A DNA stretch of 64,000 nucleotides from the NCBI RefSeq assembly GCF_002761295.1, contig NZ_CP017881.1, positions 1,289,069 through 1,353,068 of the forward strand, written 5' to 3'. The notes under the pieces were generated by a model, which was not told the origin of the DNA, ran no database searches, and saw nothing but the letters and a program-made list of their open reading frames with translations. Positions 1-64,000 of this stretch are shown here, piece by piece. Source of the stretch: Methanohalophilus portucalensis. GTDB taxonomy: Archaea > Halobacteriota > Methanosarcinia > Methanosarcinales > Methanosarcinaceae. Within the stretch, counting starts at the first letter, position 1. Every line of letters begins with the position of its first letter. The position numbers and the translations under genes were made by a program.

Positions 1-17
1 ATGGAGGATTTGAAAAT

Positions 18-281
18 ATGTTATATATGGATGTTAGTACATGGGAACCTACTCTCAGTGACAAGGTAATTGAACACTTCAAGGAACTAAAACCACCTGC
101 AGGTATCAATATAATAAAACAGTGGGTTGACCTTACAGGAGGACGTTATTTCATCCTCTACGAATGTGATGATGCAGAAGCCTATGCGGCTTTCAACCTT
201 CCATGGTCTGATATCTGCGAAATAGACAGTGTTCCTGTTATGGAATCAACTGATTTCATAAAACTAATGTCAAAGCAATAA
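18..281 (+). CDS. DUF3303-like small conserved protein
   Basis: An 87-residue cytoplasmic protein with no signal peptide or membrane segment. The opening with a Trp-Glu-Pro motif, the central Gly-Gly-Arg followed by a beta-strand pattern, and the LPWSDIC motif near residue 62 resemble the DUF3303 (alpha/beta dimeric barrel-like) family common in methanogens; that assignment is from memory of the family. The start at 18 has a GGAGG Shine-Dalgarno at 3-7 with 10 bases of spacing. Function is unknown. It ends in TAA and faces the next gene convergently, 14 bases away. Confidence 0.75.
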   Translation: MLYMDVSTWEPTLSDKVIEHFKELKPPAGINIIKQWVDLTGGRYFILYECDDAEAYAAFNLPWSDICEIDSVPVMESTDFIKLMSKQ

Positions 282-295
282 TTTATAAGGGAAGT

Positions 296-928
296 TTAAT
301 CTTCCCCTATAAGTTCTACTTCTTTTTTATCATTGCCGATTTCGATCTCAACGACTCCGGGGCGAAATGGGGTTGTATCATAAGTATAACGAATATTACC
401 TTCAGGATCGGCTTGAATGACCTGTGAGGCTTTTACGTCCATCTGGACCGTTTCTGTATTTTCCTGAGCATCCCCACTGATGTTTATATTGAAGGTACCG
501 GAAGGCACATTTGTGTCTATGTATGTGGCCACTGACTCTTCAGCATCCCTGTGTTGTCGGAAAGGCATCAACATTTTAACGGTAAATGTCATGTTCTTAA
601 CAGGCCTTGTTTGGACTTTAAATTCATTCGGTCCTTCTGGAATTTGGACTTTCCGGAAATCATGACTGTACCTGCCATCATTCACCTCAACTGCCACATT
701 GAATCTCACTATCATGTTTATGCGGGCGTCGGGCTTCGTATTGCCCGTTATTGTGATATTTTCACCGGGTTTGAGCTGCTTGTGTGATACGTCCCACTCA
801 ATATCGGAGTCCTTTGTGTCTGGCTTTTCTTCTATAGGTTTCAATATAGAGCTTATTATTTTGTAAAATCCCAAAAATATGTTGTATCCTGTTGTTGAAA
901 TGGAAAATCCCCCTTGTTCTATAAACAT
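296..928 (-). CDS. Hypothetical membrane-anchored surface protein
   Basis: A 210-residue protein. Residues about 13-29 form one weak hydrophobic stretch that could be a signal anchor, followed by a charged linker (EEKPDTKDSD). The rest is rich in alternating beta-strand pattern, with GENITITG at about 54-61, suggesting a beta-sandwich domain outside the cell. I do not recognise a named family. The ATG at 928 has no clear Shine-Dalgarno, so the start is less certain than the body. It is transcribed away from the ribbon-helix-helix gene that begins about 100 bases upstream. Confidence 0.6.
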   Translation of the reverse strand: MFIEQGGFSISTTGYNIFLGFYKIISSILKPIEEKPDTKDSDIEWDVSHKQLKPGENITITGNTKPDARINMIVRFNVAVEVNDGRYSHDFRKVQIPEGPNEFKVQTRPVKNMTFTVKMLMPFRQHRDAEESVATYIDTNVPSGTFNINISGDAQENTETVQMDVKASQVIQADPEGNIRYTYDTTPFRPGVVEIEIGNDKKEVELIGED

Positions 929-1023
929 AATTGAACGTATGCCAATTTATTTTCTTAGGCCCGTTTTCAACGAGTTGTTTATATGTATTATCAGTTATTA
1001 TCTTATATAAAATTCACAGGAGA

Positions 1024-1203
1024 GTGAGATTTATACCCAAGGTTAGTGTGGATATCCCCCAGCAGTTGCTGGATGATCTTAATTGTCACGTAGGGGAGGA
1101 TAGGAAATTCGTGAGCCAGTCGGATGCTATCCGGACTGCAATACGTAAATTACTGGACAGGATGGATGATGTGGATACAAGGCATGGAAGAGTTAAAGAA
1201 TAA
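1024..1203 (+). CDS. Ribbon-helix-helix (CopG/NikR-like) DNA-binding protein
   Basis: A short protein of about 60 residues. It opens with the beta strand PKVSVDIP, followed by two helices ending in SQSDAIRTAIRKLL, the classic ribbon-helix-helix fold of archaeal transcriptional regulators that act as dimers. The open frame extends upstream to 931, but that part is hydrophobic and unlike the family. The first in-frame conventional start close to the domain is GTG at 1024, only 1 base after an AGGAG at 1018-1022. That Shine-Dalgarno is better spaced (10 bases) for the ATA codon at 1033, directly before the conserved Pro-Lys-Val. The 3' end overlaps the convergent downstream gene by 11 bases. Confidence 0.65.
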   Translation: MRFIPKVSVDIPQQLLDDLNCHVGEDRKFVSQSDAIRTAIRKLLDRMDDVDTRHGRVKE

Positions 1204-1981
1204 GATTTGATTTTAAATAATCCATACATTCTGTACCATTTTCCAGATTTTTCATTTCTGTAATGAACAACCCTTCATAACCGTCAACCCTGTCAAATAC
1301 TTTTTTCCAGTCAATACAGCCCTTGCCAAGGGGGAGGTGCTCATCCCTTTTTTCATGGTTGTCATGTATATGGGAATGGACCATTACTTCTCTACAGGAA
1401 TCCAGAAATTCATCAAGCAAGCCCATTGTATTGGCATGGCCGATATCCAGCGTCATGCCTATATTATCTGTATCTACCTTTTCTATTATTTCCAGTATTT
1501 CAGCAGGATATTTTCCAAATATATGGGGCATATCTGGCATATTCTCCAGTGCAATAATAATTCCTTTATCCTCTGCAATCGTGCTTATCTCTTTCAGTGA
1601 TCCTATCGTATTATCCCAGGCTTTTTCGGGATATAATGCTCCTTCAGGGGAGAGATAACCAGGATGGATTACTGCAATTTCAGCAAGACCTGATGCCATG
1701 TGCAGGCAATGTCCCATCTGCCTTACAATTTCTTTATGTATGCCGGGATTGAGGGTTGCAAGGTTTATGTCAGAAAATGGCAGGTGTATTGTGAAGGTCA
1801 GGTTAGTTGTATCCTTTATCTGTTGTACCCTGTCAATATTTTCAGCAGTAATTTTCTGTTTTCCTTCCTGTACAAGTTCGATTGCTGAATATCCCATCTC
1901 TTCCAGTTCATAAGCCCATTCAAGTGGCTTTTCTCCGCTTGCTCTTGCAGAAAAACCGATTGCTGGTGACAACTTACTCAC
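1193..1981 (-). CDS. Sugar phosphate isomerase/epimerase-like TIM barrel protein
   Basis: 262 residues resembling the xylose isomerase-like/AP endonuclease 2 TIM-barrel superfamily. Visible metal-site motifs are HLPFSD (about 66-71), AVIHPGY (about 102-108), ALENMP (about 144-149) and LDIGHANTMG (about 178-187), followed by HIHDNH (about 203-208). These place conserved His, Glu and Asp residues at barrel strand ends. The substrate cannot be told; members act on sugars or on abasic DNA, and the motifs fit the isomerase branch better. The start is GTG at 1981, overlapping the stop of the upstream UPF0201 gene by 8 bases, so translational coupling is likely. Confidence 0.75.
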   Translation of the reverse strand: MSKLSPAIGFSARASGEKPLEWAYELEEMGYSAIELVQEGKQKITAENIDRVQQIKDTTNLTFTIHLPFSDINLATLNPGIHKEIVRQMGHCLHMASGLAEIAVIHPGYLSPEGALYPEKAWDNTIGSLKEISTIAEDKGIIIALENMPDMPHIFGKYPAEILEIIEKVDTDNIGMTLDIGHANTMGLLDEFLDSCREVMVHSHIHDNHEKRDEHLPLGKGCIDWKKVFDRVDGYEGLFITEMKNLENGTECMDYLKSNLIL

Positions 1982-2408
1982 CTTCTCTTAAGGGGGGCAT
2001 TTCCTTTTCATAAACAGGTTTTCCTTCTTCTGTGGGAGGGGCTAACCAGTTAATTATATATTCCAGTTCCCCTTCATTACATTTAATTTCCACATGGATC
2101 GACCCGAGCTCTTCTTCTCCTGCAGGAAAACTGATGCGTCCTACAAAAGCAACCTGTTTATTGAGCATGAAACTCATTTTTTCTTCCGGGCTTTGTATTC
2201 CCTTTTCTAGAACGGACCTTGCGGTGTCGAGAATTTCTTCATCCCGCAGCAGGTGGTGGAATATTTGCAGGTCACGATGGTTGCAATCTATAACTGCAAT
2301 ATTATCATCTAAACGGGGTGTAAGACCACTAATTCTTGTGAGTGCCCCACAGACCTTTGAGGCATCCTCTGTTGGATTTACAGGGGCCCATAACTTAACG
2401 CTGGCCAT
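1974..2408 (-). CDS. UPF0201-type RNA-binding-fold protein
   Basis: 144 residues. The opening VKLWAPVNPTED, the central DCNHRDLQIFHHLLRDEEILDTAR, and a C-terminal strand-rich half match my memory of the archaeal UPF0201 (RNA-binding, DUF54-like) family. Family knowledge: the fold resembles small RNA-binding domains, but the biological role is unknown. It starts at ATG 2408, inside the last 14 bases of the upstream UPF0200 gene. As I recall, the two are fused into one protein in Archaeoglobus, which supports a joint function. It is part of a minus-strand operon UPF0200-UPF0201-isomerase. Confidence 0.75.
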   Translation of the reverse strand: MASVKLWAPVNPTEDASKVCGALTRISGLTPRLDDNIAVIDCNHRDLQIFHHLLRDEEILDTARSVLEKGIQSPEEKMSFMLNKQVAFVGRISFPAGEEELGSIHVEIKCNEGELEYIINWLAPPTEEGKPVYEKEMPPLREGE

Positions 2409-2946
2409 TTATCTTTTCCACCGTGTCTTTTACGTGTTGTCTGAACTCCTTGAGACTTGCAGTGTTGTCAATGGTTACATCGGCAGTTTCCATTGCCTGG
2501 CCCATTCCCCATTTCATTTCCCTTTCATCCCTGATTTTCAAATCTTCGATTTTTTGCATGTCATCGCTTCTGCATCTTTTACGCACACGTTTAAACCGGT
2601 TTTCAATAGGGCTGCTTATAGCTATTAATGAAAATTCATTTCCAAATTCTTTCTTGAAAGTTTCCACCTCTGCAATCCCGCGGACGCCATCTATCACAAC
2701 AACATCGTTATCTTTCTGTTTGATTTTCGGGATACATCTCCTGGCAACGGCATCCATGCCTTCTTTGTCCCTCAGGTCATTGGCTACCGTTCCAGTGTTG
2801 CTGTCTGTTGGATCGAGCTGGCGGTGCTTGACCTCTTCCCGGATCACATCTCCCATATTGATTACGTTAAGTCCCATATTTCGGATCACTTTTGAGGCTT
2901 CGGATTTCCCGGAGGCGGGCATTCCTACAAAGGCTATTATTTTCAT
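2395..2946 (-). CDS. UPF0200 family P-loop kinase-like NTPase
   Basis: 183 residues. The Walker A motif GMPASGKS lies at residues 7-14, right after the first strand, and the VVIDGVRG segment near 83-90 looks like a Walker B/lid region of adenylate-kinase-like or dephospho-CoA-kinase-like NTPases. Family knowledge: archaeal UPF0200 proteins are often labelled as dephospho-CoA kinase-like, but their substrate is not established. Start ATG 2946 has a strong GGAGAGGAG upstream on the minus strand. It is first gene of the overlapping UPF0200-UPF0201-isomerase operon. Confidence 0.8.
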   Translation of the reverse strand: MKIIAFVGMPASGKSEASKVIRNMGLNVINMGDVIREEVKHRQLDPTDSNTGTVANDLRDKEGMDAVARRCIPKIKQKDNDVVVIDGVRGIAEVETFKKEFGNEFSLIAISSPIENRFKRVRKRCRSDDMQKIEDLKIRDEREMKWGMGQAMETADVTIDNTASLKEFRQHVKDTVEKINGQR

Positions 2947-2984
2947 GAGTTGCTTCTCCTCTCCTGCCTTATGATATGTTATTA

Positions 2985-2993
2985 TTTATATAT
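2985..2993 (+). promoter_or_regulatory. TATA box of the dus gene
   Basis: TTTATATAT sits about 26 bases before the chosen dus start at 3015, the normal archaeal TATA-to-start distance. This implies a transcript that is leaderless or nearly so. Confidence 0.5.
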
Positions 2994-3014
2994 CGTTATC
3001 CCATAGGACATATC

Positions 3015-3968
3015 ATGCAAATCGGAAAGGTAAGGCTTGGAGGAAACCTTTTACTTGCTCCAATGGCAGAGGTTACCAATCTTGCCTACCGGGTAGTTTG
3101 CAGGCGCAGAGGTGCATCTTTTGCTTTTACCGAGATGATAAATTCCGAGGCGATATTGCACGACAATGCAAAATCACATCATATGGCGTTAAGTTGTCCG
3201 GATGAGGGTATATTTGGTGTCCAGATATTTGGAAGATCCCCGGTTTCTATGGCAAAAGCTGCCTGCCTGATTGAAAATGAAACATCACCTTCAATTATTG
3301 ATATAAATGCGGGCTGCCCGTCTCCCCGAATCCGGAAAACGGGTGCGGGCTCAAAGCTTATGGAAAAACCCGATGTACTGGAAAATATTATACAGTGTGT
3401 GGTGGAATCAGTAAATGTGCCGGTAACTGTAAAGATACGAGTATTCAGGGATGTGTCACAGACTGTAGAACTCGCATCAAGGCTTGAAAATGCCGGTGCC
3501 TCAGCCATAACAGTCCATGGAAGGACTGCCATGCAACAATATTCAGGTGTGGCGGATCATTTGTACGCTCGCAGGATCAAAGAGGAGTTATCAATTCCTG
3601 TTATTGCAAACGGGGATATAAGGCACGGTGTTTTTGCTGCCCGGGTTCTTGAATATACGGGATGTGACGGTCTTATGATAGGGCGGGCAGCCATGGGGGA
3701 TCCTGATATCTTCTCAAGGATAGCGGCATTTCTTGAAAGCGGCATTAAGTTTCCTCCTGCCGATTGTGATCAGCGAAAAAGCAGTCTGGAGGAATATCTG
3801 AAACTACTGGAAGCCTATGGTTTGGACAAAAAAGTAAATCTGGCAGCACATTCTGCGTGGTTTACCAGGGGTCTTGCAGGTTCCAGATCTTTTCGCAAAT
3901 CCATCCAGAACGTAAAGAGTAGTGAGGGTATTATTTCTAGGATGGAAATGCTATGCAGGGAGGCTTAA
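3015..3968 (+). CDS. dus: tRNA-dihydrouridine synthase
   Basis: 317 residues. An FMN-dependent TIM-barrel enzyme that reduces uridine to dihydrouridine in tRNA D-loops. Visible family landmarks are LLAPMAEVTN near the N-terminus (flavin-binding strand), the DINAGCPSP motif with the catalytic cysteine, VKIRVF, TVHGRTAMQQYSG, PVIANGDI and GLMIGRAAMGDP near residue 225. The open frame runs 13 codons further upstream, but ATG 3015 is preferred because the flavin strand begins directly after it and AGGA precedes it. It is a single gene between the divergent UPF0200 operon and the por operon. Confidence 0.9.
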   Translation: MQIGKVRLGGNLLLAPMAEVTNLAYRVVCRRRGASFAFTEMINSEAILHDNAKSHHMALSCPDEGIFGVQIFGRSPVSMAKAACLIENETSPSIIDINAGCPSPRIRKTGAGSKLMEKPDVLENIIQCVVESVNVPVTVKIRVFRDVSQTVELASRLENAGASAITVHGRTAMQQYSGVADHLYARRIKEELSIPVIANGDIRHGVFAARVLEYTGCDGLMIGRAAMGDPDIFSRIAAFLESGIKFPPADCDQRKSSLEEYLKLLEAYGLDKKVNLAAHSAWFTRGLAGSRSFRKSIQNVKSSEGIISRMEMLCREA

Positions 3969-4070
3969 TTGTTTTTTTGGGTTCTTTAAAATAAATTTCT
4001 GTCATTTGTTGTCACCGAAAAACTAAATAGGAATTAGCTATTCTACACAATTAAACATTGCATTTATTCC

Positions 4071-4092
4071 AATTACCATCCAAACGGTAATT
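4071..4092 (+). promoter_or_regulatory. Inverted repeat in the por leader
   Basis: AATTACC and GGTAATT form a perfect 7-bp dyad with an 8-base spacer, 71 bases before porC. The 3969-4162 intergenic region carries the por promoter; an A/T-rich TATA-like stretch lies near 4022-4029, so the dyad is in the transcribed leader or close to it. It could be an operator or an RNA hairpin. Confidence 0.35.
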
Positions 4093-4162
4093 GTTGATGC
4101 ATGCGGGTTCGTATCCGCTATCTACAATTATATGTCCATTACGTTTGTTACGGAGAATACAG

Positions 4163-4708
4163 ATGAAAGAAATAAGAATACATGGTCGAGGCGGACAGGG
4201 TTCGGTAACAGCAGCCGAACTACTGGCAGGCGCCGCTTTTGAGGATGGCCAGTTTAGCCAGGCATTCCCGGCCTTTGGTGTAGAAAGACGTGGAGCACCG
4301 GTTCAGGCTTTCACAAGGATCAGTGATGCCCCAATCAGGCTCAGAAGCCAGATTTATGAACCAGATTACGTAATTGTTCAGGATCCCACACTTATTGAGG
4401 TGGTGGATGTTGAAAGCGGGGCAAAGGATGATGGTATCATACTTATTAATTCTGATTTTGCTCCGGAAGATTTTGATCTTGACACAAATGCCCGTATAAT
4501 GACCGTGAATGCAACAAAGGTAGCTCTTGATATCATTGGAAGGCCTATTGTCAATACTGTTCTTTTAGGAGCCTTTGCCGGTGCAACGGGTGAGGTCAGG
4601 GCCAGTTCCATTGTCAATGCGGTAAAGGGGCGTTTCTCAGGTAAGATCGGAGAGAAAAATGCAGAGGCTGTACAGAAAGCCTATGACTTGATGGCGGAGG
4701 AAAAATAA
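4163..4708 (+). CDS. porC: Pyruvate:ferredoxin oxidoreductase, gamma subunit
   Basis: 181 residues. Gamma subunit of the four-subunit pyruvate synthase/oxidoreductase, which interconverts pyruvate and acetyl-CoA plus CO2 with ferredoxin. The [17 protein letters not shown] opening and the [17 protein letters not shown] motif are typical. ATG 4163 is chosen over the in-frame ATG at 4091: it has CGGAG at 4151-4155 and starts right at the conserved domain. It overlaps porD by one base (TAATG). The four genes follow the order gamma, delta, alpha, beta, as in other methanogens. Confidence 0.93.
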
Positions 4709-4968
4709 TGAGCATACAACTCGGAGGAGTATGTCAACCCGGTACCACGAGGGCAAACAAGACCGGTGGCTGGAGAACTTTCAGGCCTGTCTATGACTAC
4801 GATAAATGCATCAAATGTAAATTATGTGAATTGCTCTGTCCTGATATGGCAGTATTACCCAGGGACGACGGATTCTTTGAATTTGATTATGATTACTGTA
4901 AAGGATGCGGAATCTGTGCCAATGAATGTCCCAAGGAAGCCATTGATATGGTACTGGAGGAGAAATAA
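4708..4968 (+). CDS. porD: Pyruvate:ferredoxin oxidoreductase, delta subunit (2[4Fe-4S])
   Basis: 86 residues. The electron-transfer subunit, a ferredoxin-like protein with two clusters bound by CIKCKLCELLCP and CKGCGICANECP. These pass electrons from the thiamine site to external ferredoxin. The N-terminal segment with GWRTFRPVYDYDKC is typical of PorD. It is tightly packed between porC (one-base overlap) and porA (starts right after the stop). Confidence 0.95.
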   Translation: MSIQLGGVCQPGTTRANKTGGWRTFRPVYDYDKCIKCKLCELLCPDMAVLPRDDGFFEFDYDYCKGCGICANECPKEAIDMVLEEK

Positions 4969-6183
4969 ATGACAGTTATACGTACCCTTGACAAGGATAA
5001 GATGGATGTGGCCGAAGGTTCCTATGCAGTGGCCCATGCTGTGAAGGTATGCAGGCCAAATGTTATTTCCGCATATCCTATCACACCACAGACCCATATT
5101 GTGGAGGATCTTTCCCAGTTTATGGCTGATGGTGAGATTTCCAACTGTGAATATATAAACGTGGAATCCGAGTTCTCCGCCCTTTCGGCCCTTGTAGGAT
5201 CTGCAGCAGCAGGTGCCAGGTGTTATTCGGCCACCACCTCGCAGGGTCTGGAACTGATGCATGAGGTGCTTTTCAATGTATCAGGAATGCGCCTGCCGGT
5301 TGTAATGACCATCGCAAACCGCGCGGTAAGTGCTCCTATTAATATCTGGAACGATCACCAGGATTCAATTTCCCAGCGTGATACCGGCTGGATCCAGATG
5401 TATGCCGAGGATCTGCAGGAAATCTCGGATATGACTGCCCAGGCTTACAAGGTTGCAGAAGATAAGGATGTAATGATGCCTGCAATGACCTGTATGGACG
5501 GTTTCATCCTGTCTCATGTCTATGAGCCGGTGGTCTTGCTGGAACAGGACCTTGTGGATGAATATCTGCCTGCTTATGAACCGGAATACTCACTCGATCC
5601 TAAAAACCCGCTTACATTCGGTGCCTTTGCAGACCCGACTGCCTATACTGAATTCAGATATCTGCAGCAGAAGGCAATGGATAATGCCCTGCCCAAGATT
5701 GAAGAAGCTGCCAATGAGTTCTATGAAATATTTGGAAGGTATTATGGTGGCCTGATCGATGAATACGAGACAGATGATGCTGATATAATCCTCATGGCTA
5801 TGGGTTCACTTGTGGGTACCATCAGGGATGTAGTGGATAAACTCCGTGCAAAGGGAGTAAAGGTCGGTTTGCTTAAAGTAAGGACTTTCAGGCCATTCCC
5901 GGCAGAAGCAATAAAGAATGTTATCAAGGATGCAAAGGTTGTTGTCGCACTTGACAAGAATATCTCCCTGGGACTCAATGAAGGGTCCCTGTTTACCGAG
6001 ACCAAGGCAAGTCTGTATAATACTAAGGTTGATGTCCCGATAGTGGGTCGGATGATCGGACACGGTGGTCGTGACATACCCGTAAAAACCATTGAGGATA
6101 TAGTGGAGGAAGCTAAAGGCATAATCTCTTCGGGTATCAATACTGAGAGCAAATATGCTGATCTGAAGGAGGAATTGTTGTGA
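4969..6183 (+). CDS. porA: Pyruvate:ferredoxin oxidoreductase, alpha subunit
   Basis: 404 residues. Alpha subunit with the pyruvate-binding [11 protein letters not shown] motif near residue 35 and the [10 protein letters not shown] region near 93; the C-terminal third (from about 260) carries the transketolase C-like domain with [12 protein letters not shown]. It forms the catalytic core with PorB. ATG 4969 follows the porD stop directly. It ends in TGA, overlapping the porB GTG start by four bases. Confidence 0.94.
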
Positions 6184-7058
6184 AATCATTGTTTACATCA
6201 GGACACCGTGGTTGCGCAGGTTGCTGTGATGCAATGGTGGCCAAGTTCACCCTTATGGCCGCAGGAGAAGACTGTATTGTTATATCCCCTACCGGCTGTC
6301 TGGAAGTTATGAGTACACCCTACCCTGAAACCTCATGGGAGGTACCCTGGATTCATTCCCTTTTCGAGAACGCAGGGGCTGTGGCTTCCGGTGTGGAGGC
6401 TGCCCTTAAGGCAATGGGTAAGAAAGGTGACACCAAGGTAATCGCTCTGGCAGGAGATGGTGCTACTCTTGATATCGGGATGAGATCTATTTCCGGTGCC
6501 TTTGAGAGGGGTCATGATATTACCTATGTGTGTATCGATAATGAGGCATACATGAATACCGGTGTGCAGAGAAGTGGTGCTACACCCTTTGATGCGTCTA
6601 CCACAACAAGCCCGGCAGGAAAGGTTTCCTATGGGAACCCCCGGCCCAAGAAGAACATGCCTGCAATAATGGCAGCTCATGGTTCTCCATACATTGCTAC
6701 AACTTCCCTGGGTTATCCCAAGGATATGATCAAGAAGATCAAGAAAGCAACCGAGATTGAAGGACCAACCTATATTCATGCCCATGCACCCTGTACTACA
6801 GGATGGGGTTTTGACACTTCCAAGACTGTGGAAGTTGCAAAACTGGCAGTACAGACCGGTCTGTGGCCGCTGTATGAAATGGAGAATGGTGAAGTTACAA
6901 AGGTACGCAAGATAGGCAAACAGAAAAAGCCTGTCGAAGATTATCTCAAGATGCAGAAAAGGTTCAAACATCTTTTCAAAATGGAAGGCGGAGAGGAACA
7001 GCTCAAACTGATCCAGGCACTTGCAGATAAAAACATTGAAGATTTCGGGCTTGAATAA
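6180..7058 (+). CDS. porB: Pyruvate:ferredoxin oxidoreductase, beta subunit
   Basis: 292 residues. Thiamine-diphosphate-binding subunit. The TPP motif is [20 protein letters not shown] followed by [11 protein letters not shown] about 25 residues later, and conserved cysteines near the N-terminus (RGCAGCC) and downstream fit the beta-subunit cluster-binding pattern. The start is GTG 6180 inside the porA stop (GTGA), with an AAGGAGGA Shine-Dalgarno just upstream in porA. As pyruvate synthase, this complex feeds carbon fixed by the acetyl-CoA pathway into biosynthesis. Confidence 0.94.
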
Positions 7059-7082
7059 GCCTGAATCTTATTCTCTTTTTCT

Positions 7083-7739
7083 ATGACAGCCAGTAAGCTT
7101 TCTAATTTCCCTCAAATATGGGAACTTCTTAAAAAGGAGTATCCTGATCCGCAGCCTGCTCTGCATTTCAAAAACCCTCTGGAACTGCTTGTAGCCACTA
7201 TTCTTTCAGCTCAGAGTACGGATGTGCAGATCAATAAAGTTACAAGTGAGTTGTTCAAGAAATACCGTTCGGTTTTTGATTATGCGGATGCGGACATCAG
7301 TGAACTGGAAAAGGATATCTATTCCACGGGTTTTTACCGCAACAAGGCCAAACACCTGCAACAGAGTGCCAGAGTTATCATCGAGGATTTTGGGGGTGAA
7401 GTTCCGTCCAAGATGGAAGACCTGTTAAAACTGCCCGGGGTGGCCCGCAAGACCGCCAATATTGTGCTTGCAAGAGGTTTTGGTGTAAAAGCGGGTATTG
7501 CTGTGGACACCCACGTCAAACGTCTTGCTACAAGACTGGGTTTTACTGAAAATAAGGATCCTGTCAAAATTGAAAAGGATCTGATGGAGCTTGTTGACAG
7601 GAATGAGTGGGATGATTTTTCCCTGACCCTGATATTACATGGAAGGAACGTATGTTTTGCCCGCAAACCTGCTTGTGGGCAATGTGTTGTACATCATCTC
7701 TGTCCTTCCAGTATTAACCCCATTTCAAAACAACTCTAA
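7083..7739 (+). CDS. nth: Endonuclease III (DNA glycosylase/AP lyase)
   Basis: 218 residues, close to the usual length. Base-excision repair enzyme that removes oxidised pyrimidines. The helix-hairpin-helix LPGVARKTA is at about 117-125 with catalytic Lys123, and the catalytic Asp142 is in VDTHVKR. The C-terminal [4Fe-4S] site is Cys191-X6-Cys-X2-Cys-X5-Cys207. It is only 24 bases after porB but has no evident Shine-Dalgarno; it may be co-transcribed or start leaderless. Confidence 0.95.
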   Translation: MTASKLSNFPQIWELLKKEYPDPQPALHFKNPLELLVATILSAQSTDVQINKVTSELFKKYRSVFDYADADISELEKDIYSTGFYRNKAKHLQQSARVIIEDFGGEVPSKMEDLLKLPGVARKTANIVLARGFGVKAGIAVDTHVKRLATRLGFTENKDPVKIEKDLMELVDRNEWDDFSLTLILHGRNVCFARKPACGQCVVHHLCPSSINPISKQL

Positions 7740-7774
7740 ATACTACCTCATACAACATCTTGTAGGGGGATTGA

Positions 7775-8173
7775 ATGAAATTTGAAGAACTCTGGCAAAA
7801 AGTGGGAATCTATTAAACTCATTTGCCGTCGCAGCCAAGGACTGGTAGAAGAAGAATTGATGACCCTAAGGTCATCAATGGTATTCCCTTTGTTTTGATG
7901 ACAGGGTGTAGATGGGCAGATCTGCCAAGTTATTATGGATCTCCAGTAAACTGCATGGAGAAGGTTAAAAGTTTGTTCTGATGAGGGTATCTGGAATCAA
8001 ATTATGGAAGCACTTAGAAACAGCGCTTACCATGTAAAATATCATTTGGATGGTTGAAAATAGGGTTCAGAAAACTGGCTATAAGGTATGAAAGACTCAA
8101 TGTAATGTTCAAAGGTCTATTAGATATTGCATGTTTTATTCTGTGCTGGAAAAGGATGAAGATGGATTTTTGA
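7775..8173 (+). pseudogene. Decayed IS5-type transposase remnant
   Basis: Translating across stops gives recognisable IS5-family fragments. The N-terminal part reads MKFEELWQKVGIY, stop, then GRRRIDDPKVINGIPFVLMT, GCRWADLPSYYGSP, then after a frameshift EGIWNQIMEALRNSAY. The C-terminal part follows directly: FGWLKIGFRKLAIRYERLN and LDIACFILCW. The catalytic DDE core between these two parts is missing, an internal deletion I estimate at over 100 codons. Stops include TAA and TGA as well as TAG, so no alternative code rescues it. I could not define terminal inverted repeats. The rest of 7740-8277 holds only this remnant and, at its end, the promoter region of the next gene. Confidence 0.8.
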
Positions 8174-8277
8174 AATAGGCTCACTGTTTAACCATTCATA
8201 TTAATAATTCTTTTTTTACAATAACTTTTTATAATGAATTATGCTTTATTCTGTCTGTTACTTTGGATGGAATATGC

Positions 8278-9372
8278 ATGAGTACTAAAAAAATAATTAT
8301 GTGTATGCTTGCCATCTCGATCCTGGTGTTATCATCAGGATGCGTTGGCGGGGATTTAACGGCAGAACAGATAGCAGAACAGTTTGAACAAAAGCAGGAT
8401 AATATTCAGGATTATTCAGCGACTATTCACATGGCTACTTTTTTAGAAGGAAATGAAGATAGTACCGTTGCCAGGTATGAAATGAAGAAACCAAATATGA
8501 TGAAGACAGAAATAATTGAATCCTCGTCATCTGGTAAAATTATAACGGTTTCTAACGGGAGTACCACCTGGACCTATAATCAGGATGAAAATACTGTTAT
8601 GATCATTGAATCACTAACAAGTTTCAATGAAAGTGATTTTGATTATCTGAATCTGATCCAGAATATGATGGAAAAGAACGAGATTTCACTTGAAGGTGAA
8701 GAAAAAATCGATGGGAGGGATTCTTACATTATTGCTATGAATCCCAGAGAAAATGAAAATAATTCGGTAAATACCAGTCTTTTTCCAACAAATATATCCA
8801 CCCGGATGTGGCTGGATAAGGAAATCTGGTTGCCTTTGAAATATGAAATGTATAATGACGGTGAAAAGCTCATGGTCGTAGAATACCGTGACTTGAAAAT
8901 TAACACCGGCATTGAGGATTCAGAATTTAATTTCAAGATACCGGAAGATACGAAGGTAGTTAGGTATGAAGACATCAATGATATGGTGCCTGAAGACCTG
9001 AAGCTGGAAAAAGCGATGGATGTTTCTGAAAATGAGATACTTGTCCCATCCTATCTGCCGGAAGGCTACGAGTTTGAACATGCGAATGTAAACAACAATT
9101 CAGCCATTTTTGGAGGTTTTGAGGAAAGTATATCTCTTAGTTACCGGTCAACAGATGGTTTCATTCATATTACTGAAAATTTTGGTGAAGAAGAATCCTC
9201 TCTTCCGCAAATGGGTGAAACTGTTACCGTCAACGGCAATGAGGCTCGTCTGGTATCCTATCCGGATGGTGGGTCTACTCATCTCTCCTGGAATCGTGGA
9301 AAATGCATGGTAACGATCATGGGATCAGTGGATTCCGATGAAATTGTCAGGATTGCTGAATCCATGGAATGA
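8278..9372 (+). CDS. LolA/DUF4367-like lipoprotein
   Basis: 364 residues. The signal peptide is residues 1-21 with lipobox LSSGC (Cys22), so it is probably an extracytoplasmic lipoprotein. Residues about 30-230 resemble the LolA/RseB-like half-barrel (outer-membrane lipoprotein carrier-like) seen in many archaeal lipoproteins, and about 240-360 look like a DUF4367 domain (ILVPSYLPEGYEFEHANV is typical). The ATG at 8278 is favoured over 8263 because the signal peptide starts there. An A/T-rich promoter-like stretch lies near 8209-8240. It likely binds a hydrophobic ligand; this is inference from the fold. Confidence 0.75.
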   Translation: MSTKKIIMCMLAISILVLSSGCVGGDLTAEQIAEQFEQKQDNIQDYSATIHMATFLEGNEDSTVARYEMKKPNMMKTEIIESSSSGKIITVSNGSTTWTYNQDENTVMIIESLTSFNESDFDYLNLIQNMMEKNEISLEGEEKIDGRDSYIIAMNPRENENNSVNTSLFPTNISTRMWLDKEIWLPLKYEMYNDGEKLMVVEYRDLKINTGIEDSEFNFKIPEDTKVVRYEDINDMVPEDLKLEKAMDVSENEILVPSYLPEGYEFEHANVNNNSAIFGGFEESISLSYRSTDGFIHITENFGEEESSLPQMGETVTVNGNEARLVSYPDGGSTHLSWNRGKCMVTIMGSVDSDEIVRIAESME

Positions 9373-9447
9373 AAGGTGCATTTTGTACCTTTCCTTTATT
9401 CAAAAGTTAATTGATGGAAAGGAATTAGACCACCCTGGAGAGCAATC

Positions 9448-10200
9448 ATGAATAAGATTCTTAAAACTGGTATTGGTATTTCTATAATCATAGCTTTAGT
9501 TGTGCTCACATATGTTGGTATGATTTTTGGAAGTCTATTTTTTTTGGGTATTGTAGAAACTGCTCAGGATAGTATGAATTGGGAGTATTATGGAGACGAT
9601 GTTAAAAGCGAATATATGTACAATCTTGAACTCCTGGTTTTTTCCACTCCTGATATTAGGACTACGATTGATAATGTGACCATATACATTCCAGTACTTT
9701 CAGGAAAAGACAATTTGAAAGTTAGTGAATCTTTTATTGCTGATGTGAAACAAGGCAATATTTATACTGGGAAATGGGACTGTTACTTTGTGGAAACGCC
9801 TAATGGCACCATGATTGCTGTTGAAAATGTAGAGCCAATAATGGTTAATGAAAAAAGGAATATTGTGCTCAATACGCATTATGAAACGGACTATATTATT
9901 GACACTCTTGAACCCATAGAGAATGCTTTAATTTTACCAATTAATCCAGACAATCCCTCAGAATCATTTTCTACGGTTTATGTAAAATATGATATCAGTG
10001 AAGAAGATGCTAAAGTTTATTTTGATGTAAGTATACATGGATCTAATACCTGGTATAATGCACGTAGACAAGATTCTTACTTGCAACATGGCAATTTAAC
10101 TCTGATAGGTTCTCAGGATAGCTGGTATAAGGTAGACACTGTTATTTTTGCGGGGGAAGGTCGGTATCCAGAGAAAAGGGAGATTAGAGGTTCGGAATAA
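9448..10200 (+). CDS. Hypothetical protein with N-terminal membrane anchor
   Basis: 250 residues. One long hydrophobic segment at about 8-38 acts as a signal anchor; the remaining 210 residues are predicted outside the cell, beta-rich and with many aromatic residues (SWYKVDTVIF near the end). I recognise no family. A GGAGAG Shine-Dalgarno lies just before ATG 9448. It follows the lipoprotein gene by 75 bases in the same direction and may belong to the same accessory cell-surface region. Confidence 0.6.
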   Translation: MNKILKTGIGISIIIALVVLTYVGMIFGSLFFLGIVETAQDSMNWEYYGDDVKSEYMYNLELLVFSTPDIRTTIDNVTIYIPVLSGKDNLKVSESFIADVKQGNIYTGKWDCYFVETPNGTMIAVENVEPIMVNEKRNIVLNTHYETDYIIDTLEPIENALILPINPDNPSESFSTVYVKYDISEEDAKVYFDVSIHGSNTWYNARRQDSYLQHGNLTLIGSQDSWYKVDTVIFAGEGRYPEKREIRGSE

Positions 10201-10285
10201 TAATTCCATTGAGAATTGCGATTAATTATTTGTATTGCTGTATAACTTTGTTTAGGTGTTTAAATAAGATTAATCTGATGATATC

Positions 10286-10444
10286 ATGACTTCATCACAT
10301 CTACATCCTCTAATATGGGGGGCAATGACATTCATTTTAGCAATCCCTATTACATACTTCATGTTCAATGAAATAAAATGGAAATTTGCTTTAGCCACAG
10401 CCATTGGGATGACAACTGGAGTGTTCCTGGGGAGTTTGCTCTAA
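10286..10444 (+). CDS. Possible 52-residue small membrane protein
   Basis: A short ORF with two hydrophobic segments (about 10-27 and 34-52) separated by a charged turn (FNEIKWK), a typical two-helix small membrane protein. It ends in TAA. There is no clear Shine-Dalgarno. It overlaps the end of a minus-strand 78-codon ORF (10391-10627), and probably only one of the two is real. No homolog is recognised. Confidence 0.4.
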   Translation: MTSSHLHPLIWGAMTFILAIPITYFMFNEIKWKFALATAIGMTTGVFLGSLL

Positions 10445-10627
10445 TGGATAATTTTCTGTTTCAATGCTGCTTTGGGTTATGGTCGTTAGAACACATACAG
10501 ATGTAACATATATGCCCAATATGAAAAAGATGGAATAAGATGGGCTTTTGACGACATCTTTGATTCGATCCAGGCACTCTGCTTTCTTATCTGTAGATGG
10601 TTTACGTTCCATTATTTTCAAATCCAT
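10391..10627 (-). CDS. Possible 78-residue single-span membrane protein
   Basis: The reading frame has a charged N-terminal helix (about 1-28), one membrane segment at about 31-52 and a polar His/Cys-containing tail (HSSCHPNGCG). It is oriented like the neighbouring minus-strand genes. The Shine-Dalgarno is weak. It overlaps a competing plus-strand ORF by 54 bases, so confidence is low. No family is recognised. Confidence 0.3.
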   Translation of the reverse strand: MDLKIMERKPSTDKKAECLDRIKDVVKSPSYSIFFILGIYVTSVCVLTTITQSSIETENYPLEQTPQEHSSCHPNGCG

Positions 10628-10676
10628 TGTTCCATATCAAAATGTACACATTATGCAATCAAAAATAATAGGCATA

Positions 10677-11102
10677 TTATGTAAAGCCCGAAATATCCTC
10701 GACAACGTCATCGCTATCACTTGTTAATGTAAAAGTAGCAGCAATTCTAAAATGAGCCTCGGTACCAACTGTAAGTGAACGATTTCCAGACTTAATACAA
10801 TAATTCCATTCTGGTGGAAGGAGTTCAGAATACATCTTTGGAGTATTGTTTGATTCCAAAGTTTGTCTGCTTACTTTGATACTTTCACCTGCTTCGAGAT
10901 TAAAGGTTTTGCCTATATGTATAGTGCCATCGGATTTTACAATCTAAAAAGTAGCACTGTGTGGATATTCATCCTCATTAACTATCGTAAAAATTGGTTC
11001 ACTTGGTCCAGCAAGCAACCATGGTATCGCATATAGTACTGCAAATATCAGCACTGCTATTGATGCTATCAGAACAATTCGACTTCTCTGTTTATCTGTC
11101 AT
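10677..11102 (-). CDS. Membrane-anchored small protein with in-frame TAG codon
   Basis: A 141-codon frame from ATG 11102 to TAA at 10677, interrupted once by TAG at codon 53 (10946-10944). Residues about 7-30 are a signal anchor (RIVLIASIAVLIFAVLYAI). The rest is a compact beta-rich domain: EPIFTIVNEDEYPHSATF before the TAG, then IVKSDGTIHIGKTFNLEAGE after it, and a normal ending in DDVVEDISGFT. The frame is unbroken on both sides with even composition. If UAG is read as pyrrolysine this is one intact gene; otherwise it is a recent nonsense mutant (CAG or AAG to TAG is one step). It lies just downstream of a 27-codon ORF with a near-identical N-terminus. Confidence 0.6.
10944..10946 (-). other. 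In-frame TAG codon (codon 53)
   Basis: Minus-strand TAG, in the same frame as the ATG at 11102 and the TAA at 10677. The flanking codons are TTT before and ATT after. It is a candidate pyrrolysine or suppressed amber site. Confidence 0.6.
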
Positions 11103-11108
11103 GCTATA

Positions 11109-11192
11109 TTACCTGTAAAATAAGATGGCAAGTAATATCACTGATATCAATGCTATCAGAACAATTCGTACTACTATTTGCCTATTTGTCAT
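11109..11192 (-). CDS. 27-residue membrane peptide, truncated copy of its neighbour's N-terminus
   Basis: A short ORF (MTNRQIVVRIVLIALI, then a hydrophobic run ending FYR, TAA) preceded by GGAG with good spacing. Its N-terminal half matches that of the next gene downstream (MTDKQRSRIVLIASIA), and the two share 18 identical bases (CGAATTGTTCTGATAGCA). Only 6 bases separate its stop from the next ATG. It is either a genuine single-span small protein or the remnant of a tandem duplication. Confidence 0.4.
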   Translation of the reverse strand: MTNRQIVVRIVLIALISVILLAILFYR

Positions 11193-11351
11193 ATTACTCC
11201 ACATTTAAACAAATTGGATTTATCAATACCTTCCTTAAAATGCCTATTGGTAATTCTTGAGTTCAATCACTTTTGCTTTTCAGTCAACAAATGAAAGAAT
11301 AATATTTAAATTTAGAATGAAGAAAGCAATGAAAACATTGAAGAAATGTCA

Positions 11352-12632
11352 TTATGACATTTCCCCATATTCAGGTTTTTCAATTTTACCCATAAAAAGA
11401 ATACAGCCCGTTCTCTTATCTTCGATAAAGAACATGAATGGATGATCTGCCTTGAAATCGAATACCTCTCCTGGAGGCTTACTGTAAGCCATATCCTCTG
11501 CAGTTGCTGCTGCCGCCTCTGTGCCAGTTTCATTCACTTCAATGAATGTCTGATGAACAACATCATCTATTTTTAATGAGTACCCACGTGGCATTTTTTG
11601 GCTATCAAAGATTCCAGAGAAGTCAGCATTTTCTACATCAAAAGCATCAACAACTCCCATTTCAATTAATGGATCTGATAGTTTGGTTTTTGTTTCAAAT
11701 GTATACTTTGGTAACCAGATTCGTACATCCTGTCCTGGTTCCATGGTAGATTTGAGTTCATTATAATCAGAGAGAGTAAATTTATTTTCAAAATCTTCAA
11801 TGTTGTTTTTTTCAGGAAGAACAATGTACATGCTTAAATCTCTGCCTTTGTATGGAAGTTCGACGACTTTTGCATCTTTGTTTTCGCCATAACTGAAATA
11901 CTTCCATACATACATCATATCTACAAGAGTTCCTTCTTCGCTTGAAGATGAATTATAGAAGGGTTCTTTTTGCGTATCATCCACATCAAATTCAATGAGC
12001 CAGTTTCCTTTAAAGTAAAGTGTGTTTGTAATGATCATGTCTGTCCATTCAGGATTAATCATGTCATCTGAAATCAAATCCCTGATTTTACCATTGGTCT
12101 TTGTGGCGATCCATTCATTGATGATCTCTTGGGATTCTTCAGGTTCATTTCTAAAATCTACATTTGTTATTTTTCCACCATAGTAGGTTTCTGAGTTGTT
12201 TACAAACTTCTTATTCAGTGGATAATCATTCCGCACCCAGAGAGCATTTGCAGTTTCAAGACTATAATAGTCGCTATTAGAGTTGATCGTATCTACCATC
12301 TCTTTTGAACTCTCTTCAAGAACGGATTTGTTGAGAGGATAGTAACACGCATCTGACAACTGTTCTTTTGTGGAACCTTCAGCACCATCGTAGCAAATGG
12401 CCATTGTAGTGAAGATGCTATATGGTGAAAAAAAGATATTTTCATCTCCATTCTTAATCAGTGAATACATATCAAAAGCAAAAGCATTGTTTGCAGTTGA
12501 AATATCATAACCATTGACTGAATCTGTATTGATCGTGGTCTTTGTATTTACAGTTGAATCTTCAACACAACCTAGAAAAATCGATGAAATCATACATAAT
12601 GACACTAATATTGTAATTTTCAGTTTTTTCAT
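11352..12632 (-). CDS. Serpin, lipoprotein-anchored protease inhibitor
   Basis: 426 residues. Signal peptide with lipobox FLGC (Cys22), then a full-length serpin fold: NIFFSPYSIFTTMAICYDGA, the NTLYFKGNWLIEFD motif, a hinge TGTEAAAATA, and the C-terminal DHPFMFFIEDKRTGCILFMG. The alanine-rich hinge is that of inhibitory serpins; counting from it puts the scissile bond near MAYSKPP, roughly at Tyr-Ser-Lys. Serpins trap serine or cysteine proteases as suicide substrates. They are uncommon in archaea. ATG 12632 is chosen over the open frame to 12707 because the signal peptide begins there. Confidence 0.93.
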   Translation of the reverse strand: MKKLKITILVSLCMISSIFLGCVEDSTVNTKTTINTDSVNGYDISTANNAFAFDMYSLIKNGDENIFFSPYSIFTTMAICYDGAEGSTKEQLSDACYYPLNKSVLEESSKEMVDTINSNSDYYSLETANALWVRNDYPLNKKFVNNSETYYGGKITNVDFRNEPEESQEIINEWIATKTNGKIRDLISDDMINPEWTDMIITNTLYFKGNWLIEFDVDDTQKEPFYNSSSSEEGTLVDMMYVWKYFSYGENKDAKVVELPYKGRDLSMYIVLPEKNNIEDFENKFTLSDYNELKSTMEPGQDVRIWLPKYTFETKTKLSDPLIEMGVVDAFDVENADFSGIFDSQKMPRGYSLKIDDVVHQTFIEVNETGTEAAAATAEDMAYSKPPGEVFDFKADHPFMFFIEDKRTGCILFMGKIEKPEYGEMS

Positions 12633-12679
12633 AATATTTAGTAAATGTTTGTAGTATAAAGTTTTTATGATTTTCGCAC

Positions 12680-12765
12680 CGAACAAAAAAATATAGTTAT
12701 CGGACAAAACTGTGAATTATAGGGCACAATCCTGAATATTCGGACAAATCGATTTGAAGGACAAA
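12680..12765. repeat. Array of CGGACAAA-like repeats between serpin and dinB
   Basis: CGAACAAA at 12680, CGGACAAA at 12701, a weaker GGGCACAA at 12722, CGGACAAA at 12741 and AGGACAAA at 12758. Steps are 21, 21, 19 and 17 bases, about two helical turns, so the copies face roughly the same side of the DNA. They lie between the divergent serpin and dinB genes and look like an operator array. Confidence 0.45.
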
Positions 12766-12814
12766 GCGCTCTTTTCCACAAACTATACAAATCTAAAAAA
12801 CCTCTCTTTTTATT

Positions 12815-13906
12815 ATGTCACGTATTGTTGTCCATGTGGACATGGACTACTTTTATGCTGCTGTTGAGGAGCGTGAAAACCCTTCCCTTATAGGCAGGCC
12901 TGTAGTGGTCTGCATGTATTCGGGTAGAGGGGAGCACGGGGGCTCGGTAAGCACCTCCAATTATACAGCCCGCGAATATGGTATTAAATCAGGTATGCCC
13001 TGTTCCAGAGCCATTAAACTGAATCCGGATGCGGTTTTTCTTCCTGTAAGAAAAGAGTTTTACACTGAAGTTTCTGACAGTATCATGGAAGTACTGCGCT
13101 TACATGCAGATAGTGATGAATCTTTTGAGCAGATAAGTATAGATGAGGCATTCATCGAAGTTACGGCAAACTGTAACGGTGATTTTGAATGTGCCCTTAA
13201 ATTGGGTGAAGATATTAAGCAAAAGATTCTGGAAAAAGAACAGCTTACATGTTCTGTGGGGATTGGGCCCAACAAACTCATTGCCAAAATGGCATCCTCA
13301 GAAAATAAACCCGATGGGCTTACTGTCATATCACAAAATGATGTAAACTCATTTCTGGAAGATCGGACTGCCTCTCAACTCTGGGGTGTAGGGGATGTCA
13401 CAGCCGCCAGGCTTGAAAAAATGGGCATAAAATCAGTGGGGCAACTTGCTTCTTCGGACATTGTGTCTCTCATAGATGCTTTTGGTAAAAAGAAAGGTTC
13501 ATGGCTCAAAAAGGCTGCATAGGGGATTGATGAGTCTCCTGTCAGGCAAAGGGAAGGAAGTGAGCAAATTGGCAGGATAGCCACTTTGCCGGAAAATTCA
13601 TCGGATCACGATTTGATAATGCCAGTTCTGGATAACCTTGCCGATGATGTGATTAAAAAGACCATCAAAAGAGGTGTTTCCTTCCGTCAGGTTACACTGA
13701 TTGTAATCACATCTGATTTCAAAACCCAAACTCGTAACCATACCCTCCAGAGAGCGGTTGCTGAAAAAGAAATTCTGAGGTCAAATCTGGATAAATTGCT
13801 AACAACCTTCCTTGAGGAAAACAAATTGGCCATTCGCCGGATTGGAGTTAGGGTTGCCGGGTTACAGGAAGTTTCATCTCAGACAACACTTGCTTCTTAC
13901 TTTTGA
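12815..13906 (+). CDS. dinB: DNA polymerase IV (Y-family, DinB) with in-frame TAG
   Basis: A 363-codon frame with one TAG at codon 236 (13520-13522). Residues 1-235 hold the palm, fingers and thumb: catalytic Asp9 (HVDMDYFYA, Tyr14 as the likely steric gate) and Asp110-Glu111 (SIDEAF). After the TAG the same frame continues with GIDESPVRQREGSEQIGR, the linker and little-finger domain, and ends in QTTLASYF, a PCNA-interacting (PIP) motif. No frameshift is needed. The usual residues at this position in the family are Asn, Arg or Gln. Read through, the enzyme is complete; stopped, it would lack the DNA-gripping domain and the PCNA contact. A TATA-like stretch near 12784-12792 suggests leaderless transcription. 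Confidence 0.85.
13520..13522 (+). other. In-frame TAG codon in dinB (codon 236)
   Basis: GCA-TAG-GGG in the dinB frame, at the junction between the thumb and little-finger linker. The frame upstream and downstream is the same, and both halves are conserved DinB sequence. Confidence 0.85.
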
Positions 13907-13911
13907 GCCGG

Positions 13912-14370
13912 TTACAACAGGGATTCGAATGATTTCGCGCCGTCCAGTTTCTCGGGACTTATGATGTCATTTTCCAGGATTTCATCTTTGATATTGATTG
14001 GAACATCTGCTCGCAGAGCAAGGGCGATACAATCACTGGGTCTTGCATCGAATTCCATTTTAACATCGTTTTTGCTCAAAGTCAGACGGGCGAAAAATAC
14101 TCCTTCTGTCTTTTCATCAATAAACACGCTTTCAACTTTGCCTTCCATTCTTGAGAGGATGGACATTAAAAGGTCATGGGTCATTGGACGAGGTGTGGTC
14201 TCACTGTTTAATGCATTATTTATGGACAGGGCTTCCAGATGCCCGATATAAATCGGCATTATTTTTCCGGTCGGACCTTCCAGGATGACAGTTGGGGCTA
14301 TTCCCTCTTCCATTTTCATGAGGTAAACCCCCTTTACATTCACCTGGCAGGTTTCGTCTTCCTCTGGCAT
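13912..14370 (-). CDS. Bifunctional nuclease (DUF151) family protein
   Basis: 152 residues. Matches the DUF151/bifunctional nuclease family: VILEGPTGKIMPIYIGHLEALSI near 30-50, RPMTHDLL near 61-68, and the hallmark FDARPSDCIALALR at about 106-119. Family knowledge: members have been reported with DNase and RNase activity, mainly in plants and bacteria; the archaeal role is unknown. It is convergent with dinB, 5 bases away. Confidence 0.88.
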   Translation of the reverse strand: MPEEDETCQVNVKGVYLMKMEEGIAPTVILEGPTGKIMPIYIGHLEALSINNALNSETTPRPMTHDLLMSILSRMEGKVESVFIDEKTEGVFFARLTLSKNDVKMEFDARPSDCIALALRADVPINIKDEILENDIISPEKLDGAKSFESLL

Positions 14371-14416
14371 GCCTTTACCATGAAATTCAATAATATTAAT
14401 ATCTTATCAATTGATT

Positions 14417-14956
14417 TCATTTATGCAAATAATGCAGGGGGTCCAGGAGGCCCGGAGGTTTTTTGGATCCAAACCAATTGCCTCCAAGATACAATTTATG
14501 ATCTGTAACAGGGTATTTTCCCCATATTTCAAGATGTAACATGGCAGGATTTTTTTCTTTGAGTGCCTGGATGTATTTTGGGGATGTGTTATCTATCATC
14601 TCAGTGTTGAGTACCTGCCCGACCTCTCCAATCCGGTCATATTTTTTGACCCTTGAACCTTTTTCCGGAATAGTCATGCCCATCTCTCCGTATTTGTAAT
14701 ATATCCCGGAATTTCCTCTAACTATTAAATGATAGGTTTTATTCCAGTACCCTATCATTGAGGGAGAAGTCATGATTCCAATTTCTACAACTTCTCCCTC
14801 CTCTATGGCAAAAATTGGTGTCCCTTTTTCTGCATAGAGGTCAATGCCACAGTGATGGCGGTCTTCTCTGTCTTCCCAGAAACAACCCGCATCACCATCA
14901 TCTGGTATATGTACCGATACTGGAAGGGGCCAGTTTTTTTCATCCCTTTTTTCCAT
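14417..14956 (-). CDS. M23-like (LytM fold) protein, likely non-catalytic
   Basis: 179 residues with the peptidase M23 fold: HHCGIDLYAEKGTPIFAIEEGEV contains the HxxxD zinc motif near 35-40, followed by the hairpin strands and AMLHLEIWG near 144-152. The second motif is normally H-x-H; here the first His is replaced by Met, which suggests that a zinc ligand is lost. No signal peptide is visible, so it is probably cytoplasmic. Its ATG at 14956 lies in the last 17 bases of the 5-oxoprolinase gene, whose Gly-rich end supplies a strong GGAGGAGGAGG Shine-Dalgarno. Confidence 0.75.
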   Translation of the reverse strand: MEKRDEKNWPLPVSVHIPDDGDAGCFWEDREDRHHCGIDLYAEKGTPIFAIEEGEVVEIGIMTSPSMIGYWNKTYHLIVRGNSGIYYKYGEMGMTIPEKGSRVKKYDRIGEVGQVLNTEMIDNTSPKYIQALKEKNPAMLHLEIWGKYPVTDHKLYLGGNWFGSKKPPGLLDPLHYLHK

Positions 14957-17900
14957 AACCTCCTCCTCCTGGGGTCTTAATTATGAAAGTATCTCCCTCT
15001 TCCACTTCTACTTCATCAGCTGCTGAAAGTTCAATAGTTTCCCCATTTTTCCTTGCCAGAAGGTTTTCGCCGGTGCTTGCAGCTTCTCCGCCTGCCATTC
15101 CCTTTGGCGGATATTTCCTGTGGCTTGAAAGAATTGCTGCCTTCATTTTTTTGAGAAAACGTATCTTTCTGACCACGCCGTTGCCTCCCTTAAATTTCCC
15201 CTCTCCTGCGCTACCACTTCGAATACTGAATTCTTCTATTCTGACAGGAAAACGTAGTTCCATGATTTCGGGGTCTGTGATCAGGGAATTAGTCATGTGT
15301 GTCTGGACCGCATCTTCTCCATCAAAACCATTGCCTGCTCCTGCTCCTCCGCAGATGGTCTCATAATACTGGAATCTGTCATTGCCGAAAGTGAAATTAT
15401 TCATTGTTCCCTGGGACGGTGCAAGTATACCAAGGGCTCCGTAGAGGCAATCCACGATGTATTGGGAAGTTTCGACATTGCCGGCCACAACAGCTGCAGG
15501 ATATGAAGGATTAAGCATCGAATTTTCGGGAATGATTATGGTAATAGGCCTGAGACAGCCCGAGTTGAGCGGGATATCATCCTGCACAAGTGTCCTGAAT
15601 ACATAAAGTACCGCAGCTTTGCAGACTGCAGACGGTGCATTGAAATTACTTTTTGTTTGAGGTGAAGTGTGTGTAAAATCGATAATTGCTTTTGTGTTAT
15701 TCCTGTCAATTCTTACCCTTACTGCAATTTTACTGTCATCATCCAGTCTGTACTCGAAGTCTCCATTTTCTAAAACATCAATCACACTTTCCACTGCCAT
15801 TTCAGCATTATCCTGTACATGTTGCATGTATGCAGTAATGGTTTTCAGGGAATAGGTATCAACAAGCTTGCGGAGTTCTTCTATTCCTTTCTGGTTGGCA
15901 GCAATTTGTGCTTTGAGATCTGCGATGTTCTGGTCGGGGTTTCGAGGAGGATACGTTGCCTGATTGAAAAGTTTCACTAATTCTTCTTCCCGGAATTTTC
16001 CTTGCTCTGTAAGTTTGAATTCTTCAATAAGAACTCCTTCTTCCTCTATCCTCTTGCTTAATGGTGGCATGGAACCCGGAGTGATCCCGCCGATATCCGC
16101 ATGGTGGCCCCTGGATGCTACATAAAATTGTGGTTTACCATTGCTAATAAGCGGGGAAACGGCTGTGATATCAGGGAGGTGGGTTCCTCCATGATAGGGG
16201 GAATTGAGAATGTAGGTATCACCTTCGCTGAAATCATTTTCATGATTGCGGATTACCTCTTTTACTGCATCTTCCATAGAGCCCAGGTGTACCGGGATGT
16301 GGGGCGCATTTGCAACAAGATTGCCGCTGCCATCAAAGATTGCACAGGAAAAATCCAGTCTCTCCTTTATATTTACCGAATGGGCTGCATTGCGCAACCT
16401 GTATCCCATTTGTTCGGCTACTGACATGAAACGGTTATTGAATATCTCAAGCATGACGGGATCGACTTCAGTACCAATATCCGGTCTGGACTTTGTTATC
16501 TTTTTTTCCAGTAGCAAATGATTGTGTTCTGTTATGGAAGCCTGCCATTTACATTCCAGTACAATGGTAGTTGTATCTTCCATGATTAAGGCAGGACCGG
16601 TAATCAGATTGCCGGGTTTGAGAACATCCCTTGTGAACAAAGGTATCCGATGCCATCTCCCTTCCATGTAAACTTCCTTTGAAGATGCAGGTATCGGGTT
16701 TTTATCTGTTAATAAATGGGTGGTTTCTGCAGGTGTCTGGTTCTTGCCAATAATTTCCACATAAGCAGAATCCACTACCAGTTTTCTATTTTCGCTTACA
16801 AAACCAAAACGTTCTATGTGCAGGTTGTGAAACATTTTTGTCATTTCTTCTATAGGGCCACATGGCACATCAAAAGTTGTTTCAGTACCTTCATATTTCA
16901 GGCGGACCCTTTCCACGGTTTCGATGTCAATATTCCTGTCACCTGTGGCAAGCATACGTTCCATTCCTTTTTCAGAAAGGTTCTTTGTGACACCTGTCAG
17001 TTCCTTTTCAATCCCTTCTTCAAGGTACTTTTCCAGGGCCTTCTCCTCGATTACCCGTCTGTCTGCAAGTCCCATCCCATAGGCTGACAGTACTCCTGCA
17101 AAGGGATGAATCAGTATTTTTCCAATACCCAGAGAATCAGCTACAAGGCCCGCATGTTGGGCTCCTGCACCTCCGAAACAACAGAGAATGTAATCTTCAA
17201 GATTATACCCTCTTTTCACCGAAATGTGCTTGATGGCATTAGCCATATTTTCCACTGCCACCTTCAGGAAACCTTCTGCAACTTCTTCCGGTTTCATGCT
17301 TTTGCCGGTTTGCAACTTTATTTCTTCTGCAAGTGCACGGAATTTTTTCACAACAATGTCCCTGTCAAGGGGTAAATCCGCATTTTCACCGAAAATTTGG
17401 GGAAAATTCTGTGGGTTTATCTTGCCCAGCATTACGTTACAGTCAGTAACAGTAAGTGGCCCTCCTTTCCTGTAGCAGGCGGGTCCGGGATCGGCGCCCG
17501 CAGAATCGGGTCCTGTCTGGAACCTGCCATCTTCAAAATGCAGGATTGATCCACCGCCTGCGGCAACAGTATGTATGTTCAGCATGGGAGTGTGCAGATG
17601 TGTTCCTGAGACAGTTGATTCGAGGGTTCGTTCCATTTCTCCCCTGTAATGGGCTACATCGGTGGATGTTCCTCCCATATCAAAACTGATTACCCGGCCA
17701 AACCCTGCCATCCTGCAGACTTCTGCTGATCCTACGATACCGCCGGCAGGTCCCGAAAGAATACTGTCTTTGCCCCTAAAACTGCCTCCATCTACAAGTC
17801 CGCCGCTTGATTGCATGAAGAAAATATCTGTCGAGTTTTTCTGGTCATTGAGTTCATTGCGGACCAGATTTACATAATGTTCCAGCACGGGGGACAGGTA

Positions 17901-18548
17901 TGCATCCACAACTGTTGTTTCTGCCCGGGCAACCATCTTGCTTAACGGGCTTGTGCGATGGGAGAGGGATATATTGGTATATCCTACATCATGTGCAATC
18001 TTTTCTATTTGCTCTTCGTGATCAGGATAGCGAAATGAATGCATAAGGGCAACTGCAACAGAACGGTAGCCTTTATGGTAATATTCCCTAAGTTTTTCTT
18101 TGGTCTCCTCATAGTTCAGAGGAGTTACTATTGTTCCGTCACAGCTGTATCTTTGTCTGGCTTCAATAACTTCCTCATAGAGGACTTCGGGTTTATTGAT
18201 ATCAAGTGCAAATATGGAAGGGCGGTTCTGGTATCCTATTTTCAGGATATCCCGGAACCTTTCCGTTATTACAAGTACTGTAGGCTCTCCCCTGCGCTCA
18301 AGCAGTGCATTTGTTCCTACAGTGGTTCCCATGCGGATAGATGCAATTTTTTCTGCAGGAAGGGTTTCATTTTTCCCAATATTCAGAACCTGTCGTATTC
18401 CCTCTATAGCAGCATCTTCGTATTGTTCGGGATTGTCGGACAGGAGTTTGTGTGTCAGGAGTTCTCCATCCGGTTTTAGGGCCACTATATCGGTGAAGGT
18501 GCCTCCCCTGTCAATCCAGAAGTCCCAGGAATTTGAATTATTTTGCAT
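14940..18548 (-). CDS. 5-oxoprolinase / hydantoinase A-B fusion
   Basis: About 1202 residues. The N-terminal HyuA half (ASKHA fold) shows WIDRGGTFTDIVALK and the middle ISFDMGGTSTDVAHY; the C-terminal HyuB half begins near residue 690 and contains DAVKEVIRNH, SPYHGGTHLPDITAVSP and ASRGHHADIGGITPGSMPP. The fused layout and length match ATP-dependent 5-oxoprolinase (5-oxo-L-proline to L-glutamate), though a hydantoin substrate cannot be excluded. The frame can start at TTG 18572, but ATG 18548 puts the first strand at the right distance. It is translationally coupled to the M23-like gene. The ending GGGGYGKKG is typical of the family. Confidence 0.88.
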   Translation of the reverse strand: MQNNSNSWDFWIDRGGTFTDIVALKPDGELLTHKLLSDNPEQYEDAAIEGIRQVLNIGKNETLPAEKIASIRMGTTVGTNALLERRGEPTVLVITERFRDILKIGYQNRPSIFALDINKPEVLYEEVIEARQRYSCDGTIVTPLNYEETKEKLREYYHKGYRSVAVALMHSFRYPDHEEQIEKIAHDVGYTNISLSHRTSPLSKMVARAETTVVDAYLSPVLEHYVNLVRNELNDQKNSTDIFFMQSSGGLVDGGSFRGKDSILSGPAGGIVGSAEVCRMAGFGRVISFDMGGTSTDVAHYRGEMERTLESTVSGTHLHTPMLNIHTVAAGGGSILHFEDGRFQTGPDSAGADPGPACYRKGGPLTVTDCNVMLGKINPQNFPQIFGENADLPLDRDIVVKKFRALAEEIKLQTGKSMKPEEVAEGFLKVAVENMANAIKHISVKRGYNLEDYILCCFGGAGAQHAGLVADSLGIGKILIHPFAGVLSAYGMGLADRRVIEEKALEKYLEEGIEKELTGVTKNLSEKGMERMLATGDRNIDIETVERVRLKYEGTETTFDVPCGPIEEMTKMFHNLHIERFGFVSENRKLVVDSAYVEIIGKNQTPAETTHLLTDKNPIPASSKEVYMEGRWHRIPLFTRDVLKPGNLITGPALIMEDTTTIVLECKWQASITEHNHLLLEKKITKSRPDIGTEVDPVMLEIFNNRFMSVAEQMGYRLRNAAHSVNIKERLDFSCAIFDGSGNLVANAPHIPVHLGSMEDAVKEVIRNHENDFSEGDTYILNSPYHGGTHLPDITAVSPLISNGKPQFYVASRGHHADIGGITPGSMPPLSKRIEEEGVLIEEFKLTEQGKFREEELVKLFNQATYPPRNPDQNIADLKAQIAANQKGIEELRKLVDTYSLKTITAYMQHVQDNAEMAVESVIDVLENGDFEYRLDDDSKIAVRVRIDRNNTKAIIDFTHTSPQTKSNFNAPSAVCKAAVLYVFRTLVQDDIPLNSGCLRPITIIIPENSMLNPSYPAAVVAGNVETSQYIVDCLYGALGILAPSQGTMNNFTFGNDRFQYYETICGGAGAGNGFDGEDAVQTHMTNSLITDPEIMELRFPVRIEEFSIRSGSAGEGKFKGGNGVVRKIRFLKKMKAAILSSHRKYPPKGMAGGEAASTGENLLARKNGETIELSAADEVEVEEGDTFIIKTPGGGGYGKKG

Positions 18549-18674
18549 GTTTTCACAGCGATTATCCTGCAAAATTGTTTATATCTGGCTTACAATATTA
18601 TATCAATGCCATTTTAGGAATTTGATTTACAATTATTTCATTACATAAATTCCATTCAGGCTCTTGATTTTATT

Positions 18675-19121
18675 ATGGTCCCCCTGACAATAGCGGGAAA
18701 CCTGTTTATATGGTTGTTAATCGCTGCATTTCTATATATATTTAAAGGTAAATCCTATGCAGTCTATTACTTGTCACTTTTGTTAATAATATGGCTGCTT
18801 GTTTATGGGATGAAATCATTATTCATGGTCTCCCGGCCAGAAACTGGACGTATCCTTGTGGATGCAGCAGGCTATTCTTTTCCCAGCAGTCACACAGCAC
18901 TGGCTTTTGGAACTGCCAGTTTTTTGCATCCAGTTTCAGGCAAATCAAGTTATTTTTTCTGGATATTTGCCATAATGATGGGTATCAGCCGGATAGTGGT
19001 GGGTGTACATTATCCCTCGGATGTTGTAGCAGGTGCAATTACAGGTATTATTTTGGGTTATGCAGGTTTGCTTTTGTATCCTGCATTTGTAAGAAAAGTA
19101 AAAAGGTTTAGAATTGATTAA
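18675..19121 (+). CDS. PAP2 superfamily membrane phosphatase
   Basis: 148 residues with several membrane segments. All three acid phosphatase motifs are visible: K-x6-RP (KSLFMVSRP, about 47-55), PSSHTA (about 70-75) and SR-x5-H-x3-D (SRIVVGVHYPSD, about 104-115). Members remove phosphate from lipid phosphates or undecaprenyl/dolichyl-type carriers; the substrate here is unknown. It is short for the family but complete. It is convergent with purF, overlapping by 14 bases. Confidence 0.9.
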   Translation: MVPLTIAGNLFIWLLIAAFLYIFKGKSYAVYYLSLLLIIWLLVYGMKSLFMVSRPETGRILVDAAGYSFPSSHTALAFGTASFLHPVSGKSSYFFWIFAIMMGISRIVVGVHYPSDVVAGAITGIILGYAGLLLYPAFVRKVKRFRID

Positions 19122-20520
19122 GCCGGGTTTGCCTGCACTGGCATTTTTCCCCTGGAATTTCCAGTGGATACACTTCTGTCAGACATCCCATACAGAGATC
19201 TTCTTTGTCAAGACCTATGGCCCTGACCAGTCCATCGATACTTAGATAGCCCAGGGAATCTGCGTTTATGGTATTACAAATATTTTCCACTTTGTTGTTG
19301 GCCGCAATTAATTCCTCACGGGTAGCCATATCAATACCCATATAGCAGGGGGCAATTATAGCGGGGCTCCCAATTCTGGCGTGTACTTCTCTGGCACCTG
19401 AGTCTTTTATCATATTGATGATTCTTCGGGAAGTAGTTCCCCTTACAACACTATCATCGATGAGTACTACCTTCTTGTCCTCTATGTTTTCTGCAATCGT
19501 GTTCATCTTGAGCCTGACAGCGATTTCCCTCATTTCCTGGCCTGGAAGAATAAAGGTCCTGCCAATATAGCGGTTTTTCATTAAACCTTCCTGATACTGG
19601 ATTTTGGATTCCCGGGAATATCCGACAGCAGAAGTAATACCCGAATCCGGGACGGGGGAAATAATATCTGCTTCAACAGAATGTTCTTTTGCAAGTTCCC
19701 TGCCAATACGTTCCCTTACTTTGTAGACGAGCTGTCCATCAATTACAGAGTCAGGTCTTGCAAAATAGATGTATTCAAAAACACAATGTGCTGCATGTGT
19801 GGTATTGTATACCTGATGACTTTCCACTTCACCATCTTTTAATACAACGATCTCGCCTGGTTTCACATCCCGGATAAGTTTGCCGTTTAATGTATCAATG
19901 GCCACACTTTCGGATGCAACTACCAGCCCAAGGTCAGTTTTTCCTATGCAGAGAGGTTTGATTCCAAGGGGGTCCCTGGCGGCTATCAGGAGGTCATCGA
20001 TCATTATGGCCAGGGAATATGATCCCTTGAGCCTTTTCATCACATTCTTGATAGACTCTACAGCTCCATGCTTTAGCAGTTCCTTGACCAGAAGGTGGGC
20101 AACAACTTCAGTGTCAGAATCGGTAATGAAAATCCTGCCTTCTGATTCCAGTTCATCCCGCAGGTCATGGCCGTTTATCAGGTTGCCATTATGAGCAATA
20201 GCTACAGTACCACTTTTATAATTCACAATAAGGGGCTGGCAATTTTCTATGCGTGACTGGCCCGTTGTGGAATAGCGGACATGACCGATTCCCACATGAC
20301 CTACAAGTTTAACGATGTCTTCTCTTGCATAAACTTCCGGGACAAGTCCCATCCCTTTCAGTGAATGGGTTGAACCACCATTGTAAACAGTAATGCCGGT
20401 GGATTCCTGGCCCCTGTGCTGTAGTGCATAGAGAGAATAGTAAATCTGAAGTGCGGCGGTTTTTGATTGGGATTTTGTATCATCCAGTAAAACCCCTACA
20501 ACACCGCATTCTTCCTTCAT
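19108..20520 (-). CDS. purF: Amidophosphoribosyltransferase
   Basis: 470 residues. Catalyses the first committed step of purine synthesis: PRPP plus glutamine to phosphoribosylamine. The N-terminal nucleophile Cys5 is in EECGVVG after a four-residue propeptide, followed by GHVGIGHVRYSTTG in the glutaminase domain. The PRPP site is VVLIDDSVVRGTTSR. Cysteines near the C-terminus (LCMGCLTEVYP, KCQC) probably bind a [4Fe-4S] cluster. ATG 20520 is preferred over the GTG at 20526 because GAGGTG precedes it. It lies downstream of lsm and rpl37e. Confidence 0.95.
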   Translation of the reverse strand: MKEECGVVGVLLDDTKSQSKTAALQIYYSLYALQHRGQESTGITVYNGGSTHSLKGMGLVPEVYAREDIVKLVGHVGIGHVRYSTTGQSRIENCQPLIVNYKSGTVAIAHNGNLINGHDLRDELESEGRIFITDSDTEVVAHLLVKELLKHGAVESIKNVMKRLKGSYSLAIMIDDLLIAARDPLGIKPLCIGKTDLGLVVASESVAIDTLNGKLIRDVKPGEIVVLKDGEVESHQVYNTTHAAHCVFEYIYFARPDSVIDGQLVYKVRERIGRELAKEHSVEADIISPVPDSGITSAVGYSRESKIQYQEGLMKNRYIGRTFILPGQEMREIAVRLKMNTIAENIEDKKVVLIDDSVVRGTTSRRIINMIKDSGAREVHARIGSPAIIAPCYMGIDMATREELIAANNKVENICNTINADSLGYLSIDGLVRAIGLDKEDLCMGCLTEVYPLEIPGEKCQCRQTRLNQF

Positions 20521-20548
20521 TTGCACCTCAGCAAAAGAATAAGAGTAA

Positions 20549-20719
20549 TCAGTATTTGCACTTGCGCTGCCACTTGTAACTTCTCATACGTGAGGTCTTA
20601 CCAAATCCGCATGATGTGCACTGTTTGGTATGGATGTTAAGAGATACGCTACCGCAACGTCTGCATTTAGCATGTGTACGTTTCTGTCTTTTTCCTCTTG
20701 AGGGAGTACCTTTTGACAT
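20549..20719 (-). CDS. rpl37e: 50S ribosomal protein L37e
   Basis: A 56-residue zinc-binding ribosomal protein. [20 protein letters not shown] followed by RCG and then [18 protein letters not shown] gives the two CxxC zinc pairs and the typical family ending. It ends in TGA. The start at 20719 lies 79 bases after the lsm stop, and the purF start follows 28 bases later, the conserved archaeal order lsm-rpl37e-purF. Confidence 0.95.
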
Positions 20720-20798
20720 TATTTATCACCTTGTAATATGGATAGTAGTAATCAGTATTCTGAAGGGTACCATTGATTGCCCTGATTATTCTTATAGG

Positions 20799-21044
<246 letters not shown>

Positions 21045-21118
21045 TTAAATTTAAGTTACCCAAACGAATTTAATTGGGTGTTTGCATGTAATAATGTAAA
21101 TCTCTCATGGTGCAAATA

Positions 21119-21127
21119 CTATATATA
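21119..21127 (+). promoter_or_regulatory. TATA box of thiDN
   Basis: TACTATATATAAAG surrounds 21119-21127, about 60 bases before ATG 21183, leaving a leader of some 30-35 bases with AGGTGA as the Shine-Dalgarno. That leader is too short for a TPP riboswitch. Confidence 0.45.
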
Positions 21128-21182
21128 AAGCTATCGCAGATATTCTGCATCAGTCAAAGAAATTATCATCAGGTGAAATTAT

Positions 21183-22511
21183 ATGAGCAATACAAAGGTA
21201 GCCCTTACGATAGCAGGTTCAGATTCCGGCGGCGGTGCCGGCATAGAAGCAGACATTCGTACCTTTTCGGCACTGGGGATGCATCCCACATGCGCTGTTA
21301 CATGCATCACCTCCCAGAACACAATGGGACTGCAGGATTCAACGGAGGTGCCCCTATCCCATATATCCTCTCAGATTTATGCGGTATGTACGGATATGGA
21401 TGTAAAGTGGGCAAAAACAGGAATGCTTTCTTCTCCTGAAATTATCGATGTGGTTGCATCTGAGGTAAATAAGCATCGTCTTAAACTGGTTGTGGATCCT
21501 GTAATGGCTGCCGAGGCAGGAGGCTCCTTGCTTGCAGAATCTGCGCTTAGTATCCTGAAAGAAAAATTGTTGCCTCTGGCTTTTGTTGTAACTCCCAACA
21601 TATATGAGGCAAAAGCCCTGTCAGGAGTTACGATAAATACCTGGGAAGATGGGCAGAAAGCAGCTCGCAGGATAGCAAAGCTCGGTGTGGATAATGTAAT
21701 AATCACAGGAGGCCATTTTGATGCTTCGGATCTTGTCTATGAATCCCACAATGACACATTTACAACAATATCAAGCCGATTTGTTGAAGGGGGAACTCAT
21801 GGTTCAGGGTGTACCTATTCAGCGGCTTTGCTTGTTTATCTCTCAAATGAATTGAGAGTGCCCGAAGCTGCAAGGTGTGCCAAAAGATTTGTAGAAAATG
21901 CTATTTCCAGAAGTACTGATGTTGGAATGGGTGTATCCCCTGTAGATCCGCTTGCTTTTCTGCGTAATTCAGCTGCAAAATACCATACTTTAGTGAATAC
22001 TACCGAAGCCCTGGATATCCTGCTTTCGGAAAAGGCTTTTTCAAAACTTATCCCCGAGGTAGGATGCAATATTGCCATGGCAACTCCTGAGGCTGAAACA
22101 ATATCAGATGTAGCCGGTGTACATGGTCGTATAACCCGTTCAAAAGACAGGCCTGTGGCATCAGGTTGTGTGGGGTTTGGTGCCAGTAAACATGTTGGAA
22201 GTGTGGTACTTGCTGCTATACATTCCAATCCTGAAATCAGGGCATGCCTGAATGTTAAGTACAGCAAGGAGATACTTGCTGCCTGCAGCCAGATGGGCTT
22301 TGGCATTGCTTCTTTTGAACGCAAGGACGAACCTTCTGATGTGAGTACAATGGATTGGGGCACGGCTTATGCAATAGAAAAATATGGTAAGGTTCCTGAA
22401 ATCATATATGATGAAGGCGATATAGGAAAAGAACCAATGATAAGACTGCTTGGCAAAAGTGCGACAGATGTTGTTGAGATGGCTTTGCGAATAGTTGAAC
22501 GAATTAACTGA
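21183..22511 (+). CDS. thiDN: Hydroxymethylpyrimidine kinase fused to ThiN thiamine-phosphate synthase
   Basis: 442 residues. Residues 1-265 are the ribokinase-fold HMP/HMP-P kinase ThiD (TIAGSDSGGGAGIEADIRTF at the start, VDPVMAAEAGG, and the catalytic EGGTHGSGCTYSAALLVYL near 203-220). Residues about 275-442 are the ThiN domain, which replaces ThiE in archaea and joins HMP-PP to thiazole phosphate (TRSKDRPVASGCVGFGASKH; MDWGTAYAIEKYG). The fusion thus holds the two consecutive final steps of thiamine phosphate synthesis. It is a single transcription unit with AGGTGA before ATG 21183. Confidence 0.93.
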   Translation: MSNTKVALTIAGSDSGGGAGIEADIRTFSALGMHPTCAVTCITSQNTMGLQDSTEVPLSHISSQIYAVCTDMDVKWAKTGMLSSPEIIDVVASEVNKHRLKLVVDPVMAAEAGGSLLAESALSILKEKLLPLAFVVTPNIYEAKALSGVTINTWEDGQKAARRIAKLGVDNVIITGGHFDASDLVYESHNDTFTTISSRFVEGGTHGSGCTYSAALLVYLSNELRVPEAARCAKRFVENAISRSTDVGMGVSPVDPLAFLRNSAAKYHTLVNTTEALDILLSEKAFSKLIPEVGCNIAMATPEAETISDVAGVHGRITRSKDRPVASGCVGFGASKHVGSVVLAAIHSNPEIRACLNVKYSKEILAACSQMGFGIASFERKDEPSDVSTMDWGTAYAIEKYGKVPEIIYDEGDIGKEPMIRLLGKSATDVVEMALRIVERIN

Positions 22512-22577
22512 TAGATTTTGGGTATAGGTATAAGTATGTACAGACTTATACCTAATATTTATTATTTCCAGTATTAA

Positions 22578-23858
22578 ATGGAGGGATATTGTATCGCAGT
22601 AGGGGTAGATGATTTTTATTTGACGATAGTCATAGTTATATTGACATCGCTGGTGATCCTGCTGCTCCAGTATCTTTTTAAGAAATCTTTGATTTTCAAA
22701 GGTGACACTTTCATAAGGAATCTTTTCTTTACCCTTCTAGCATTCCTGGGTATGATGCTGGTTATCTTTTCCCTGCCGATATCCAGTGATTCAAAACAGA
22801 TCATTGTAAGTGCGATAGGTATTATTGTTGGTGCTACGGTAGCTCTTTCTTCTACCACTTTTGTTTCAAATGGAATGTCCGGTATAATGGTTCGGCTCAT
22901 CAAGCCATTCTATGTGGGGGATTACATAAGAAGTGGTGATATTTTTGGCAGGGTCACGGACAAAACCATACTCTATACACGCATTCAATCAGAAGATCGT
23001 GACCTGATCACCGTGCCAAACCTGAAACTAATGTCCAATCCACTGATTACCATCCGCTCCTCGGGGACTATAATCTCAACTAATGTTTCACTGGGTTATG
23101 ATGTATGCAGGCAGGATATTGAGACCGCCTTACTCGAGGCGGCTGGTGAGGCAGGCCTGGAGGATCCTTTCGTACATGTTCTTGAGCTGGGGGATTTCTC
23201 CGTTACCTACAAGGTGGGGGGTCTGTTGAAAGAGACTAAAGCCTTGCTAACTGACCGTTCTAATTTTAAGAAGGCAGTGCTTGACTCCCTTCATAGGATG
23301 GATATTGAAATTGTATCTCCTACCTTCATGAACCAGAGGGTAATGAAGAATGGCAAACGATTCATTCCTCCTCTGCGGGAAAATAGAGAGGATGGGGAGG
23401 AATTACGGCCTGACAAGGATTACATTCCTGATGTATCCACCGAAGAAATTATTTTTGATAAGGCTATAGAAGCTGAAATGCTGGATAAGGCCAGAAAAAC
23501 GCTGGAATATTTTGACAATAAAAAGGCAAAAGTGGAAAAACAAATTTCCTGCCTTCCCGAAGAAGCTGCCGAAATCCAGCAGAATAATTGGTCTTCTATA
23601 AAGGATCGCTTGGGCAACATAGAGCAGATTGTTGAGGCACTGGAAAAAGCCCCGGAACCGGGAGAAATGGAATCATCTCCAGAAGGTCTACTTCACTCCA
23701 AGGTGCTTGAACACCTCCGTTCCATCATGGACAGCATTCTTGAGGATTATAACCAAATGGTGGAAATAATGGAATCCGAGTCCTGTGAGATTGAGAACAA
23801 AAAATCTTATGGTTTACCAGATGATGAAGAATCTGTCAGTGAAAATAATGTTAATTAA
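22578..23858 (+). CDS. MscS-family mechanosensitive channel
   Basis: 426 residues. Three or four membrane helices at about 15-37, 50-68 and 77-105, then the pore-lining and beta domain (IKPFYVGDYIRSGDIFGRV and VPNLKLMSNPLIT) typical of MscS. From about 290 there is a long charged, coiled-coil-like C-terminal extension ending in an acidic tail. These channels release solutes under low-osmolarity shock, which fits a salt-adapted cell. The start is ambiguous: GGAGGG lies inside the first codons after ATG 22578. Confidence 0.88.
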   Translation: MEGYCIAVGVDDFYLTIVIVILTSLVILLLQYLFKKSLIFKGDTFIRNLFFTLLAFLGMMLVIFSLPISSDSKQIIVSAIGIIVGATVALSSTTFVSNGMSGIMVRLIKPFYVGDYIRSGDIFGRVTDKTILYTRIQSEDRDLITVPNLKLMSNPLITIRSSGTIISTNVSLGYDVCRQDIETALLEAAGEAGLEDPFVHVLELGDFSVTYKVGGLLKETKALLTDRSNFKKAVLDSLHRMDIEIVSPTFMNQRVMKNGKRFIPPLRENREDGEELRPDKDYIPDVSTEEIIFDKAIEAEMLDKARKTLEYFDNKKAKVEKQISCLPEEAAEIQQNNWSSIKDRLGNIEQIVEALEKAPEPGEMESSPEGLLHSKVLEHLRSIMDSILEDYNQMVEIMESESCEIENKKSYGLPDDEESVSENNVN

Positions 23859-23909
23859 CTATCTTATTTGGGATCACTTTTAAATACCAGATTGCTATAG
23901 TGGCCGGAT

Positions 23910-24551
23910 ATGGACGTTGTGTCATTCTTTATCTACTCCTTTGTTAGCATCTTCGTTATCGTGAGTCCGATCGGAGTAGTCGTAACGTTCATCTCACTAA
24001 CAAGCAGCATGACACAGGAAGAAAAAAACAGTATAGCAACCCGTGCAACCCTTCTTGCCTGTACGATATGCATTTTCTTTGCCGTTACCGGTCACAGCAT
24101 CCTCAATGTTTTCGGGATTAGTGTAGATTCCCTGAGGGTGGCTGGTGGAATATTGCTGTTCAAGGTAGCCTTTGATATGCTGCTCTCAAAAGTATCCGGG
24201 GAAAGTGTAACGGAAGAAGAAATTCATGAATCCCTCAGCCGTGATGATGTCTGGATATTCCCCATAGCCCTTCCATTGATGACCGGCCCTGCCACAATCA
24301 CAACCGTTGTCGTGCTTTCCGGTACATCCCCTTTAATTTCCTATAAACTGGTGGTATTGCTGGCAATCCTGCTGACATTCGGCATATGCTTTGTGACTCT
24401 ATATTATTCCCGCCGTCTCTATAAATTAATAGGATACACCGGAGCACATGTTATCACCAGGCTGCTTGGTCTTTTCCTTGCAGCTCTTGCGGTGGATTTT
24501 GTAACTCATGGTGTGTGGAATATATACAGTAACCTTGCAGGAATTACCTGA
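23910..24551 (+). CDS. MarC family integral membrane protein
   Basis: 213 residues with about six membrane helices. IVSPIGVVVTFISLTSSMTQ near 18-37, GGILLFKVAFDML near 78-90 and FPIALPLMTGPATIT near 115-129 are hallmarks of MarC/UPF0056. The family's transport role is unproven. It follows mscS by 51 bases and may share its transcript. The 3' end overlaps the convergent stress-protein gene by 8 bases. Confidence 0.9.
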   Translation: MDVVSFFIYSFVSIFVIVSPIGVVVTFISLTSSMTQEEKNSIATRATLLACTICIFFAVTGHSILNVFGISVDSLRVAGGILLFKVAFDMLLSKVSGESVTEEEIHESLSRDDVWIFPIALPLMTGPATITTVVVLSGTSPLISYKLVVLLAILLTFGICFVTLYYSRRLYKLIGYTGAHVITRLLGLFLAALAVDFVTHGVWNIYSNLAGIT

Positions 24552-25065
24552 CCGACATTACATCACAGCTTGCATGATGGATTACTCTTTCTGCTACACG
24601 TCCCAGCCGGAATGTCCCATCAGAACCCATTCCCAATGTGCCCATAACAATCAGGTCTACGTTCTTATCGGAGGCAAAATCAAGGATCTCATTTGCCGGT
24701 TTGCCTTCGATATGTACTTTTTCGACATCTACGCCCTTATTTTTCCCGAGTTCTTCTACGTAGGAAAGAATATTTTCTGCTTTTTCCTCGAGATGTTTCT
24801 TGCGTTCTATTTTCCAGTTCTCGTCGGCAATCTTTGCAAATTCACGCCACTGGGCCGGAGATATGTGTTCTGGAAGTGAGACCTGCATTGCCGTTTTCCA
24901 ATCCCTGTGTATTGCTTCCTTTGTCATGCCTCCGGGATTCATTTCCATTACATAAAGTGCATAGACCTTTGAACCACATGCACTTGCTAAATCTATTCCC
25001 GATTGCACTGCTTTTCGGGCATTTTCGGAACCGTCGGTAGTTATTAATATCGTATTATATACCAT
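24544..25065 (-). CDS. Universal stress protein (UspA family)
   Basis: 173 residues. An alpha/beta UspA fold: YNTILITTDGSENARKAV at the start and the ATP-binding signature VMGTLGMGSDGTFRLGRVAERVIHHA with G-x2-G-x9-G(S/T)-like spacing at the end. It is probably an ATP-binding stress protein. ATG 25065 is chosen, not the frame start at 25101, because GGGGGAG lies directly upstream. There is a longer than usual helical insert at about 55-105. Confidence 0.92.
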   Translation of the reverse strand: MVYNTILITTDGSENARKAVQSGIDLASACGSKVYALYVMEMNPGGMTKEAIHRDWKTAMQVSLPEHISPAQWREFAKIADENWKIERKKHLEEKAENILSYVEELGKNKGVDVEKVHIEGKPANEILDFASDKNVDLIVMGTLGMGSDGTFRLGRVAERVIHHASCDVMSVR

Positions 25066-25117
25066 TGGTACTCCCCCATAGAAACAAGGGGAGTACTCCA
25101 ATAAATAAATAGCGAAA

Positions 25118-27715
25118 TCAGCGCAATATTACGGCCATTACATCGCTGACCTCAAGGACATCCACTGTCCTGCCTGCAGATGTTACTTCTTTTATTATTT
25201 CCACACTTTCAGGTTCCAGACTTATTTTTTCTCCATCAACTTCAATATCAATGGATCCAGACTCCTTCATCTGTGCAACCCTGGATGCATCCATGTTTTT
25301 CAGAGTAGCGATGATACTACCAGCCTGTTTTCGGAATTTTGGTCCGATGATTCCCATGTTGGGTTTCACATCCACGGGCACATGTTCAAATTCGGGTTTT
25401 CCTTCTATAACTTCCACTGCAGAGTTTGTAGCTCCTTCAAGGTCTGTAACATCATCCATTACAGAATATATTTCGATCTTCTTTAAGGGAGCATTCAGAG
25501 CCATCCCACAATCTGATTTATATCTGCGTATACTGCTTGCGAGGTCTTTTATTATTTCACCCTGTTTCTCAGCAGTTTCATCGATTTTTTCCCTGTTTGC
25601 AGAGGGCCATTTTGTTTGGTGGACGCTGCCTGTAGAAATGTGGGAATAAACTTCCTCTGCAAAGAAAGGCGCAAAGGGTGCAATCATGCGGGTCAGAGTT
25701 TCCAGGGTTGTGTAGAGGGTGTAACGGGCTGCTTTCTTTGAAGTTTCATCCTCTCCATATAGTCTGGCTTTAACAAGTTCTATGTAATTGTCCGCAAGGG
25801 TTTCCCAGGCAAATCCGCGTATGGATTTGCAGGCTTCGTCGAACTGGTAGTTATCCATATTTTCGGTTACTGAAATTATCAGCCTGTTGAGTTTGCTGAG
25901 CAGCCAGCGGTCTACTGTACCCAGGCTGGATGTGGTAACTTCAGGGATGTCGGGTAGTACTTCTTCCAGATGGGACATTGAAAAGCGGAAGATACTCCAC
26001 ATTTTGTTAAAGTATCTGGATCCTGATACTACATCTTTCCATCTAAACATAACATCAGAACCTGTAGAACCTCCGATTGCAGCCCACTGGCGGAAAGCAT
26101 CAGAGCTGTACTGGTCAACGACCTCTTCCGGAGAAATAATGTTGCCCCGGGATTTGCTCATCTTGTGTCCGTCTTCTCCGAGTACCATACCATTTATCAT
26201 TATAGAGTCCCAGGGTTTGGAATCCTGAAGAGCTTTGGAGCGCAGTATGCTGTAAAATGTCCACGTGCGGATAATATCGTGGCCCTGGGGTCGCAGCTGT
26301 GCAGGTGATCTCATTTCATGATCTGTAAGCCAGCCTGTAACATGCAGGGCTGTCAGGGATGAGTCCATCCACGTATCCAGTACATCTTCTTCAGCTTCAA
26401 ACTCAGTTGAACCACATTCACAGGGTATTGGAGGTTTTGTCTGTGTGGGATCAATAGGCAACCAGTCCTCTTCTGCAATCAGGGATTTTCCACACTTTTT
26501 GCAGTACCACACAGGTATTGGGGTGGCAAAAATACGCTGTCTGGATATGCACCAATCCCATTCCATGGTGTTTGTCCAATTCTCCAGACGTATCTTCATG
26601 TAGTCGGGAATCCAGTTGATCTCATTTGCAGTCTCAAGGATTTTATCATTTTCAATTTTGACAAACCATTGCCTTTCAGAAAGGATCTCTATCGGTGTGT
26701 TGCAACGCCAGCACATTCCCACATTCTGGTCAAGGCTGTCCTGATCGTACAGGTAACCCTGCTCTTTGAGATCCCTAATGATTGCATCCTTGCATTCTGA
26801 AGATTTCATTCCTTCATATTTGCCGGCAATACCTGTCATAAAGCCATTCCGGTCAATAGCTTTGCGCAGAGGTAGGTTGTGCTCGATCCACCAGCGTACA
26901 TCCTGTTTGTCACCGAAGGTACATATCATCACCACGCCTGTACCGAATTCCGGATCGACCTCTTTGTCTGCGATTACAGGCACTTCATGGTCAAATAAAG
27001 GTACTCCTACATTTTCACCAATGTTTTCTTTATACCTTTCATCATCAGGATTGATTGCCACAGCCACACAGGCAGCCAACAATTCAGGTCTTGTGGTGGC
27101 GATCTTGACTTTATCAAAGTAAAGATAGTTCAATTTTGTGTCCCTTGCTTCATATTCGACTTCCGCAAAGGCAATAGCTGTTTCACAGCGCGGACACCAG
27201 TTCACCGGATGATCGGCCTGATAGATACGTCCCTGTTTTTGCATCTGGACAAAAGAGCGCTGTGTTTTCACGAAGTATTCGGGTTTCATCGTTATGAATT
27301 CGTTACTCCAATCCACCGAAAAACCCAGCATGCGCATTGTCTGGCGCATTTTCTCTATATTTCCGATTGTAAGTTCTTCACAGAGCTTCCTGAATTCAGC
27401 TCTTGGAACCTGATTTTTAGTGATGCCATGTATTTCTTCTACCTTCACCTCAGTGGGAAGGCCATGACAGTCCCATCCCTGTGGGAACATAACATTGAAT
27501 CCCTGCATGCGTTTGTATCTTGCAACAAAATCGATGTAACACCAGTTAAGGGAATTTCCTATATGGAAATTGCCTGTAGGATAGGGAGGGGGGGTATCTA
27601 TTATATACTGGGGTTTGTTCTCATCTTCCCAATCAAAATGGTACATTGACATGTCCCAGGCATTCTGCCATCTTTTTTCCACTTCTTGGGGGTTATATTC
27701 TTTAGGGATCGTCAT
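25118..27715 (-). CDS. valS: Valyl-tRNA synthetase
   Basis: 865 residues. Class I synthetase charging tRNA-Val. The HIGH motif is in [14 protein letters not shown] (about 40-53), the CP1 editing domain follows with [17 protein letters not shown], and KMSKS is in [11 protein letters not shown]. Cysteine pairs typical of the zinc site (CKKCGK, PCECG) lie near 400-430. ATG 27715 has CGGAG upstream; the frame extends to 27790 but without a Shine-Dalgarno. Confidence 0.95.
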
Positions 27716-27900
27716 CAGGACACTCCGATAATTATGATAAATAAGTTTGATATTCAGTACCGGCTGGCATAATATGTGTATGTCCGGCAAATCTCGAACA
27801 ACATCTTGTCTAATCTTATATTAAAGGTTTGCTTATGTGTAATAGTGGCTTCTATAGAATAGCATGGTCACAAAGTATGATTTGGTGAACTCATTTTAAG

Positions 27901-28155
27901 TTATACAATGAGTGAAACAAAGGTACCTGCTATGATTATTGCCACGATGGATGCGGATAAAAATAGACCGGAGTAAAATATAAGATCTCTGTCATGTTCC
28001 TGCACTCCGTACATCAGGCCAAAAATGGTTATAAATATCCCGCCAACAGCTATAGCTATCAGATCACGGTATACCGTATACAAAAAAAGAATTGCAATGA
28101 TATAGAGTACTGCTATAAGATAGGGGTTGCGATATAATGATTTTTCTTTTTTCAT
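27901..28155 (-). CDS. Hypothetical 84-residue membrane protein
   Basis: Three predicted membrane helices at about 11-28, 32-50 and 58-82, with a short charged loop (QEHDRD). ATG 28155 follows a GGTGACAGG stretch. No family recognised. It is preceded by the REC-domain gene on the same strand with a 136-base gap, and followed by a 185-base stretch to valS in which I see no gene. Confidence 0.6.
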   Translation of the reverse strand: MKKEKSLYRNPYLIAVLYIIAILFLYTVYRDLIAIAVGGIFITIFGLMYGVQEHDRDLIFYSGLFLSASIVAIIIAGTFVSLIV

Positions 28156-28291
28156 CCTGTCACCTGGGTACTTTTTTATCAGGTATGGTCCGCAACTTGG
28201 TGCGGTTACCAGAGCTTTTAAAATTAATGTTTTTGATGGTTGTAATTATAATATTAAAATTACAAAAGCTACAAAAGGAAAGTTGAATAAA

Positions 28292-29359
28292 TCATTCCTT
28301 TTCTTCAGGGGGTTTCCAGCCAAAACGTTTCATAACCATCTTAATACGGGCATTAACTTCCCTTTTGTCAAAGGGTTTTGAAATATAATCATCAATACCC
28401 AGTTCCATTCCCTTTAATTTGTCATCTACTTTTGTTTTGGCTGTAATCATGATAATTGCAATGTCTCTTGTGTCCCTTTTCTTTTTCAGGGTCTCAACGA
28501 CCTCATAACCGTCCATATCAGGCATCATTATATCCAGTAATATAAGGTCGGGGAGTTCTTCTCTTGCAATTTCGATGGCATCTTTCCCGTTATATGCAAC
28601 TAAAAAATCGTAGGGTTCATCTTTAAGGGACAATTTCAAAAGATCGGGAATATCGGGTTCATCGTCTACAATAAGTATATTAAGTCTTTCTTTTTTGACC
28701 TTTTTCTGGATATAGTATAGATTGATTTTTCCCTTGTCCACTACGTATTTCACATCAAGACTTTTCAGTCCCATTTCAACATGCATCTCTCCGGTATCCG
28801 AGGCATCTATTACAACATCGAAAAAGGATACCAAAGTTCCTTCTTTTTCACCAGCAGAACCTTTATTGAGCATTGATACAGCGCTTCCTTCATGCTGGTG
28901 GACATTTGACATGACATATTTCAGGAAATTTTCAACGACCTGGAGATTATCCTTTGAAAGGATATTCATGTCATCAATGACCATTGTTGATCCGGGCATT
29001 TCAGAAAATAGTTTAGAGGTATGTGACCCGATTTTCATATAATCGGTCTGAGAAGAATAGTAAAGGGTGTTTTCTTTTTTCTCTTTTGAAGGGTCTTCAA
29101 TATCTATAAACCACATTCTGCCCAGAAAGTCTTCAATTCCCATCCCATAATCTCTAAAATTAGCTATTATCTTGTCTCTTGAGTTTTTCATACAGAGCCA
29201 TATTATATTCTTTTGATCATCATTTTCGAGTATGGAATGAATATAAAAATAGATTAACCTTTCACTGGATACGCTTGCAGGAGCCAGAAAAACAGTAGTT
29301 TTGTCGGCAAGTCCTTCACGAAAAGTATCCATAATTTCTGCGGTATCTTCGCCGGACAT
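28292..29359 (-). CDS. Degenerate RecA/KaiC-like domain fused to a C-terminal response-regulator receiver
   Basis: 355 residues. Residues 1-225 look like a RecA/KaiC-type fold: a strand TVFLAPASVSSERL where a Walker A would be (without the GKS) and STMVIDDMNIL resembling Walker B. Residues about 230-345 are a complete receiver domain: ILIVDDEPDIPDLL with the acidic pair, phospho-acceptor Asp in LILLDIMMPDMDGYEV, MITAK and the Lys in YISKPFDKREV. A receiver at the C-terminus with a presumed non-hydrolysing partner at the N-terminus is an unusual layout. It probably works in a two-component or chemotaxis-like relay; no kinase is adjacent. Its stop is TGA. Confidence 0.75.
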   Translation of the reverse strand: MSGEDTAEIMDTFREGLADKTTVFLAPASVSSERLIYFYIHSILENDDQKNIIWLCMKNSRDKIIANFRDYGMGIEDFLGRMWFIDIEDPSKEKKENTLYYSSQTDYMKIGSHTSKLFSEMPGSTMVIDDMNILSKDNLQVVENFLKYVMSNVHQHEGSAVSMLNKGSAGEKEGTLVSFFDVVIDASDTGEMHVEMGLKSLDVKYVVDKGKINLYYIQKKVKKERLNILIVDDEPDIPDLLKLSLKDEPYDFLVAYNGKDAIEIAREELPDLILLDIMMPDMDGYEVVETLKKKRDTRDIAIIMITAKTKVDDKLKGMELGIDDYISKPFDKREVNARIKMVMKRFGWKPPEEKE

Positions 29360-29457
29360 TTCCCTCTACTCCTCCTGATATCTCTATTTGGCGTTTTAGA
29401 ATATTAATGTTTGGGACTTCTGTGCACATTGTAATAAGTCCCAAACCTGTTTGATGA

Positions 29458-32232
29458 TTAATCCCTGAGTTGCTCTTCTACCATCCGGCGACCCAATGCA
29501 AGTCCTTCGTCAATCTTTGCACTATCCTGGCCTCCGCCACGTGCCATTGAAGGTTTACCTCCTCCACCTCCGCCGGTTAGACTTGCTATTTCACGTACGA
29601 TGTTTCCTACGTTAACTCCTTTTGAAACTGCACTGTCACCCGCAGCAGCTGCGATCTTGACACCTTCATGATCACTTAAGAGTAATGCAACAATATCGTC
29701 ACTTGAAGCAAGTTCTCCTGCCATTCGGGTAAGTTCATCGGCATCTGCACCGTCGACTCTTGAATTTATAAAGCGAATATCCTTTAGATGTTCAGCATTT
29801 TCAATTAAGTGATTTACGCGGGATTCTGCCAGTTCTTTCTTGAGCCGGGTATTTTCTTTCTTAAATTCTTTCCATTCAGTGAAGAAACGTTCAATGGTTG
29901 ACGGTAGTTGCTCAGTAGATACCCTCAATGTTTCTGCAGAACTTCTGAGAAGTTTATCCCTTGCCTGGAAAGCTACAACAGCAGATTCGCCTGCTGCATA
30001 TTCAATACGTTCGACTCCATCCTGTATCCGTTCTGTCTTCAGGATCTTGATGGGGCCGACCTGTCCTGTAAAGGTGCAGTGGGTCCCCGCACAGGCTTCA
30101 ATATCGCTTCCTACATGCAATACGCGAATGCGGTCCCCTGGTGGTACTCCGCCCTGGTAAAGGCTAAATCCATATCTTTTTTCGGCGGTGCTGCGATCCA
30201 TCCACTCACTTATCACTCGCTTATTCTCCATTACCATCTGGTTTGCAATCATCTCTATCTCATTGATTTCCTCTGGAGCAATCCTTTTGTAATGGGAAAT
30301 ATCGAGCCTGGCACGGTCGGCAAATTTCTGTGCACCTGCCTGCCATATATGTTCTCCCAGCACCTGCCGCGCTGCATCATTTATTATATGGGTTGCAGTA
30401 TGATTTCTTGCATGTGCCATACGACGCTTTTCATCCACTTTACCCGTAACCATATCTCCTTTTCGAATATGGGGTTCATCTTCGACCTCTTCTATGGTAT
30501 GGATGACCACTCCGTTAAATATCTGGACATCGATTACTTTGAGTAAGGCATCATCTACCATGAATGTGCCCTGGTCTGGCGGCTGTCCTCCTCCTTCCGG
30601 ATAGAGAAGTGTGCTGTCGAGCACTATATTATTGTCAAAAACATCAAGAACAACAGCTTCGAATTCCATTCTGTTTGGCTCATCGTAGAAAAGCCGTTTT
30701 GTAGGAGGGAGTTTCTTGAGACGATCTGCATAGGGGATTTCTTTTTCCTCTTCCTGTACGGATTTGCTGTGACGCTCAGCGACAAGGGAGTAAAAATTAT
30801 CTGGTAGTTCGACTTCCACTCCTACTTCCGAGGCAGCTTCTTTGGATATCTCAGCCGGTATGCCATGACTGTCGTACATATCTATAACAGTGTCAAGAGG
30901 CATTTTTTCTCCCTTTTTCTTGTAGTGCTTTGCAGATTTTTGTATGAGTTTCTTCCCACGCTGCAGGGTTTCCTGGAATTTCTTTTCTTCGTTATCCAGT
31001 ATGTCGTTTATTACATCAAATCTGTCGGCGAACTCAGGGTATTCGGGGAGATGGTTGATGTGCATCTGTATAATGTCAGATAAGGGGATTGTGATGCCAA
31101 GGTCCTGCATCATCTTCATTGTACGTCTGATCACAAGTCTTGCAAGATATCCTGCTTTGACATTTGAAGGTATTATTCCGTCACCCAGCATAAATGTTAT
31201 ACAACGGGCATGGTCTGCAATGGCATATGCCGTTTCCACGGGCTCCATTATGGTGCCCAGTTTATCAGCAGTAATTCCTATGTTTGAAGCTACCTGTTTG
31301 CGCAATTCCAGCAGGTTTGCTTTTTCGCTTACATCCATCAGGCCTGCAAGCCGGGCGTTCTGGGATAAAATATTTGCATAATCTTCATCTTCCAGCCGAT
31401 GTTCCACACCTGCCAGTTCCATAAGTTCCCCAACAACTTCCGGGAATATAGCATCGTATACAGTAGGGGTGCCCTGGGAAGCCCATACCAATCTTTCCAA
31501 CCCGTACCCGGTGTCCACTATGTAATTGTCCATTTTCCTGTAATTATCACCTTTAATCACGATATCTCCGTCTTTGGATTGCTGGAGATTCATAAACACA
31601 AGGGTTGCCACTTCCAGGCCACCTATAAGGACTTCAACACAGGCACCGGCGTTTCCGCCACCTGCCCAGGGTTCTTCTTTATAGGTTACAGCAAAGGGAT
31701 CTACTCCAAGCTCGTTGAGCAGCCCGTCACAGAGCTGTACTGTCCGGTCTTTCCAGTAGATCTCATTCTCTTTTTTGTTGAATGCGTGATGTGCCATCAT
31801 CTCAAAGGTGGTCAGATGGCGGCCACTTCTTCCTACTGCATCCAGATCAGAAAGACGAATGCATGGTTGTGATATGGTGAGTGGGTTTGCAGGGGGGGCA
31901 ACCTGTCCGGAAGTTACAAAGGGCTGGAAATCTGCTATGGAGGCGATAGTAAGATAGATATCATTTCTCCAGCGTGCTATCACAGGGTATCTTTCAATAC
32001 GTGTGTGTCCATTTTTCTCAAAGTAACTAAGATAAAACTCCCTCATCTGTGCAAGATTAAATTTTTTCTTGAAGACTGGGTTGGCGATGAATGAATATGG
32101 GTCACAGGGTGCATCTCCGCATGTATCCCTGTCTCTGTCACGAGTCCAGAAATAACTGCCACATTTTTGGCACTGTTTTCTGATAAAACCGTTTTCATAG
32201 AAGAAATTTATATCGTATTCCTCTTCAAGCAT
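29458..32232 (-). CDS. alaS: Alanyl-tRNA synthetase (archaeal type)
   Basis: 924 residues. Charges tRNA-Ala and edits mischarged Ser/Gly. The archaeal N-terminal zinc extension has CQKCGSYFWTRDRDRDTCGD; motif 2/3 regions of class II enzymes follow (RHLTTFEMMAHHAF, YGLERLVWAS). The editing domain has HARNHTATHI, and the distal zinc site is near EACAGTHC. The C-terminal domain carries the glycine-rich GGGGGGKPSMARGGG. The start is at ATG 32232, 11 codons into the open frame, at the family's usual N-terminus. Confidence 0.95.
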   Translation of the reverse strand: MLEEEYDINFFYENGFIRKQCQKCGSYFWTRDRDRDTCGDAPCDPYSFIANPVFKKKFNLAQMREFYLSYFEKNGHTRIERYPVIARWRNDIYLTIASIADFQPFVTSGQVAPPANPLTISQPCIRLSDLDAVGRSGRHLTTFEMMAHHAFNKKENEIYWKDRTVQLCDGLLNELGVDPFAVTYKEEPWAGGGNAGACVEVLIGGLEVATLVFMNLQQSKDGDIVIKGDNYRKMDNYIVDTGYGLERLVWASQGTPTVYDAIFPEVVGELMELAGVEHRLEDEDYANILSQNARLAGLMDVSEKANLLELRKQVASNIGITADKLGTIMEPVETAYAIADHARCITFMLGDGIIPSNVKAGYLARLVIRRTMKMMQDLGITIPLSDIIQMHINHLPEYPEFADRFDVINDILDNEEKKFQETLQRGKKLIQKSAKHYKKKGEKMPLDTVIDMYDSHGIPAEISKEAASEVGVEVELPDNFYSLVAERHSKSVQEEEKEIPYADRLKKLPPTKRLFYDEPNRMEFEAVVLDVFDNNIVLDSTLLYPEGGGQPPDQGTFMVDDALLKVIDVQIFNGVVIHTIEEVEDEPHIRKGDMVTGKVDEKRRMAHARNHTATHIINDAARQVLGEHIWQAGAQKFADRARLDISHYKRIAPEEINEIEMIANQMVMENKRVISEWMDRSTAEKRYGFSLYQGGVPPGDRIRVLHVGSDIEACAGTHCTFTGQVGPIKILKTERIQDGVERIEYAAGESAVVAFQARDKLLRSSAETLRVSTEQLPSTIERFFTEWKEFKKENTRLKKELAESRVNHLIENAEHLKDIRFINSRVDGADADELTRMAGELASSDDIVALLLSDHEGVKIAAAAGDSAVSKGVNVGNIVREIASLTGGGGGGKPSMARGGGQDSAKIDEGLALGRRMVEEQLRD

Positions 32233-32479
32233 AATAATCCCAAATTGAATAGTTAATCGTAACAATAGAGCCTTAGATTCTTATGCCTAATGCCCCCATG
32301 TTTAAAAATATTTCTCATATATACATCTTCACAAACAATTATTATTTGATATTTATATTTATTTTACCATATTTTTTGAACACAAGCATACACTAATAAG
32401 CTTATTTATGAGCAATTTGTGTACATTCAGGTTATATCAATGTCCATAAGTAGTTCCCCTTATTGAGGAGATGATATTA

Positions 32480-32755
32480 ATGCAGACTATCAATTACATG
32501 TCAATGGTTTTCAGGGGTGCAGTAGAAGATTATGAAAAAACCGGTGTTCATCCGTCAGTATTCCTTGATTCAAATGGTGATCTCCAGATATATCTCTGTG
32601 ATCCTGTTGCAGCTGAAGAAGAATTTGAAACTACGTATGGAATGGGTAGCTATGAAGTTAACGGAGCCCAGTTTGTGGGTGACATTTCCGAAAACAAGAA
32701 TATTCATGAAGTGAATTATGCAAAGTTAGTAACTCCTTTTTCTATGGATGATTGA
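32480..32755 (+). CDS. Hypothetical 91-residue acidic protein
   Basis: A soluble acidic protein (MQTINYMSMVFRGAVEDYEK, then VHPSVFLDSNGDLQIYLCDP, ending VTPFSMDD). ATG 32480 is chosen because the GAGGAG at 32465-32470 touches the upstream ATG 32471 but has nine bases to this one. No membrane segment. I recognise no named family. Upstream, 32233-32479 holds only A/T-rich promoter sequence for this gene and alaS. Confidence 0.65.
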   Translation: MQTINYMSMVFRGAVEDYEKTGVHPSVFLDSNGDLQIYLCDPVAAEEEFETTYGMGSYEVNGAQFVGDISENKNIHEVNYAKLVTPFSMDD

Positions 32756-32862
32756 ATTCTTTTTTACTTTCCTTTCCTCCTTTTTATACGAATCAGTAAA
32801 TCTATAATCAAAACTCTTTTGTAATTTGTCTCTGTGCCTGTGTCTTATAGATAGGAGGCAAC

Positions 32863-34461
32863 ATGCAGATAAAGGCAAGTCCCGGGTTTCAGGTAAATCC
32901 TCATGTTTTTTATGTATCGGCAGTTCTGGTATTATTTTTTGTGGCCATGGGCGTCTTTTTTACAGAAAGGCTATCTGAAATTTTTGGAATATTACAGAAT
33001 ACTATTGTGGTTAATTTTGGCTGGTTCTACATTCTCTCAGTTGCTTTTTTCCTTCTATTTGTTATCTGGCTATATTTCAGTCCCTATGGTTCCATCAGGC
33101 TGGGAAAGGATTCGGATAGGCCGGAATATAAGGATACCACCTGGTTTGCAATGCTTTTCAGTGCGGGTATGGGCATAGGGCTGCTTTTCTATAGTGTTGC
33201 AGAACCAATTCTTCATCTCGCTTCCCCCCGGGACGCCGCACCGGGTACAATTGAAGCAGCAGTTGAAGCGATGAATCTCACTTTTTTCCACTGGGGGCTT
33301 CATGCCTGGGCAATATATATTGTTGTGGGGCTTTCTCTTGCATATTTTTCCTACAGGCATGATATGCCGCTGACCATTCGCTCTACAATGTATCCTTTGT
33401 TTGGTAATAAGATATATGGAGTACGTGGAAATATTGTGGAAGTACTGGCTATCTTTGGTACATTGTTTGGTGTTGCCACTTCGCTGGGCCTGGGTGTGAT
33501 GCAGATTAATGCAGGAATGGATTATCTTGGCCTGATGTCGGTGTCTGTAAATAACCAGATTTTGCTGATTGTATTCATAACTCTTGCAGCCACTACTTCT
33601 GTAATGTCGGGTCTGAACAAGGGAATACGCATATTGAGTCAGGTTAATATCCTGCTGGGTCTTACCCTTATCATATTCGTCTTTATCGTAGGTCCCTCTG
33701 TTTTCCTTTTGAGTTCATATGTACAAAGTATAGGTTACTATTTGCAAAACATTGTTTACCTTACATTCCAGACCGATGCATTCACTGGCCTGGAATGGCA
33801 GAAAATGTGGACCATGTTCTACTGGGGTTGGTGGATCTCCTGGTCACCCTTTGTAGGCATGTTCATTGCACGTGTATCGCGGGGGCGTACAATCAGGGAA
33901 TTTATCAGGGGAGTATTGCTTGCTCCCGCAATTGTAACTTTCATCTGGATTATCGTCTTTGGTAACACGGCAATTCATATGGAAGTGTTTGGCAATGGTG
34001 GTATTGTAAATGTTGTCCAGACAAGTATTCCCACTGCCCTTTATGTCCTGTTAGATAAATTACCGGGTTCATTACTGAGTTCCACTCTTGCAACTATTGT
34101 CGTAATGACCTTTTTTGTCACATCTTCTGATTCGGGATCCCTTGTCATTTCCATCCTTTCCTCAGGGGGGGATCCCAAACCGGCAATCCCTCTGAGGCTA
34201 TTCTGGTCCCTGCTTCAGGGTGCTGTTGCAGCTGTTCTTCTATTGACAGGGGGACTTGTCGGATTGCAGACAGCTGCCCTTACCACGGCTCTGCCTTTCT
34301 GTGTAGTTTTAATTCTGATGTGTTACAGCATATCGAAGGGATTAAAAGCTGAGTCTGATGGGCATAGGGTCATATATTCGGAGGAAAAACCTCCGGAAAC
34401 TACATCAAATAATAAAGCTAAACAACTGGTAGGAGAACTTTTCAAGGGTGGGTCCAAATGA
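32863..34461 (+). CDS. BCCT-family betaine/carnitine/choline transporter
   Basis: 532 residues and 12 predicted membrane helices. The family signature WGWWISWSPFVGMFIARVSR is at about 321-340, with GAGMGIGLLFYSVAEP in helix 3 territory at about 104-119. BCCT carriers import compatible solutes such as glycine betaine, driven by sodium or protons. AGGAGG precedes ATG 32863. The C-terminal cytoplasmic tail is short. It overlaps the next gene by four bases (ATGA), so its partner is translationally coupled. It is consistent with a salt-adapted methanogen. Confidence 0.93.
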   Translation: MQIKASPGFQVNPHVFYVSAVLVLFFVAMGVFFTERLSEIFGILQNTIVVNFGWFYILSVAFFLLFVIWLYFSPYGSIRLGKDSDRPEYKDTTWFAMLFSAGMGIGLLFYSVAEPILHLASPRDAAPGTIEAAVEAMNLTFFHWGLHAWAIYIVVGLSLAYFSYRHDMPLTIRSTMYPLFGNKIYGVRGNIVEVLAIFGTLFGVATSLGLGVMQINAGMDYLGLMSVSVNNQILLIVFITLAATTSVMSGLNKGIRILSQVNILLGLTLIIFVFIVGPSVFLLSSYVQSIGYYLQNIVYLTFQTDAFTGLEWQKMWTMFYWGWWISWSPFVGMFIARVSRGRTIREFIRGVLLAPAIVTFIWIIVFGNTAIHMEVFGNGGIVNVVQTSIPTALYVLLDKLPGSLLSSTLATIVVMTFFVTSSDSGSLVISILSSGGDPKPAIPLRLFWSLLQGAVAAVLLLTGGLVGLQTAALTTALPFCVVLILMCYSISKGLKAESDGHRVIYSEEKPPETTSNNKAKQLVGELFKGGSK

Positions 34462-34937
34462 ACATGTGGGAACAAAAATTGCGGGATATTTTCCAGGCGG
34501 AAAAGGAAAATTCAGGGGAAAAAACTACGCAGGAAATGAATGTCAGGTTTGCAGAACTCAATATGAGGGATTTTTTCAGACATGTGGTATTTCCTGCCTA
34601 TGACGACCTGAAAAAGGAAATTGAAAAATACGGCAGAACTGTTGAGGTTAATGTGGATGATACCGGAATGAATTCTGCCTCTCTGACCGTTTATGCTCCT
34701 TCCGACAAAAATCCTGATGAACAGTTTGAGGAATTCTATTTTGAGATAAGAGGGAGGGCCTACCAAAAGGCCGGTTTTGCTTTTCCCGAACATGCAGATG
34801 AAGAGCAGCCACGGATCCGTAAGGTGGAAATATTACTTCGCAATGGTACTGTCGATGAATATGATATAGAGAATCTGACACGGGAAGATATCATAGAATG
34901 CTTTGTCGCAGAATATTCCAAGTGGATCAGTTACTGA
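34458..34937 (+). CDS. Uncharacterised protein coupled to the BCCT transporter
   Basis: 159 residues, soluble, acidic. An N-terminal helix is followed by an alpha/beta domain (MRDFFRHVVFPAYDDLKKEI, then VEVNVDDTGMNSASLTVYAP). It has no membrane segment or known motif. It starts within the transporter stop codon (four-base overlap), so the two are made together. It could be a cytoplasmic regulator of the carrier; that is inference only. Confidence 0.7.
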   Translation: MNMWEQKLRDIFQAEKENSGEKTTQEMNVRFAELNMRDFFRHVVFPAYDDLKKEIEKYGRTVEVNVDDTGMNSASLTVYAPSDKNPDEQFEEFYFEIRGRAYQKAGFAFPEHADEEQPRIRKVEILLRNGTVDEYDIENLTREDIIECFVAEYSKWISY

Positions 34938-34986
34938 TTTATTCAATTCATTACCTTTAAAACCCTTAAGGTCAATCTGGCTTTTC

Positions 34987-35775
34987 ATGTCGAAAAAAAT
35001 TCTGCTTACCAACGATGATGGTGTTTATTCAGCTGGTATACGTGCTGCTTACAAAAGTGTGGATTCACTGGGTGATGTGACGATTGCTGCACCGGCTTTC
35101 CAGCAAAGTGGTGTAGGGCGGTCAATTTCTATTTTTGAGCCTTTGAGGATGAACCGTACAAAGATAAATGGTGTGGAGGCTCATGCAATAGGCGGCACTC
35201 CTACGGATTCTGTGATACTGGGGATATTTTCGGTTATGAAGGAAAAACCCGACCTGATTTTATCGGGCTTCAATATCGGAGAAAATATCAGTACTGATAC
35301 CGCCACTACCTCAGGAACTGTGGGTGCAGCTCTGGAAGGTGCAAGTTATGGTATCCCGGCAATTGCGGTTTCCATTCAGGTCATTGAACAGGGACTTAAA
35401 TTCGATGATTTACGGGACTATGAACATGATTTTGAGGTTGGTATCAAAGTAGTAAACCGGATCGCCAAAAAAGTTCTGGAACATGGAATGCCTGACAATG
35501 TGGATGTTTTGAATGTGAACCTGCCGCATGATGTGGAAGAAGATACCGAGATTGAGATCACCCGTCTTGCAAGGAAGTTTTTCAATATGGAAGTGGAGGA
35601 GCGTCATGATCCCAGGGGCAGGCCATATTACTGGCTGGCAGGTGACCTTATGCCACAGGGTGAAGAAGGTACCGATGTACATGCAGTTATCCAGAAGGGG
35701 CACATATCTATAACACCTCTGAGTCTGGATTCAACTTCCCGGGTGGACAACTCGGAAATAGAAAAATTACTTTGA
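34987..35775 (+). CDS. surE: 5'/3'-nucleotidase SurE
   Basis: 262 residues. Metal-dependent nucleoside monophosphatase/exopolyphosphatase. The metal-binding DDG is in KKILLTNDDGVYSAG near the N-terminus, Ser and Asn are in AAPAFQQSGVGRSIS (about 36-50) and LSGFNIGENIS (about 90-100), and TSGTVGAALEGASYG follows. ATG 34987 begins right at the first strand. The open frame before it overlaps the upstream gene and is discarded. Confidence 0.95.
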   Translation: MSKKILLTNDDGVYSAGIRAAYKSVDSLGDVTIAAPAFQQSGVGRSISIFEPLRMNRTKINGVEAHAIGGTPTDSVILGIFSVMKEKPDLILSGFNIGENISTDTATTSGTVGAALEGASYGIPAIAVSIQVIEQGLKFDDLRDYEHDFEVGIKVVNRIAKKVLEHGMPDNVDVLNVNLPHDVEEDTEIEITRLARKFFNMEVEERHDPRGRPYYWLAGDLMPQGEEGTDVHAVIQKGHISITPLSLDSTSRVDNSEIEKLL

Positions 35776-35925
35776 TTACTTTTTGATATGGATGTCGATC
35801 TCTTTCCATGTTGGGTCGACACCATGCAGACTCTCTGCAGAAGCTGCCGCAGTTTTTCCCAGAAATTTCTGAACAAAATCGTTTATTTCTATATTTTCAC
35901 CATCAACATTGAGTTGGACTTTCAT
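35776..35925 (-). CDS. 49-residue conserved small protein
   Basis: A short ORF that looks like real protein: MKVQLNVDGENIEINDFVQK, a helix FLGKTAAASAESLHG, and a final strand KEIDIHIKK. The beta-alpha-beta-like pattern and a GGGAAG before ATG 35925 support it. It ends in TAA directly after the convergent surE stop. I believe similar small proteins occur in related methanogens, but cannot check. Function unknown. The following 35926-36111 holds only A/T-rich promoter sequence. Confidence 0.55.
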   Translation of the reverse strand: MKVQLNVDGENIEINDFVQKFLGKTAAASAESLHGVDPTWKEIDIHIKK

Positions 35926-36111
35926 TTTGACACTTCCCTTTTTGTGCATATAGAAGAGATTCCAATATTTATTTTCCTTTGTATCCTTCTATTTCTGCAT
36001 TAAATATTCTAATTTGAACCTGATGTCCGGAAGTTGATTTAATATTTATGCTTCAATTCTTCTTCATGCAGAATCTTTTTAACAAATCAACATGTTTTTT
36101 AATCTGAATAT

Positions 36112-37401
36112 ATGGATTTCCTCAAGAAACTATTTGGTAAGGGCAAGGATGAGCCTGAAGAATTACATCTGGAATTTGAAAATCTCCATGAATGGAGTAA
36201 AACCAGATATAAAAGGGAGGTTAACGCTGCAAAACCCCTTATAAGCGATCTTTATTCCGCAATTGACAATAAACTTGACCAGCTCAGGGTCGACAAAAAT
36301 TCCTTTCTGGATGCCACACCGATTGAATCAGCTGATAAGAAAATGGGTAAGATCGGAGATTCAAACCGGGATGTTATTGTTGATAACCTGGAAATACTTG
36401 ATGAGAAAATCAATGTCCCGCATGACAATTCCATAGAGGGGGCTCATGCCTTCTATATTGAATCGCTTTCCCATATGGATAGTTTTCTGGACAATACCCG
36501 AAAAAGCATGCTTTATGCAAAAAGTCTCTATCCAGCTGAATATAACAAAATAAACGGCGACCTTGCAAACCTGAACCATGCTTTAAATGATTTATTTTCG
36601 ACAATTGAAAATCCCCGGAATAAGCTGGAAATGATCAGCAATATATTTGAAGACATTGAAGATATCCATAATCTGGAATCTGAAATAATGGATTGTCGGG
36701 ATAATATAGGGGAATTGGAGAATAAGTATACCTCCCTGGATGAAAATCTGCAGGATGCAAAATCAGATCTTGAAGAGTTGATTAATGGTTCTGAATACCC
36801 ACGCGCAGAAGCAATTAACAGTGAAATTGACGATGTCAGGCAACAGGTCATGGATGTAGAAGCTGATATCAAAAGAATGTTCACCCCATTGTCCAAGGCA
36901 TTATCCAGAATGAAAAAACAGGATGAAAACGGAATTCATACCCTATCGCCACAAGTGCGTAATATACTTGGTATTGTCATGAAAGATCCTGTCTCTGCAC
37001 TGGATTACGATCTGGATCCTTTATATGATGAATTAATTCTGAGACTTCAAAGCGATTCACTTGGCCTGAAAGATAAGAAGAAAGATAAAACCCTTGAACA
37101 GGTGCATTTAATAAAAACCTCTTCTTCTCTTAAATCCTTGTGTGAGGATAAAAAGAAATACGATAACAGGCTCGAGCAGTTAATAGACCAATTGGACCGG
37201 ATGGATGTGTATCATCAGAAAACCTCCATGGAAAAACACATTTCAAAAAAGCAAGAGGCTTTGGTTTCTACACAGGATAAACTGGATGATGAAACAAAAC
37301 GCCTGAAATCCCTGGAAGAGCAGCTGGAAAATACAAAATCGAAATTGAGCTCAGATGTGAATGCTGCATTTGAGGAGAATATCGAGATAAATTTCAGGTA
37401 A
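36112..37401 (+). CDS. Coiled-coil protein of unknown function
   Basis: 429 residues. A short basic N-terminus (FLKKLFGKGK) is followed by mostly helical sequence with heptad patterns, strongest at about 180-265 and 345-415, separated by a more globular middle (LSPQVRNILGIVMKDPVSAL). There is no ATPase motif or membrane segment. It resembles the structural or division-associated coiled-coil proteins annotated in methanosarcinal genomes, but I cannot assign a function. It is a single gene, convergent with moaA. Confidence 0.7.
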   Translation: MDFLKKLFGKGKDEPEELHLEFENLHEWSKTRYKREVNAAKPLISDLYSAIDNKLDQLRVDKNSFLDATPIESADKKMGKIGDSNRDVIVDNLEILDEKINVPHDNSIEGAHAFYIESLSHMDSFLDNTRKSMLYAKSLYPAEYNKINGDLANLNHALNDLFSTIENPRNKLEMISNIFEDIEDIHNLESEIMDCRDNIGELENKYTSLDENLQDAKSDLEELINGSEYPRAEAINSEIDDVRQQVMDVEADIKRMFTPLSKALSRMKKQDENGIHTLSPQVRNILGIVMKDPVSALDYDLDPLYDELILRLQSDSLGLKDKKKDKTLEQVHLIKTSSSLKSLCEDKKKYDNRLEQLIDQLDRMDVYHQKTSMEKHISKKQEALVSTQDKLDDETKRLKSLEEQLENTKSKLSSDVNAAFEENIEINFR

Positions 37402-37413
37402 CAATCTTATCTG

Positions 37414-38334
37414 TTAGTACTCCTTGATATTTTCCTTGAAAAAAGGCACCCTTTTTTTCACAACTTCCTCCAGCAACCGTGGAATATCTTCTGAATTTGC
37501 GCCTTTTGTATCCACAAGATTATCATTAACCAACAGGCATGGTTTGAGTTTCCCGTCGGCTGTCACACGCAGACGGTTGCAATTGGCACAGAATTCAGTA
37601 TTGTCGATGGGTCTTACTACTTCAACTTCAGCACCGTCGATGATGTACTTTTTGCGGCGGTGCATTTTACGTACATGGATTTCATCGGCCCTTTCTTCAA
37701 GTTTTTTTTCAATTTCTTGCACGTCAACCTGGTATTTTAAAACATCCTGGAAATCCATTAGTTGTATGAGCTGTAGTATAATGTTGCCTTTGTGTTTACG
37801 GACAAATTCAAGCATCTGGTCGATTTTGTCTTCATTGATCCCTTTGAGCATTACCATGTTCAGTTTTACAGGAGTAAGGCCAACTTCGATTGCTTTTTCA
37901 ATCCCTCTGAGTACTTTGTATACATCACCCGGATTTGCTGCAGTAATTAAGCTGTATTTTTTGTCATCAATACTATCCAAACTTACATTTATCCGGTCCA
38001 ATCCTGCTTCCTTGAGGCTCCGGGCTCTCTCTTCCAGCAGTATCCCGTTGGTAGTTGCAGATACATCCTTCAAAGGAGGCAGGCTTTTCAGTATATCCTC
38101 GAAATCCCTGCGGACAAGCGGTTCTCCGCCAGAGAATTTCACCCTGTCTACTCCATACAGGCTGGCTGCCTTGATGATATCAGATATTTTCCGGGCTGAC
38201 ATTTCATCTGCCACTTTCATATTCCCTTCATTGTGGCAATAAATACAATTGAGATTACACCTATCAGTAATCGATATCCTGAGGCTTTTTATAGTGCGTC
38301 CGTAGGTATCTGTGAGATGTTTTTCAGGAGTCAT
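37414..38334 (-). CDS. moaA: GTP 3',8-cyclase (molybdenum cofactor biosynthesis)
   Basis: 306 residues. Radical SAM enzyme making the first pterin intermediate of molybdopterin from GTP, with MoaC. The SAM cluster motif is RCNLNCIYCHNEG (about 23-35); the C-terminal substrate cluster uses EFCANCNRLRVTADGKLKPC. Molybdopterin or its tungsten form is needed for formylmethanofuran dehydrogenase. It is divergent from the amidase gene with a 122-base shared promoter region. Confidence 0.94.
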   Translation of the reverse strand: MTPEKHLTDTYGRTIKSLRISITDRCNLNCIYCHNEGNMKVADEMSARKISDIIKAASLYGVDRVKFSGGEPLVRRDFEDILKSLPPLKDVSATTNGILLEERARSLKEAGLDRINVSLDSIDDKKYSLITAANPGDVYKVLRGIEKAIEVGLTPVKLNMVMLKGINEDKIDQMLEFVRKHKGNIILQLIQLMDFQDVLKYQVDVQEIEKKLEERADEIHVRKMHRRKKYIIDGAEVEVVRPIDNTEFCANCNRLRVTADGKLKPCLLVNDNLVDTKGANSEDIPRLLEEVVKKRVPFFKENIKEY

Positions 38335-38424
38335 GCTATATCGGTAATTGGTGTTTTATTTGGGATGGTGAAAGGAGTATATAAACTTAAGTTTATCCGG
38401 TAACAGTGAAGCTTACCGCCCCAT

Positions 38425-38433
38425 ATTTTAAAT
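38425..38433 (+). promoter_or_regulatory. TATA box of the cbiA/cfbB gene
   Basis: ATTTTAAATA centred about 28 bases before ATG 38457 and no Shine-Dalgarno in between (ACTTGTGCC): the transcript is probably leaderless. Confidence 0.45.
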
Positions 38434-38456
38434 ACCAAATCAAACCAACTTGTGCC

Positions 38457-39773
38457 ATGAAAAAATCAATAGTTATTGCAGGCACACACAGTGGAGTCGG
38501 TAAAACAACCGTTTCCATGGGTATCATGGCTGCCCTGACCCGTAGGGGAATGAACGTCCAGCCCTATAAGGTGGGTCCGGATTACATCGATCCCACCCAT
38601 CATACGGCAATCTGTGGGAGGTCTTCAAGGAACCTTGATACGTTCATGATGGGTGAAGAAGGTGTCAGGCAGAGTTTTCATTGCAGTTATAATGATGCGG
38701 ATATAGGGGTCGTTGAGGGTGTCATGGGTCTTTTTGATGGAATGAATTCCTCAGACCTTGCAAGTTCGGCTCACGTGGCCAAATCCCTGGGTGCTCCTGT
38801 GATCCTTGTAGTTAATGTGCACGGCATGTCCAGAAGTGCTGCGGCCCTCATCAAAGGCTACTCTGAATTTGACAGTGATGTACGTATCGATGGTGTGGTC
38901 CTCAACCGCGTGGGAAGTCCCAGACATGCTCAAATGATCAGGGATGCCTTGGGGGATGTGCCGGTAGTTGGTGCCCTTCCCCGTAACCAGGACCTGACCG
39001 TCCCTTCCCGTCATCTTGGTTTGCACATGGCTGATGAACGGGATTATGATCTGGAAAAATTGGGTAACTTCATTGAAGAGAACATTGATCTGGATGGTGT
39101 GCTATCCCTGGCAAACGAACCTCTCCCGGCTGCACCTGAGGAATGCATACCCGACAAGGAGGCCGATGTGACAATAGGCGTTGCAATGGACAGTGCTTTT
39201 TGTTTCTACTATCAGGACATGCTGGACTCTTTCCGCCGTTGCGGGGCTGAAATCAAATTCTTCAGTCCGCTTGAAGGTGATATTCCTGATGTGGACGGCA
39301 TGTACTTCGGAGGCGGTTATCCTGAGCTCCACATAGCAGAACTTGAAAAGTCACGGACAACTCACAAACTAAAGGACCTTTCAGCAGACGGAATGCCAAT
39401 ATACGGTGAATGTGGTGGACTGCAATATCTCTGTACTTCCTACGAGATTGAGGATAGGCTTTATAAATTGGCTGACCTTTTCCCTGCCGAGACTGTCATG
39501 ACCAAAAAATTGCAGGCACTGGGCTACACTAAAGGACATGCCGATTCCCCTATATTCAGGGGAGAAGTACGAGGTCATGAATTCCATTACTCTGTAACAG
39601 ATTGTGCGTCTGACAGCCGTCTGGCTTACACTATGGAGCGGGGCAAAGGAATTGTTGATGGTATGGATGGTATCTATGAACACAATTCTGTGGCAAGTTA
39701 CATGCATGCCCACCCTGGTTCCTTCCCTGTAGATGATTTTGTGAACAGCTGTCGCAAGTACAAACAACGCTGA
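38457..39773 (+). CDS. Cobyrinate a,c-diamide synthase or Ni-sirohydrochlorin a,c-diamide synthase
   Basis: 438 residues. A two-domain glutamine amidotransferase: the N-terminal ATP domain has IVIAGTHSGVGKTTVS (P-loop) and VGPDYIDPTHH; the C-terminal triad domain has YGECGGLQYL with the nucleophilic Cys. The family includes CbiA (cobamides) and CfbB (coenzyme F430). Both act in methanogens and I cannot tell them apart from this sequence; no cfb or cbi neighbours help. ATG 38457 is chosen at the P-loop domain start. Confidence 0.85.
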   Translation: MKKSIVIAGTHSGVGKTTVSMGIMAALTRRGMNVQPYKVGPDYIDPTHHTAICGRSSRNLDTFMMGEEGVRQSFHCSYNDADIGVVEGVMGLFDGMNSSDLASSAHVAKSLGAPVILVVNVHGMSRSAAALIKGYSEFDSDVRIDGVVLNRVGSPRHAQMIRDALGDVPVVGALPRNQDLTVPSRHLGLHMADERDYDLEKLGNFIEENIDLDGVLSLANEPLPAAPEECIPDKEADVTIGVAMDSAFCFYYQDMLDSFRRCGAEIKFFSPLEGDIPDVDGMYFGGGYPELHIAELEKSRTTHKLKDLSADGMPIYGECGGLQYLCTSYEIEDRLYKLADLFPAETVMTKKLQALGYTKGHADSPIFRGEVRGHEFHYSVTDCASDSRLAYTMERGKGIVDGMDGIYEHNSVASYMHAHPGSFPVDDFVNSCRKYKQR

Positions 39774-39775
39774 TT

Positions 39776-40573
39776 TCAAATCTCATCCATGCTGCCGCTT
39801 CTGTAACCTTCGAGATCCAGGCAGACATGGGTGATACCTGTAGCTTTCAGGTGGCTGATTAGATCATCCATTTTCAGGACAGCCATCGGGATTTGTTCAG
39901 GGTGGACTTCTATACGGGCAAGGGTTCCCCCTTCATGCAACCTCATCCTGCATTGTAAAAATCCCATCCTGTGCAGAATATCTTCTCCCTGTTCAGCTTT
40001 TCCGAGTTTTCCGGCGTCCAGCATTTCGCCGTAGGGTATACGTGAGGCCAGACAGGCAGACGAAGGCAGGTCCCAGAAATCATATTTTTCCTGTCTGGCA
40101 ATTTGTCTGATATCCGCTTTGCTGATGCCTGCAGAAACGAATGGATGAAATATCCCTTCTTCCCTGCAAGCAGCAAGCCCGGGTCGTAATGTATGTGTAT
40201 CCGATACATTGGTTCCATCGGCAATAATTGTAAACCCAAGGGTAGATGCATATTCTTTTGCAGTCTGTATGATCTTTTTTTTGCAATGATAACATCTATC
40301 CTTTGAATTATTAAGTATGTCCTGGTATTCCAGGGGATTAAAATTCAGTACGTGAAGTTCTAAACTATTTTCATCTGCAATTTTCCGGGCACTGTAAACT
40401 GCGCTTCTGGGGATAAGGGGTGAATCCAGAAGAATGCAGATGCAATTTTTTCCCTGCACTTTCCTGGCCACAACTGCAAGCAGACTGCTGTCCACACCGC
40501 CGGAAAAAAGAATTGCCATGGGTCCGGTGTCTTTTATGATCTCTTCCAGTTCCCTTAACTTATTAGCAGTCAT
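39776..40573 (-). CDS. larE: LarE-like sacrificial sulfur transferase (PP-loop ATPase)
   Basis: 265 residues. The PP-loop ATP pyrophosphatase motif is LFSGGVDSSLLAVVA (about 21-35). The CYHCKKKI segment near 93 and PSSACLASRIPYG near 171 hold cysteines; in LarE family members one of these donates sulfur to a nickel-pincer cofactor. LarB and LarC are not visible here, so it may serve another thiolation. ATG 40573 has AAGGA upstream. It follows moeB, separated by eight bases, as a likely operon. Confidence 0.85.
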   Translation of the reverse strand: MTANKLRELEEIIKDTGPMAILFSGGVDSSLLAVVARKVQGKNCICILLDSPLIPRSAVYSARKIADENSLELHVLNFNPLEYQDILNNSKDRCYHCKKKIIQTAKEYASTLGFTIIADGTNVSDTHTLRPGLAACREEGIFHPFVSAGISKADIRQIARQEKYDFWDLPSSACLASRIPYGEMLDAGKLGKAEQGEDILHRMGFLQCRMRLHEGGTLARIEVHPEQIPMAVLKMDDLISHLKATGITHVCLDLEGYRSGSMDEI

Positions 40574-40581
40574 GTTCTTCC

Positions 40582-41307
40582 TTAAAGATGGCCGCATTCA
40601 GGACAATCTGGCCTGCGACAGATTCTCATTTTCTCCAGTGTCCCGTTTTTACCGTCCCATATAACAATGTGTCCGGTATGCAATCCCTCCTCATCAAGCA
40701 GGTACTTTATGACCTCATTGGCCTGTATGGTTCCTACGACACCTGCGGTGCAACCGATGATTGGAAATACTTCTTTTGGGGGTTTTTCAGGAATCAGACA
40801 TTCGATGCAGGGTGTTTTGCCCGGGATGACTGTGGTGAGCTGGCCGTGGAACCCGTGAACTGCACCGTGGACCAGGGGTACGGATTGGCGGATTGCGGCC
40901 CTGTTGAGCAACATTCGTGTTTCATAGTTATCCAGCGCATCTACGATTATGTCTGCTCCCTGTATCAATTCATCTATGTTTTCAGCACTGATCTCTGTGT
41001 TGAAGGCTTCCAGTTCGATGTTGGGATTGAGTTCTGCAAGTTTTTCTTCAGCAGACTGGCTCTTGCCTTTTCCGATATCCCGGTGCCAGTGCAGTATTTG
41101 TCTGTTGAGATTGCTCATTTCAACAGTATCTTTATCGACAAACCGGATGTGGCCTATACCGGCAACAGCAAGGTAATGTATAATTGGTGAACCCAGGCCG
41201 CCGCAGCCGGCTACCAGTACGGTTGCGTTTTTAAGTTTCTCCTGGCCCTCTTCACCGAACATCATTATCTGGCGGCTATAGAGTTTCCTTTCAATATCAT
41301 CAAGCAT
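40582..41307 (-). CDS. MoeB/ThiF/HesA-type adenylyltransferase
   Basis: 241 residues. E1-like enzyme that adenylates the C-terminal glycine of a small ubiquitin-like sulfur carrier. Visible are the nucleotide loop VLVAGCGGLGSP (about 31-42), the Arg finger region NLNRQILH, IVDALDNYETR, and zinc pairs CIEC and CPEC near residues 173 and 237. The partner carrier is not adjacent. With LarE downstream it suggests a sulfur-transfer operon. Confidence 0.9.
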   Translation of the reverse strand: MLDDIERKLYSRQIMMFGEEGQEKLKNATVLVAGCGGLGSPIIHYLAVAGIGHIRFVDKDTVEMSNLNRQILHWHRDIGKGKSQSAEEKLAELNPNIELEAFNTEISAENIDELIQGADIIVDALDNYETRMLLNRAAIRQSVPLVHGAVHGFHGQLTTVIPGKTPCIECLIPEKPPKEVFPIIGCTAGVVGTIQANEVIKYLLDEEGLHTGHIVIWDGKNGTLEKMRICRRPDCPECGHL

Positions 41308-41384
41308 CGGTTTTTCTCCAGAATTTTATTGTCATTTCCTTTTCATTTCCTGATTATTTTGTATTCTATGTTTAATAGTTTTAT

Positions 41385-41397
41385 TTCACAATAGTGA
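41385..41397. promoter_or_regulatory. Putative operator at the HTH regulator gene
   Basis: TTCACAATAGTGA sits 44 bases before the regulator ATG 41441, near the expected transcription start. Its TTCACAAT half is identical to the arm of the dyad at 41817-41848 upstream of metY, so the regulator may bind both sites. Confidence 0.5.
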
Positions 41398-41440
41398 TAT
41401 ACTTGTAGGTTAATATCTATAGAAAATGAAGCGTGAGAAT

Positions 41441-41761
41441 ATGAAAATTGAAACCCCGTGTCAGGTTGTGGTATGGGATGTCCTGCCTGCTATCAGGGCT
41501 GCCCTTGCAAAAGAATTGGTGGATAACGGTGTAACCCAACAGGAAGTGGCCAGGCTTTTTGGGATGGCTCCTTCTGCGGTTTCCCAGTATCTCACTAAAA
41601 AAAGAGGTTACAGGATCGAATTTGATGACGAAATAAAAATTTCAATTGCCAGTCTCGCGGTAGATATCCAGAATGGTACGGTTGACGATCTCTCTCAGAG
41701 GTTCTGTGACATTTGCCGCCAGCTCAGGGCGGATGATGCCTGTCCTGCCGATCAGGAATGA
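41441..41761 (+). CDS. XRE-type HTH transcriptional regulator, likely of methionine genes
   Basis: 106 residues. The helix-turn-helix is VTQQEVARLFGMAPSAVSQYL (helix pair at about 33-53); the C-terminal part has CDICRQLRADDAC, a possible metal or redox site. It resembles the archaeal COG2522-type regulators. It lies directly upstream of metY-metX, and a shared TTCACAAT motif is at both promoters, so autoregulation and control of homocysteine synthesis are likely; this is inference. ATG 41441 is preferred over 41426 because GTGAG precedes it. Confidence 0.75.
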   Translation: MKIETPCQVVVWDVLPAIRAALAKELVDNGVTQQEVARLFGMAPSAVSQYLTKKRGYRIEFDDEIKISIASLAVDIQNGTVDDLSQRFCDICRQLRADDACPADQE

Positions 41762-41796
41762 CTTGGTTTTTTCTTTTTACTTTCTTTTCCATAAAC

Positions 41797-41806
41797 TATA
41801 TTTATA
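41797..41806 (+). promoter_or_regulatory. TATA box of the metY-metX operon
   Basis: TATATTTATA; the expected transcription start is near 41828, inside the operator dyad 41817-41848, leaving a leader of nearly 300 bases before metY. Confidence 0.5.
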
Positions 41807-41816
41807 AGAAAGAACC

Positions 41817-41848
41817 AATTCACAATTGTTAATTAACTATTGTGAATT
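41817..41848. promoter_or_regulatory. Operator-like inverted repeat before metY
   Basis: AATTCACAAT and ATTGTGAATT form a perfect 10-bp dyad with a 12-base A/T-rich centre, right at the predicted transcription start. This is a classic repressor position. Confidence 0.6.
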
Positions 41849-41912
41849 ACAGGCGTTAAATGCCTGTACCACCCACCACAAAAAACGCGATGAAGGCACT
41901 AGATGCCTTCAT
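41849..41912 (+). other. Two strong hairpins in the metY leader
   Basis: ACAGGC/GCCTGT (41849-41867, 7-base loop) and ATGAAGGCA/TGCCTTCAT (41890-41912, 9-bp stem, 5-base loop). No poly-T follows either, so they are not ordinary terminators. The gap 41762-42124 thus holds a promoter, operator, hairpins and a doubtful 58-codon ORF; a methionine- or SAM-responsive leader is possible, but I recognise no known riboswitch. Confidence 0.45.
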
Positions 41913-42079
41913 ACTCTCTTTATAATTTATCATCTAGAAAAACATTATATGTTTTTCCGAGTGACGAACTTTCACAACTAGGGATAGTCGGGATGTTCCC
42001 GGGCGCTACCAGGGTATGGAAACTGGATACCTATGGCCTCAGCAGGGAAAAGATAGACTATCTTTCAGATGCATTTTAG
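41903..42079 (+). CDS. Doubtful 58-codon ORF or gene fragment ending in TAG
   Basis: Protein-like sequence in one frame: TLYVFPSDELSQLGIVGMFP then GATRVWKLDTYGLSREKIDY and LSDAF, then TAG. There is no Shine-Dalgarno, and the ATG lies within the second hairpin. If TAG is sense it would run through a second TAG to TAA at 42113-42115, just before the metY Shine-Dalgarno. It could be a fragment of an older gene. I recognise no family. Confidence 0.25.
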   Translation: MPSYSLYNLSSRKTLYVFPSDELSQLGIVGMFPGATRVWKLDTYGLSREKIDYLSDAF

Positions 42080-42115
42080 GAAATAGCAGTAAAATATAAC
42101 CTTTAGGTTGATTAA

Positions 42116-44877
<2,762 letters not shown>

Positions 44878-44901
44878 TACGAGTGCTGTGATTTATTCCA
44901 G

Positions 44902-45969
44902 TTACTCTGTCCCTTTCTTTTCTTTGTTCTTTTCTTTTGTATTGGCAGGCTTTTTAAATTTATTTTTATACCACATTTTCCTGCGATAATAGTTCAGGGG
45001 GTGATTGATTCTTTTGCAAAGCTCATCGGCTCCATGGCAATTGCCGTAAGTCTTCATGGTACTGCATGAGGGAGGAGTATATTTCGTACCTGAGGAACCG
45101 GCAATATGTTCAATCTGGTATCGTGTTTTTTCTTCATCAAAATCCGGGGACACATTGAACATGTTGATTATGTCATCCACTGTCATGCCGATACCTGTCA
45201 AAAAGGAAGTCATTGCAAAACGCATTGAATGAGCAAGGTTTACCCCTGTGCGAACATTATTAATGGCATAATTGATGCATGGGGGGAACAGTTTACTGTC
45301 TACTTCTCCTGTCTGTCCACTTTCAATATCCCCTTTCTTTTGCTGGAGTAGTTCCTTCAATCTTGACAGTGCACCTGAACAATCGGTGCAGGTCTTTTCG
45401 GGAACTTTGAGGGGTAGGCTGTCATGAATACTTTTTTTAATTGCTTCCTGCAACAATCGGGCAAAATCTTTTCTTTCAACAAAAACGTTGCCATGTACCA
45501 TTCTCTGGTTTATCAGCTTCCACTCAATTGCTTTGAGGGTTGTGGAATATTTCAAGAAATCCGCAAAATGTAAATGGAAGCCTCTTTCGTGCTGCTTGGC
45601 ATGGATTCCGAATTCTTCTCCTATTTCCCTGAGAAAAAAATCTTCTCTCTCTAACAGCAGGGAATATGCAGCTTCGGCTTCAGCATGAGAATATTTACGG
45701 TTAAGGTAGGGATCGTTCAGGCAGGATACGAGTATTCTTGCATAAGGGTAGGAAAGAAGTTCTGTAAGTACCCGTCCCTCATCTGTATTTGTAAGGGAGG
45801 GTTTGCTGATGCCCGAGGTCAGAGACTGGATTAATCTTTCCTCACCCCTGAGTCTGGCTGATTGGAACGCCCTTGAATTTATAAGGCGGTCCAGATCAAA
45901 ATCCAGTTCTCCGACATATTGCGAAGCGGCGGATGTAAAGGGGTACAGTGCAAGTTCTGCCCTTTCCAT
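44902..45969 (-). CDS. priL: DNA primase large subunit
   Basis: 355 residues. Non-catalytic, iron-sulfur subunit of archaeal primase. The conserved cysteines are in FPPCINYAINNVR, TPPSCSTMKTYGNC and CHGADELC (about 227, 305-321); the helical N-terminal half is typical. It has a Lys-rich tail. It starts four bases after the pcn stop, in the order nudix-tfs-pcn-priL. Confidence 0.93.
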   Translation of the reverse strand: MERAELALYPFTSAASQYVGELDFDLDRLINSRAFQSARLRGEERLIQSLTSGISKPSLTNTDEGRVLTELLSYPYARILVSCLNDPYLNRKYSHAEAEAAYSLLLEREDFFLREIGEEFGIHAKQHERGFHLHFADFLKYSTTLKAIEWKLINQRMVHGNVFVERKDFARLLQEAIKKSIHDSLPLKVPEKTCTDCSGALSRLKELLQQKKGDIESGQTGEVDSKLFPPCINYAINNVRTGVNLAHSMRFAMTSFLTGIGMTVDDIINMFNVSPDFDEEKTRYQIEHIAGSSGTKYTPPSCSTMKTYGNCHGADELCKRINHPLNYYRRKMWYKNKFKKPANTKEKNKEKKGTE

Positions 45970-45972
45970 AAT

Positions 45973-46710
45973 TTACTCAGACTCTATTCTGGGGGCCAGC
46001 AGATATCCGACCTTGCCTCTTCCACCTGCAATTTCAAAATTGATCTTGATAGGGAAATCATTTCCTATCTGGAGGGTTACCTCATTGGATTTAGAGGCAG
46101 GTTTTGCTATGTCAGAAAGGTAATCCAGGGAAAATAATGATCTTGCAGGTCCCGGTGTGATGCTTATCAGTTCATCACGGGGCATTTCCTGACGCATACG
46201 ATCCGTGTCGCCTTCTGCTTCCAGGAAGAAGGTTTCTCCTTCAACTCCCATTGACATATGGTCACTTATTTTCTCGGCTGCTTTTATGGTCCTGCTGAAT
46301 CCTTTACCGTTCACAACGATCTCTGCAGGCAGTTCAAGCTGGGGTATCCTGGGTTCTGCGCGGATTGTAGACGGGTCAAGCAATGTAAGTGTATATGATA
46401 TTCCGCCAATGCTTATGGAGAGTTTCCTGGAATCCTCTTCCAGTTTCATCTTCACTTTGTCCGTTTTTTCCGCGACACCCAATATGTCCAGTACTCTTGT
46501 AAGATCTAAACCAATCTCGCTTTCCTCTGCCTGGTATTCATCAAAGGCATCAGCCTGAAGTTCAAAGCTGACCATGGCAACGTTGGCCGGGTCCACAGCT
46601 TTCACGCCTATACCTTCGGGTGAGATGTGTACTCGGGCTTCGTCAACCAATACAGATAATGATTCAATGGAATCTTTCAGAAGTGATGCATCAATTGTTG
46701 CCTCTAACAT
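45973..46710 (-). CDS. pcn: DNA polymerase sliding clamp (PCNA)
   Basis: 245 residues, the usual length. Homotrimeric ring that tethers polymerases. MLEATIDASLLKDSIESLSV begins the first domain; SPEGIGVKAVDPANVAMVSF, the interdomain connecting strand region, and the C-terminal YLLAPRIES are visible. DinB and RFC large subunit in this window carry matching PIP motifs. A TATA box (minus strand, 46763-46772) and GGCGGAG precede it. Confidence 0.96.
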   Translation of the reverse strand: MLEATIDASLLKDSIESLSVLVDEARVHISPEGIGVKAVDPANVAMVSFELQADAFDEYQAEESEIGLDLTRVLDILGVAEKTDKVKMKLEEDSRKLSISIGGISYTLTLLDPSTIRAEPRIPQLELPAEIVVNGKGFSRTIKAAEKISDHMSMGVEGETFFLEAEGDTDRMRQEMPRDELISITPGPARSLFSLDYLSDIAKPASKSNEVTLQIGNDFPIKINFEIAGGRGKVGYLLAPRIESE

Positions 46711-46793
46711 TTTGTCGCTCCGCCTGATTATTTTAAAATCTGAAAATCATTATACGCGACAGGTTATATAAGTTTTTATTTTGTCGGAGGATA

Positions 46794-47108
46794 TCAGTCA
46801 TATTCTCTCCAGGTATAACTGCATTTTGTACATTTAAAGAACCTGGTCTCCGATTCATCTGCTGAACGTAGTTGTCGCATCCACCAGTATGCTTTGTTAT
46901 TTCCACATTCCGGACACTGGACAAGTGTTGTAGGTAGCCCTTCATCGACATTTTCCTCAAGCACTGTAACCTCACGTTCATCACGTTTGGTTTTTGAAAC
47001 CATATTTTCTGCGCCTTCTTCCCTGCTTTTCTCATATCCACATTTGCGACACTTAAGGTCCCCGTCGCTGGGAAACATCATACTCTTACATTTTGGACAA
47101 AACTCCAT
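46794..47108 (-). CDS. tfs: Transcription factor S (TFIIS/RPB9-like)
   Basis: 104 residues. Transcript-cleavage factor for archaeal RNA polymerase. N-terminal zinc ribbon [16 protein letters not shown] with CRKCGYEK, and C-terminal ribbon [20 protein letters not shown] with the acidic tip followed by [12 protein letters not shown]. The usual catalytic Asp-Glu tip reads Ser-Ala-Asp-Glu. ATG 47108 has GGAG upstream; it overlaps the nudix gene by 23 bases. Confidence 0.95.
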
Positions 47109-47502
47109 CAATATCATCTCCTGCATCATTTAGGATCCGCTGGTGGTCAAAAGCGAGCTCGGGCAGGTTGTTGGGATCAAAACATCCAACGTCTGCAGCA
47201 TCTGTATCTGCCTTTGGTTCGCCTTTGCCTACTGCAAGGTAGGCCACGGATACTGTGTGGCCCCTGGGATCACGGGAAGGGTCTGAATATACACCAACCA
47301 ATTTGAGTATTTCGATTAGAAGCCCCGTTTCCTCCATTACTTCTCTCTTTACCGCTTCTTCTGTGGTTTCACCAATCTCTACAAAACCACCCGGCAAGGC
47401 AAACGATCCCCTGTAAGGTTCATTTTTCCTTTTAATAAGTACTATCTTCCGGTTTAATATGATTACGCCATCGACTGTTAGCAGGGGTGTTTTCGGTCTC
47501 AT
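47086..47502 (-). CDS. Nudix hydrolase
   Basis: 138 residues. The Nudix box is [20 protein letters not shown] then ETGL (about 38-61), with the canonical G-x5-E-x7-REUxEExGU pattern. [20 protein letters not shown] matches the ADP-ribose pyrophosphatase-like branch of archaea. It is the first gene of nudix-tfs-pcn-priL; divergent from artA. Confidence 0.93.
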
Positions 47503-47512
47503 TCTGACAAAA

Positions 47513-47557
47513 CCTTAATAGGATAGATACTATATTAAGATTGGATACTTATTAAGG
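47513..47557. promoter_or_regulatory. Repeats in the nudix-artA divergent promoter
   Basis: CCTTAATA (47513-47520) and TATTAAGG (47550-47557) form a dyad, and GATACTATATTAAG (47526) and GATACTTATTAAG (47544) form direct repeats 18 bases apart. They sit between two divergent genes 65 bases apart, overlapping the artA Shine-Dalgarno region (AAGGTG). Confidence 0.4.
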
Positions 47558-47567
47558 TGCTTCCAAA

Positions 47568-48389
47568 ATGACAGATTATATTTTATTGATAGCAATAGGG
47601 TTAATGATTCTTTCAGCTATTCTTCCCGGTAAATTATCCTATCGTAAACTGATAGGTGCTTTTGGATGGATTACTTTTGGTGCGCACTGGGCTTACCAGC
47701 CAATCCATTACATGGAAATCAATGATTATTTCAATGTATTCCTTACAATAATGATTGCCTGCTTCTGTCTTATGATGGCTTACTCGATGGTAGATGAGTA
47801 CAGATCAAAGACCCTGCCGGTTGAGAATCTGGATATTACTTCAATGGTGACCAGCGCGACTGCAATAGGTTCGCTTTTCTATTTTCCTTTTGCCCAGCTG
47901 CCTTCACTTAATTACTGGATTATTGCTACTGTTACGGATAACATTACCTGGCTTCTTGGTGTTCTGGGCTATCAAGTTACTCAGGATTCCTGGAACCTGA
48001 TCTCTTACAACGGATATACAGTGGAGATTATCCTTGCCTGTACTGCCATTGAAAGCATTGCCCTTTTTAGCGGCCTGATTGTTTCTGTCAAGGCGCCCGT
48101 TTCTAAATTGTTCCAGGCATTTATGGTTTCAGTACCGGTTATCTATATACTGAATATTTTTCGTGATGTTTTTGTAATTATAGCTTATGGGGATCAATGG
48201 TTTGGAGCAGAAAGTTTTGAGATTGCCCACCATATGATTGCCAAGATGGGTTCAGCGGCAGCCCTCTTTGTAATTGGTTATGCTGTTTTGAAGATTCTTC
48301 CCCAGCTCTTCGATCTGATTGATGGACTTGTGTCCCTTTCAAGGTTCAGGTTAAAGGACATTATTGATAAAATTGCAGGAAACAGGTAA
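47568..48389 (+). CDS. artA: Archaeosortase A
   Basis: 273 residues with about eight membrane segments. Membrane transpeptidase that cuts C-terminal PGF-type sorting signals of surface proteins. The Cys is in ILACTAIESIALFSG (about 158-172), the Arg in LNIFRDVFVIIAYG (about 205-218) and the His in IAHHMIAKMG. Family knowledge: ArtA links the protein to a lipid made by the neighbouring psd/pssA products. No PGF-CTERM substrate was seen in this window. psd starts directly after the stop. Confidence 0.93.
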   Translation: MTDYILLIAIGLMILSAILPGKLSYRKLIGAFGWITFGAHWAYQPIHYMEINDYFNVFLTIMIACFCLMMAYSMVDEYRSKTLPVENLDITSMVTSATAIGSLFYFPFAQLPSLNYWIIATVTDNITWLLGVLGYQVTQDSWNLISYNGYTVEIILACTAIESIALFSGLIVSVKAPVSKLFQAFMVSVPVIYILNIFRDVFVIIAYGDQWFGAESFEIAHHMIAKMGSAAALFVIGYAVLKILPQLFDLIDGLVSLSRFRLKDIIDKIAGNR

Positions 48390-49091
48390 ATGCTTGCAAA
48401 AGGTTCTCATAGCTGGGTCTTTACGGCCTCATTGTTCACAATTGCAATGGGATTTATGTATATAACTTCGCGATTGCAGATATTTAACGTTAAATCAATG
48501 CTGGATGTGCCTTTGCTGGGCGGAAATACTTTCTTTTTGAGCCTGTTTTCCGGCTGGCAAATATTCCTCTACTCTACTTTTGGGTTTGGCTTGCTGACAG
48601 TATTTTTTGTTTTCTTTTTCCGTGATCCTAAGCGGGATTCCCCTCTCTGTAAAAGCTGTATCCTTGCCCCGGCCGATGGTAAAATTTCGGATATCAGGGG
48701 CCGTAAGGTTTGCATTTTCATGAACATTAACAATGTTCATGTAAATCGCGCTCCCTTTTGCGGTAAAGTTTTATCTGTAAAACACTTTAAAGGAAGCTAT
48801 CTGCCGGCATTTACCAAGGATTCCTCCCGCAATGAGAGAATAAATATCCTGCTGCAGACATCCGTTGGAAAAATTGAAGTAACCCAGATAGCCGGTTTCC
48901 TGGTGCGCCGGATAGTAACCTATGTGGAGGAAGGGGATGAAATCCTGCAGGGAGAAAAGATTGGAATGATACGTCTGGGGTCCCGGGTGGATGTTACTAT
49001 CCCAGAAGGATTTGATATTTGTGTCAGTAAAGGGGATAAGGTGTATGCAGGCGATACCAAAATTGCAAAAACCCCACATCATGAGAGGTAA
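48390..49091 (+). CDS. Archaetidylserine decarboxylase proenzyme
   Basis: 233 residues. Two N-terminal membrane helices (about 9-30 and 47-75), then the decarboxylase domain: CILAPADGKISDIRG, CIFMNINNVHVNRAPFCGKV and RIGSR-like IRLGSRVDV (about 190-198). Self-cleavage between Gly and Ser of LGS should give the pyruvoyl cofactor. It makes archaetidylethanolamine from archaetidylserine, the product of the next gene. It starts immediately after the artA stop. Confidence 0.92.
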   Translation: MLAKGSHSWVFTASLFTIAMGFMYITSRLQIFNVKSMLDVPLLGGNTFFLSLFSGWQIFLYSTFGFGLLTVFFVFFFRDPKRDSPLCKSCILAPADGKISDIRGRKVCIFMNINNVHVNRAPFCGKVLSVKHFKGSYLPAFTKDSSRNERINILLQTSVGKIEVTQIAGFLVRRIVTYVEEGDEILQGEKIGMIRLGSRVDVTIPEGFDICVSKGDKVYAGDTKIAKTPHHER

Positions 49092-49094
49092 TGG

Positions 49095-49778
49095 ATGGAT
49101 ATCTTCAAGGACCTGGTCCTGCCGGACATAATGACATTAACAAACGCTGTTTTCGGACTTTTAGCTATCTTCGCGGCCTTTAGTGGACAGATTGAGCTGG
49201 GTTTTGTTTTTGTGCTGGTTGCAGCGGTAGCCGATGGGATGGATGGTTATCTGGCACGTACTATTAGCCAGGGTCCAATGGGGGAATATCTTGATTCTCT
49301 TGCAGATGCTGTTTCTTTCGGAGTGGCCCCTGCATGTCTGATCTATTTAGGTATATCAGGTCTTCTGCGATACGCAGCGGGTTTTTTTGCCTGCATGTAT
49401 CTGGTTTGTGGAATATTGCGGCTTGCCCGTTTCAACACTAAAAAAAAAACAATCCCGGATTTTGAAGGTTTGCCAATCACGGCTTCTGCTGTAGTTTTAT
49501 CATCCTATGCCCTGCTTGCCCCCCAGTATATCTATAGCTGGGTAATCTTCGGTCTGGTCGTGCTGTTGTGCTATCTAATGATCAGTGATCATCCTTATCC
49601 CAAACTTCGCGGCCCCAGGGCCATGGGTGCTGTATCAGTGCTCTTTTTCTCAACAATACTGTCCTATTTCCTGCTTAATTCCTATATGTGGATATTCTCC
49701 ACTATCCTGTTTTTGTCCCTGATGCTATATCTGGAATCTCCTATAATGAGGATTCCCAGACAGTATTATGAAAAATAA
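49095..49778 (+). CDS. pssA: CDP-archaeol serine O-archaetidyltransferase
   Basis: 227 residues with about six membrane helices. The CDP-alcohol phosphotransferase motif D-G-x2-D-G-x-AR-x8-G-x3-D-x3-D is visible as ADGMDGYLARTISQGPMGEY followed by LDSLAD (about 46-71). It makes archaetidylserine for the decarboxylase upstream. Third gene of artA-psd-pssA, a set found together in haloarchaea and methanogens. Confidence 0.92.
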   Translation: MDIFKDLVLPDIMTLTNAVFGLLAIFAAFSGQIELGFVFVLVAAVADGMDGYLARTISQGPMGEYLDSLADAVSFGVAPACLIYLGISGLLRYAAGFFACMYLVCGILRLARFNTKKKTIPDFEGLPITASAVVLSSYALLAPQYIYSWVIFGLVVLLCYLMISDHPYPKLRGPRAMGAVSVLFFSTILSYFLLNSYMWIFSTILFLSLMLYLESPIMRIPRQYYEK

Positions 49779-49803
49779 ATTAATTCAAAAAGAAAAAGGG
49801 AGA

Positions 49804-52413
49804 TCATGTATGTTCTTCTCCCTTTCTGACCTCAAAGTTAAGACCACGCTCATCGGCATCGACAACAACAGTATCGGATTCCATCACCTCTCCACTGACA
49901 ATACGTTTACCTACCTCGGTTTCAAGTTCGTTCTGGATGACCCTTTTCAGTGGTCTCGCACCGTACGTCTCACTATAGCCAGCATCTCCCAGGTATTTCT
50001 TCGCCCGGTCAGTGATTTCAAGATCGATTCTGCGCTCTTTGAGCCTCTGCACAAGGTCTTCTATCTTGATATCCACGATGTATGTCAGCTGGTCCTTGGT
50101 AAGGGCGCGGAATATGGCGATCTCGTCGATACGGTTGAGGAATTCCGGCCTGAAGTGTTTGGTGAGTTCGTTCATGGCCGTCTCCTGCATCTTGCTGTAG
50201 GCAACTCCTTCTTCAAGTTTGGAGATGGCGTAATCCACACAGATATTGGAGGTCATGATCACGATCGTATTCTTGAAATCCACAGTCCTGCCCTTTGAAT
50301 CGGTCAATCTGCCGTCATCGAGCAACTGGAGCATGATATTGAATACATCATGATGGGCTTTTTCGATCTCATCAAACAGGACGACCGAATAGGGATTCCT
50401 GCGTACGGCTTCAGTAAGCTGGCCCCCTTCATCATGGCCGATGTATCCCGGCGGAGCACCGATAAGCCTTGCAACTGTGTGTTTTTCCATGTACTCGGAC
50501 ATATCAACGCGGATCATATGGTCTTCGCTATCGAAAAGTTCGGTTGCAAGGGCTTTGGCGAGTTCGGTCTTACCCACACCGGTAGGTCCCAGGAAGATGA
50601 AACTGCCGATTGGCCGACGTGGGTCCTTGATTCCCGCCTGGGCACGGATCACAGCATCTGAAACGGCTTTTACTGCCTCGTTCTGGCCGATCACTCTTTC
50701 ATGCAGGCGATCCTCCAGATGCACCAGTTTTTCCCTTTCTCCCTCCATAAGTTTGGTAACCGGAATTCTGGTCCACTCGCTTACTACATGTGCAATATCT
50801 TCCTCGTCCACCTCTTCCTTGAGAAGCATATTGGTTTGCTTTTCCTTCAGACGATTTTCCTCTTCCTCGTATTCATGCTGCAGGGGAACAAGAGTACCGT
50901 ATTTCAGCCGGGATGCCTTTTCAAAATCGCCTTCTGTCTCTGCCAGTTCCAGCTGGGTCTTGGTATCATCGATCTGTTCTTTGATACTGTTCAGTTTTGC
51001 AATGGTGGCCTTCTCGTTTTCCCAGCGAGTGCGCATTGCGTCGGATTCGGCCCGGATTTCTGAGATCTCTTTCTCCAGGCTCTGCAGCCTTTCTTTTGAA
51101 GCAGCATCCTTTTCCTTTTTCAGGGCTTCCTTCTCGATCTCAAGTTGCATCAGTTTCCTGTCAGCTTCATCCAGGCTGGCCGGTTTGCTGTCGATGGCAG
51201 TCTTTACCTTCGAGGCTGCCTCATCCAGCAAGTCTATGGCTTTGTCAGGCAGGAACCTGTCCGATATATACCGGTCACTCAACACGGCGGCTGCAACCAG
51301 GGCACTGTCCTTGAGCCGTACTCCGTGATGAACCTCATATTTCTCTTTCAGTCCTCTCAGGATAGAGATGGTGTTCTCAACATCCGGGGCATTCACCATC
51401 ACAGGCATGAACCTGCGCTCCAGGGCTGCATCTTTCTCGATGTATTTCCGATATTCATCAAGGGTGGTTGCACCTATACAGTGCAGTTCTCCCCTGGCCA
51501 GCATAGGTTTGAGCAGGTTGCCGGCATCCATTGCACCTTCAGTGGCTCCTGCCCCTACAATGGTATGCAACTCATCGATGAACAGTATAATCTGTCCTTC
51601 AGATTCGGCCACTTCCTTCAGGACTGCCTTGAGTCTTTCCTCAAATTCTCCCCGGAATTTGGCTCCTGCGACCAGAGAACCCATGTCCAGAGCCACGATA
51701 CGTTTGTTCTTCATTGCATCGGGAACGTCCTTTTTTGCAATACGCTGCGCCAGTCCTTCTACAATGGCGGTCTTACCCACGCCTGCCTCTCCAATAAGTA
51801 CCGGGTTATTCTTCCTGCGGCGGGACAGTATTTCTATCGTATGCCTGATCTCATGATCCCTGCCGATTACCGGGTCAAGTTTTCCCTGGTTGGCAAGTTC
51901 TGTAAAATCGATGCCGTATTTTTCCAGAGGTTCATATGTATCCTCCGGGTTTTCTGATGTCACTCTGCGATTCCCCCTGATTTCCTTTATCGCCTGGTTC
52001 AGGCGCTCTTCATCTGCCCCGAATTCCTCGAGCAGTTCCTTGCTGTAGCTGCCCTTTTCCCGGGCCAGGGCTACCAGTATATGCTCTACACTGGTATATT
52101 CATCATTCATCTTACTCGCAAGGGATGCAGCATTATCCAGTACCCGGATGGCTTTCTGGGTGAAGTAAACATTCTCGCTTCCCGGACCTGATACCTGCCC
52201 AAGCCCTGACATGTGTTTTTCGAGTTGTTCTTTAACCATTGCGCTGGAAATGTTCATCTTATCAAGCAAAGAAGGCACAAGTCCTTCCCTTTGTTCCAAA
52301 AGAGAAAGGAACAGATGCTCCGAATCAATCTGCTGATGATAATATCTTGCAGCAATGGTTCGGGAATTTTGTATTGCCTCCTGGGCTTTCTGTGTGAAAT
52401 TATTCAGGTCCAT
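49804..52413 (-). CDS. clpB: ClpB disaggregase (Hsp104 family)
   Basis: 869 residues, full length. Two AAA+ rings that pull apart protein aggregates. Residues 1-150 are the Clp N-domain pair ([19 protein letters not shown]). The first Walker A is [13 protein letters not shown] (about 206-218), the M-domain coiled coil is at about 405-525, and the second Walker A is [15 protein letters not shown] (about 604-618). It is bacterial in type, as in other Methanosarcinaceae, and probably came by old transfer. GGAGGATCAGT precedes ATG 52413. It lies downstream of groES-groEL. Confidence 0.95.
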
Positions 52414-52505
52414 ACTGATCCTCCATTATTTAATTCAATACTTCAGGGCTTTATACTTTTGGAGTGTTTTTCTGAAGACATTCTCTCCCCGAAGTGCAAT
52501 GCTTC

Positions 52506-52539
52506 AAAAAAAAACAAGCCCTGCAAGACAGCAGGGCTT
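52506..52539 (-). terminator. Intrinsic-type terminator after groEL
   Basis: On the minus strand, a 9-bp perfect stem AAGCCCTGC/GCAGGGCTT with a 6-base loop (52516-52539 on plus), followed by a run of nine T (52506-52514). It is 12 bases downstream of the groEL stop, a form more typical of bacteria than archaea. Confidence 0.7.
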
Positions 52540-52550
52540 ACCCGGTGAAA

Positions 52551-54161
<1,611 letters not shown>

Positions 54162-54178
54162 TTATATACCCCGATAAC

Positions 54179-54454
54179 TTATTCTTCAACAATTGCAAGT
54201 ACATCCTTGAAATCTATGAAGAGATATTTCTCTCCGTCCATTTCCATTTCATCACTCTGGAATCCACCATAGATGACATGGTCGCCTTTTTTGACCGGTA
54301 ATTCTTTACCGTCTTCGTATGTGCCTGCGGCTACAATATTTCCTTCCTTTTTCTCTTTCTGGGCACTTTCCGGGATGTATATACCTCCGGAAGTGACCTC
54401 CTCTTCCTTAATAGGTTTGATAAGAACTCTTTCTCCAACTGGTTTTATGTTCAT
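54179..54454 (-). CDS. groES: Co-chaperonin GroES (Hsp10)
   Basis: 91 residues. Lid of the GroEL chamber. MNIKPVGERVLIKPIKEEEV, the mobile loop TSGGIYIPESAQ and DHVIYGGFQSDEM are typical. ATG 54454 has AGGAGG upstream; the frame start at 54499 is rejected. A TATA-like TTTAAATAATAG lies near 54515-54526 (minus strand), and a 25-bp palindrome beyond it. Confidence 0.95.
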   Translation of the reverse strand: MNIKPVGERVLIKPIKEEEVTSGGIYIPESAQKEKKEGNIVAAGTYEDGKELPVKKGDHVIYGGFQSDEMEMDGEKYLFIDFKDVLAIVEE

Positions 54455-54554
54455 GCTTTGTCCTCCTGACCTTTTCAGACCAACTCGGTCAGTATGCAAT
54501 CTTAATGGGAAATCTATTATTTAAACTTTTTGTTTTTTATGTATTTCATTTGTG

Positions 54555-54579
54555 TTTTGTAGATATCATATCTACAAAA
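54555..54579. promoter_or_regulatory. 25-bp palindrome between groES and its divergent HTH gene
   Basis: TTTTGTAGATAT and ATATCTACAAAA, perfect 12-bp arms around one C. It lies directly upstream of the regulator's TATA (about 54585-54598) and about 40 bases upstream of the groES TATA, a position suited to control both. Confidence 0.65.
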
Positions 54580-54620
54580 ATCAGTTATTTTTATATACTA
54601 TTATTCTGTTATCATCTCTT

Positions 54621-55028
54621 ATGAGCCGGCAGATTATTCTGTTAAATCTGGAAAAACCAAGAAAGAAGGACCCTGAACAAGATTTGCACTGGTTATGTAA
54701 TAGCTTTGGCCTGTCTTCGGGAAGGGATATAGAAAACACGGCAAACCGGATTGTAATGACTTTGCTTGATAACATTGCCGAGAATGAACGTGTTTCATCG
54801 GAAATGATAGCTGAGGCTCTTGGCATAAATCTCTCCCGTGTTAATCACCATGTACGGAATTTGGTAAAGGCAGGACTTGTTTACCGTGAAAAACGTCTGC
54901 TTTATCTAAGAGGGGGGAGCCTGAAGGCAGCAGTACATGAAATGCGCAAAGACTCCGAGCGTATGTTTGATGAACTGGAAGCCATTGCTTCAGAGATTGA
55001 CAGGCAAAAAGGTATCAGTAATCGTTGA
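54621..55028 (+). CDS. Winged-helix (ArsR-like) regulator, candidate chaperone regulator
   Basis: 135 residues. The winged helix reads VSSEMIAEALGINLSRVNHH then VRNLVKAGLVYREKRLLYLR (about 57-98), followed by a C-terminal helical dimerisation tail. It is divergent from groES and separated by a palindrome, so a heat-shock or chaperone regulator is a good guess; I recognise no named member. ATG 54621 follows a TATA by about 27 bases, so the transcript is probably leaderless. Confidence 0.75.
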   Translation: MSRQIILLNLEKPRKKDPEQDLHWLCNSFGLSSGRDIENTANRIVMTLLDNIAENERVSSEMIAEALGINLSRVNHHVRNLVKAGLVYREKRLLYLRGGSLKAAVHEMRKDSERMFDELEAIASEIDRQKGISNR

Positions 55029-55171
55029 AAAATACGTTTTGTCGTATTAAGTTTATAAATTAATGTTTTTAAATTCCATACTTTTTCTTCTGTATGTCAG
55101 TTTATTTTATAGGGGTATATGTTAAGATACTTGTCTATGGCAGAATATATTGCCCAGAATAAATTTATGAA

Positions 55172-56956
55172 TTATTCTGATTTGACATTTCCGTTTTCTG
55201 GATATTTTTTAAATCGGAGGACAAAACGAGCCCCATGTGGATCATTGTCTTCTACATCTATTGAACCATAACGATTCATTGTGGTTTTGACAATGTATAG
55301 GCCCATTCCACCATTACCTGTGGAAAATCCTTCATCAAAAACCTTCTTTTTTATGGAATCGTGTATACCAGTTCCGTTATCACTTACCTGAACCTCTACA
55401 TCATCTTCTTTTACTTTCACTTTTATATCAACAATATCTGCCTTTCCATGTTTAATTGAATTTTCTATCAGGTTTTCAAAAATTGAATATATGACTTCAT
55501 CTGCCATGACTGTGGCATCGCCTTTCGTATTGATTTGCAAGTCATATTTGCCATGCAGTTTTTCAAAAACCTTACTTAATTGGAATGGTTTGAGTTCTTT
55601 CTCAAAATTCAATGTATTTTCAAAAATTTTCATTTCGTTTATTCGGGAAAAACTCTTTTCCACTGCCCTTTTCATCATGTCAAGATATTTATCATCCCTT
55701 TTATTCCTGAATATATCTACAGACATTGAAATTGCACTCAGGTCATTGGATATATCATGGCGAAGGATCTGGTTGACAGTTTGCAGTTCTTTTGTGAGTT
55801 GAGCCTGTCGCCTTTTCATGTTCCTTCTTTCTGTGACATCCTCATACACTGCAACAATATCTCCGTTTGCAAGTTTGTAGATGTCATTTTTTCTCCATCC
55901 CTCTCTTTCTGAGTCACAATAGTGGAAGGGCTCCATATGGATATGGTTGCCTGTATTCCAGACCTTACTTAAGTTATCCAAAAAACCTGTTTCTCTGGAG
56001 TTGGGGAAGGTTAAGGTTAATTTTTTCCCGATGACATCTTCCTTTTTTACCCCTTCTATTTTTTCTACCGCCGGGTTTATGTCCTTAATAACAAAATCTT
56101 TTCCGTTGTCAACAGGTTCAAAAACAGTTACTCCGTTTTTCATTGCCATGAAAAGGTCTGTGTATTTTTTCCTTTCCTGATTCAATTCCCCAAACAACAT
56201 CTCATAGGGTTTGTCAAGACTTGTAACTATTACTGCTTTGTAAATAAGGTAAAAAGAAATTAACTTGAAAAAATGTCCTACAAGGTTTGAAAATCCATAC
56301 ACGCTTATGTAGAAAGTAAAAACAAGTTCTGCAATTATGGTAAAAACAATGGCCAGTGCCAGATATCTGTATACATTCGGTAGGAAAGTGCTTCTTTTTT
56401 GATGAAGCAATGTAAGTGCTACTAGCAGTATAGAAGCGATCAGGTATTCACTGTATATTTTAAAAGAAGTCAACCCCTCTCCTTCGATGTAAGAATCCGG
56501 GAAATATCCTCCAAAAATTGAGACAATCAGAACTGTTGTGACGATGAGGTAGGTTGTTGTTACATTTGAAGCTTTTACTTTTTTCCCTATGATGGAGAAT
56601 GATGCCACAAGGGTCAAACTTTCCAGATATCTTGCTGCTATCCATAGCTGGGTGGGTAGATTTGCATCATAGCCTGGAAATATACCCATGCCTTTATACG
56701 CAAAAGTATGCAAAAGATCAATCGAGGCTATGAAAAGATATCCAATACCCGCAGCCAGTATGTAATTGTTCTCTATAATGCTCCTGCGGTTCCAGACTAT
56801 CAGGAAAAAAGCAACTGCAACAATTATACTGAATAATTCTGCAAGCGAATGGAATAATAGGTAATTATCAAGGCTTATGATATACAATCCGACAATTACC
56901 ACTACTAGAAAGATAATATCACTGTATTTTCTAATACCGGTATTATTTTGATTCAT
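55172..56956 (-). CDS. MASE3-PAS sensor histidine kinase
   Basis: 594 residues. Residues about 10-245 hold seven or eight membrane helices with the MASE3-type pattern (YLFIASIDLLHTFAYKGMGI near 71-90). A PAS domain follows at about 262-380 (MKNGVTVFEPVDNGKDFVIK). The kinase H-box is ILRHDISNDLSAISMSVDIF with the phospho-His, and the ATPase domain has SIKHG, VSDNGTGIHDS and GGMGLYIVKTTM. No response regulator lies adjacent. The signal sensed is unknown. Confidence 0.9.
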   Translation of the reverse strand: MNQNNTGIRKYSDIIFLVVVIVGLYIISLDNYLLFHSLAELFSIIVAVAFFLIVWNRRSIIENNYILAAGIGYLFIASIDLLHTFAYKGMGIFPGYDANLPTQLWIAARYLESLTLVASFSIIGKKVKASNVTTTYLIVTTVLIVSIFGGYFPDSYIEGEGLTSFKIYSEYLIASILLVALTLLHQKRSTFLPNVYRYLALAIVFTIIAELVFTFYISVYGFSNLVGHFFKLISFYLIYKAVIVTSLDKPYEMLFGELNQERKKYTDLFMAMKNGVTVFEPVDNGKDFVIKDINPAVEKIEGVKKEDVIGKKLTLTFPNSRETGFLDNLSKVWNTGNHIHMEPFHYCDSEREGWRKNDIYKLANGDIVAVYEDVTERRNMKRRQAQLTKELQTVNQILRHDISNDLSAISMSVDIFRNKRDDKYLDMMKRAVEKSFSRINEMKIFENTLNFEKELKPFQLSKVFEKLHGKYDLQINTKGDATVMADEVIYSIFENLIENSIKHGKADIVDIKVKVKEDDVEVQVSDNGTGIHDSIKKKVFDEGFSTGNGGMGLYIVKTTMNRYGSIDVEDNDPHGARFVLRFKKYPENGNVKSE

Positions 56957-57052
56957 ATAGCCTCTTCAATGCGAATAGAAGGAGTTTTTCTTTTCATTAT
57001 ATGTATTAATGTTATATATGTATTGTATTATTAAAATACTGTCGTGTAATAC

Positions 57053-57847
57053 ATGGAAACGAAAAATGTGAAACCTATGATAATTGAAATGGAAAATGTC
57101 ACAGTTTGTAAAAATGGCAACACATTACTGGACAAATTCTCTCTTAATATTAAAAATGGGGAAAATGTTGCAATTATCGGTCCTAATGGAGCGGGCAAAT
57201 CTTCTTTTATCAAAACAGTTACAGGAGAATTACGTCCTCTTCATTCTGAAAAGACGATTGTCCGCTTATTCGGAAAGAAGCGTTGGGATATTTTCGGGCT
57301 GCGCAATAAAATGGGTATAATCAGCGGTGATCTGCAAGACGAATACATGCGCGATATTCCAGGAATCGAGGTGGTAATATCTGGTTTTTTTAGCAGCATA
57401 GGCCTGTATCGCAATCATACTATTACAGGGGCTATGAAAAGGCGGGCCCATGAGGTGCTCGTTTTTCTTGGTATTGAACATCTTGCCTCACGTCCCATAA
57501 ACGAAATGTCAACAGGACAGGCCCGCAGACTACTGGTTGCCAGGGCACTTGTGCATGACCCGGATGTACTGATACTGGATGAACCTACCAACAGTTTGGA
57601 TCTCATGGCACGGCATATTTTCAGGCAGTCCATGCGCACCATTGCTTCAAAAGGTAAAAACATAATTCTTGTAACACATAATCTTGAAGACCTGATCCCC
57701 GAAATTGACAGGGTGGTCCTGCTCAGTGAAGGAAGGGTATACATGGATGGGCCAGCGGATGAAATATTAACCGCAGAAAACCTGTCTGATATATTTGGAA
57801 TACAGGTACAGGTTTTCTCTAAAGGCGGTTACTATCACGCCTGGTGA
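57053..57847 (+). CDS. ABC transporter-type ATPase
   Basis: 264 residues. One nucleotide-binding domain: Walker A GPNGAGKSS (about 43-51), the signature MSTGQARRLLVARALVHDPD and Walker B VLILDEPTNSLD. The signature is STGQ rather than SGGQ. No permease or binding protein lies nearby. It resembles the stand-alone ATPases of the ModF/YlmA group, whose partners are unclear. A TATA-like stretch (57027-57036) fits a leaderless start at 57053. Confidence 0.88.
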   Translation: METKNVKPMIIEMENVTVCKNGNTLLDKFSLNIKNGENVAIIGPNGAGKSSFIKTVTGELRPLHSEKTIVRLFGKKRWDIFGLRNKMGIISGDLQDEYMRDIPGIEVVISGFFSSIGLYRNHTITGAMKRRAHEVLVFLGIEHLASRPINEMSTGQARRLLVARALVHDPDVLILDEPTNSLDLMARHIFRQSMRTIASKGKNIILVTHNLEDLIPEIDRVVLLSEGRVYMDGPADEILTAENLSDIFGIQVQVFSKGGYYHAW

Positions 57848-59191
57848 TTATTCACGTATCATGGACTGGATTTCTGAACTGACTGTGGGGAACACATAAA
57901 CCACTCTCTTGAACTGGGAAAGCGTCAGTCCAAGTCTCATTGCCATTGCAAAGAGATTAATCACTTCTTCTGAATGGGATCCCAGTATGTGGGCGCCTGC
58001 AATTTTTTGGCTTTCTTTTTCGATGATGACCTTTGAGGCTGCATAGTTTTCCGACAGGCGCCTGCTGTTATACCAATGGCTGCGATCATGGATCAGGACT
58101 TCATACTTTTCAGTAGATTCGGACAGGCTAACACCTACACTTGAGAGAGGAGGAAGGGTAAATACTGTGGAAGGAATTCCGGTATAATCCACTGTCTTGA
58201 CATTTCCTTTTATTATATTGTCTGCTGCAGTAGTTCCCTGCAAACTTGCAACAGGGGTTAAAGGAGCTCCCGGCTTTACACAATCGCCGGCTGCATATAC
58301 GTAAGGATTGGAGACACTTTGCATGTACTCATTTGTCTCCACGAATCCATCTTTAGTTTCAACATTACCTCTTTCAAGTTCCATTCCTTCAAGGGCTGCA
58401 ACCCTGCCGGAACCGTTGACTACCAGGTCACATTCAATCCGCGAGTCTTTGCCCTCACTATCCCTGGTATTCACAGTATATCCTGCTGAAGTACTTTCAA
58501 CAGAGCTGACAGAGATACCTGTATTGACATTTATGCCGGCTTCCTGGGAAGCTTTTACCAGCAATTTGACCATGTCCCTGTCAAAGTGTTTGAGTACTTC
58601 ACTTCTTTGTAAGATAGTTACCTGGCTTCCCGTACGTGCAGCGATATGGGCAAATTCAAACGAAATATATCCACCGCCCACAAAAACAATTCTACTGGGC
58701 AATTCATCGAGATTGAGAAATTGCTCACTTGTAATCAGATTTTCTTTGCCTTTAATTCCGATTTTTCGGGGCACTGAGCCGGGTGCAATCAGGATGTGTT
58801 TGCCCTTAAGGACTGTATCTGCTATCTTGACTTCATTTTGGGAAACAAACTTTGCCCCACCATGATAGGTTTCAATATCCATATTTTTGAACTTTTCTTC
58901 CTTGTCAGCGGGGAAATTTTCCACAAATGTTTGCTTAAATTCCATTAACTTGCTCCAGTCTACGGAAGATTGTGGCATGATCCCCAGCTTGTTGAAACGA
59001 TTAACCTGTTCAACGGTTTCTGCAACACCCACAAGTACTTTTTTTGGCACACATCCCCGAAGTGCACATGTCCCGCCATATTCTCTGATATCTGTAATTG
59101 CGATCTTCATTCCTGCCGCAGCTGCCTTTTTCGCACAAACGGTACCTGCTACACCTGTCCCAATGATGATAATATCATATTCTCTGGCCAT
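57848..59191 (-). CDS. FAD-dependent disulfide reductase-like protein
   Basis: 447 residues. Class I pyridine nucleotide-disulfide oxidoreductase: FAD-binding DIIIIGTGVAGTVCAKKA, redox-active pair in GGTCALRGCVPKK (about 40-52), NAD(P) site RIVFVGGGYISFEFAH, and AAGDC. The family's C-terminal active-site His-Pro-Thr is Phe-Pro-Thr here (VYVFPTVSSEI), so the catalytic base is missing. It is not a classical lipoamide or glutathione reductase; the substrate is unknown. ATG 59191 has GAGGG nine bases upstream and is preferred over the TTG at 59200. Confidence 0.85.
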   Translation of the reverse strand: MAREYDIIIIGTGVAGTVCAKKAAAAGMKIAITDIREYGGTCALRGCVPKKVLVGVAETVEQVNRFNKLGIMPQSSVDWSKLMEFKQTFVENFPADKEEKFKNMDIETYHGGAKFVSQNEVKIADTVLKGKHILIAPGSVPRKIGIKGKENLITSEQFLNLDELPSRIVFVGGGYISFEFAHIAARTGSQVTILQRSEVLKHFDRDMVKLLVKASQEAGINVNTGISVSSVESTSAGYTVNTRDSEGKDSRIECDLVVNGSGRVAALEGMELERGNVETKDGFVETNEYMQSVSNPYVYAAGDCVKPGAPLTPVASLQGTTAADNIIKGNVKTVDYTGIPSTVFTLPPLSSVGVSLSESTEKYEVLIHDRSHWYNSRRLSENYAASKVIIEKESQKIAGAHILGSHSEEVINLFAMAMRLGLTLSQFKRVVYVFPTVSSEIQSMIRE

Positions 59192-59253
59192 TTCCTTCAA
59201 CCCTCAGGGGAAAATTAGGTAGTTGGAAGATAAATGGCTATCGCAAATATAGT

Positions 59254-60723
59254 TCAAAAATCGAAAAGAGTCTTCTGGGATTTGGCAGGCTTTGGATTAT
59301 CCTTTTCCTTTCCTTCCGTTTGATTTTCTTTTGCAAGGTCTTTTTCTGCTGAAAACATGGAATCAAGGGTTGACTGTCCCCTGTCTTTTTCAGGAGCATG
59401 CATGAATACGTCGATATCTTCATCTTCCTTTTCATGCATCATTTCCCGGGAAGCATCATAGATTTTCTGGATTTTCTTTGTTACCCTTTTGCTTTCTGTC
59501 AGGTAAGCAATCTCATCTACATCGAGTTCAAGAGAATATGCTGCATCAACTGCATAGTCCTCGTTTTTGAGTAAAAGGCCGTACATCCGAAGCAGGTCTA
59601 TACGGCAATCCCTGATTGGTTCATTGCAGTGCAAGCCCACTTTTGCAGCTATGTTATCCCTCATGTTTCGTTTGGAGCGCAGTTGGCCCATACGTCTCCA
59701 CATTGAAGGGGGCTGTAACTTGCGGAAACCGGAATGTGAGTGCTTCTTTGCCATTGCCGTTCCTCCGCTTAAAAGGAAGCCGGCATATCTCCAGAGTCCA
59801 TAGTTCTGCCGCAATCGCACCCTGCCAAGATATATATCAGCTCTTGAAAGGTTATGATAGGCGGTAGTTAGATCTTCACTTAGTGTTTCATCCTTGTCCA
59901 GATACTGGTTGGGGAGGTTCTCGTCTACCCACTGAATAAGGTCTTCAGGTGTTTCGTCCAGGGAAAAGGTTGCCCTGTAGGCTTCAACAGGATCTCTGCC
60001 CTTGAAAACGTTGGTAAGTACTTTGAAAATAGATTCTTTTGTATCCCTTTCGGCTGTGGTTACATCCACAACTTCTATCTCTTTTTTATCTGTTGCTGTT
60101 GCCTGCAAATCTTTTATGGCACTTCTGAGATCACCGCCTGTATTTTCAGCGATTTTCTCCAGCACGCCTGTGCCACATATTATCCCTTCCATTTTGCATA
60201 TCTTTTTCAGTGCAGGCAGAACGGAGCGCTGGGGGATGGAATTGAATTTTATGTTCACACAATGAGAACGCAGAGTTGATGAGAGGGCATACAGGTCATT
60301 GGCAATGAGTATAATAGGTTGATTGGATTTCTTGATCACATTCGTAATGGCGCGGGTCCCTCCCCTGTCGGCCGAGCCATGCATATTATCTGCTTCATCC
60401 AGTATTATGAGGCGTTTTTGTATCCCTGTAAGTGTACTCATACGGGAAGCAGAACCAGCCACCTTCTCGATGATGCCGGCAGTCCGCTGGTCACTGGCAT
60501 TCATCTCTATAATTTCCCAGCCCATCTCCTTTCCCAGTGCATGGGCAGCGGATGTCTTTCCAACACCGGCAGGTCCACTCAATATGGCTGCTTTTTTTTC
60601 AGGAACTCCGTGCTCCCATTCTTCTTCCCAGTCACGTAGGGCCTGCAGGGGTTTATTGTTCCCCACAACATCTGCCAGTTTGGTAGGACGGTATTTTTCT
60701 GCCCAATCTTGCGCTATTGTCAT
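59254..60723 (-). CDS. rfcL: Replication factor C large subunit
   Basis: 489 residues. Clamp-loader subunit that opens PCNA with RfcS. Walker A GPAGVGKTSAAHALG (about 46-60), Walker B LIILDEADN, and the large-subunit-specific C-terminal domain follow. Near the end QSTLDSMF is PIP-like, and the final QKTLFDF is a good PIP motif. ATG 60723 has GAGGT upstream. It is divergent from the mtx cluster. Confidence 0.95.
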   Translation of the reverse strand: MTIAQDWAEKYRPTKLADVVGNNKPLQALRDWEEEWEHGVPEKKAAILSGPAGVGKTSAAHALGKEMGWEIIEMNASDQRTAGIIEKVAGSASRMSTLTGIQKRLIILDEADNMHGSADRGGTRAITNVIKKSNQPIILIANDLYALSSTLRSHCVNIKFNSIPQRSVLPALKKICKMEGIICGTGVLEKIAENTGGDLRSAIKDLQATATDKKEIEVVDVTTAERDTKESIFKVLTNVFKGRDPVEAYRATFSLDETPEDLIQWVDENLPNQYLDKDETLSEDLTTAYHNLSRADIYLGRVRLRQNYGLWRYAGFLLSGGTAMAKKHSHSGFRKLQPPSMWRRMGQLRSKRNMRDNIAAKVGLHCNEPIRDCRIDLLRMYGLLLKNEDYAVDAAYSLELDVDEIAYLTESKRVTKKIQKIYDASREMMHEKEDEDIDVFMHAPEKDRGQSTLDSMFSAEKDLAKENQTEGKEKDNPKPAKSQKTLFDF

Positions 60724-60811
60724 CTGTGACCTCACCTACATTAAAGCGAAAACTAATTAATAATTGTGTTGTTTGTTGATTGTTAAACTTTGCATATTAA
60801 TGAGGGTGCCC

Positions 60812-61654
60812 ATGCAGAAAAAGACAGATGGATTGCTGGAGATCATACGTACAAGGGCTCTTGATAATTGTCCCCGGGTTGCACTGGGTGTGCGCAATCC
60901 TACTTCCAAACTGATCCAGAGTGCAGAAAAAGCCCAGGTTGAAGGCTATGCCCGGGTGGTTCTTGTAGGCGACCAGCGTGATATATCGGCAATCGGAACA
61001 AACCTTGAAGTGATCGATACTCCACAACCGGAAGAAGTTCTTGGAAGTCTGCTTGCATCCGGGGATGTTGATGCGGCTGTAAGAGGCACGGCAAAAGCCT
61101 CAGGCACCCTGTCTCACCTCAAAGAGGTACTCGGCATTGAGAAATTATACAGGGTTGCTTTCCTGCTAACTCATGACAATAATCCTTTTTTCCTTGCACC
61201 TGTGGGTATTGATGAAGGGCACTCTCTTTCCGATAAAATTGAACTTGTACAAAGAAGTGCTGCCTATATCCGCAGGTTTGGTATTGAACCAGAGGTTGGC
61301 ATCCTTTCCGGAGGACGTATGGGGGACCTTGGACGTGACGAACGTGTGGACCGTACCCTGGCAGATGCGGATTTTCTGGCAAACCGGTTAAACGATGCGG
61401 GAATAGATGCGAAACATTACACGATACTTATAGAGGATGCCATCAGGAAATCTAACTTCATCCTTGCCCCGGATGGCATATCAGGCAATCTTATCTTCCG
61501 TTCACTTGTATTTCTGGGTGGGGGCAATGGAATTGGGGCACCCGTCCTTATGGACAGGCATGTGTTTATTGACACATCCCGGGTGGGCGGCCATTATACC
61601 CTGGCCATAATGCTTGCTGCAGCTCTTGTTTCTAATAAAAGGGAGGTTGTATAA
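60812..61654 (+). CDS. mtxX: Putative methyltransferase subunit MtxX
   Basis: 280 residues. Matches the MtxX / methanogenesis marker 4 family: ALGVRNPTSKLIQSAEKAQV, VRGTAKASGTLSHLKEVLG, GILSGGRMGDLGRDERVDRT and the Gly-rich FLGGGNGIGAPVLMD. The fold recalls phosphotransacetylase-like enzymes; its activity is not established. It leads mtxXAH. ATG 60812 is chosen because GAGGGTG lies just upstream. Confidence 0.9.
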   Translation: MQKKTDGLLEIIRTRALDNCPRVALGVRNPTSKLIQSAEKAQVEGYARVVLVGDQRDISAIGTNLEVIDTPQPEEVLGSLLASGDVDAAVRGTAKASGTLSHLKEVLGIEKLYRVAFLLTHDNNPFFLAPVGIDEGHSLSDKIELVQRSAAYIRRFGIEPEVGILSGGRMGDLGRDERVDRTLADADFLANRLNDAGIDAKHYTILIEDAIRKSNFILAPDGISGNLIFRSLVFLGGGNGIGAPVLMDRHVFIDTSRVGGHYTLAIMLAAALVSNKREVV

Positions 61655-61655
61655 G

Positions 61656-62240
61656 TTGGATACAGTTTCAGAAAAATGGCCTGTTACAAAAGGAGATTTC
61701 AGTGCAGGCAATCCCAAATCCTGTATCGCCGTGGTAACCCTTGCAAGTTCGGTGCCTCTGTTTGAAAAAGCAGCAATCTGGGGTAGTTGCAAAACGGAAA
61801 ACCTGGGGGCTGAGAAAGTTGTAATGAATGTTGTTTCCAACTGCAATATCAGGTACGTACTTCTCTGTGGTGGTGAATCCCGGGGCCATCTTGCAGGCCA
61901 GACCCTGAAAGCCCTTTACGAAAACGGTATTGATGAAGATGGCAGGATCCTGGGTTCAGAGGGGGCGATTCCCTTTATTGAGAACCTGGAGATTGAAACA
62001 ATTCAGCGTTTTCGCCAACAGGTGGAACTTATAGACCGTACCGGGCTTACTGACATTGATGAAATATACTCGATTGTTGACAATTATCATGATTCGGAGA
62101 AACCCTTTGAAGCTTCTCCAATATCCTTTAGAAAAGCTGTCAGGAAATATAAGCCACCTGAATCCATCAGTGCTGATATACTTATCAGTGAAAAAGTGGT
62201 TATGGATGCTTTTTCCGGCTTAATTTACGAGATTGCTTGA
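61656..62240 (+). CDS. mtxA: MtrA-like corrinoid protein MtxA
   Basis: 194 residues. Soluble relative of subunit A of the Na+-translocating methyl-H4MPT:CoM methyltransferase. The cobalamin-ligand region IRYVLLCGGESRGHLAGQTL contains the axial His. It lacks MtrA's C-terminal membrane helix. The likely start is TTG 61656, with GGGAGG upstream, one base after the mtxX stop. It probably carries a methyl group on corrinoid between MtxH and an acceptor. Confidence 0.9.
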   Translation: MDTVSEKWPVTKGDFSAGNPKSCIAVVTLASSVPLFEKAAIWGSCKTENLGAEKVVMNVVSNCNIRYVLLCGGESRGHLAGQTLKALYENGIDEDGRILGSEGAIPFIENLEIETIQRFRQQVELIDRTGLTDIDEIYSIVDNYHDSEKPFEASPISFRKAVRKYKPPESISADILISEKVVMDAFSGLIYEIA

Positions 62241-62249
62241 GGTTTTCAA

Positions 62250-63182
62250 ATGTTCAGGTTCCAAAAAGATCAAAAAATTGCCAATATTGCCGGTGTGAAG
62301 ATAGGCGGTAATCCCGGTGAACTGCCCACAGCCCTTGCAGGTACAATATTCTACGAAGGACATGATATCGTGGAGGATGCGAATGAAGGGTTGTTTGACC
62401 GTAAAATTGCAGAGGATCTGCTCAATTCCCAGCGTGCATCATCTGATGAAACCGGTAATCCATGCCTTGTGCATATATTCGGCAATACAGAACAGGCCCT
62501 CAGCAACTATATTGATTTTGTCAGTGAAATTACGGATTCTCCTTTCCTTATCGATTCCCCCGATCCGCTGGCCCGGATGGCTGCGGCAGAATATGTGAGC
62601 GAGATTGGTCTGGGGGACAGGGCAGTTTATAATTCCATAAATATGACCATCGGTGAAAAGGAGTGCAAGGTGTTAAAAGATTCAGATATAGACAGCTCCA
62701 TAGTTCTGGGGTTTAATGCCATGGATTCAGGTTTCAAAGGCAGGATGCAACTTCTGGAGTCCGGTACTTCTTCAATGGACAAAGGCCTGATAGATATCTC
62801 TCTGGAATGCGGGATGTGCAATATACTGATTGATCCAGGGATAACTCCTATGGGTAATGGTTCCGGGGTCAGTCTGAGGATTACGCTGGCAGCCAAGGCC
62901 AAATGGGGATTGCCGGTAGGTTCGGGAATTCACAATGCTCCTTCTTCCTGGGAATGGCTCAGGGATAAAAAGAAACATGATCCCCTTGTGTTTAAAATGT
63001 GTGATATCGCATCTGCCGTAATGCAGCAGGCAGCGGCCGGAAATTTTGTACTTTACGGCCCCATTGAGAATGCACCCTACATCTTCCCGGTGGCTGCGAT
63101 GTCAGATATCATGATCTATGAATCTGCCGAAGAATTTGAAATAGAACCTGCTTCTTCCCATCCATTTAACAGGTTGGTCTGA
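62250..63182 (+). CDS. mtxH: MtrH-like methyltransferase MtxH
   Basis: 310 residues. Relative of MtrH, the subunit that moves methyl groups from methyl-tetrahydromethanopterin to corrinoid. TIM-barrel features: FQKDQKIANIAGVKIGGNPG at the start, GTIFYEGHDIVEDANEGLFD, FLIDSPDPLARMAA and ILIDPGITPMGNGSGVSLR. It follows mtxA by nine bases. The trio mtxXAH is known from Methanosarcina; its methyl donor and role remain open. Confidence 0.92.
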   Translation: MFRFQKDQKIANIAGVKIGGNPGELPTALAGTIFYEGHDIVEDANEGLFDRKIAEDLLNSQRASSDETGNPCLVHIFGNTEQALSNYIDFVSEITDSPFLIDSPDPLARMAAAEYVSEIGLGDRAVYNSINMTIGEKECKVLKDSDIDSSIVLGFNAMDSGFKGRMQLLESGTSSMDKGLIDISLECGMCNILIDPGITPMGNGSGVSLRITLAAKAKWGLPVGSGIHNAPSSWEWLRDKKKHDPLVFKMCDIASAVMQQAAAGNFVLYGPIENAPYIFPVAAMSDIMIYESAEEFEIEPASSHPFNRLV

Positions 63183-63234
63183 CTATATTGTTTTGTACAT
63201 AAATCAATGGTCTAATACTAATGAAGTGATTCAG

Positions 63235-63804
63235 ATGAGACAATTGAAAATTGACATTCCTGATAACCTCTTTGCTAAACTTGAATTGATGCCGGATAGT
63301 GACAATTTTATACGCAGTTTGCTCGAAGAAGCCCTCGATCCTGAAAATACAATCGATGACCCAGGCTTGATGGCTCAAAAACTCATCTCAATCGAAAACA
63401 GATTGAAATCTATTGAGGATCACATAGCAGGCACTTCCTCGCCAGATCCGGTTCCTCCTTCTCCTGAGCCTGACAATTTATCTCCGGATGAAAAACCTGT
63501 AGTGGCTGCAGATCCTATGCCCGAAGAAGTTGCCGAACAGGAGGATGATCCGTTCTATACTAAAATGAAGAGGATAAAGGACAATGAAAAAGCAAGTTCA
63601 GCAGACGAAGCGCCTTCTCCTCTTAAACAAAGTATACTCCAGTACCTTCCTGATGGCATGATAATTAAAAAGCAAGTCCTTATAAGCCTGCTTTCGGTAC
63701 GCTATCCGAAGGATGAAGTTGAGAAAAATATAGAAGATATGATCGGGGAAGGTACCATCTCCCTTCTGGATAAAGAAGACGGCACCTGCGTTCAACGTAG
63801 CTGA
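63235..63804 (+). CDS. Hypothetical protein with disordered middle and helical ends
   Basis: 189 residues. An N-terminal beta-helix segment (MRQLKIDIPDNLFAKLELM) hints at a ribbon-helix-helix-like fold. The middle (about 75-120) is Pro/Glu-rich and probably disordered. The C-terminal 60 residues look like a winged helix (SILQYLPDGMIIKKQVLISL). Function unknown. It lies 52 bases after mtxH, with ATG 63235 chosen at the start of the strand. Confidence 0.6.
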   Translation: MRQLKIDIPDNLFAKLELMPDSDNFIRSLLEEALDPENTIDDPGLMAQKLISIENRLKSIEDHIAGTSSPDPVPPSPEPDNLSPDEKPVVAADPMPEEVAEQEDDPFYTKMKRIKDNEKASSADEAPSPLKQSILQYLPDGMIIKKQVLISLLSVRYPKDEVEKNIEDMIGEGTISLLDKEDGTCVQRS

Positions 63805-64000
63805 TTATTCCCTGATAGCGCCCTTGTTAGCAGAACTTACGGATTTCCTGTAACGGGCAAGATATCCTTTTACTTCTTTGACAAGGGGTTTGAAATTTTC
63901 TTTCCTCTTCTGCATCTCTTCTTCATCGATAAGAAGCTCCAGTTTTCTTGCAGGGATATCAATCTCTATAATGTCCCCTTCTTCGATAAGGCCAATTGGT
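63805..64000 (-). CDS. ilvD: Dihydroxy-acid dehydratase, C-terminal fragment (cut by window edge)
   Basis: The last 64 codons of a gene that continues beyond the window. IGLIEEGDIIEIDIPARKLE then YLARYRKSVSSANKGAIRE, TAA, is the typical IlvD C-terminus. The enzyme is an Fe-S dehydratase in branched-chain amino acid synthesis. It is convergent with the hypothetical gene at 63235. Confidence 0.9.
   Translation of the reverse strand, partial: PIGLIEEGDIIEIDIPARKLELLIDEEEMQKRKENFKPLVKEVKGYLARYRKSVSSANKGAIRE

Follow-up and report, generated by a model that had tools for sequence, protein, structure and literature searches.

UAG is very probably read as pyrrolysine across the genome of Methanohalophilus portucalensis, beyond the methylamine methyltransferases

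The window, by which we mean the whole 64,000-nucleotide stretch of Methanohalophilus portucalensis DNA that was analysed, carries two reading frames that are interrupted by TAG. One encodes a DinB-like DNA polymerase IV, and the other is a short open reading frame (ORF) on the opposite strand.

12815 to 13906, + strand: dinB-like DNA polymerase IV gene, 363 aa with TAG as a residue; the TAG is its only internal stop
13520 to 13522, + strand: in-frame TAG at dinB codon 236, interpreted as pyrrolysine (Pyl); homologs span the site, with Pfam domains on both sides
10677 to 11102, - strand: 141-aa ORF with 1 in-frame TAG at codon 53 (10944 to 10946); probable second frame with an internal TAG

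A preliminary description of the window counted 37 TAA, 28 TGA, and 0 TAG stops in 65 genes and proposed TAG as a sense codon. Our recount agrees: a hexamer-based gene caller, trained on stretches of the same genome, assigned TAA to 33, TGA to 25, and TAG to 1 of 59 genes. The sole TAG-ended call is the TAG that homology and Pfam place inside dinB; thus, termination by TAG is shown for no gene of the window. At a TAG-stop rate of 20%, finding 0 TAG in 58 genes has a probability of 2e-6; at 1.25%, a rate like the genome's own, 0 in 65 has a probability of about 0.44. Since the window is typical when set against its own genome, TAG depletion is a property of the whole genome and genus, not of the window.

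Two frames with an internal TAG had also been described. The dinB frame stands. The second, probably the minus-strand ORF, is open once TAG is translated as a residue; a homolog search of the sampled sequence from relatives returned 0 matches, and the frame is therefore not homolog-supported. In DinB, the Pfam domains are IMS (8-161), a thumb domain (189-239) that covers the TAG, and IMS_C (250-356). The site is crossed by 34 homologous stretches, with some genomes counted twice, and carries Q in 13, S in 5, A in 4, R in 3, and other residues in the remainder; the position is thus variable. Among the matches listed, the nearest six stretches are open at the site and encode Q (CAG). The same TAG was found in none of the other orthologs in the 40 genomes searched, and in a distant dinB homolog from another pyrrolysine-using genus (G015) a TAG falls at another codon.

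Stop usage was then followed through 864 kb of the 2,084,875-bp genome (41%). Under the standard code, 11 of 790 called genes end at TAG: 8 of these TAGs are internal by homology or domains, 1 is terminal by homologs (pylB), and 2 (in Mrr-like and lipoprotein-like genes) were placed in neither class. The same gene caller ends 54 of 255 genes (21%) at TAG in relatives that lack pyrrolysine. Three of the stretches were placed deliberately, on pylB (L025), mttB (L187), and the archaeal release factor gene aRF1 (L203), and the others were spaced by coordinates, so that pylB and mttB are over-represented among the TAG rows. Many stretches of the relatives were set on pylB and some on dinB or a CheF-like gene, with coordinate spacing for the remainder.

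A complete pylTSBCD set lies 71 kb before the window. All 4 proteins exceed the cut-offs of their NCBIfam models (PylS 692.9, PylB 513, PylC 454.5, and PylD 352.2 bits), and ARAGORN places a tRNA-Pyl with the anticodon CTA (CUA) at L025:12250-12321. A search for pylC with PF21360, a PylC-like N-terminal family, returned nothing, and the specific NCBIfam model took its place. The preliminary description had held that several conserved genes ending at TAG, or the absence of pylS or pylT, would tell against a sense codon; the 864 kb gave pylB alone, and both pylS and tRNA-Pyl are present. A single TAG occurs in each of MttB, 2 MtbB, and 2 of 3 MtmB matches. In strain FDF1, pyrrolysine at the MttB UAG was demonstrated earlier by MS/MS, according to passages of PMC4928046.

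Besides the methylamine methyltransferases, 7 genes in the 864 kb have a supported internal TAG, where support means homologs or Pfam domains across, or flanking, the TAG. These are DinB, a glycosyltransferase (GT2), a PAS kinase, a URO-D protein, a CheF-like protein, CofC, and MfnA. The TAG is codon 236 in DinB, 85 in the PAS kinase, 290 in the URO-D protein, 210 in CofC, and 41 in MfnA. CofC appeared at first to be a true TAG end; this was dropped once 2 orthologs showed the TAG to be internal, with GAG at the site and a stop 4 codons further on. With TAG as a residue, MfnA scores 524.6 bits across the full TIGR03812 model, and the gene is the genome's sole mfnA match. Its TAG is common to 6 Methanohalophilus genomes, and 5 of the copies are otherwise intact; the copy in the draft genome G004 is additionally frameshifted. 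The dN/dS ratio is 0.118 upstream of the TAG (based on 39 codons) and 0.114 downstream, or 0.118 and 0.110 when the frameshifted copy is left out. Purifying selection is similar on both sides of the TAG.

The near absence of terminal TAG, the complete pyl set, and the supported internal TAGs support the proposed sense (pyrrolysine) codon: TAG appears to be mainly a sense codon in M. portucalensis, and the organism very probably reads UAG as pyrrolysine across its genome. PylB, PylC, and PylD would synthesise pyrrolysine, and PylS would charge tRNA-Pyl(CUA). Insertion of pyrrolysine without a fixed mRNA signal has been published; if no special signal is required, any UAG in frame could serve as a sense codon. 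Read-through at the end of a gene lengthens the protein by a tail, and selection would for that reason have swapped UAG for UAA or UGA nearly everywhere at gene ends, leaving pylB as the one conserved gene found still ending there. Inside genes UAG is tolerated, so that UAGs may have drifted into ordinary genes, as in the shared mfnA site. Pyrrolysine would be the residue at UAGs other than that of MttB; this and the efficiency of its insertion we infer.

The preliminary description offered wider read-through or full reassignment. Wider reading is borne out by the 7 genes. Full reassignment, in which UAG has lost recognition by the release factor and means pyrrolysine unambiguously, and PylB always carries a 39-aa tail, we consider rather unlikely. 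It would account well for a single shown terminal TAG among 790 called genes, and the release factor offers a possible cause: next to the NIKS motif, a Gly-to-Ser change is fixed in all 8 Methanohalophilus aRF1 sequences and occurs in none of the other 22 aligned. By alignment, with numbering inferred from the 1dt9 row, the site corresponds to G57 of human eRF1, a residue that passages of PMC4698671 list among the class-specific sites for recognising stops. The motifs GT(E/S), NIKS, and YxCxxxF are, on the other hand, all retained. Ser also occupies this aligned site in the aRF1 of structure 4af1, a solved structure that we take to come from a haloarchaeon whose stop usage is ordinary; this weakens the substitution as a mark of lost UAG recognition.

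The end of pylB also argues against full reassignment. In 17 of 22 pyrrolysine-using genomes, pylB has TAG at the homologous C-terminus; a second set of pylB loci, the best 80 of 255, shares some of these genomes and again places the TAG at the end. The pylB of M. acetivorans is likewise reported to end in TAG (PMC2933860). Ended at its TAG, PylB of M. portucalensis would finish at residue 346 with FNQILGR. The sequence past the TAG is poorly conserved (44%, where PylC over that same DNA reaches 69%) and varies between genera from 12 to 42 codons, unlike a real part of a protein. Terminal TAG has therefore not vanished altogether: by homology, pylB terminates there, so that UAG either still terminates at least partly or the 39-aa tail is tolerated.

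The main alternative named in the preliminary description, depletion without reassignment, is right about gene ends, from which TAG has been purged, and leaves the internal TAGs unexplained. In its fuller form, UAG works as a normal stop and is rare since the pyrrolysine system makes it leaky, efficient read-through is confined to the methylamine methyltransferases, and the remaining internal UAGs are signs of pseudogenes. Avoidance of TAG in pyrrolysine-using archaea is documented in sections of PMC4153887. For M. acetivorans, a review (PMC2933860) reports that one release factor recognises all 3 stops and that an introduced UAG is read through at just 20-30%, measured as full-length product. 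The TAG at the end of pylB and the frameshift in 1 of 6 mfnA copies fit as well. The TAGs of GT2 and CheF-like were found in no ortholog among the relatives searched, the closest GT2 ortholog being no nearer than 61%; with the dinB TAG likewise unmatched and dinB broken in another species, some of them could have become pseudogenes recently.

If the interruptions were random nonsense, TAA and TGA lesions should be as frequent as TAG. With 1,621 kb of sequence from relatives as the reference, we scanned 531 TAA, 411 TGA, and 162 TAG positions. A first pass gave spanning alignments at 178 positions (82 TAA, 73 TGA, and 23 TAG), dominated by antisense or out-of-frame shadows, and the relative often carried the same stop. 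A second filter kept rows with homologs open at the site and a single stop, and set minimum values of 130 aa for length and 85% for the share covered by one alignment. Five TAG rows passed: dinB, CheF-like, URO-D, MfnA, and GT2. Two TAA rows passed, aRF1's own end and L031:12649 (an antisense shadow opposite 2 adjacent genes), and none of the 411 TGA positions did. The PAS kinase misses the cover threshold, its best homolog being a longer protein; MttB and MtbB were left out because their homologs have the TAG too. All clean single-lesion genes are thus TAG (n = 5). Together with the MfnA TAG, held by 6 genomes in a sole mfnA match with purifying selection on both sides, this makes avoidance alone quite improbable. 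Luck or faulty gene calling in a window of only some 60 genes, for which the preliminary description estimated 3.6% at a 5% TAG rate, is hardly credible, as the same pattern holds in 790 genes from 41% of the genome and relatives without pyrrolysine differ strongly under the identical caller.

Calling genes with TAG as sense proved too loose as an ORF counter on its own, giving 14 rows in this genome, artefacts included. Six were dropped because the TAG lies upstream of the likely true start (L013:15047, L018:6288, L021:13957, L025:4799, L027:12794, and L030:13954), and 2 small ORFs (10677-11102 of the window and L021:17185-17445) had no homolog in the sampled sequence of relatives.

Systems of this kind are already known; what this work adds is a list of genes, the MfnA site conserved between genomes, and pylB as the one gene shown to end at TAG. 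Kivenson and colleagues reportedly described, in Science in 2025, an archaeal code in which TAG is consistently read as pyrrolysine; that would be the same kind of claim, and Methanohalophilus may already be among its lineages. M. portucalensis shares with pyrrolysine decoding in Methanosarcinaceae the full pylTSBCD set, the tRNA, and the TAGs in methylamine methyltransferases, and differs in the 7 further genes and in having just 1 shown terminal TAG. ‘Ca. Methanomethylophilus alvus’ is similar in that terminal TAG is almost gone (1.6% of stops) and that 16 further putative pyrrolysine proteins are listed, as given in parts of PMC4153887; it belongs to another order and involves other genes, whereas the MfnA site recurs in 6 genomes with selection measured on both sides. 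Passages of PMC3017947 describe an amber pyrrolysine codon in an M. mahii gene that has no link to methylamines, the one for citrate synthase; we see a citrate synthase TAG in a relative (G007), while the M. portucalensis gene has none.

If TAG is sense, standard annotation splits some ordinary proteins in two, the methanofuran-synthesis protein MfnA among them, and these are missed when proteome searches take TAG as a stop. With a culturable species, a published genome and pyrrolysine proteomics, and a conserved mfnA TAG, the completeness of codon reassignment could be measured directly.

The pylB UAG usually stands one base ahead of the ATG that starts pylC. One speculative reading, which we think unlikely, is that this UAG lets the cell sense its supply of charged tRNA-Pyl. 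With little Pyl-tRNA at hand, ribosomes would stop at the UAG and could restart on pylC; with plenty of it, read-through into the tail would lower pylC translation and PylB quality, and pyrrolysine synthesis would be throttled through its own codon. As the lone UAG is kept at the end of the first gene for pyrrolysine synthesis, such feedback via the codon itself is testable.

The strongest single argument that read-through of UAG would extend to a gene with no link to methylamines comes from MfnA, which functions in methanofuran synthesis. The sole mfnA match of Methanohalophilus portucalensis carries a TAG at codon 41 and, read through, scores 524.6 bits across the full TIGR03812 model. TAG occupies this site in 6 of 8 Methanohalophilus genomes, Ala in two more divergent members, and Val, Ile, Leu, or Ala in the examined homologs of other genera. 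Five of the 6 TAG-bearing copies are otherwise intact; that of the draft genome G004 is frameshifted near codon 55-60. Since dN/dS is similar on either side of the TAG (codons 2-40, 0.118; codons 42-378, 0.114; 0.118 and 0.110 without G004), the part before it is constrained within the same protein, with the caveat that its 39 codons are a small number.

The preliminary description proposed TAG as a pyrrolysine (Pyl) codon, a reading supported at the level of sequence by TAG inside conserved genes, MfnA included, and by the presence of the machinery that Pyl insertion would use. pylS, pylB, pylC, and pylD are all present (NCBIfam scores of 692.9, 513, 454.5, and 352.2 bits), with a tRNA-Pyl, anticodon CTA, just upstream of pylS. 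The operon lies about 71 kb before the window, itself at 1289069-1353068 of one 2,084,875-bp contig. One TAG each is found in MttB, two MtbB, and two MtmB proteins; a further homolog has none:

G000:C1:546785-548131 (M. portucalensis, stretch L207): third MtmB homolog, without TAG

Activity on tetramethylammonium and choline was recently reported for a non-Pyl MtmB homolog of Methanococcoides (PMC13044021). In MttB of the same strain as ours, residue 334 has been reported as Pyl in a tryptic peptide (PMC4928046); Pyl insertion at the other TAG sites is putative. Pyl insertion in general is described as needing no fixed mRNA motif (PMC9499178). Two MtmB matches (G000:C1:747601-748431 and 1672832-1673650) cover just the final 60% of their family. 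Sampled stretches L017 and L020 contain 100 N each and the match at 747601 starts within L020, so mtmB repeats may lie at the published scaffold gaps.

Within the window, a caller trained on M. portucalensis stretches gives 59 genes ending in 33 TAA, 25 TGA, and 1 TAG. The lone TAG is internal to dinB, and the initial observation of no TAG-ended gene among 65 thus holds on recount. Of the two good frames said to contain internal TAG, dinB is upheld by domains and homologs: its TAG is codon 236, the frame runs 127 residues beyond, the Pfam thumb domain (189-239) spans the codon, IMS_C (250-356), the family's own C-terminal domain, follows it, and the site is Q (CAG) in the nearest six homologous stretches listed. 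The second, probably 10677-11102 (minus strand), did not gain such support; it is open if TAG is read, and no homolog was found in the sampled sequence of relatives. By eye, an ORF at 11352-12707 (minus strand) may be a protease inhibitor of the serpin type, which would be unusual in a methanogen.

Across 864 kb (41% of the genome), a hexamer caller gives 790 genes: 402 TAA, 377 TGA, and 11 TAG, a count raised by the deliberate placing of some stretches on pylB, mttB, and aRF1. By homology or domains, eight of the 11 TAGs are internal, only pylB is classed as terminal, and two fall in neither class. The internal eight are in MttB, two MtbB, DinB, a CheF-like protein (open ortholog in M. halophilus, 83% identical), a PAS-GAF kinase (TAG codon 85 within PAS_3 domain 34-120), a URO-D protein (TAG codon 290 within domain 7-337, a site mostly Trp in homologs, 11/14), and CofC. 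CofC was dropped as a true TAG end: the orthologs of the M. mahii- and M. euhalobius-matching genomes have GAG there and a TGA stop four codons later. A lipoprotein-like ORF is in neither class; an Mrr-like gene has after its TAG a weak PH-like domain, below its cut-off. Two further internal TAGs, absent from the caller's ends, are those of MfnA and of a glycosyltransferase (GT2) whose domain spans TAG codon 29.

Could these be decaying genes? Nonsense pseudogenes are expected to show TAA and TGA too, not TAG alone. We scanned the 864 kb for genes of 130 aa or more that are interrupted by a single clean stop and whose homolog in relatives' sampled sequence is open: five had TAG, and no TGA-interrupted gene passed. 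The two TAA rows that passed are the aRF1 gene's own end and an antisense shadow. In dinB, GT2, and the PAS kinase, the TAG falls at a variable position, as expected of neutral arrivals. A distantly related dinB homolog from another Pyl+ genus (genome G015; L345, G015:C69) carries a separate TAG elsewhere in the gene, which fits repeated arrival. Because the TAG of the dinB, glycosyltransferase, and CheF-like genes is absent from every other ortholog found, any one of the three could be decaying. In G004, an M. profundi-matching draft, dinB lies in two pieces that are out of frame with each other, and mfnA also has a frameshift (L219 / L052), either real decay or sequencing error. A UDP-glucose dehydrogenase-like gene of the M. 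profundi-matching genome has an internal TAG at codon 49, within the NAD-binding domain (L140:8499-9791).

Reading of TAG as sense would also be expressed in gene ends, which we counted across genomes, under the standard code, by applying a single simple caller to sampled stretches. TAG ends number 5/396 in M. portucalensis; 1/104, 3/100, 2/71, 3/79, 1/53, and 3/68 in six other Methanohalophilus; 1/41, 3/37, 1/47, 5/54, 1/62, and 3/32 in six other Pyl+ genera (pooled 14/273); and 17/71, 6/38, 10/53, 10/43, and 11/50 in five relatives classed as Pyl-less by absence of a PylB match over cut-off (pooled 54/255). Base composition fails to explain the difference, since TAG makes up 16-29% of intergenic stop triplets across these genomes and 20% in M. 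portucalensis. The 13 TAG ends of the six other Methanohalophilus comprise six pylB, one MttB, and two tandem TAG-TGA; homologs gave no assignment for the rest, among which an MFS-like frame plainly runs past its TAG. One conserved gene ends in a backed-up stop:

L136:13831-14238 and L183:60-467 (M. mahii- and M. euhalobius-matching genomes): tandem TAG-TGA, conserved gene

The exception is pylB:

G000:C1:1214878-1215918, minus strand (L025:9878-10918): pylB, TAG one base before the pylC ATG

Of 22 Pyl+ genomes, 17 have TAG at the homologous C-terminus of pylB, and 15 of these have an ATG one base further on; in M. portucalensis this ATG is the PylC start. In parts of the same genome set, TAG ends 0/16 Pyl+ and 4/14 Pyl-less aRF1 homologs, and 0/18 and 3/11 dinB homologs. 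Among the best 80 of 255 pylB loci, a set overlapping the first in some genomes, TAG ends 28/59 of Methanosarcinales type and 3/21 others (Methanosarcina 11/11, Methanohalophilus 4/4, Methanococcoides 5/6, Methanolobus 0/13); owing to shared ancestry, these counts are dependent. A 2010 review gives TAG for M. mazei, M. acetivorans, and M. burtonii and TAA for a further species (PMC2933860). Methanolobus has TGA there, so the TAG is not universal. The read-through tail is poorly conserved, being 44% identical between two species versus 69% for PylC from the same DNA. Retention of the pylB TAG suggests a use, because nearly all other TAG ends vanished though TAG to TAA is one change. That the use is feedback on Pyl synthesis through the pylB UAG seems unlikely; the idea was not found stated in a limited literature search.

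M. portucalensis has one aRF1 over cut-off, with GT(E/S), NIKS, and YxCxxxF intact and one change:

L091 (aRF1): Gly-to-Ser at residue 45 of its matched stretch, adjacent to NIKS

The residue is Ser in 8/8 Methanohalophilus and Gly in the other 22 aligned aRF1. It corresponds to G57 of human eRF1 (position inferred from the 1dt9 row), reported among class-specific sites (PMC4698671). The aRF1 of PDB 4af1 also has Ser here, so UAG recognition need not be lost through this change alone.

A 2025 study reportedly described archaea in which TAG is consistently translated as Pyl, and Methanohalophilus may already be among them. A limited literature search did not find the TAG-gene list, the conserved MfnA site with two-sided selection, the Methanohalophilus release-factor change, or the breadth of the pylB exception. 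Published work on low-TAG archaea describes TAG avoidance and further putative Pyl proteins (PMC4153887), and the citrate synthase of M. mahii is reported to contain an amber codon (PMC3017947); the M. mahii-matching genome has this TAG, whereas the M. portucalensis copy does not. Only short 3' pieces of citrate synthase occur in G001, G003, G004, and G006, four Methanohalophilus genomes (L261-L264).

What the first reader, a model, noticed from the sequence alone, without database searches (positions are those of the whole stretch)
12815..13906. DinB polymerase reads through an in-frame TAG at codon 236
Both sides of the TAG are conserved DinB sequence in one frame, down to a C-terminal PCNA-binding motif QTTLASYF. 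A pseudogene would be expected to decay after the stop, but no second lesion is seen in 127 downstream codons. The site lies in the linker before the little finger, where a bulky pyrrolysine would be tolerated. This would be a pyrrolysine protein outside methylamine metabolism, or a polymerase whose full-length form depends on UAG decoding and so perhaps on the methylamine state of the cell.
Basis: partly seen in the sequence, partly recalled or inferred. Interest (0 to 1): 0.8.

Follow-up and report, generated by a model that had tools for sequence, protein, structure and literature searches.

The report
DNA polymerase gene carrying pyrrolysine codon
In a salt-loving methane-making archaeon a DNA-repair polymerase gene has picked up a TAG codon in mid-gene; because this genus seems hardly ever to use TAG as a stop, the codon most likely just swaps one glutamine for the rare amino acid pyrrolysine, a probably harmless drift event rather than a broken gene or a switch.

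Summary
In detail: a 363-codon DinB (Y-family polymerase) frame at 12815-13906 (+) has TAG at codon 236 (13520-13522), with normal DinB sequence on both sides. The genome fits Methanohalophilus portucalensis. Four sister species have CAG there, so this is one C-to-T change. Of 112 Methanosarcinaceae genomes searched, no other listed DinB match has an in-frame TAG. Codon 236 is among the most variable positions of the protein and lies in the thumb/little-finger linker. The genome has the complete pylTSBCD set. In 464 kb sampled, 2 of 381 genes end at TAG, where intergenic sequence gives 19%, and both TAGs are internal to frames that relatives continue. M. mahii gives the same picture (10 of 690, none a convincing terminator). 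An unrelated GNAT acetyltransferase keeps an in-frame TAG in five intact species, with purifying selection after it. TAG is therefore read as sense, and DinB most likely carries pyrrolysine-236. Methylamine-gated DinB is unsupported. This is a new member of a known kind (drift of pyrrolysine into non-methylamine proteins). Early pseudogene or sequencing error remain minor rivals. No protein evidence exists for DinB.

The parts
12815..13906 (+). dinB, Y-family DNA polymerase (DNA polymerase IV type), 363 codons read through the TAG
13520..13522 (+). in-frame TAG, codon 236; CAG (Gln) in four sister species
12815..13519 (+). palm, fingers and thumb (235 aa): what would be made if the TAG terminated
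13523..13903 (+). linker, little finger (IMS_C) and C-terminal QTTLASYF, 127 codons after the TAG

Best explanation
Codon 236 of this dinB changed from CAG to TAG by one C-to-T transition in the lineage of this genome. Because tRNA-Pyl (CUA), PylS and the pyrrolysine-making enzymes are present and TAG hardly ever ends genes in this genus, the ribosome inserts pyrrolysine and makes a full-length 363-residue DinB with Pyl at a variable position in the thumb/little-finger linker. In effect it is a near-neutral Gln-to-Pyl missense change. Shown: the TAG, its private origin, the pyl set, the lack of TAG terminators, the variability of the site. Inferred: that DinB is expressed, that read-through at this TAG is efficient, and that the protein works.
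For: Relatives have CAG. Complete pylTSBCD: tRNA-Pyl with anticodon CUA and PylS, PylB, PylC, PylD above curated cut-offs. MtmB (two copies) and MttB of this genome carry in-frame TAG. Stops in 464 kb: TGA 199, TAA 180, TAG 2, with intergenic TAG 19.4% of stop triplets (chance about 2e-36 of none); the two TAGs are dinB and cofC, and in cofC four relatives have GAG and end at the same TGA. M. mahii: 10 TAG-ended of 690 genes, all apparently internal, including CAG-to-TAG in an acyl-CoA synthetase and a YyaL-like protein. A GNAT keeps TAG in five intact species with dN/dS 0.08-0.29 after it (Fisher p 0.0007 for one pair). Position 236 takes ten different residues among 50 relatives, entropy rank 315 of 363. 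A Pyl peptide of MttB was seen by mass spectrometry in M. portucalensis FDF1 (PMC4928046).
Against: No protein or transcript evidence for this gene. TAG not shared with any relative. The genome has a second, intact DinB, so loss would be tolerable. An archaeal release factor aRF1 is present and can compete; a reporter TAG in M. acetivorans was read through only 20-30% of the time (PMC2933860). Private substitutions on this branch (nine) are too few to test selection after the change.
Confidence: 0.77

Rival explanations
1. Early pseudogene: the TAG ends translation (or is read too poorly), a 235-residue core without little finger is made, and the gene is starting to decay while the second DinB covers the function.
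For: TAG is private to this genome; a second intact DinB exists; 5 nonsynonymous against 4 synonymous private changes is compatible with relaxed constraint; the M. profundi orthologue has a frameshift and a TAA.
Against: Almost no gene in the genus ends at TAG, so TAG is not an effective terminator here. Among 134 M. mahii genes compared in this genome no mid-gene TAA, TGA or frameshift break was seen; dinB was the only mid-gene interruption, and it is a TAG. M. profundi is a poor witness: 7 of 30 testable orthologues are broken in its assembly against none of 70 in M. mahii.
Confidence: 0.14
2. Sequencing or assembly error, or a mutation limited to the sequenced culture: the real codon is CAG.
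For: One base, one genome, and no second assembly of the species could be compared.
Against: The assembly is a single contig, 99.99% complete; of 134 M. mahii genes compared in it, 131 are intact, and the other three are dinB, one TAA at codon 6 and one TAG upstream of a plausible start.
Confidence: 0.06
3. Regulated two-product gene: the ratio of full-length Pyl-DinB to truncated core follows pyrrolysine supply and so methylamine availability.
For: aRF1 is present and read-through was partial in an M. acetivorans reporter (PMC2933860).
Against: TAG not conserved; loss of TAG terminators fits constitutive decoding, as argued for Methanosarcina and Ca. M. alvus in PMC4153887; RNA after the TAG folds little better than shuffles (z -1.3).
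Confidence: 0.03

Closest known systems
[quoted passage not shown] 2009, PNAS; seen here only as a cited title)
   Same: A TAG in a housekeeping nucleic-acid enzyme outside methylamine metabolism, explained by drift in a pyl-carrying methanogen.
   Different: Different gene; here in a genus where TAG terminators are nearly absent; no protein evidence yet.
Putative Pyl proteins of Ca. Methanomethylophilus alvus (16 beyond the methyltransferases, Cas1 among them; PMC4153887)
   Same: Strain-specific in-frame TAG in genes whose homologues lack it, with very few TAG stops (1.6%).
   Different: Other order; DinB not in the passages read; here the ancestral codon and site variability are resolved.
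Methylamine methyltransferases MtmB, MtbB, MttB
   Same: TAG decoded as pyrrolysine by the same machinery; a Pyl peptide of MttB was reported in M. portucalensis (PMC4928046).
   Different: There the Pyl codon is conserved and the residue sits in the active site; in DinB the site is variable and lies in the linker outside the catalytic domain.
'Archaeal genetic code with all TAG codons as pyrrolysine' (Kivenson et al., recalled from memory; not found in the library)
   Same: Archaea in which TAG is in effect only a sense codon.
   Different: Whether Methanohalophilus or this dinB is listed there could not be checked.

Membership tests
Y-family DNA polymerase, DinB / Pol IV type | IMS catalytic domain, thumb and little finger in one frame | tested here: met
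   IMS 151 bits, IMS_HHH_1 37.8, IMS_C 59.9, all above cut-off; NCBIfam DNA polymerase IV NF002677 289 bits, cut-off 256; Dpo4/Dbh structures E about 1e-70
Y-family DNA polymerase, DinB / Pol IV type | catalytic acidic residues | tested here: met
   D9, D110 and E111 invariant in 24 sequences; their catalytic role is general knowledge of the family
Y-family DNA polymerase, DinB / Pol IV type | polymerase activity and PCNA binding | not testable with these tools
   needs purified protein
Pyrrolysine-containing protein | organism has tRNA-Pyl, PylS and PylBCD | tested here: met
Pyrrolysine-containing protein | in-frame TAG with homologous sequence continuing in frame | tested here: met
Pyrrolysine-containing protein | TAG not generally used as terminator in the organism | tested here: met
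   2 of 381 sampled genes TAG-ended, both internal to frames relatives continue
Pyrrolysine-containing protein | TAG position conserved among relatives | tested here: not met
   CAG in four sister species; no other TAG among listed DinB matches of 112 genomes. Expected of drift cases, not of a functional Pyl; not a requirement for containing Pyl
Pyrrolysine-containing protein | Pyl residue shown by mass spectrometry | not testable with these tools
   no proteomic data could be searched
Pseudogene | further disabling lesions or loss of constraint after the first | tested here: inconclusive
   none found, but only nine private substitutions

The most novel reading that the evidence does not exclude
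DinB output in this strain is tied to pyrrolysine supply: with scarce Pyl-tRNA a 235-residue core without little finger is made, with plenty the full enzyme, so translesion synthesis and mutation rate would follow methylamine availability.
Probability: 0.04. Interest if true: 0.75.

Novelty: new member of a known kind. Interest (0 to 1): 0.45.

Why it matters
It is a clean example of how a codon freed from termination re-enters ordinary genes: ancestral codon known (CAG), one transition, a variable site, no metabolic role. With the sampled genes it indicates that Methanohalophilus reads TAG as a sense codon almost without exception, so standard annotation will truncate or label as pseudogenes a set of real proteins (dinB, cofC, a GNAT, a YyaL-like protein, CoA ligases, histidine kinases). 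A DNA polymerase with pyrrolysine would be unusual and is easy to test with one tryptic peptide.

Tried and rejected
Selection test on the branch with the TAG: too few private changes. First dN/dS run used unoriented loci for two species and was replaced. Special RNA structure after the TAG: little better than shuffles. M. profundi as evidence of dinB decay: rejected, its assembly is full of broken genes. Apparent TAA break in a ribokinase-like gene (L100): codon 6, a later ATG follows, so probably not a real break. TAG in L099 (codon 6): upstream of a plausible start. Stop usage in other genera from the flanks of dinB loci: too few genes to use. Literature: no mention of a Pyl DinB was found in the papers searched.

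Full report
What is there. The frame 12815-13906 (+) is a 363-codon DinB-type Y-family DNA polymerase with one in-frame TAG at codon 236 (13520-13522) and a terminal TGA. Read through, all domains lie in one frame: IMS 8-161, thumb 189-239, IMS_C 250-356, and it aligns end to end with Dpo4/Dbh chains. An AlphaFold2 model (mean pLDDT 91.6) puts the last thumb helix at 225-235 and the next strand at 252, so residue 236 opens the linker.

Where it is. The window lies in a 2,084,875-base single-contig genome. Its genus is Methanohalophilus: close relatives are named M. euhalobius, Methanohalophilus sp. RSK and M. profundi, and G004 has exactly the length published for M. mahii, 2,012,424 bases.

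Origin of the TAG. M. euhalobius, M. mahii, RSK and G002 (probably M. halophilus) all have CAG at codon 236. In a search of 112 Methanosarcinaceae genomes no other listed match has a TAG (the list is cut after the best matches); the only other stop-bearing orthologue is that of M. profundi. So a single C-to-T transition occurred on the branch to this genome. Position 236 is one of the least conserved of the protein: Ser, Ala, Gln, Leu, Val, Met, Asp, Thr, Asn and Arg occur among 50 relatives.

How this organism reads TAG. The genome has tRNA-Pyl with anticodon CUA, PylS, PylB, PylC and PylD side by side. Two MtmB genes and MttB have in-frame TAG. In 464 kb (window plus 20 stretches) 381 genes called by a simple codon score end in TGA 199, TAA 180 and TAG 2 times, although TAG makes up 19.4% of stop triplets between genes; the chance of no TAG end under that share is about 2e-36. 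The two are dinB and cofC. In cofC, four relatives have GAG at that codon and all run on to the same TGA. In 800 kb of M. mahii, 10 of 690 genes end at TAG. Three are methylamine methyltransferases; the others (acyl-CoA synthetase, two histidine kinases, a GNAT, a YyaL-like protein, an MtaA-like protein and one small uncertain gene) have continuations that look homologous in frame. This was tested by alignment to relatives for the CoA synthetase, the GNAT and the YyaL-like gene and by reading the translation for the rest. The CoA synthetase and the YyaL-like gene show the same CAG/TAG difference as dinB.

Selection past a TAG. The GNAT (Pfam Acetyltransf_3) keeps TAG at the same codon in five intact species, this genome included (G000:C1:1730261-1730800), and in a broken M. 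profundi copy. After the TAG, dN/dS between species is 0.08-0.29 (p 0.0007 for one pair). This is good evidence that protein is made past a TAG in a non-methylamine gene of this genus. For dinB itself no such test is possible: only nine other substitutions are private to this genome.

Rivals. A young pseudogene would look the same at the sequence level, and a second intact DinB (39% identical) would allow it. But TAG is not an effective terminator here, and among 134 M. mahii genes compared with this genome the only mid-gene interruption was the dinB TAG. The frameshift and TAA in M. profundi dinB carry little weight, since 7 of 30 testable genes are broken in that assembly. Sequencing error cannot be excluded without reads. 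Gating by methylamines is unsupported.

Comparison with the literature. A Pyl peptide of MttB was identified in M. portucalensis FDF1 (PMC4928046). Methanosarcina has 4-5% TAG stops and Ca. M. alvus 1.6%, the latter with 16 predicted Pyl proteins beyond the methyltransferases (PMC4153887). A drift case in tRNA-His guanylyltransferase is cited there. From memory, an archaeal code with all TAG as pyrrolysine has been published recently (Kivenson et al.); it is not in the library and could not be read. The dinB case is therefore a new member of a known kind.

Verdict. Observation confirmed. Pyrrolysine-236 in a full-length DinB is the most likely reading (0.77), arising by neutral drift, with no sign of a regulatory role.

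Noticed in passing
G000:C1:1730261-1730800 (L147) and L146, L148, L149, L150: GNAT acetyltransferase with an in-frame TAG conserved in five intact Methanohalophilus species and purifying selection after it; a stronger Pyl candidate than dinB.
   Followed up: partly
L088:4894-5538 (-): cofC with TAG at codon 210, shared with M. profundi; four other species have GAG and end at the same TGA.
   Followed up: yes
L116:15893-17572, L178:9931-11955, L107:16476-19169, L187:9653-11233, L175:10750-11217 (M. mahii): Further in-frame TAGs in M. mahii: acyl-CoA synthetase, YyaL-like protein, two histidine kinases, a nucleotidyltransferase-like protein.
   Followed up: partly
G002:C1:1524463-1526052: A second acyl-CoA synthetase-like gene with one in-frame TAG in another Methanohalophilus genome.
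   Followed up: no
G005 (M. profundi), e.g. L062: Many broken genes, and 11 of 175 gene calls ending at TAG in the sample; assembly errors or real decay.
   Followed up: partly
window 11352-12707 (-): Serpin-like protein divergent from dinB; DNA similarity to relatives stops at about 12770, just upstream of dinB, so the serpin side is not shared by the relatives compared.
   Followed up: no
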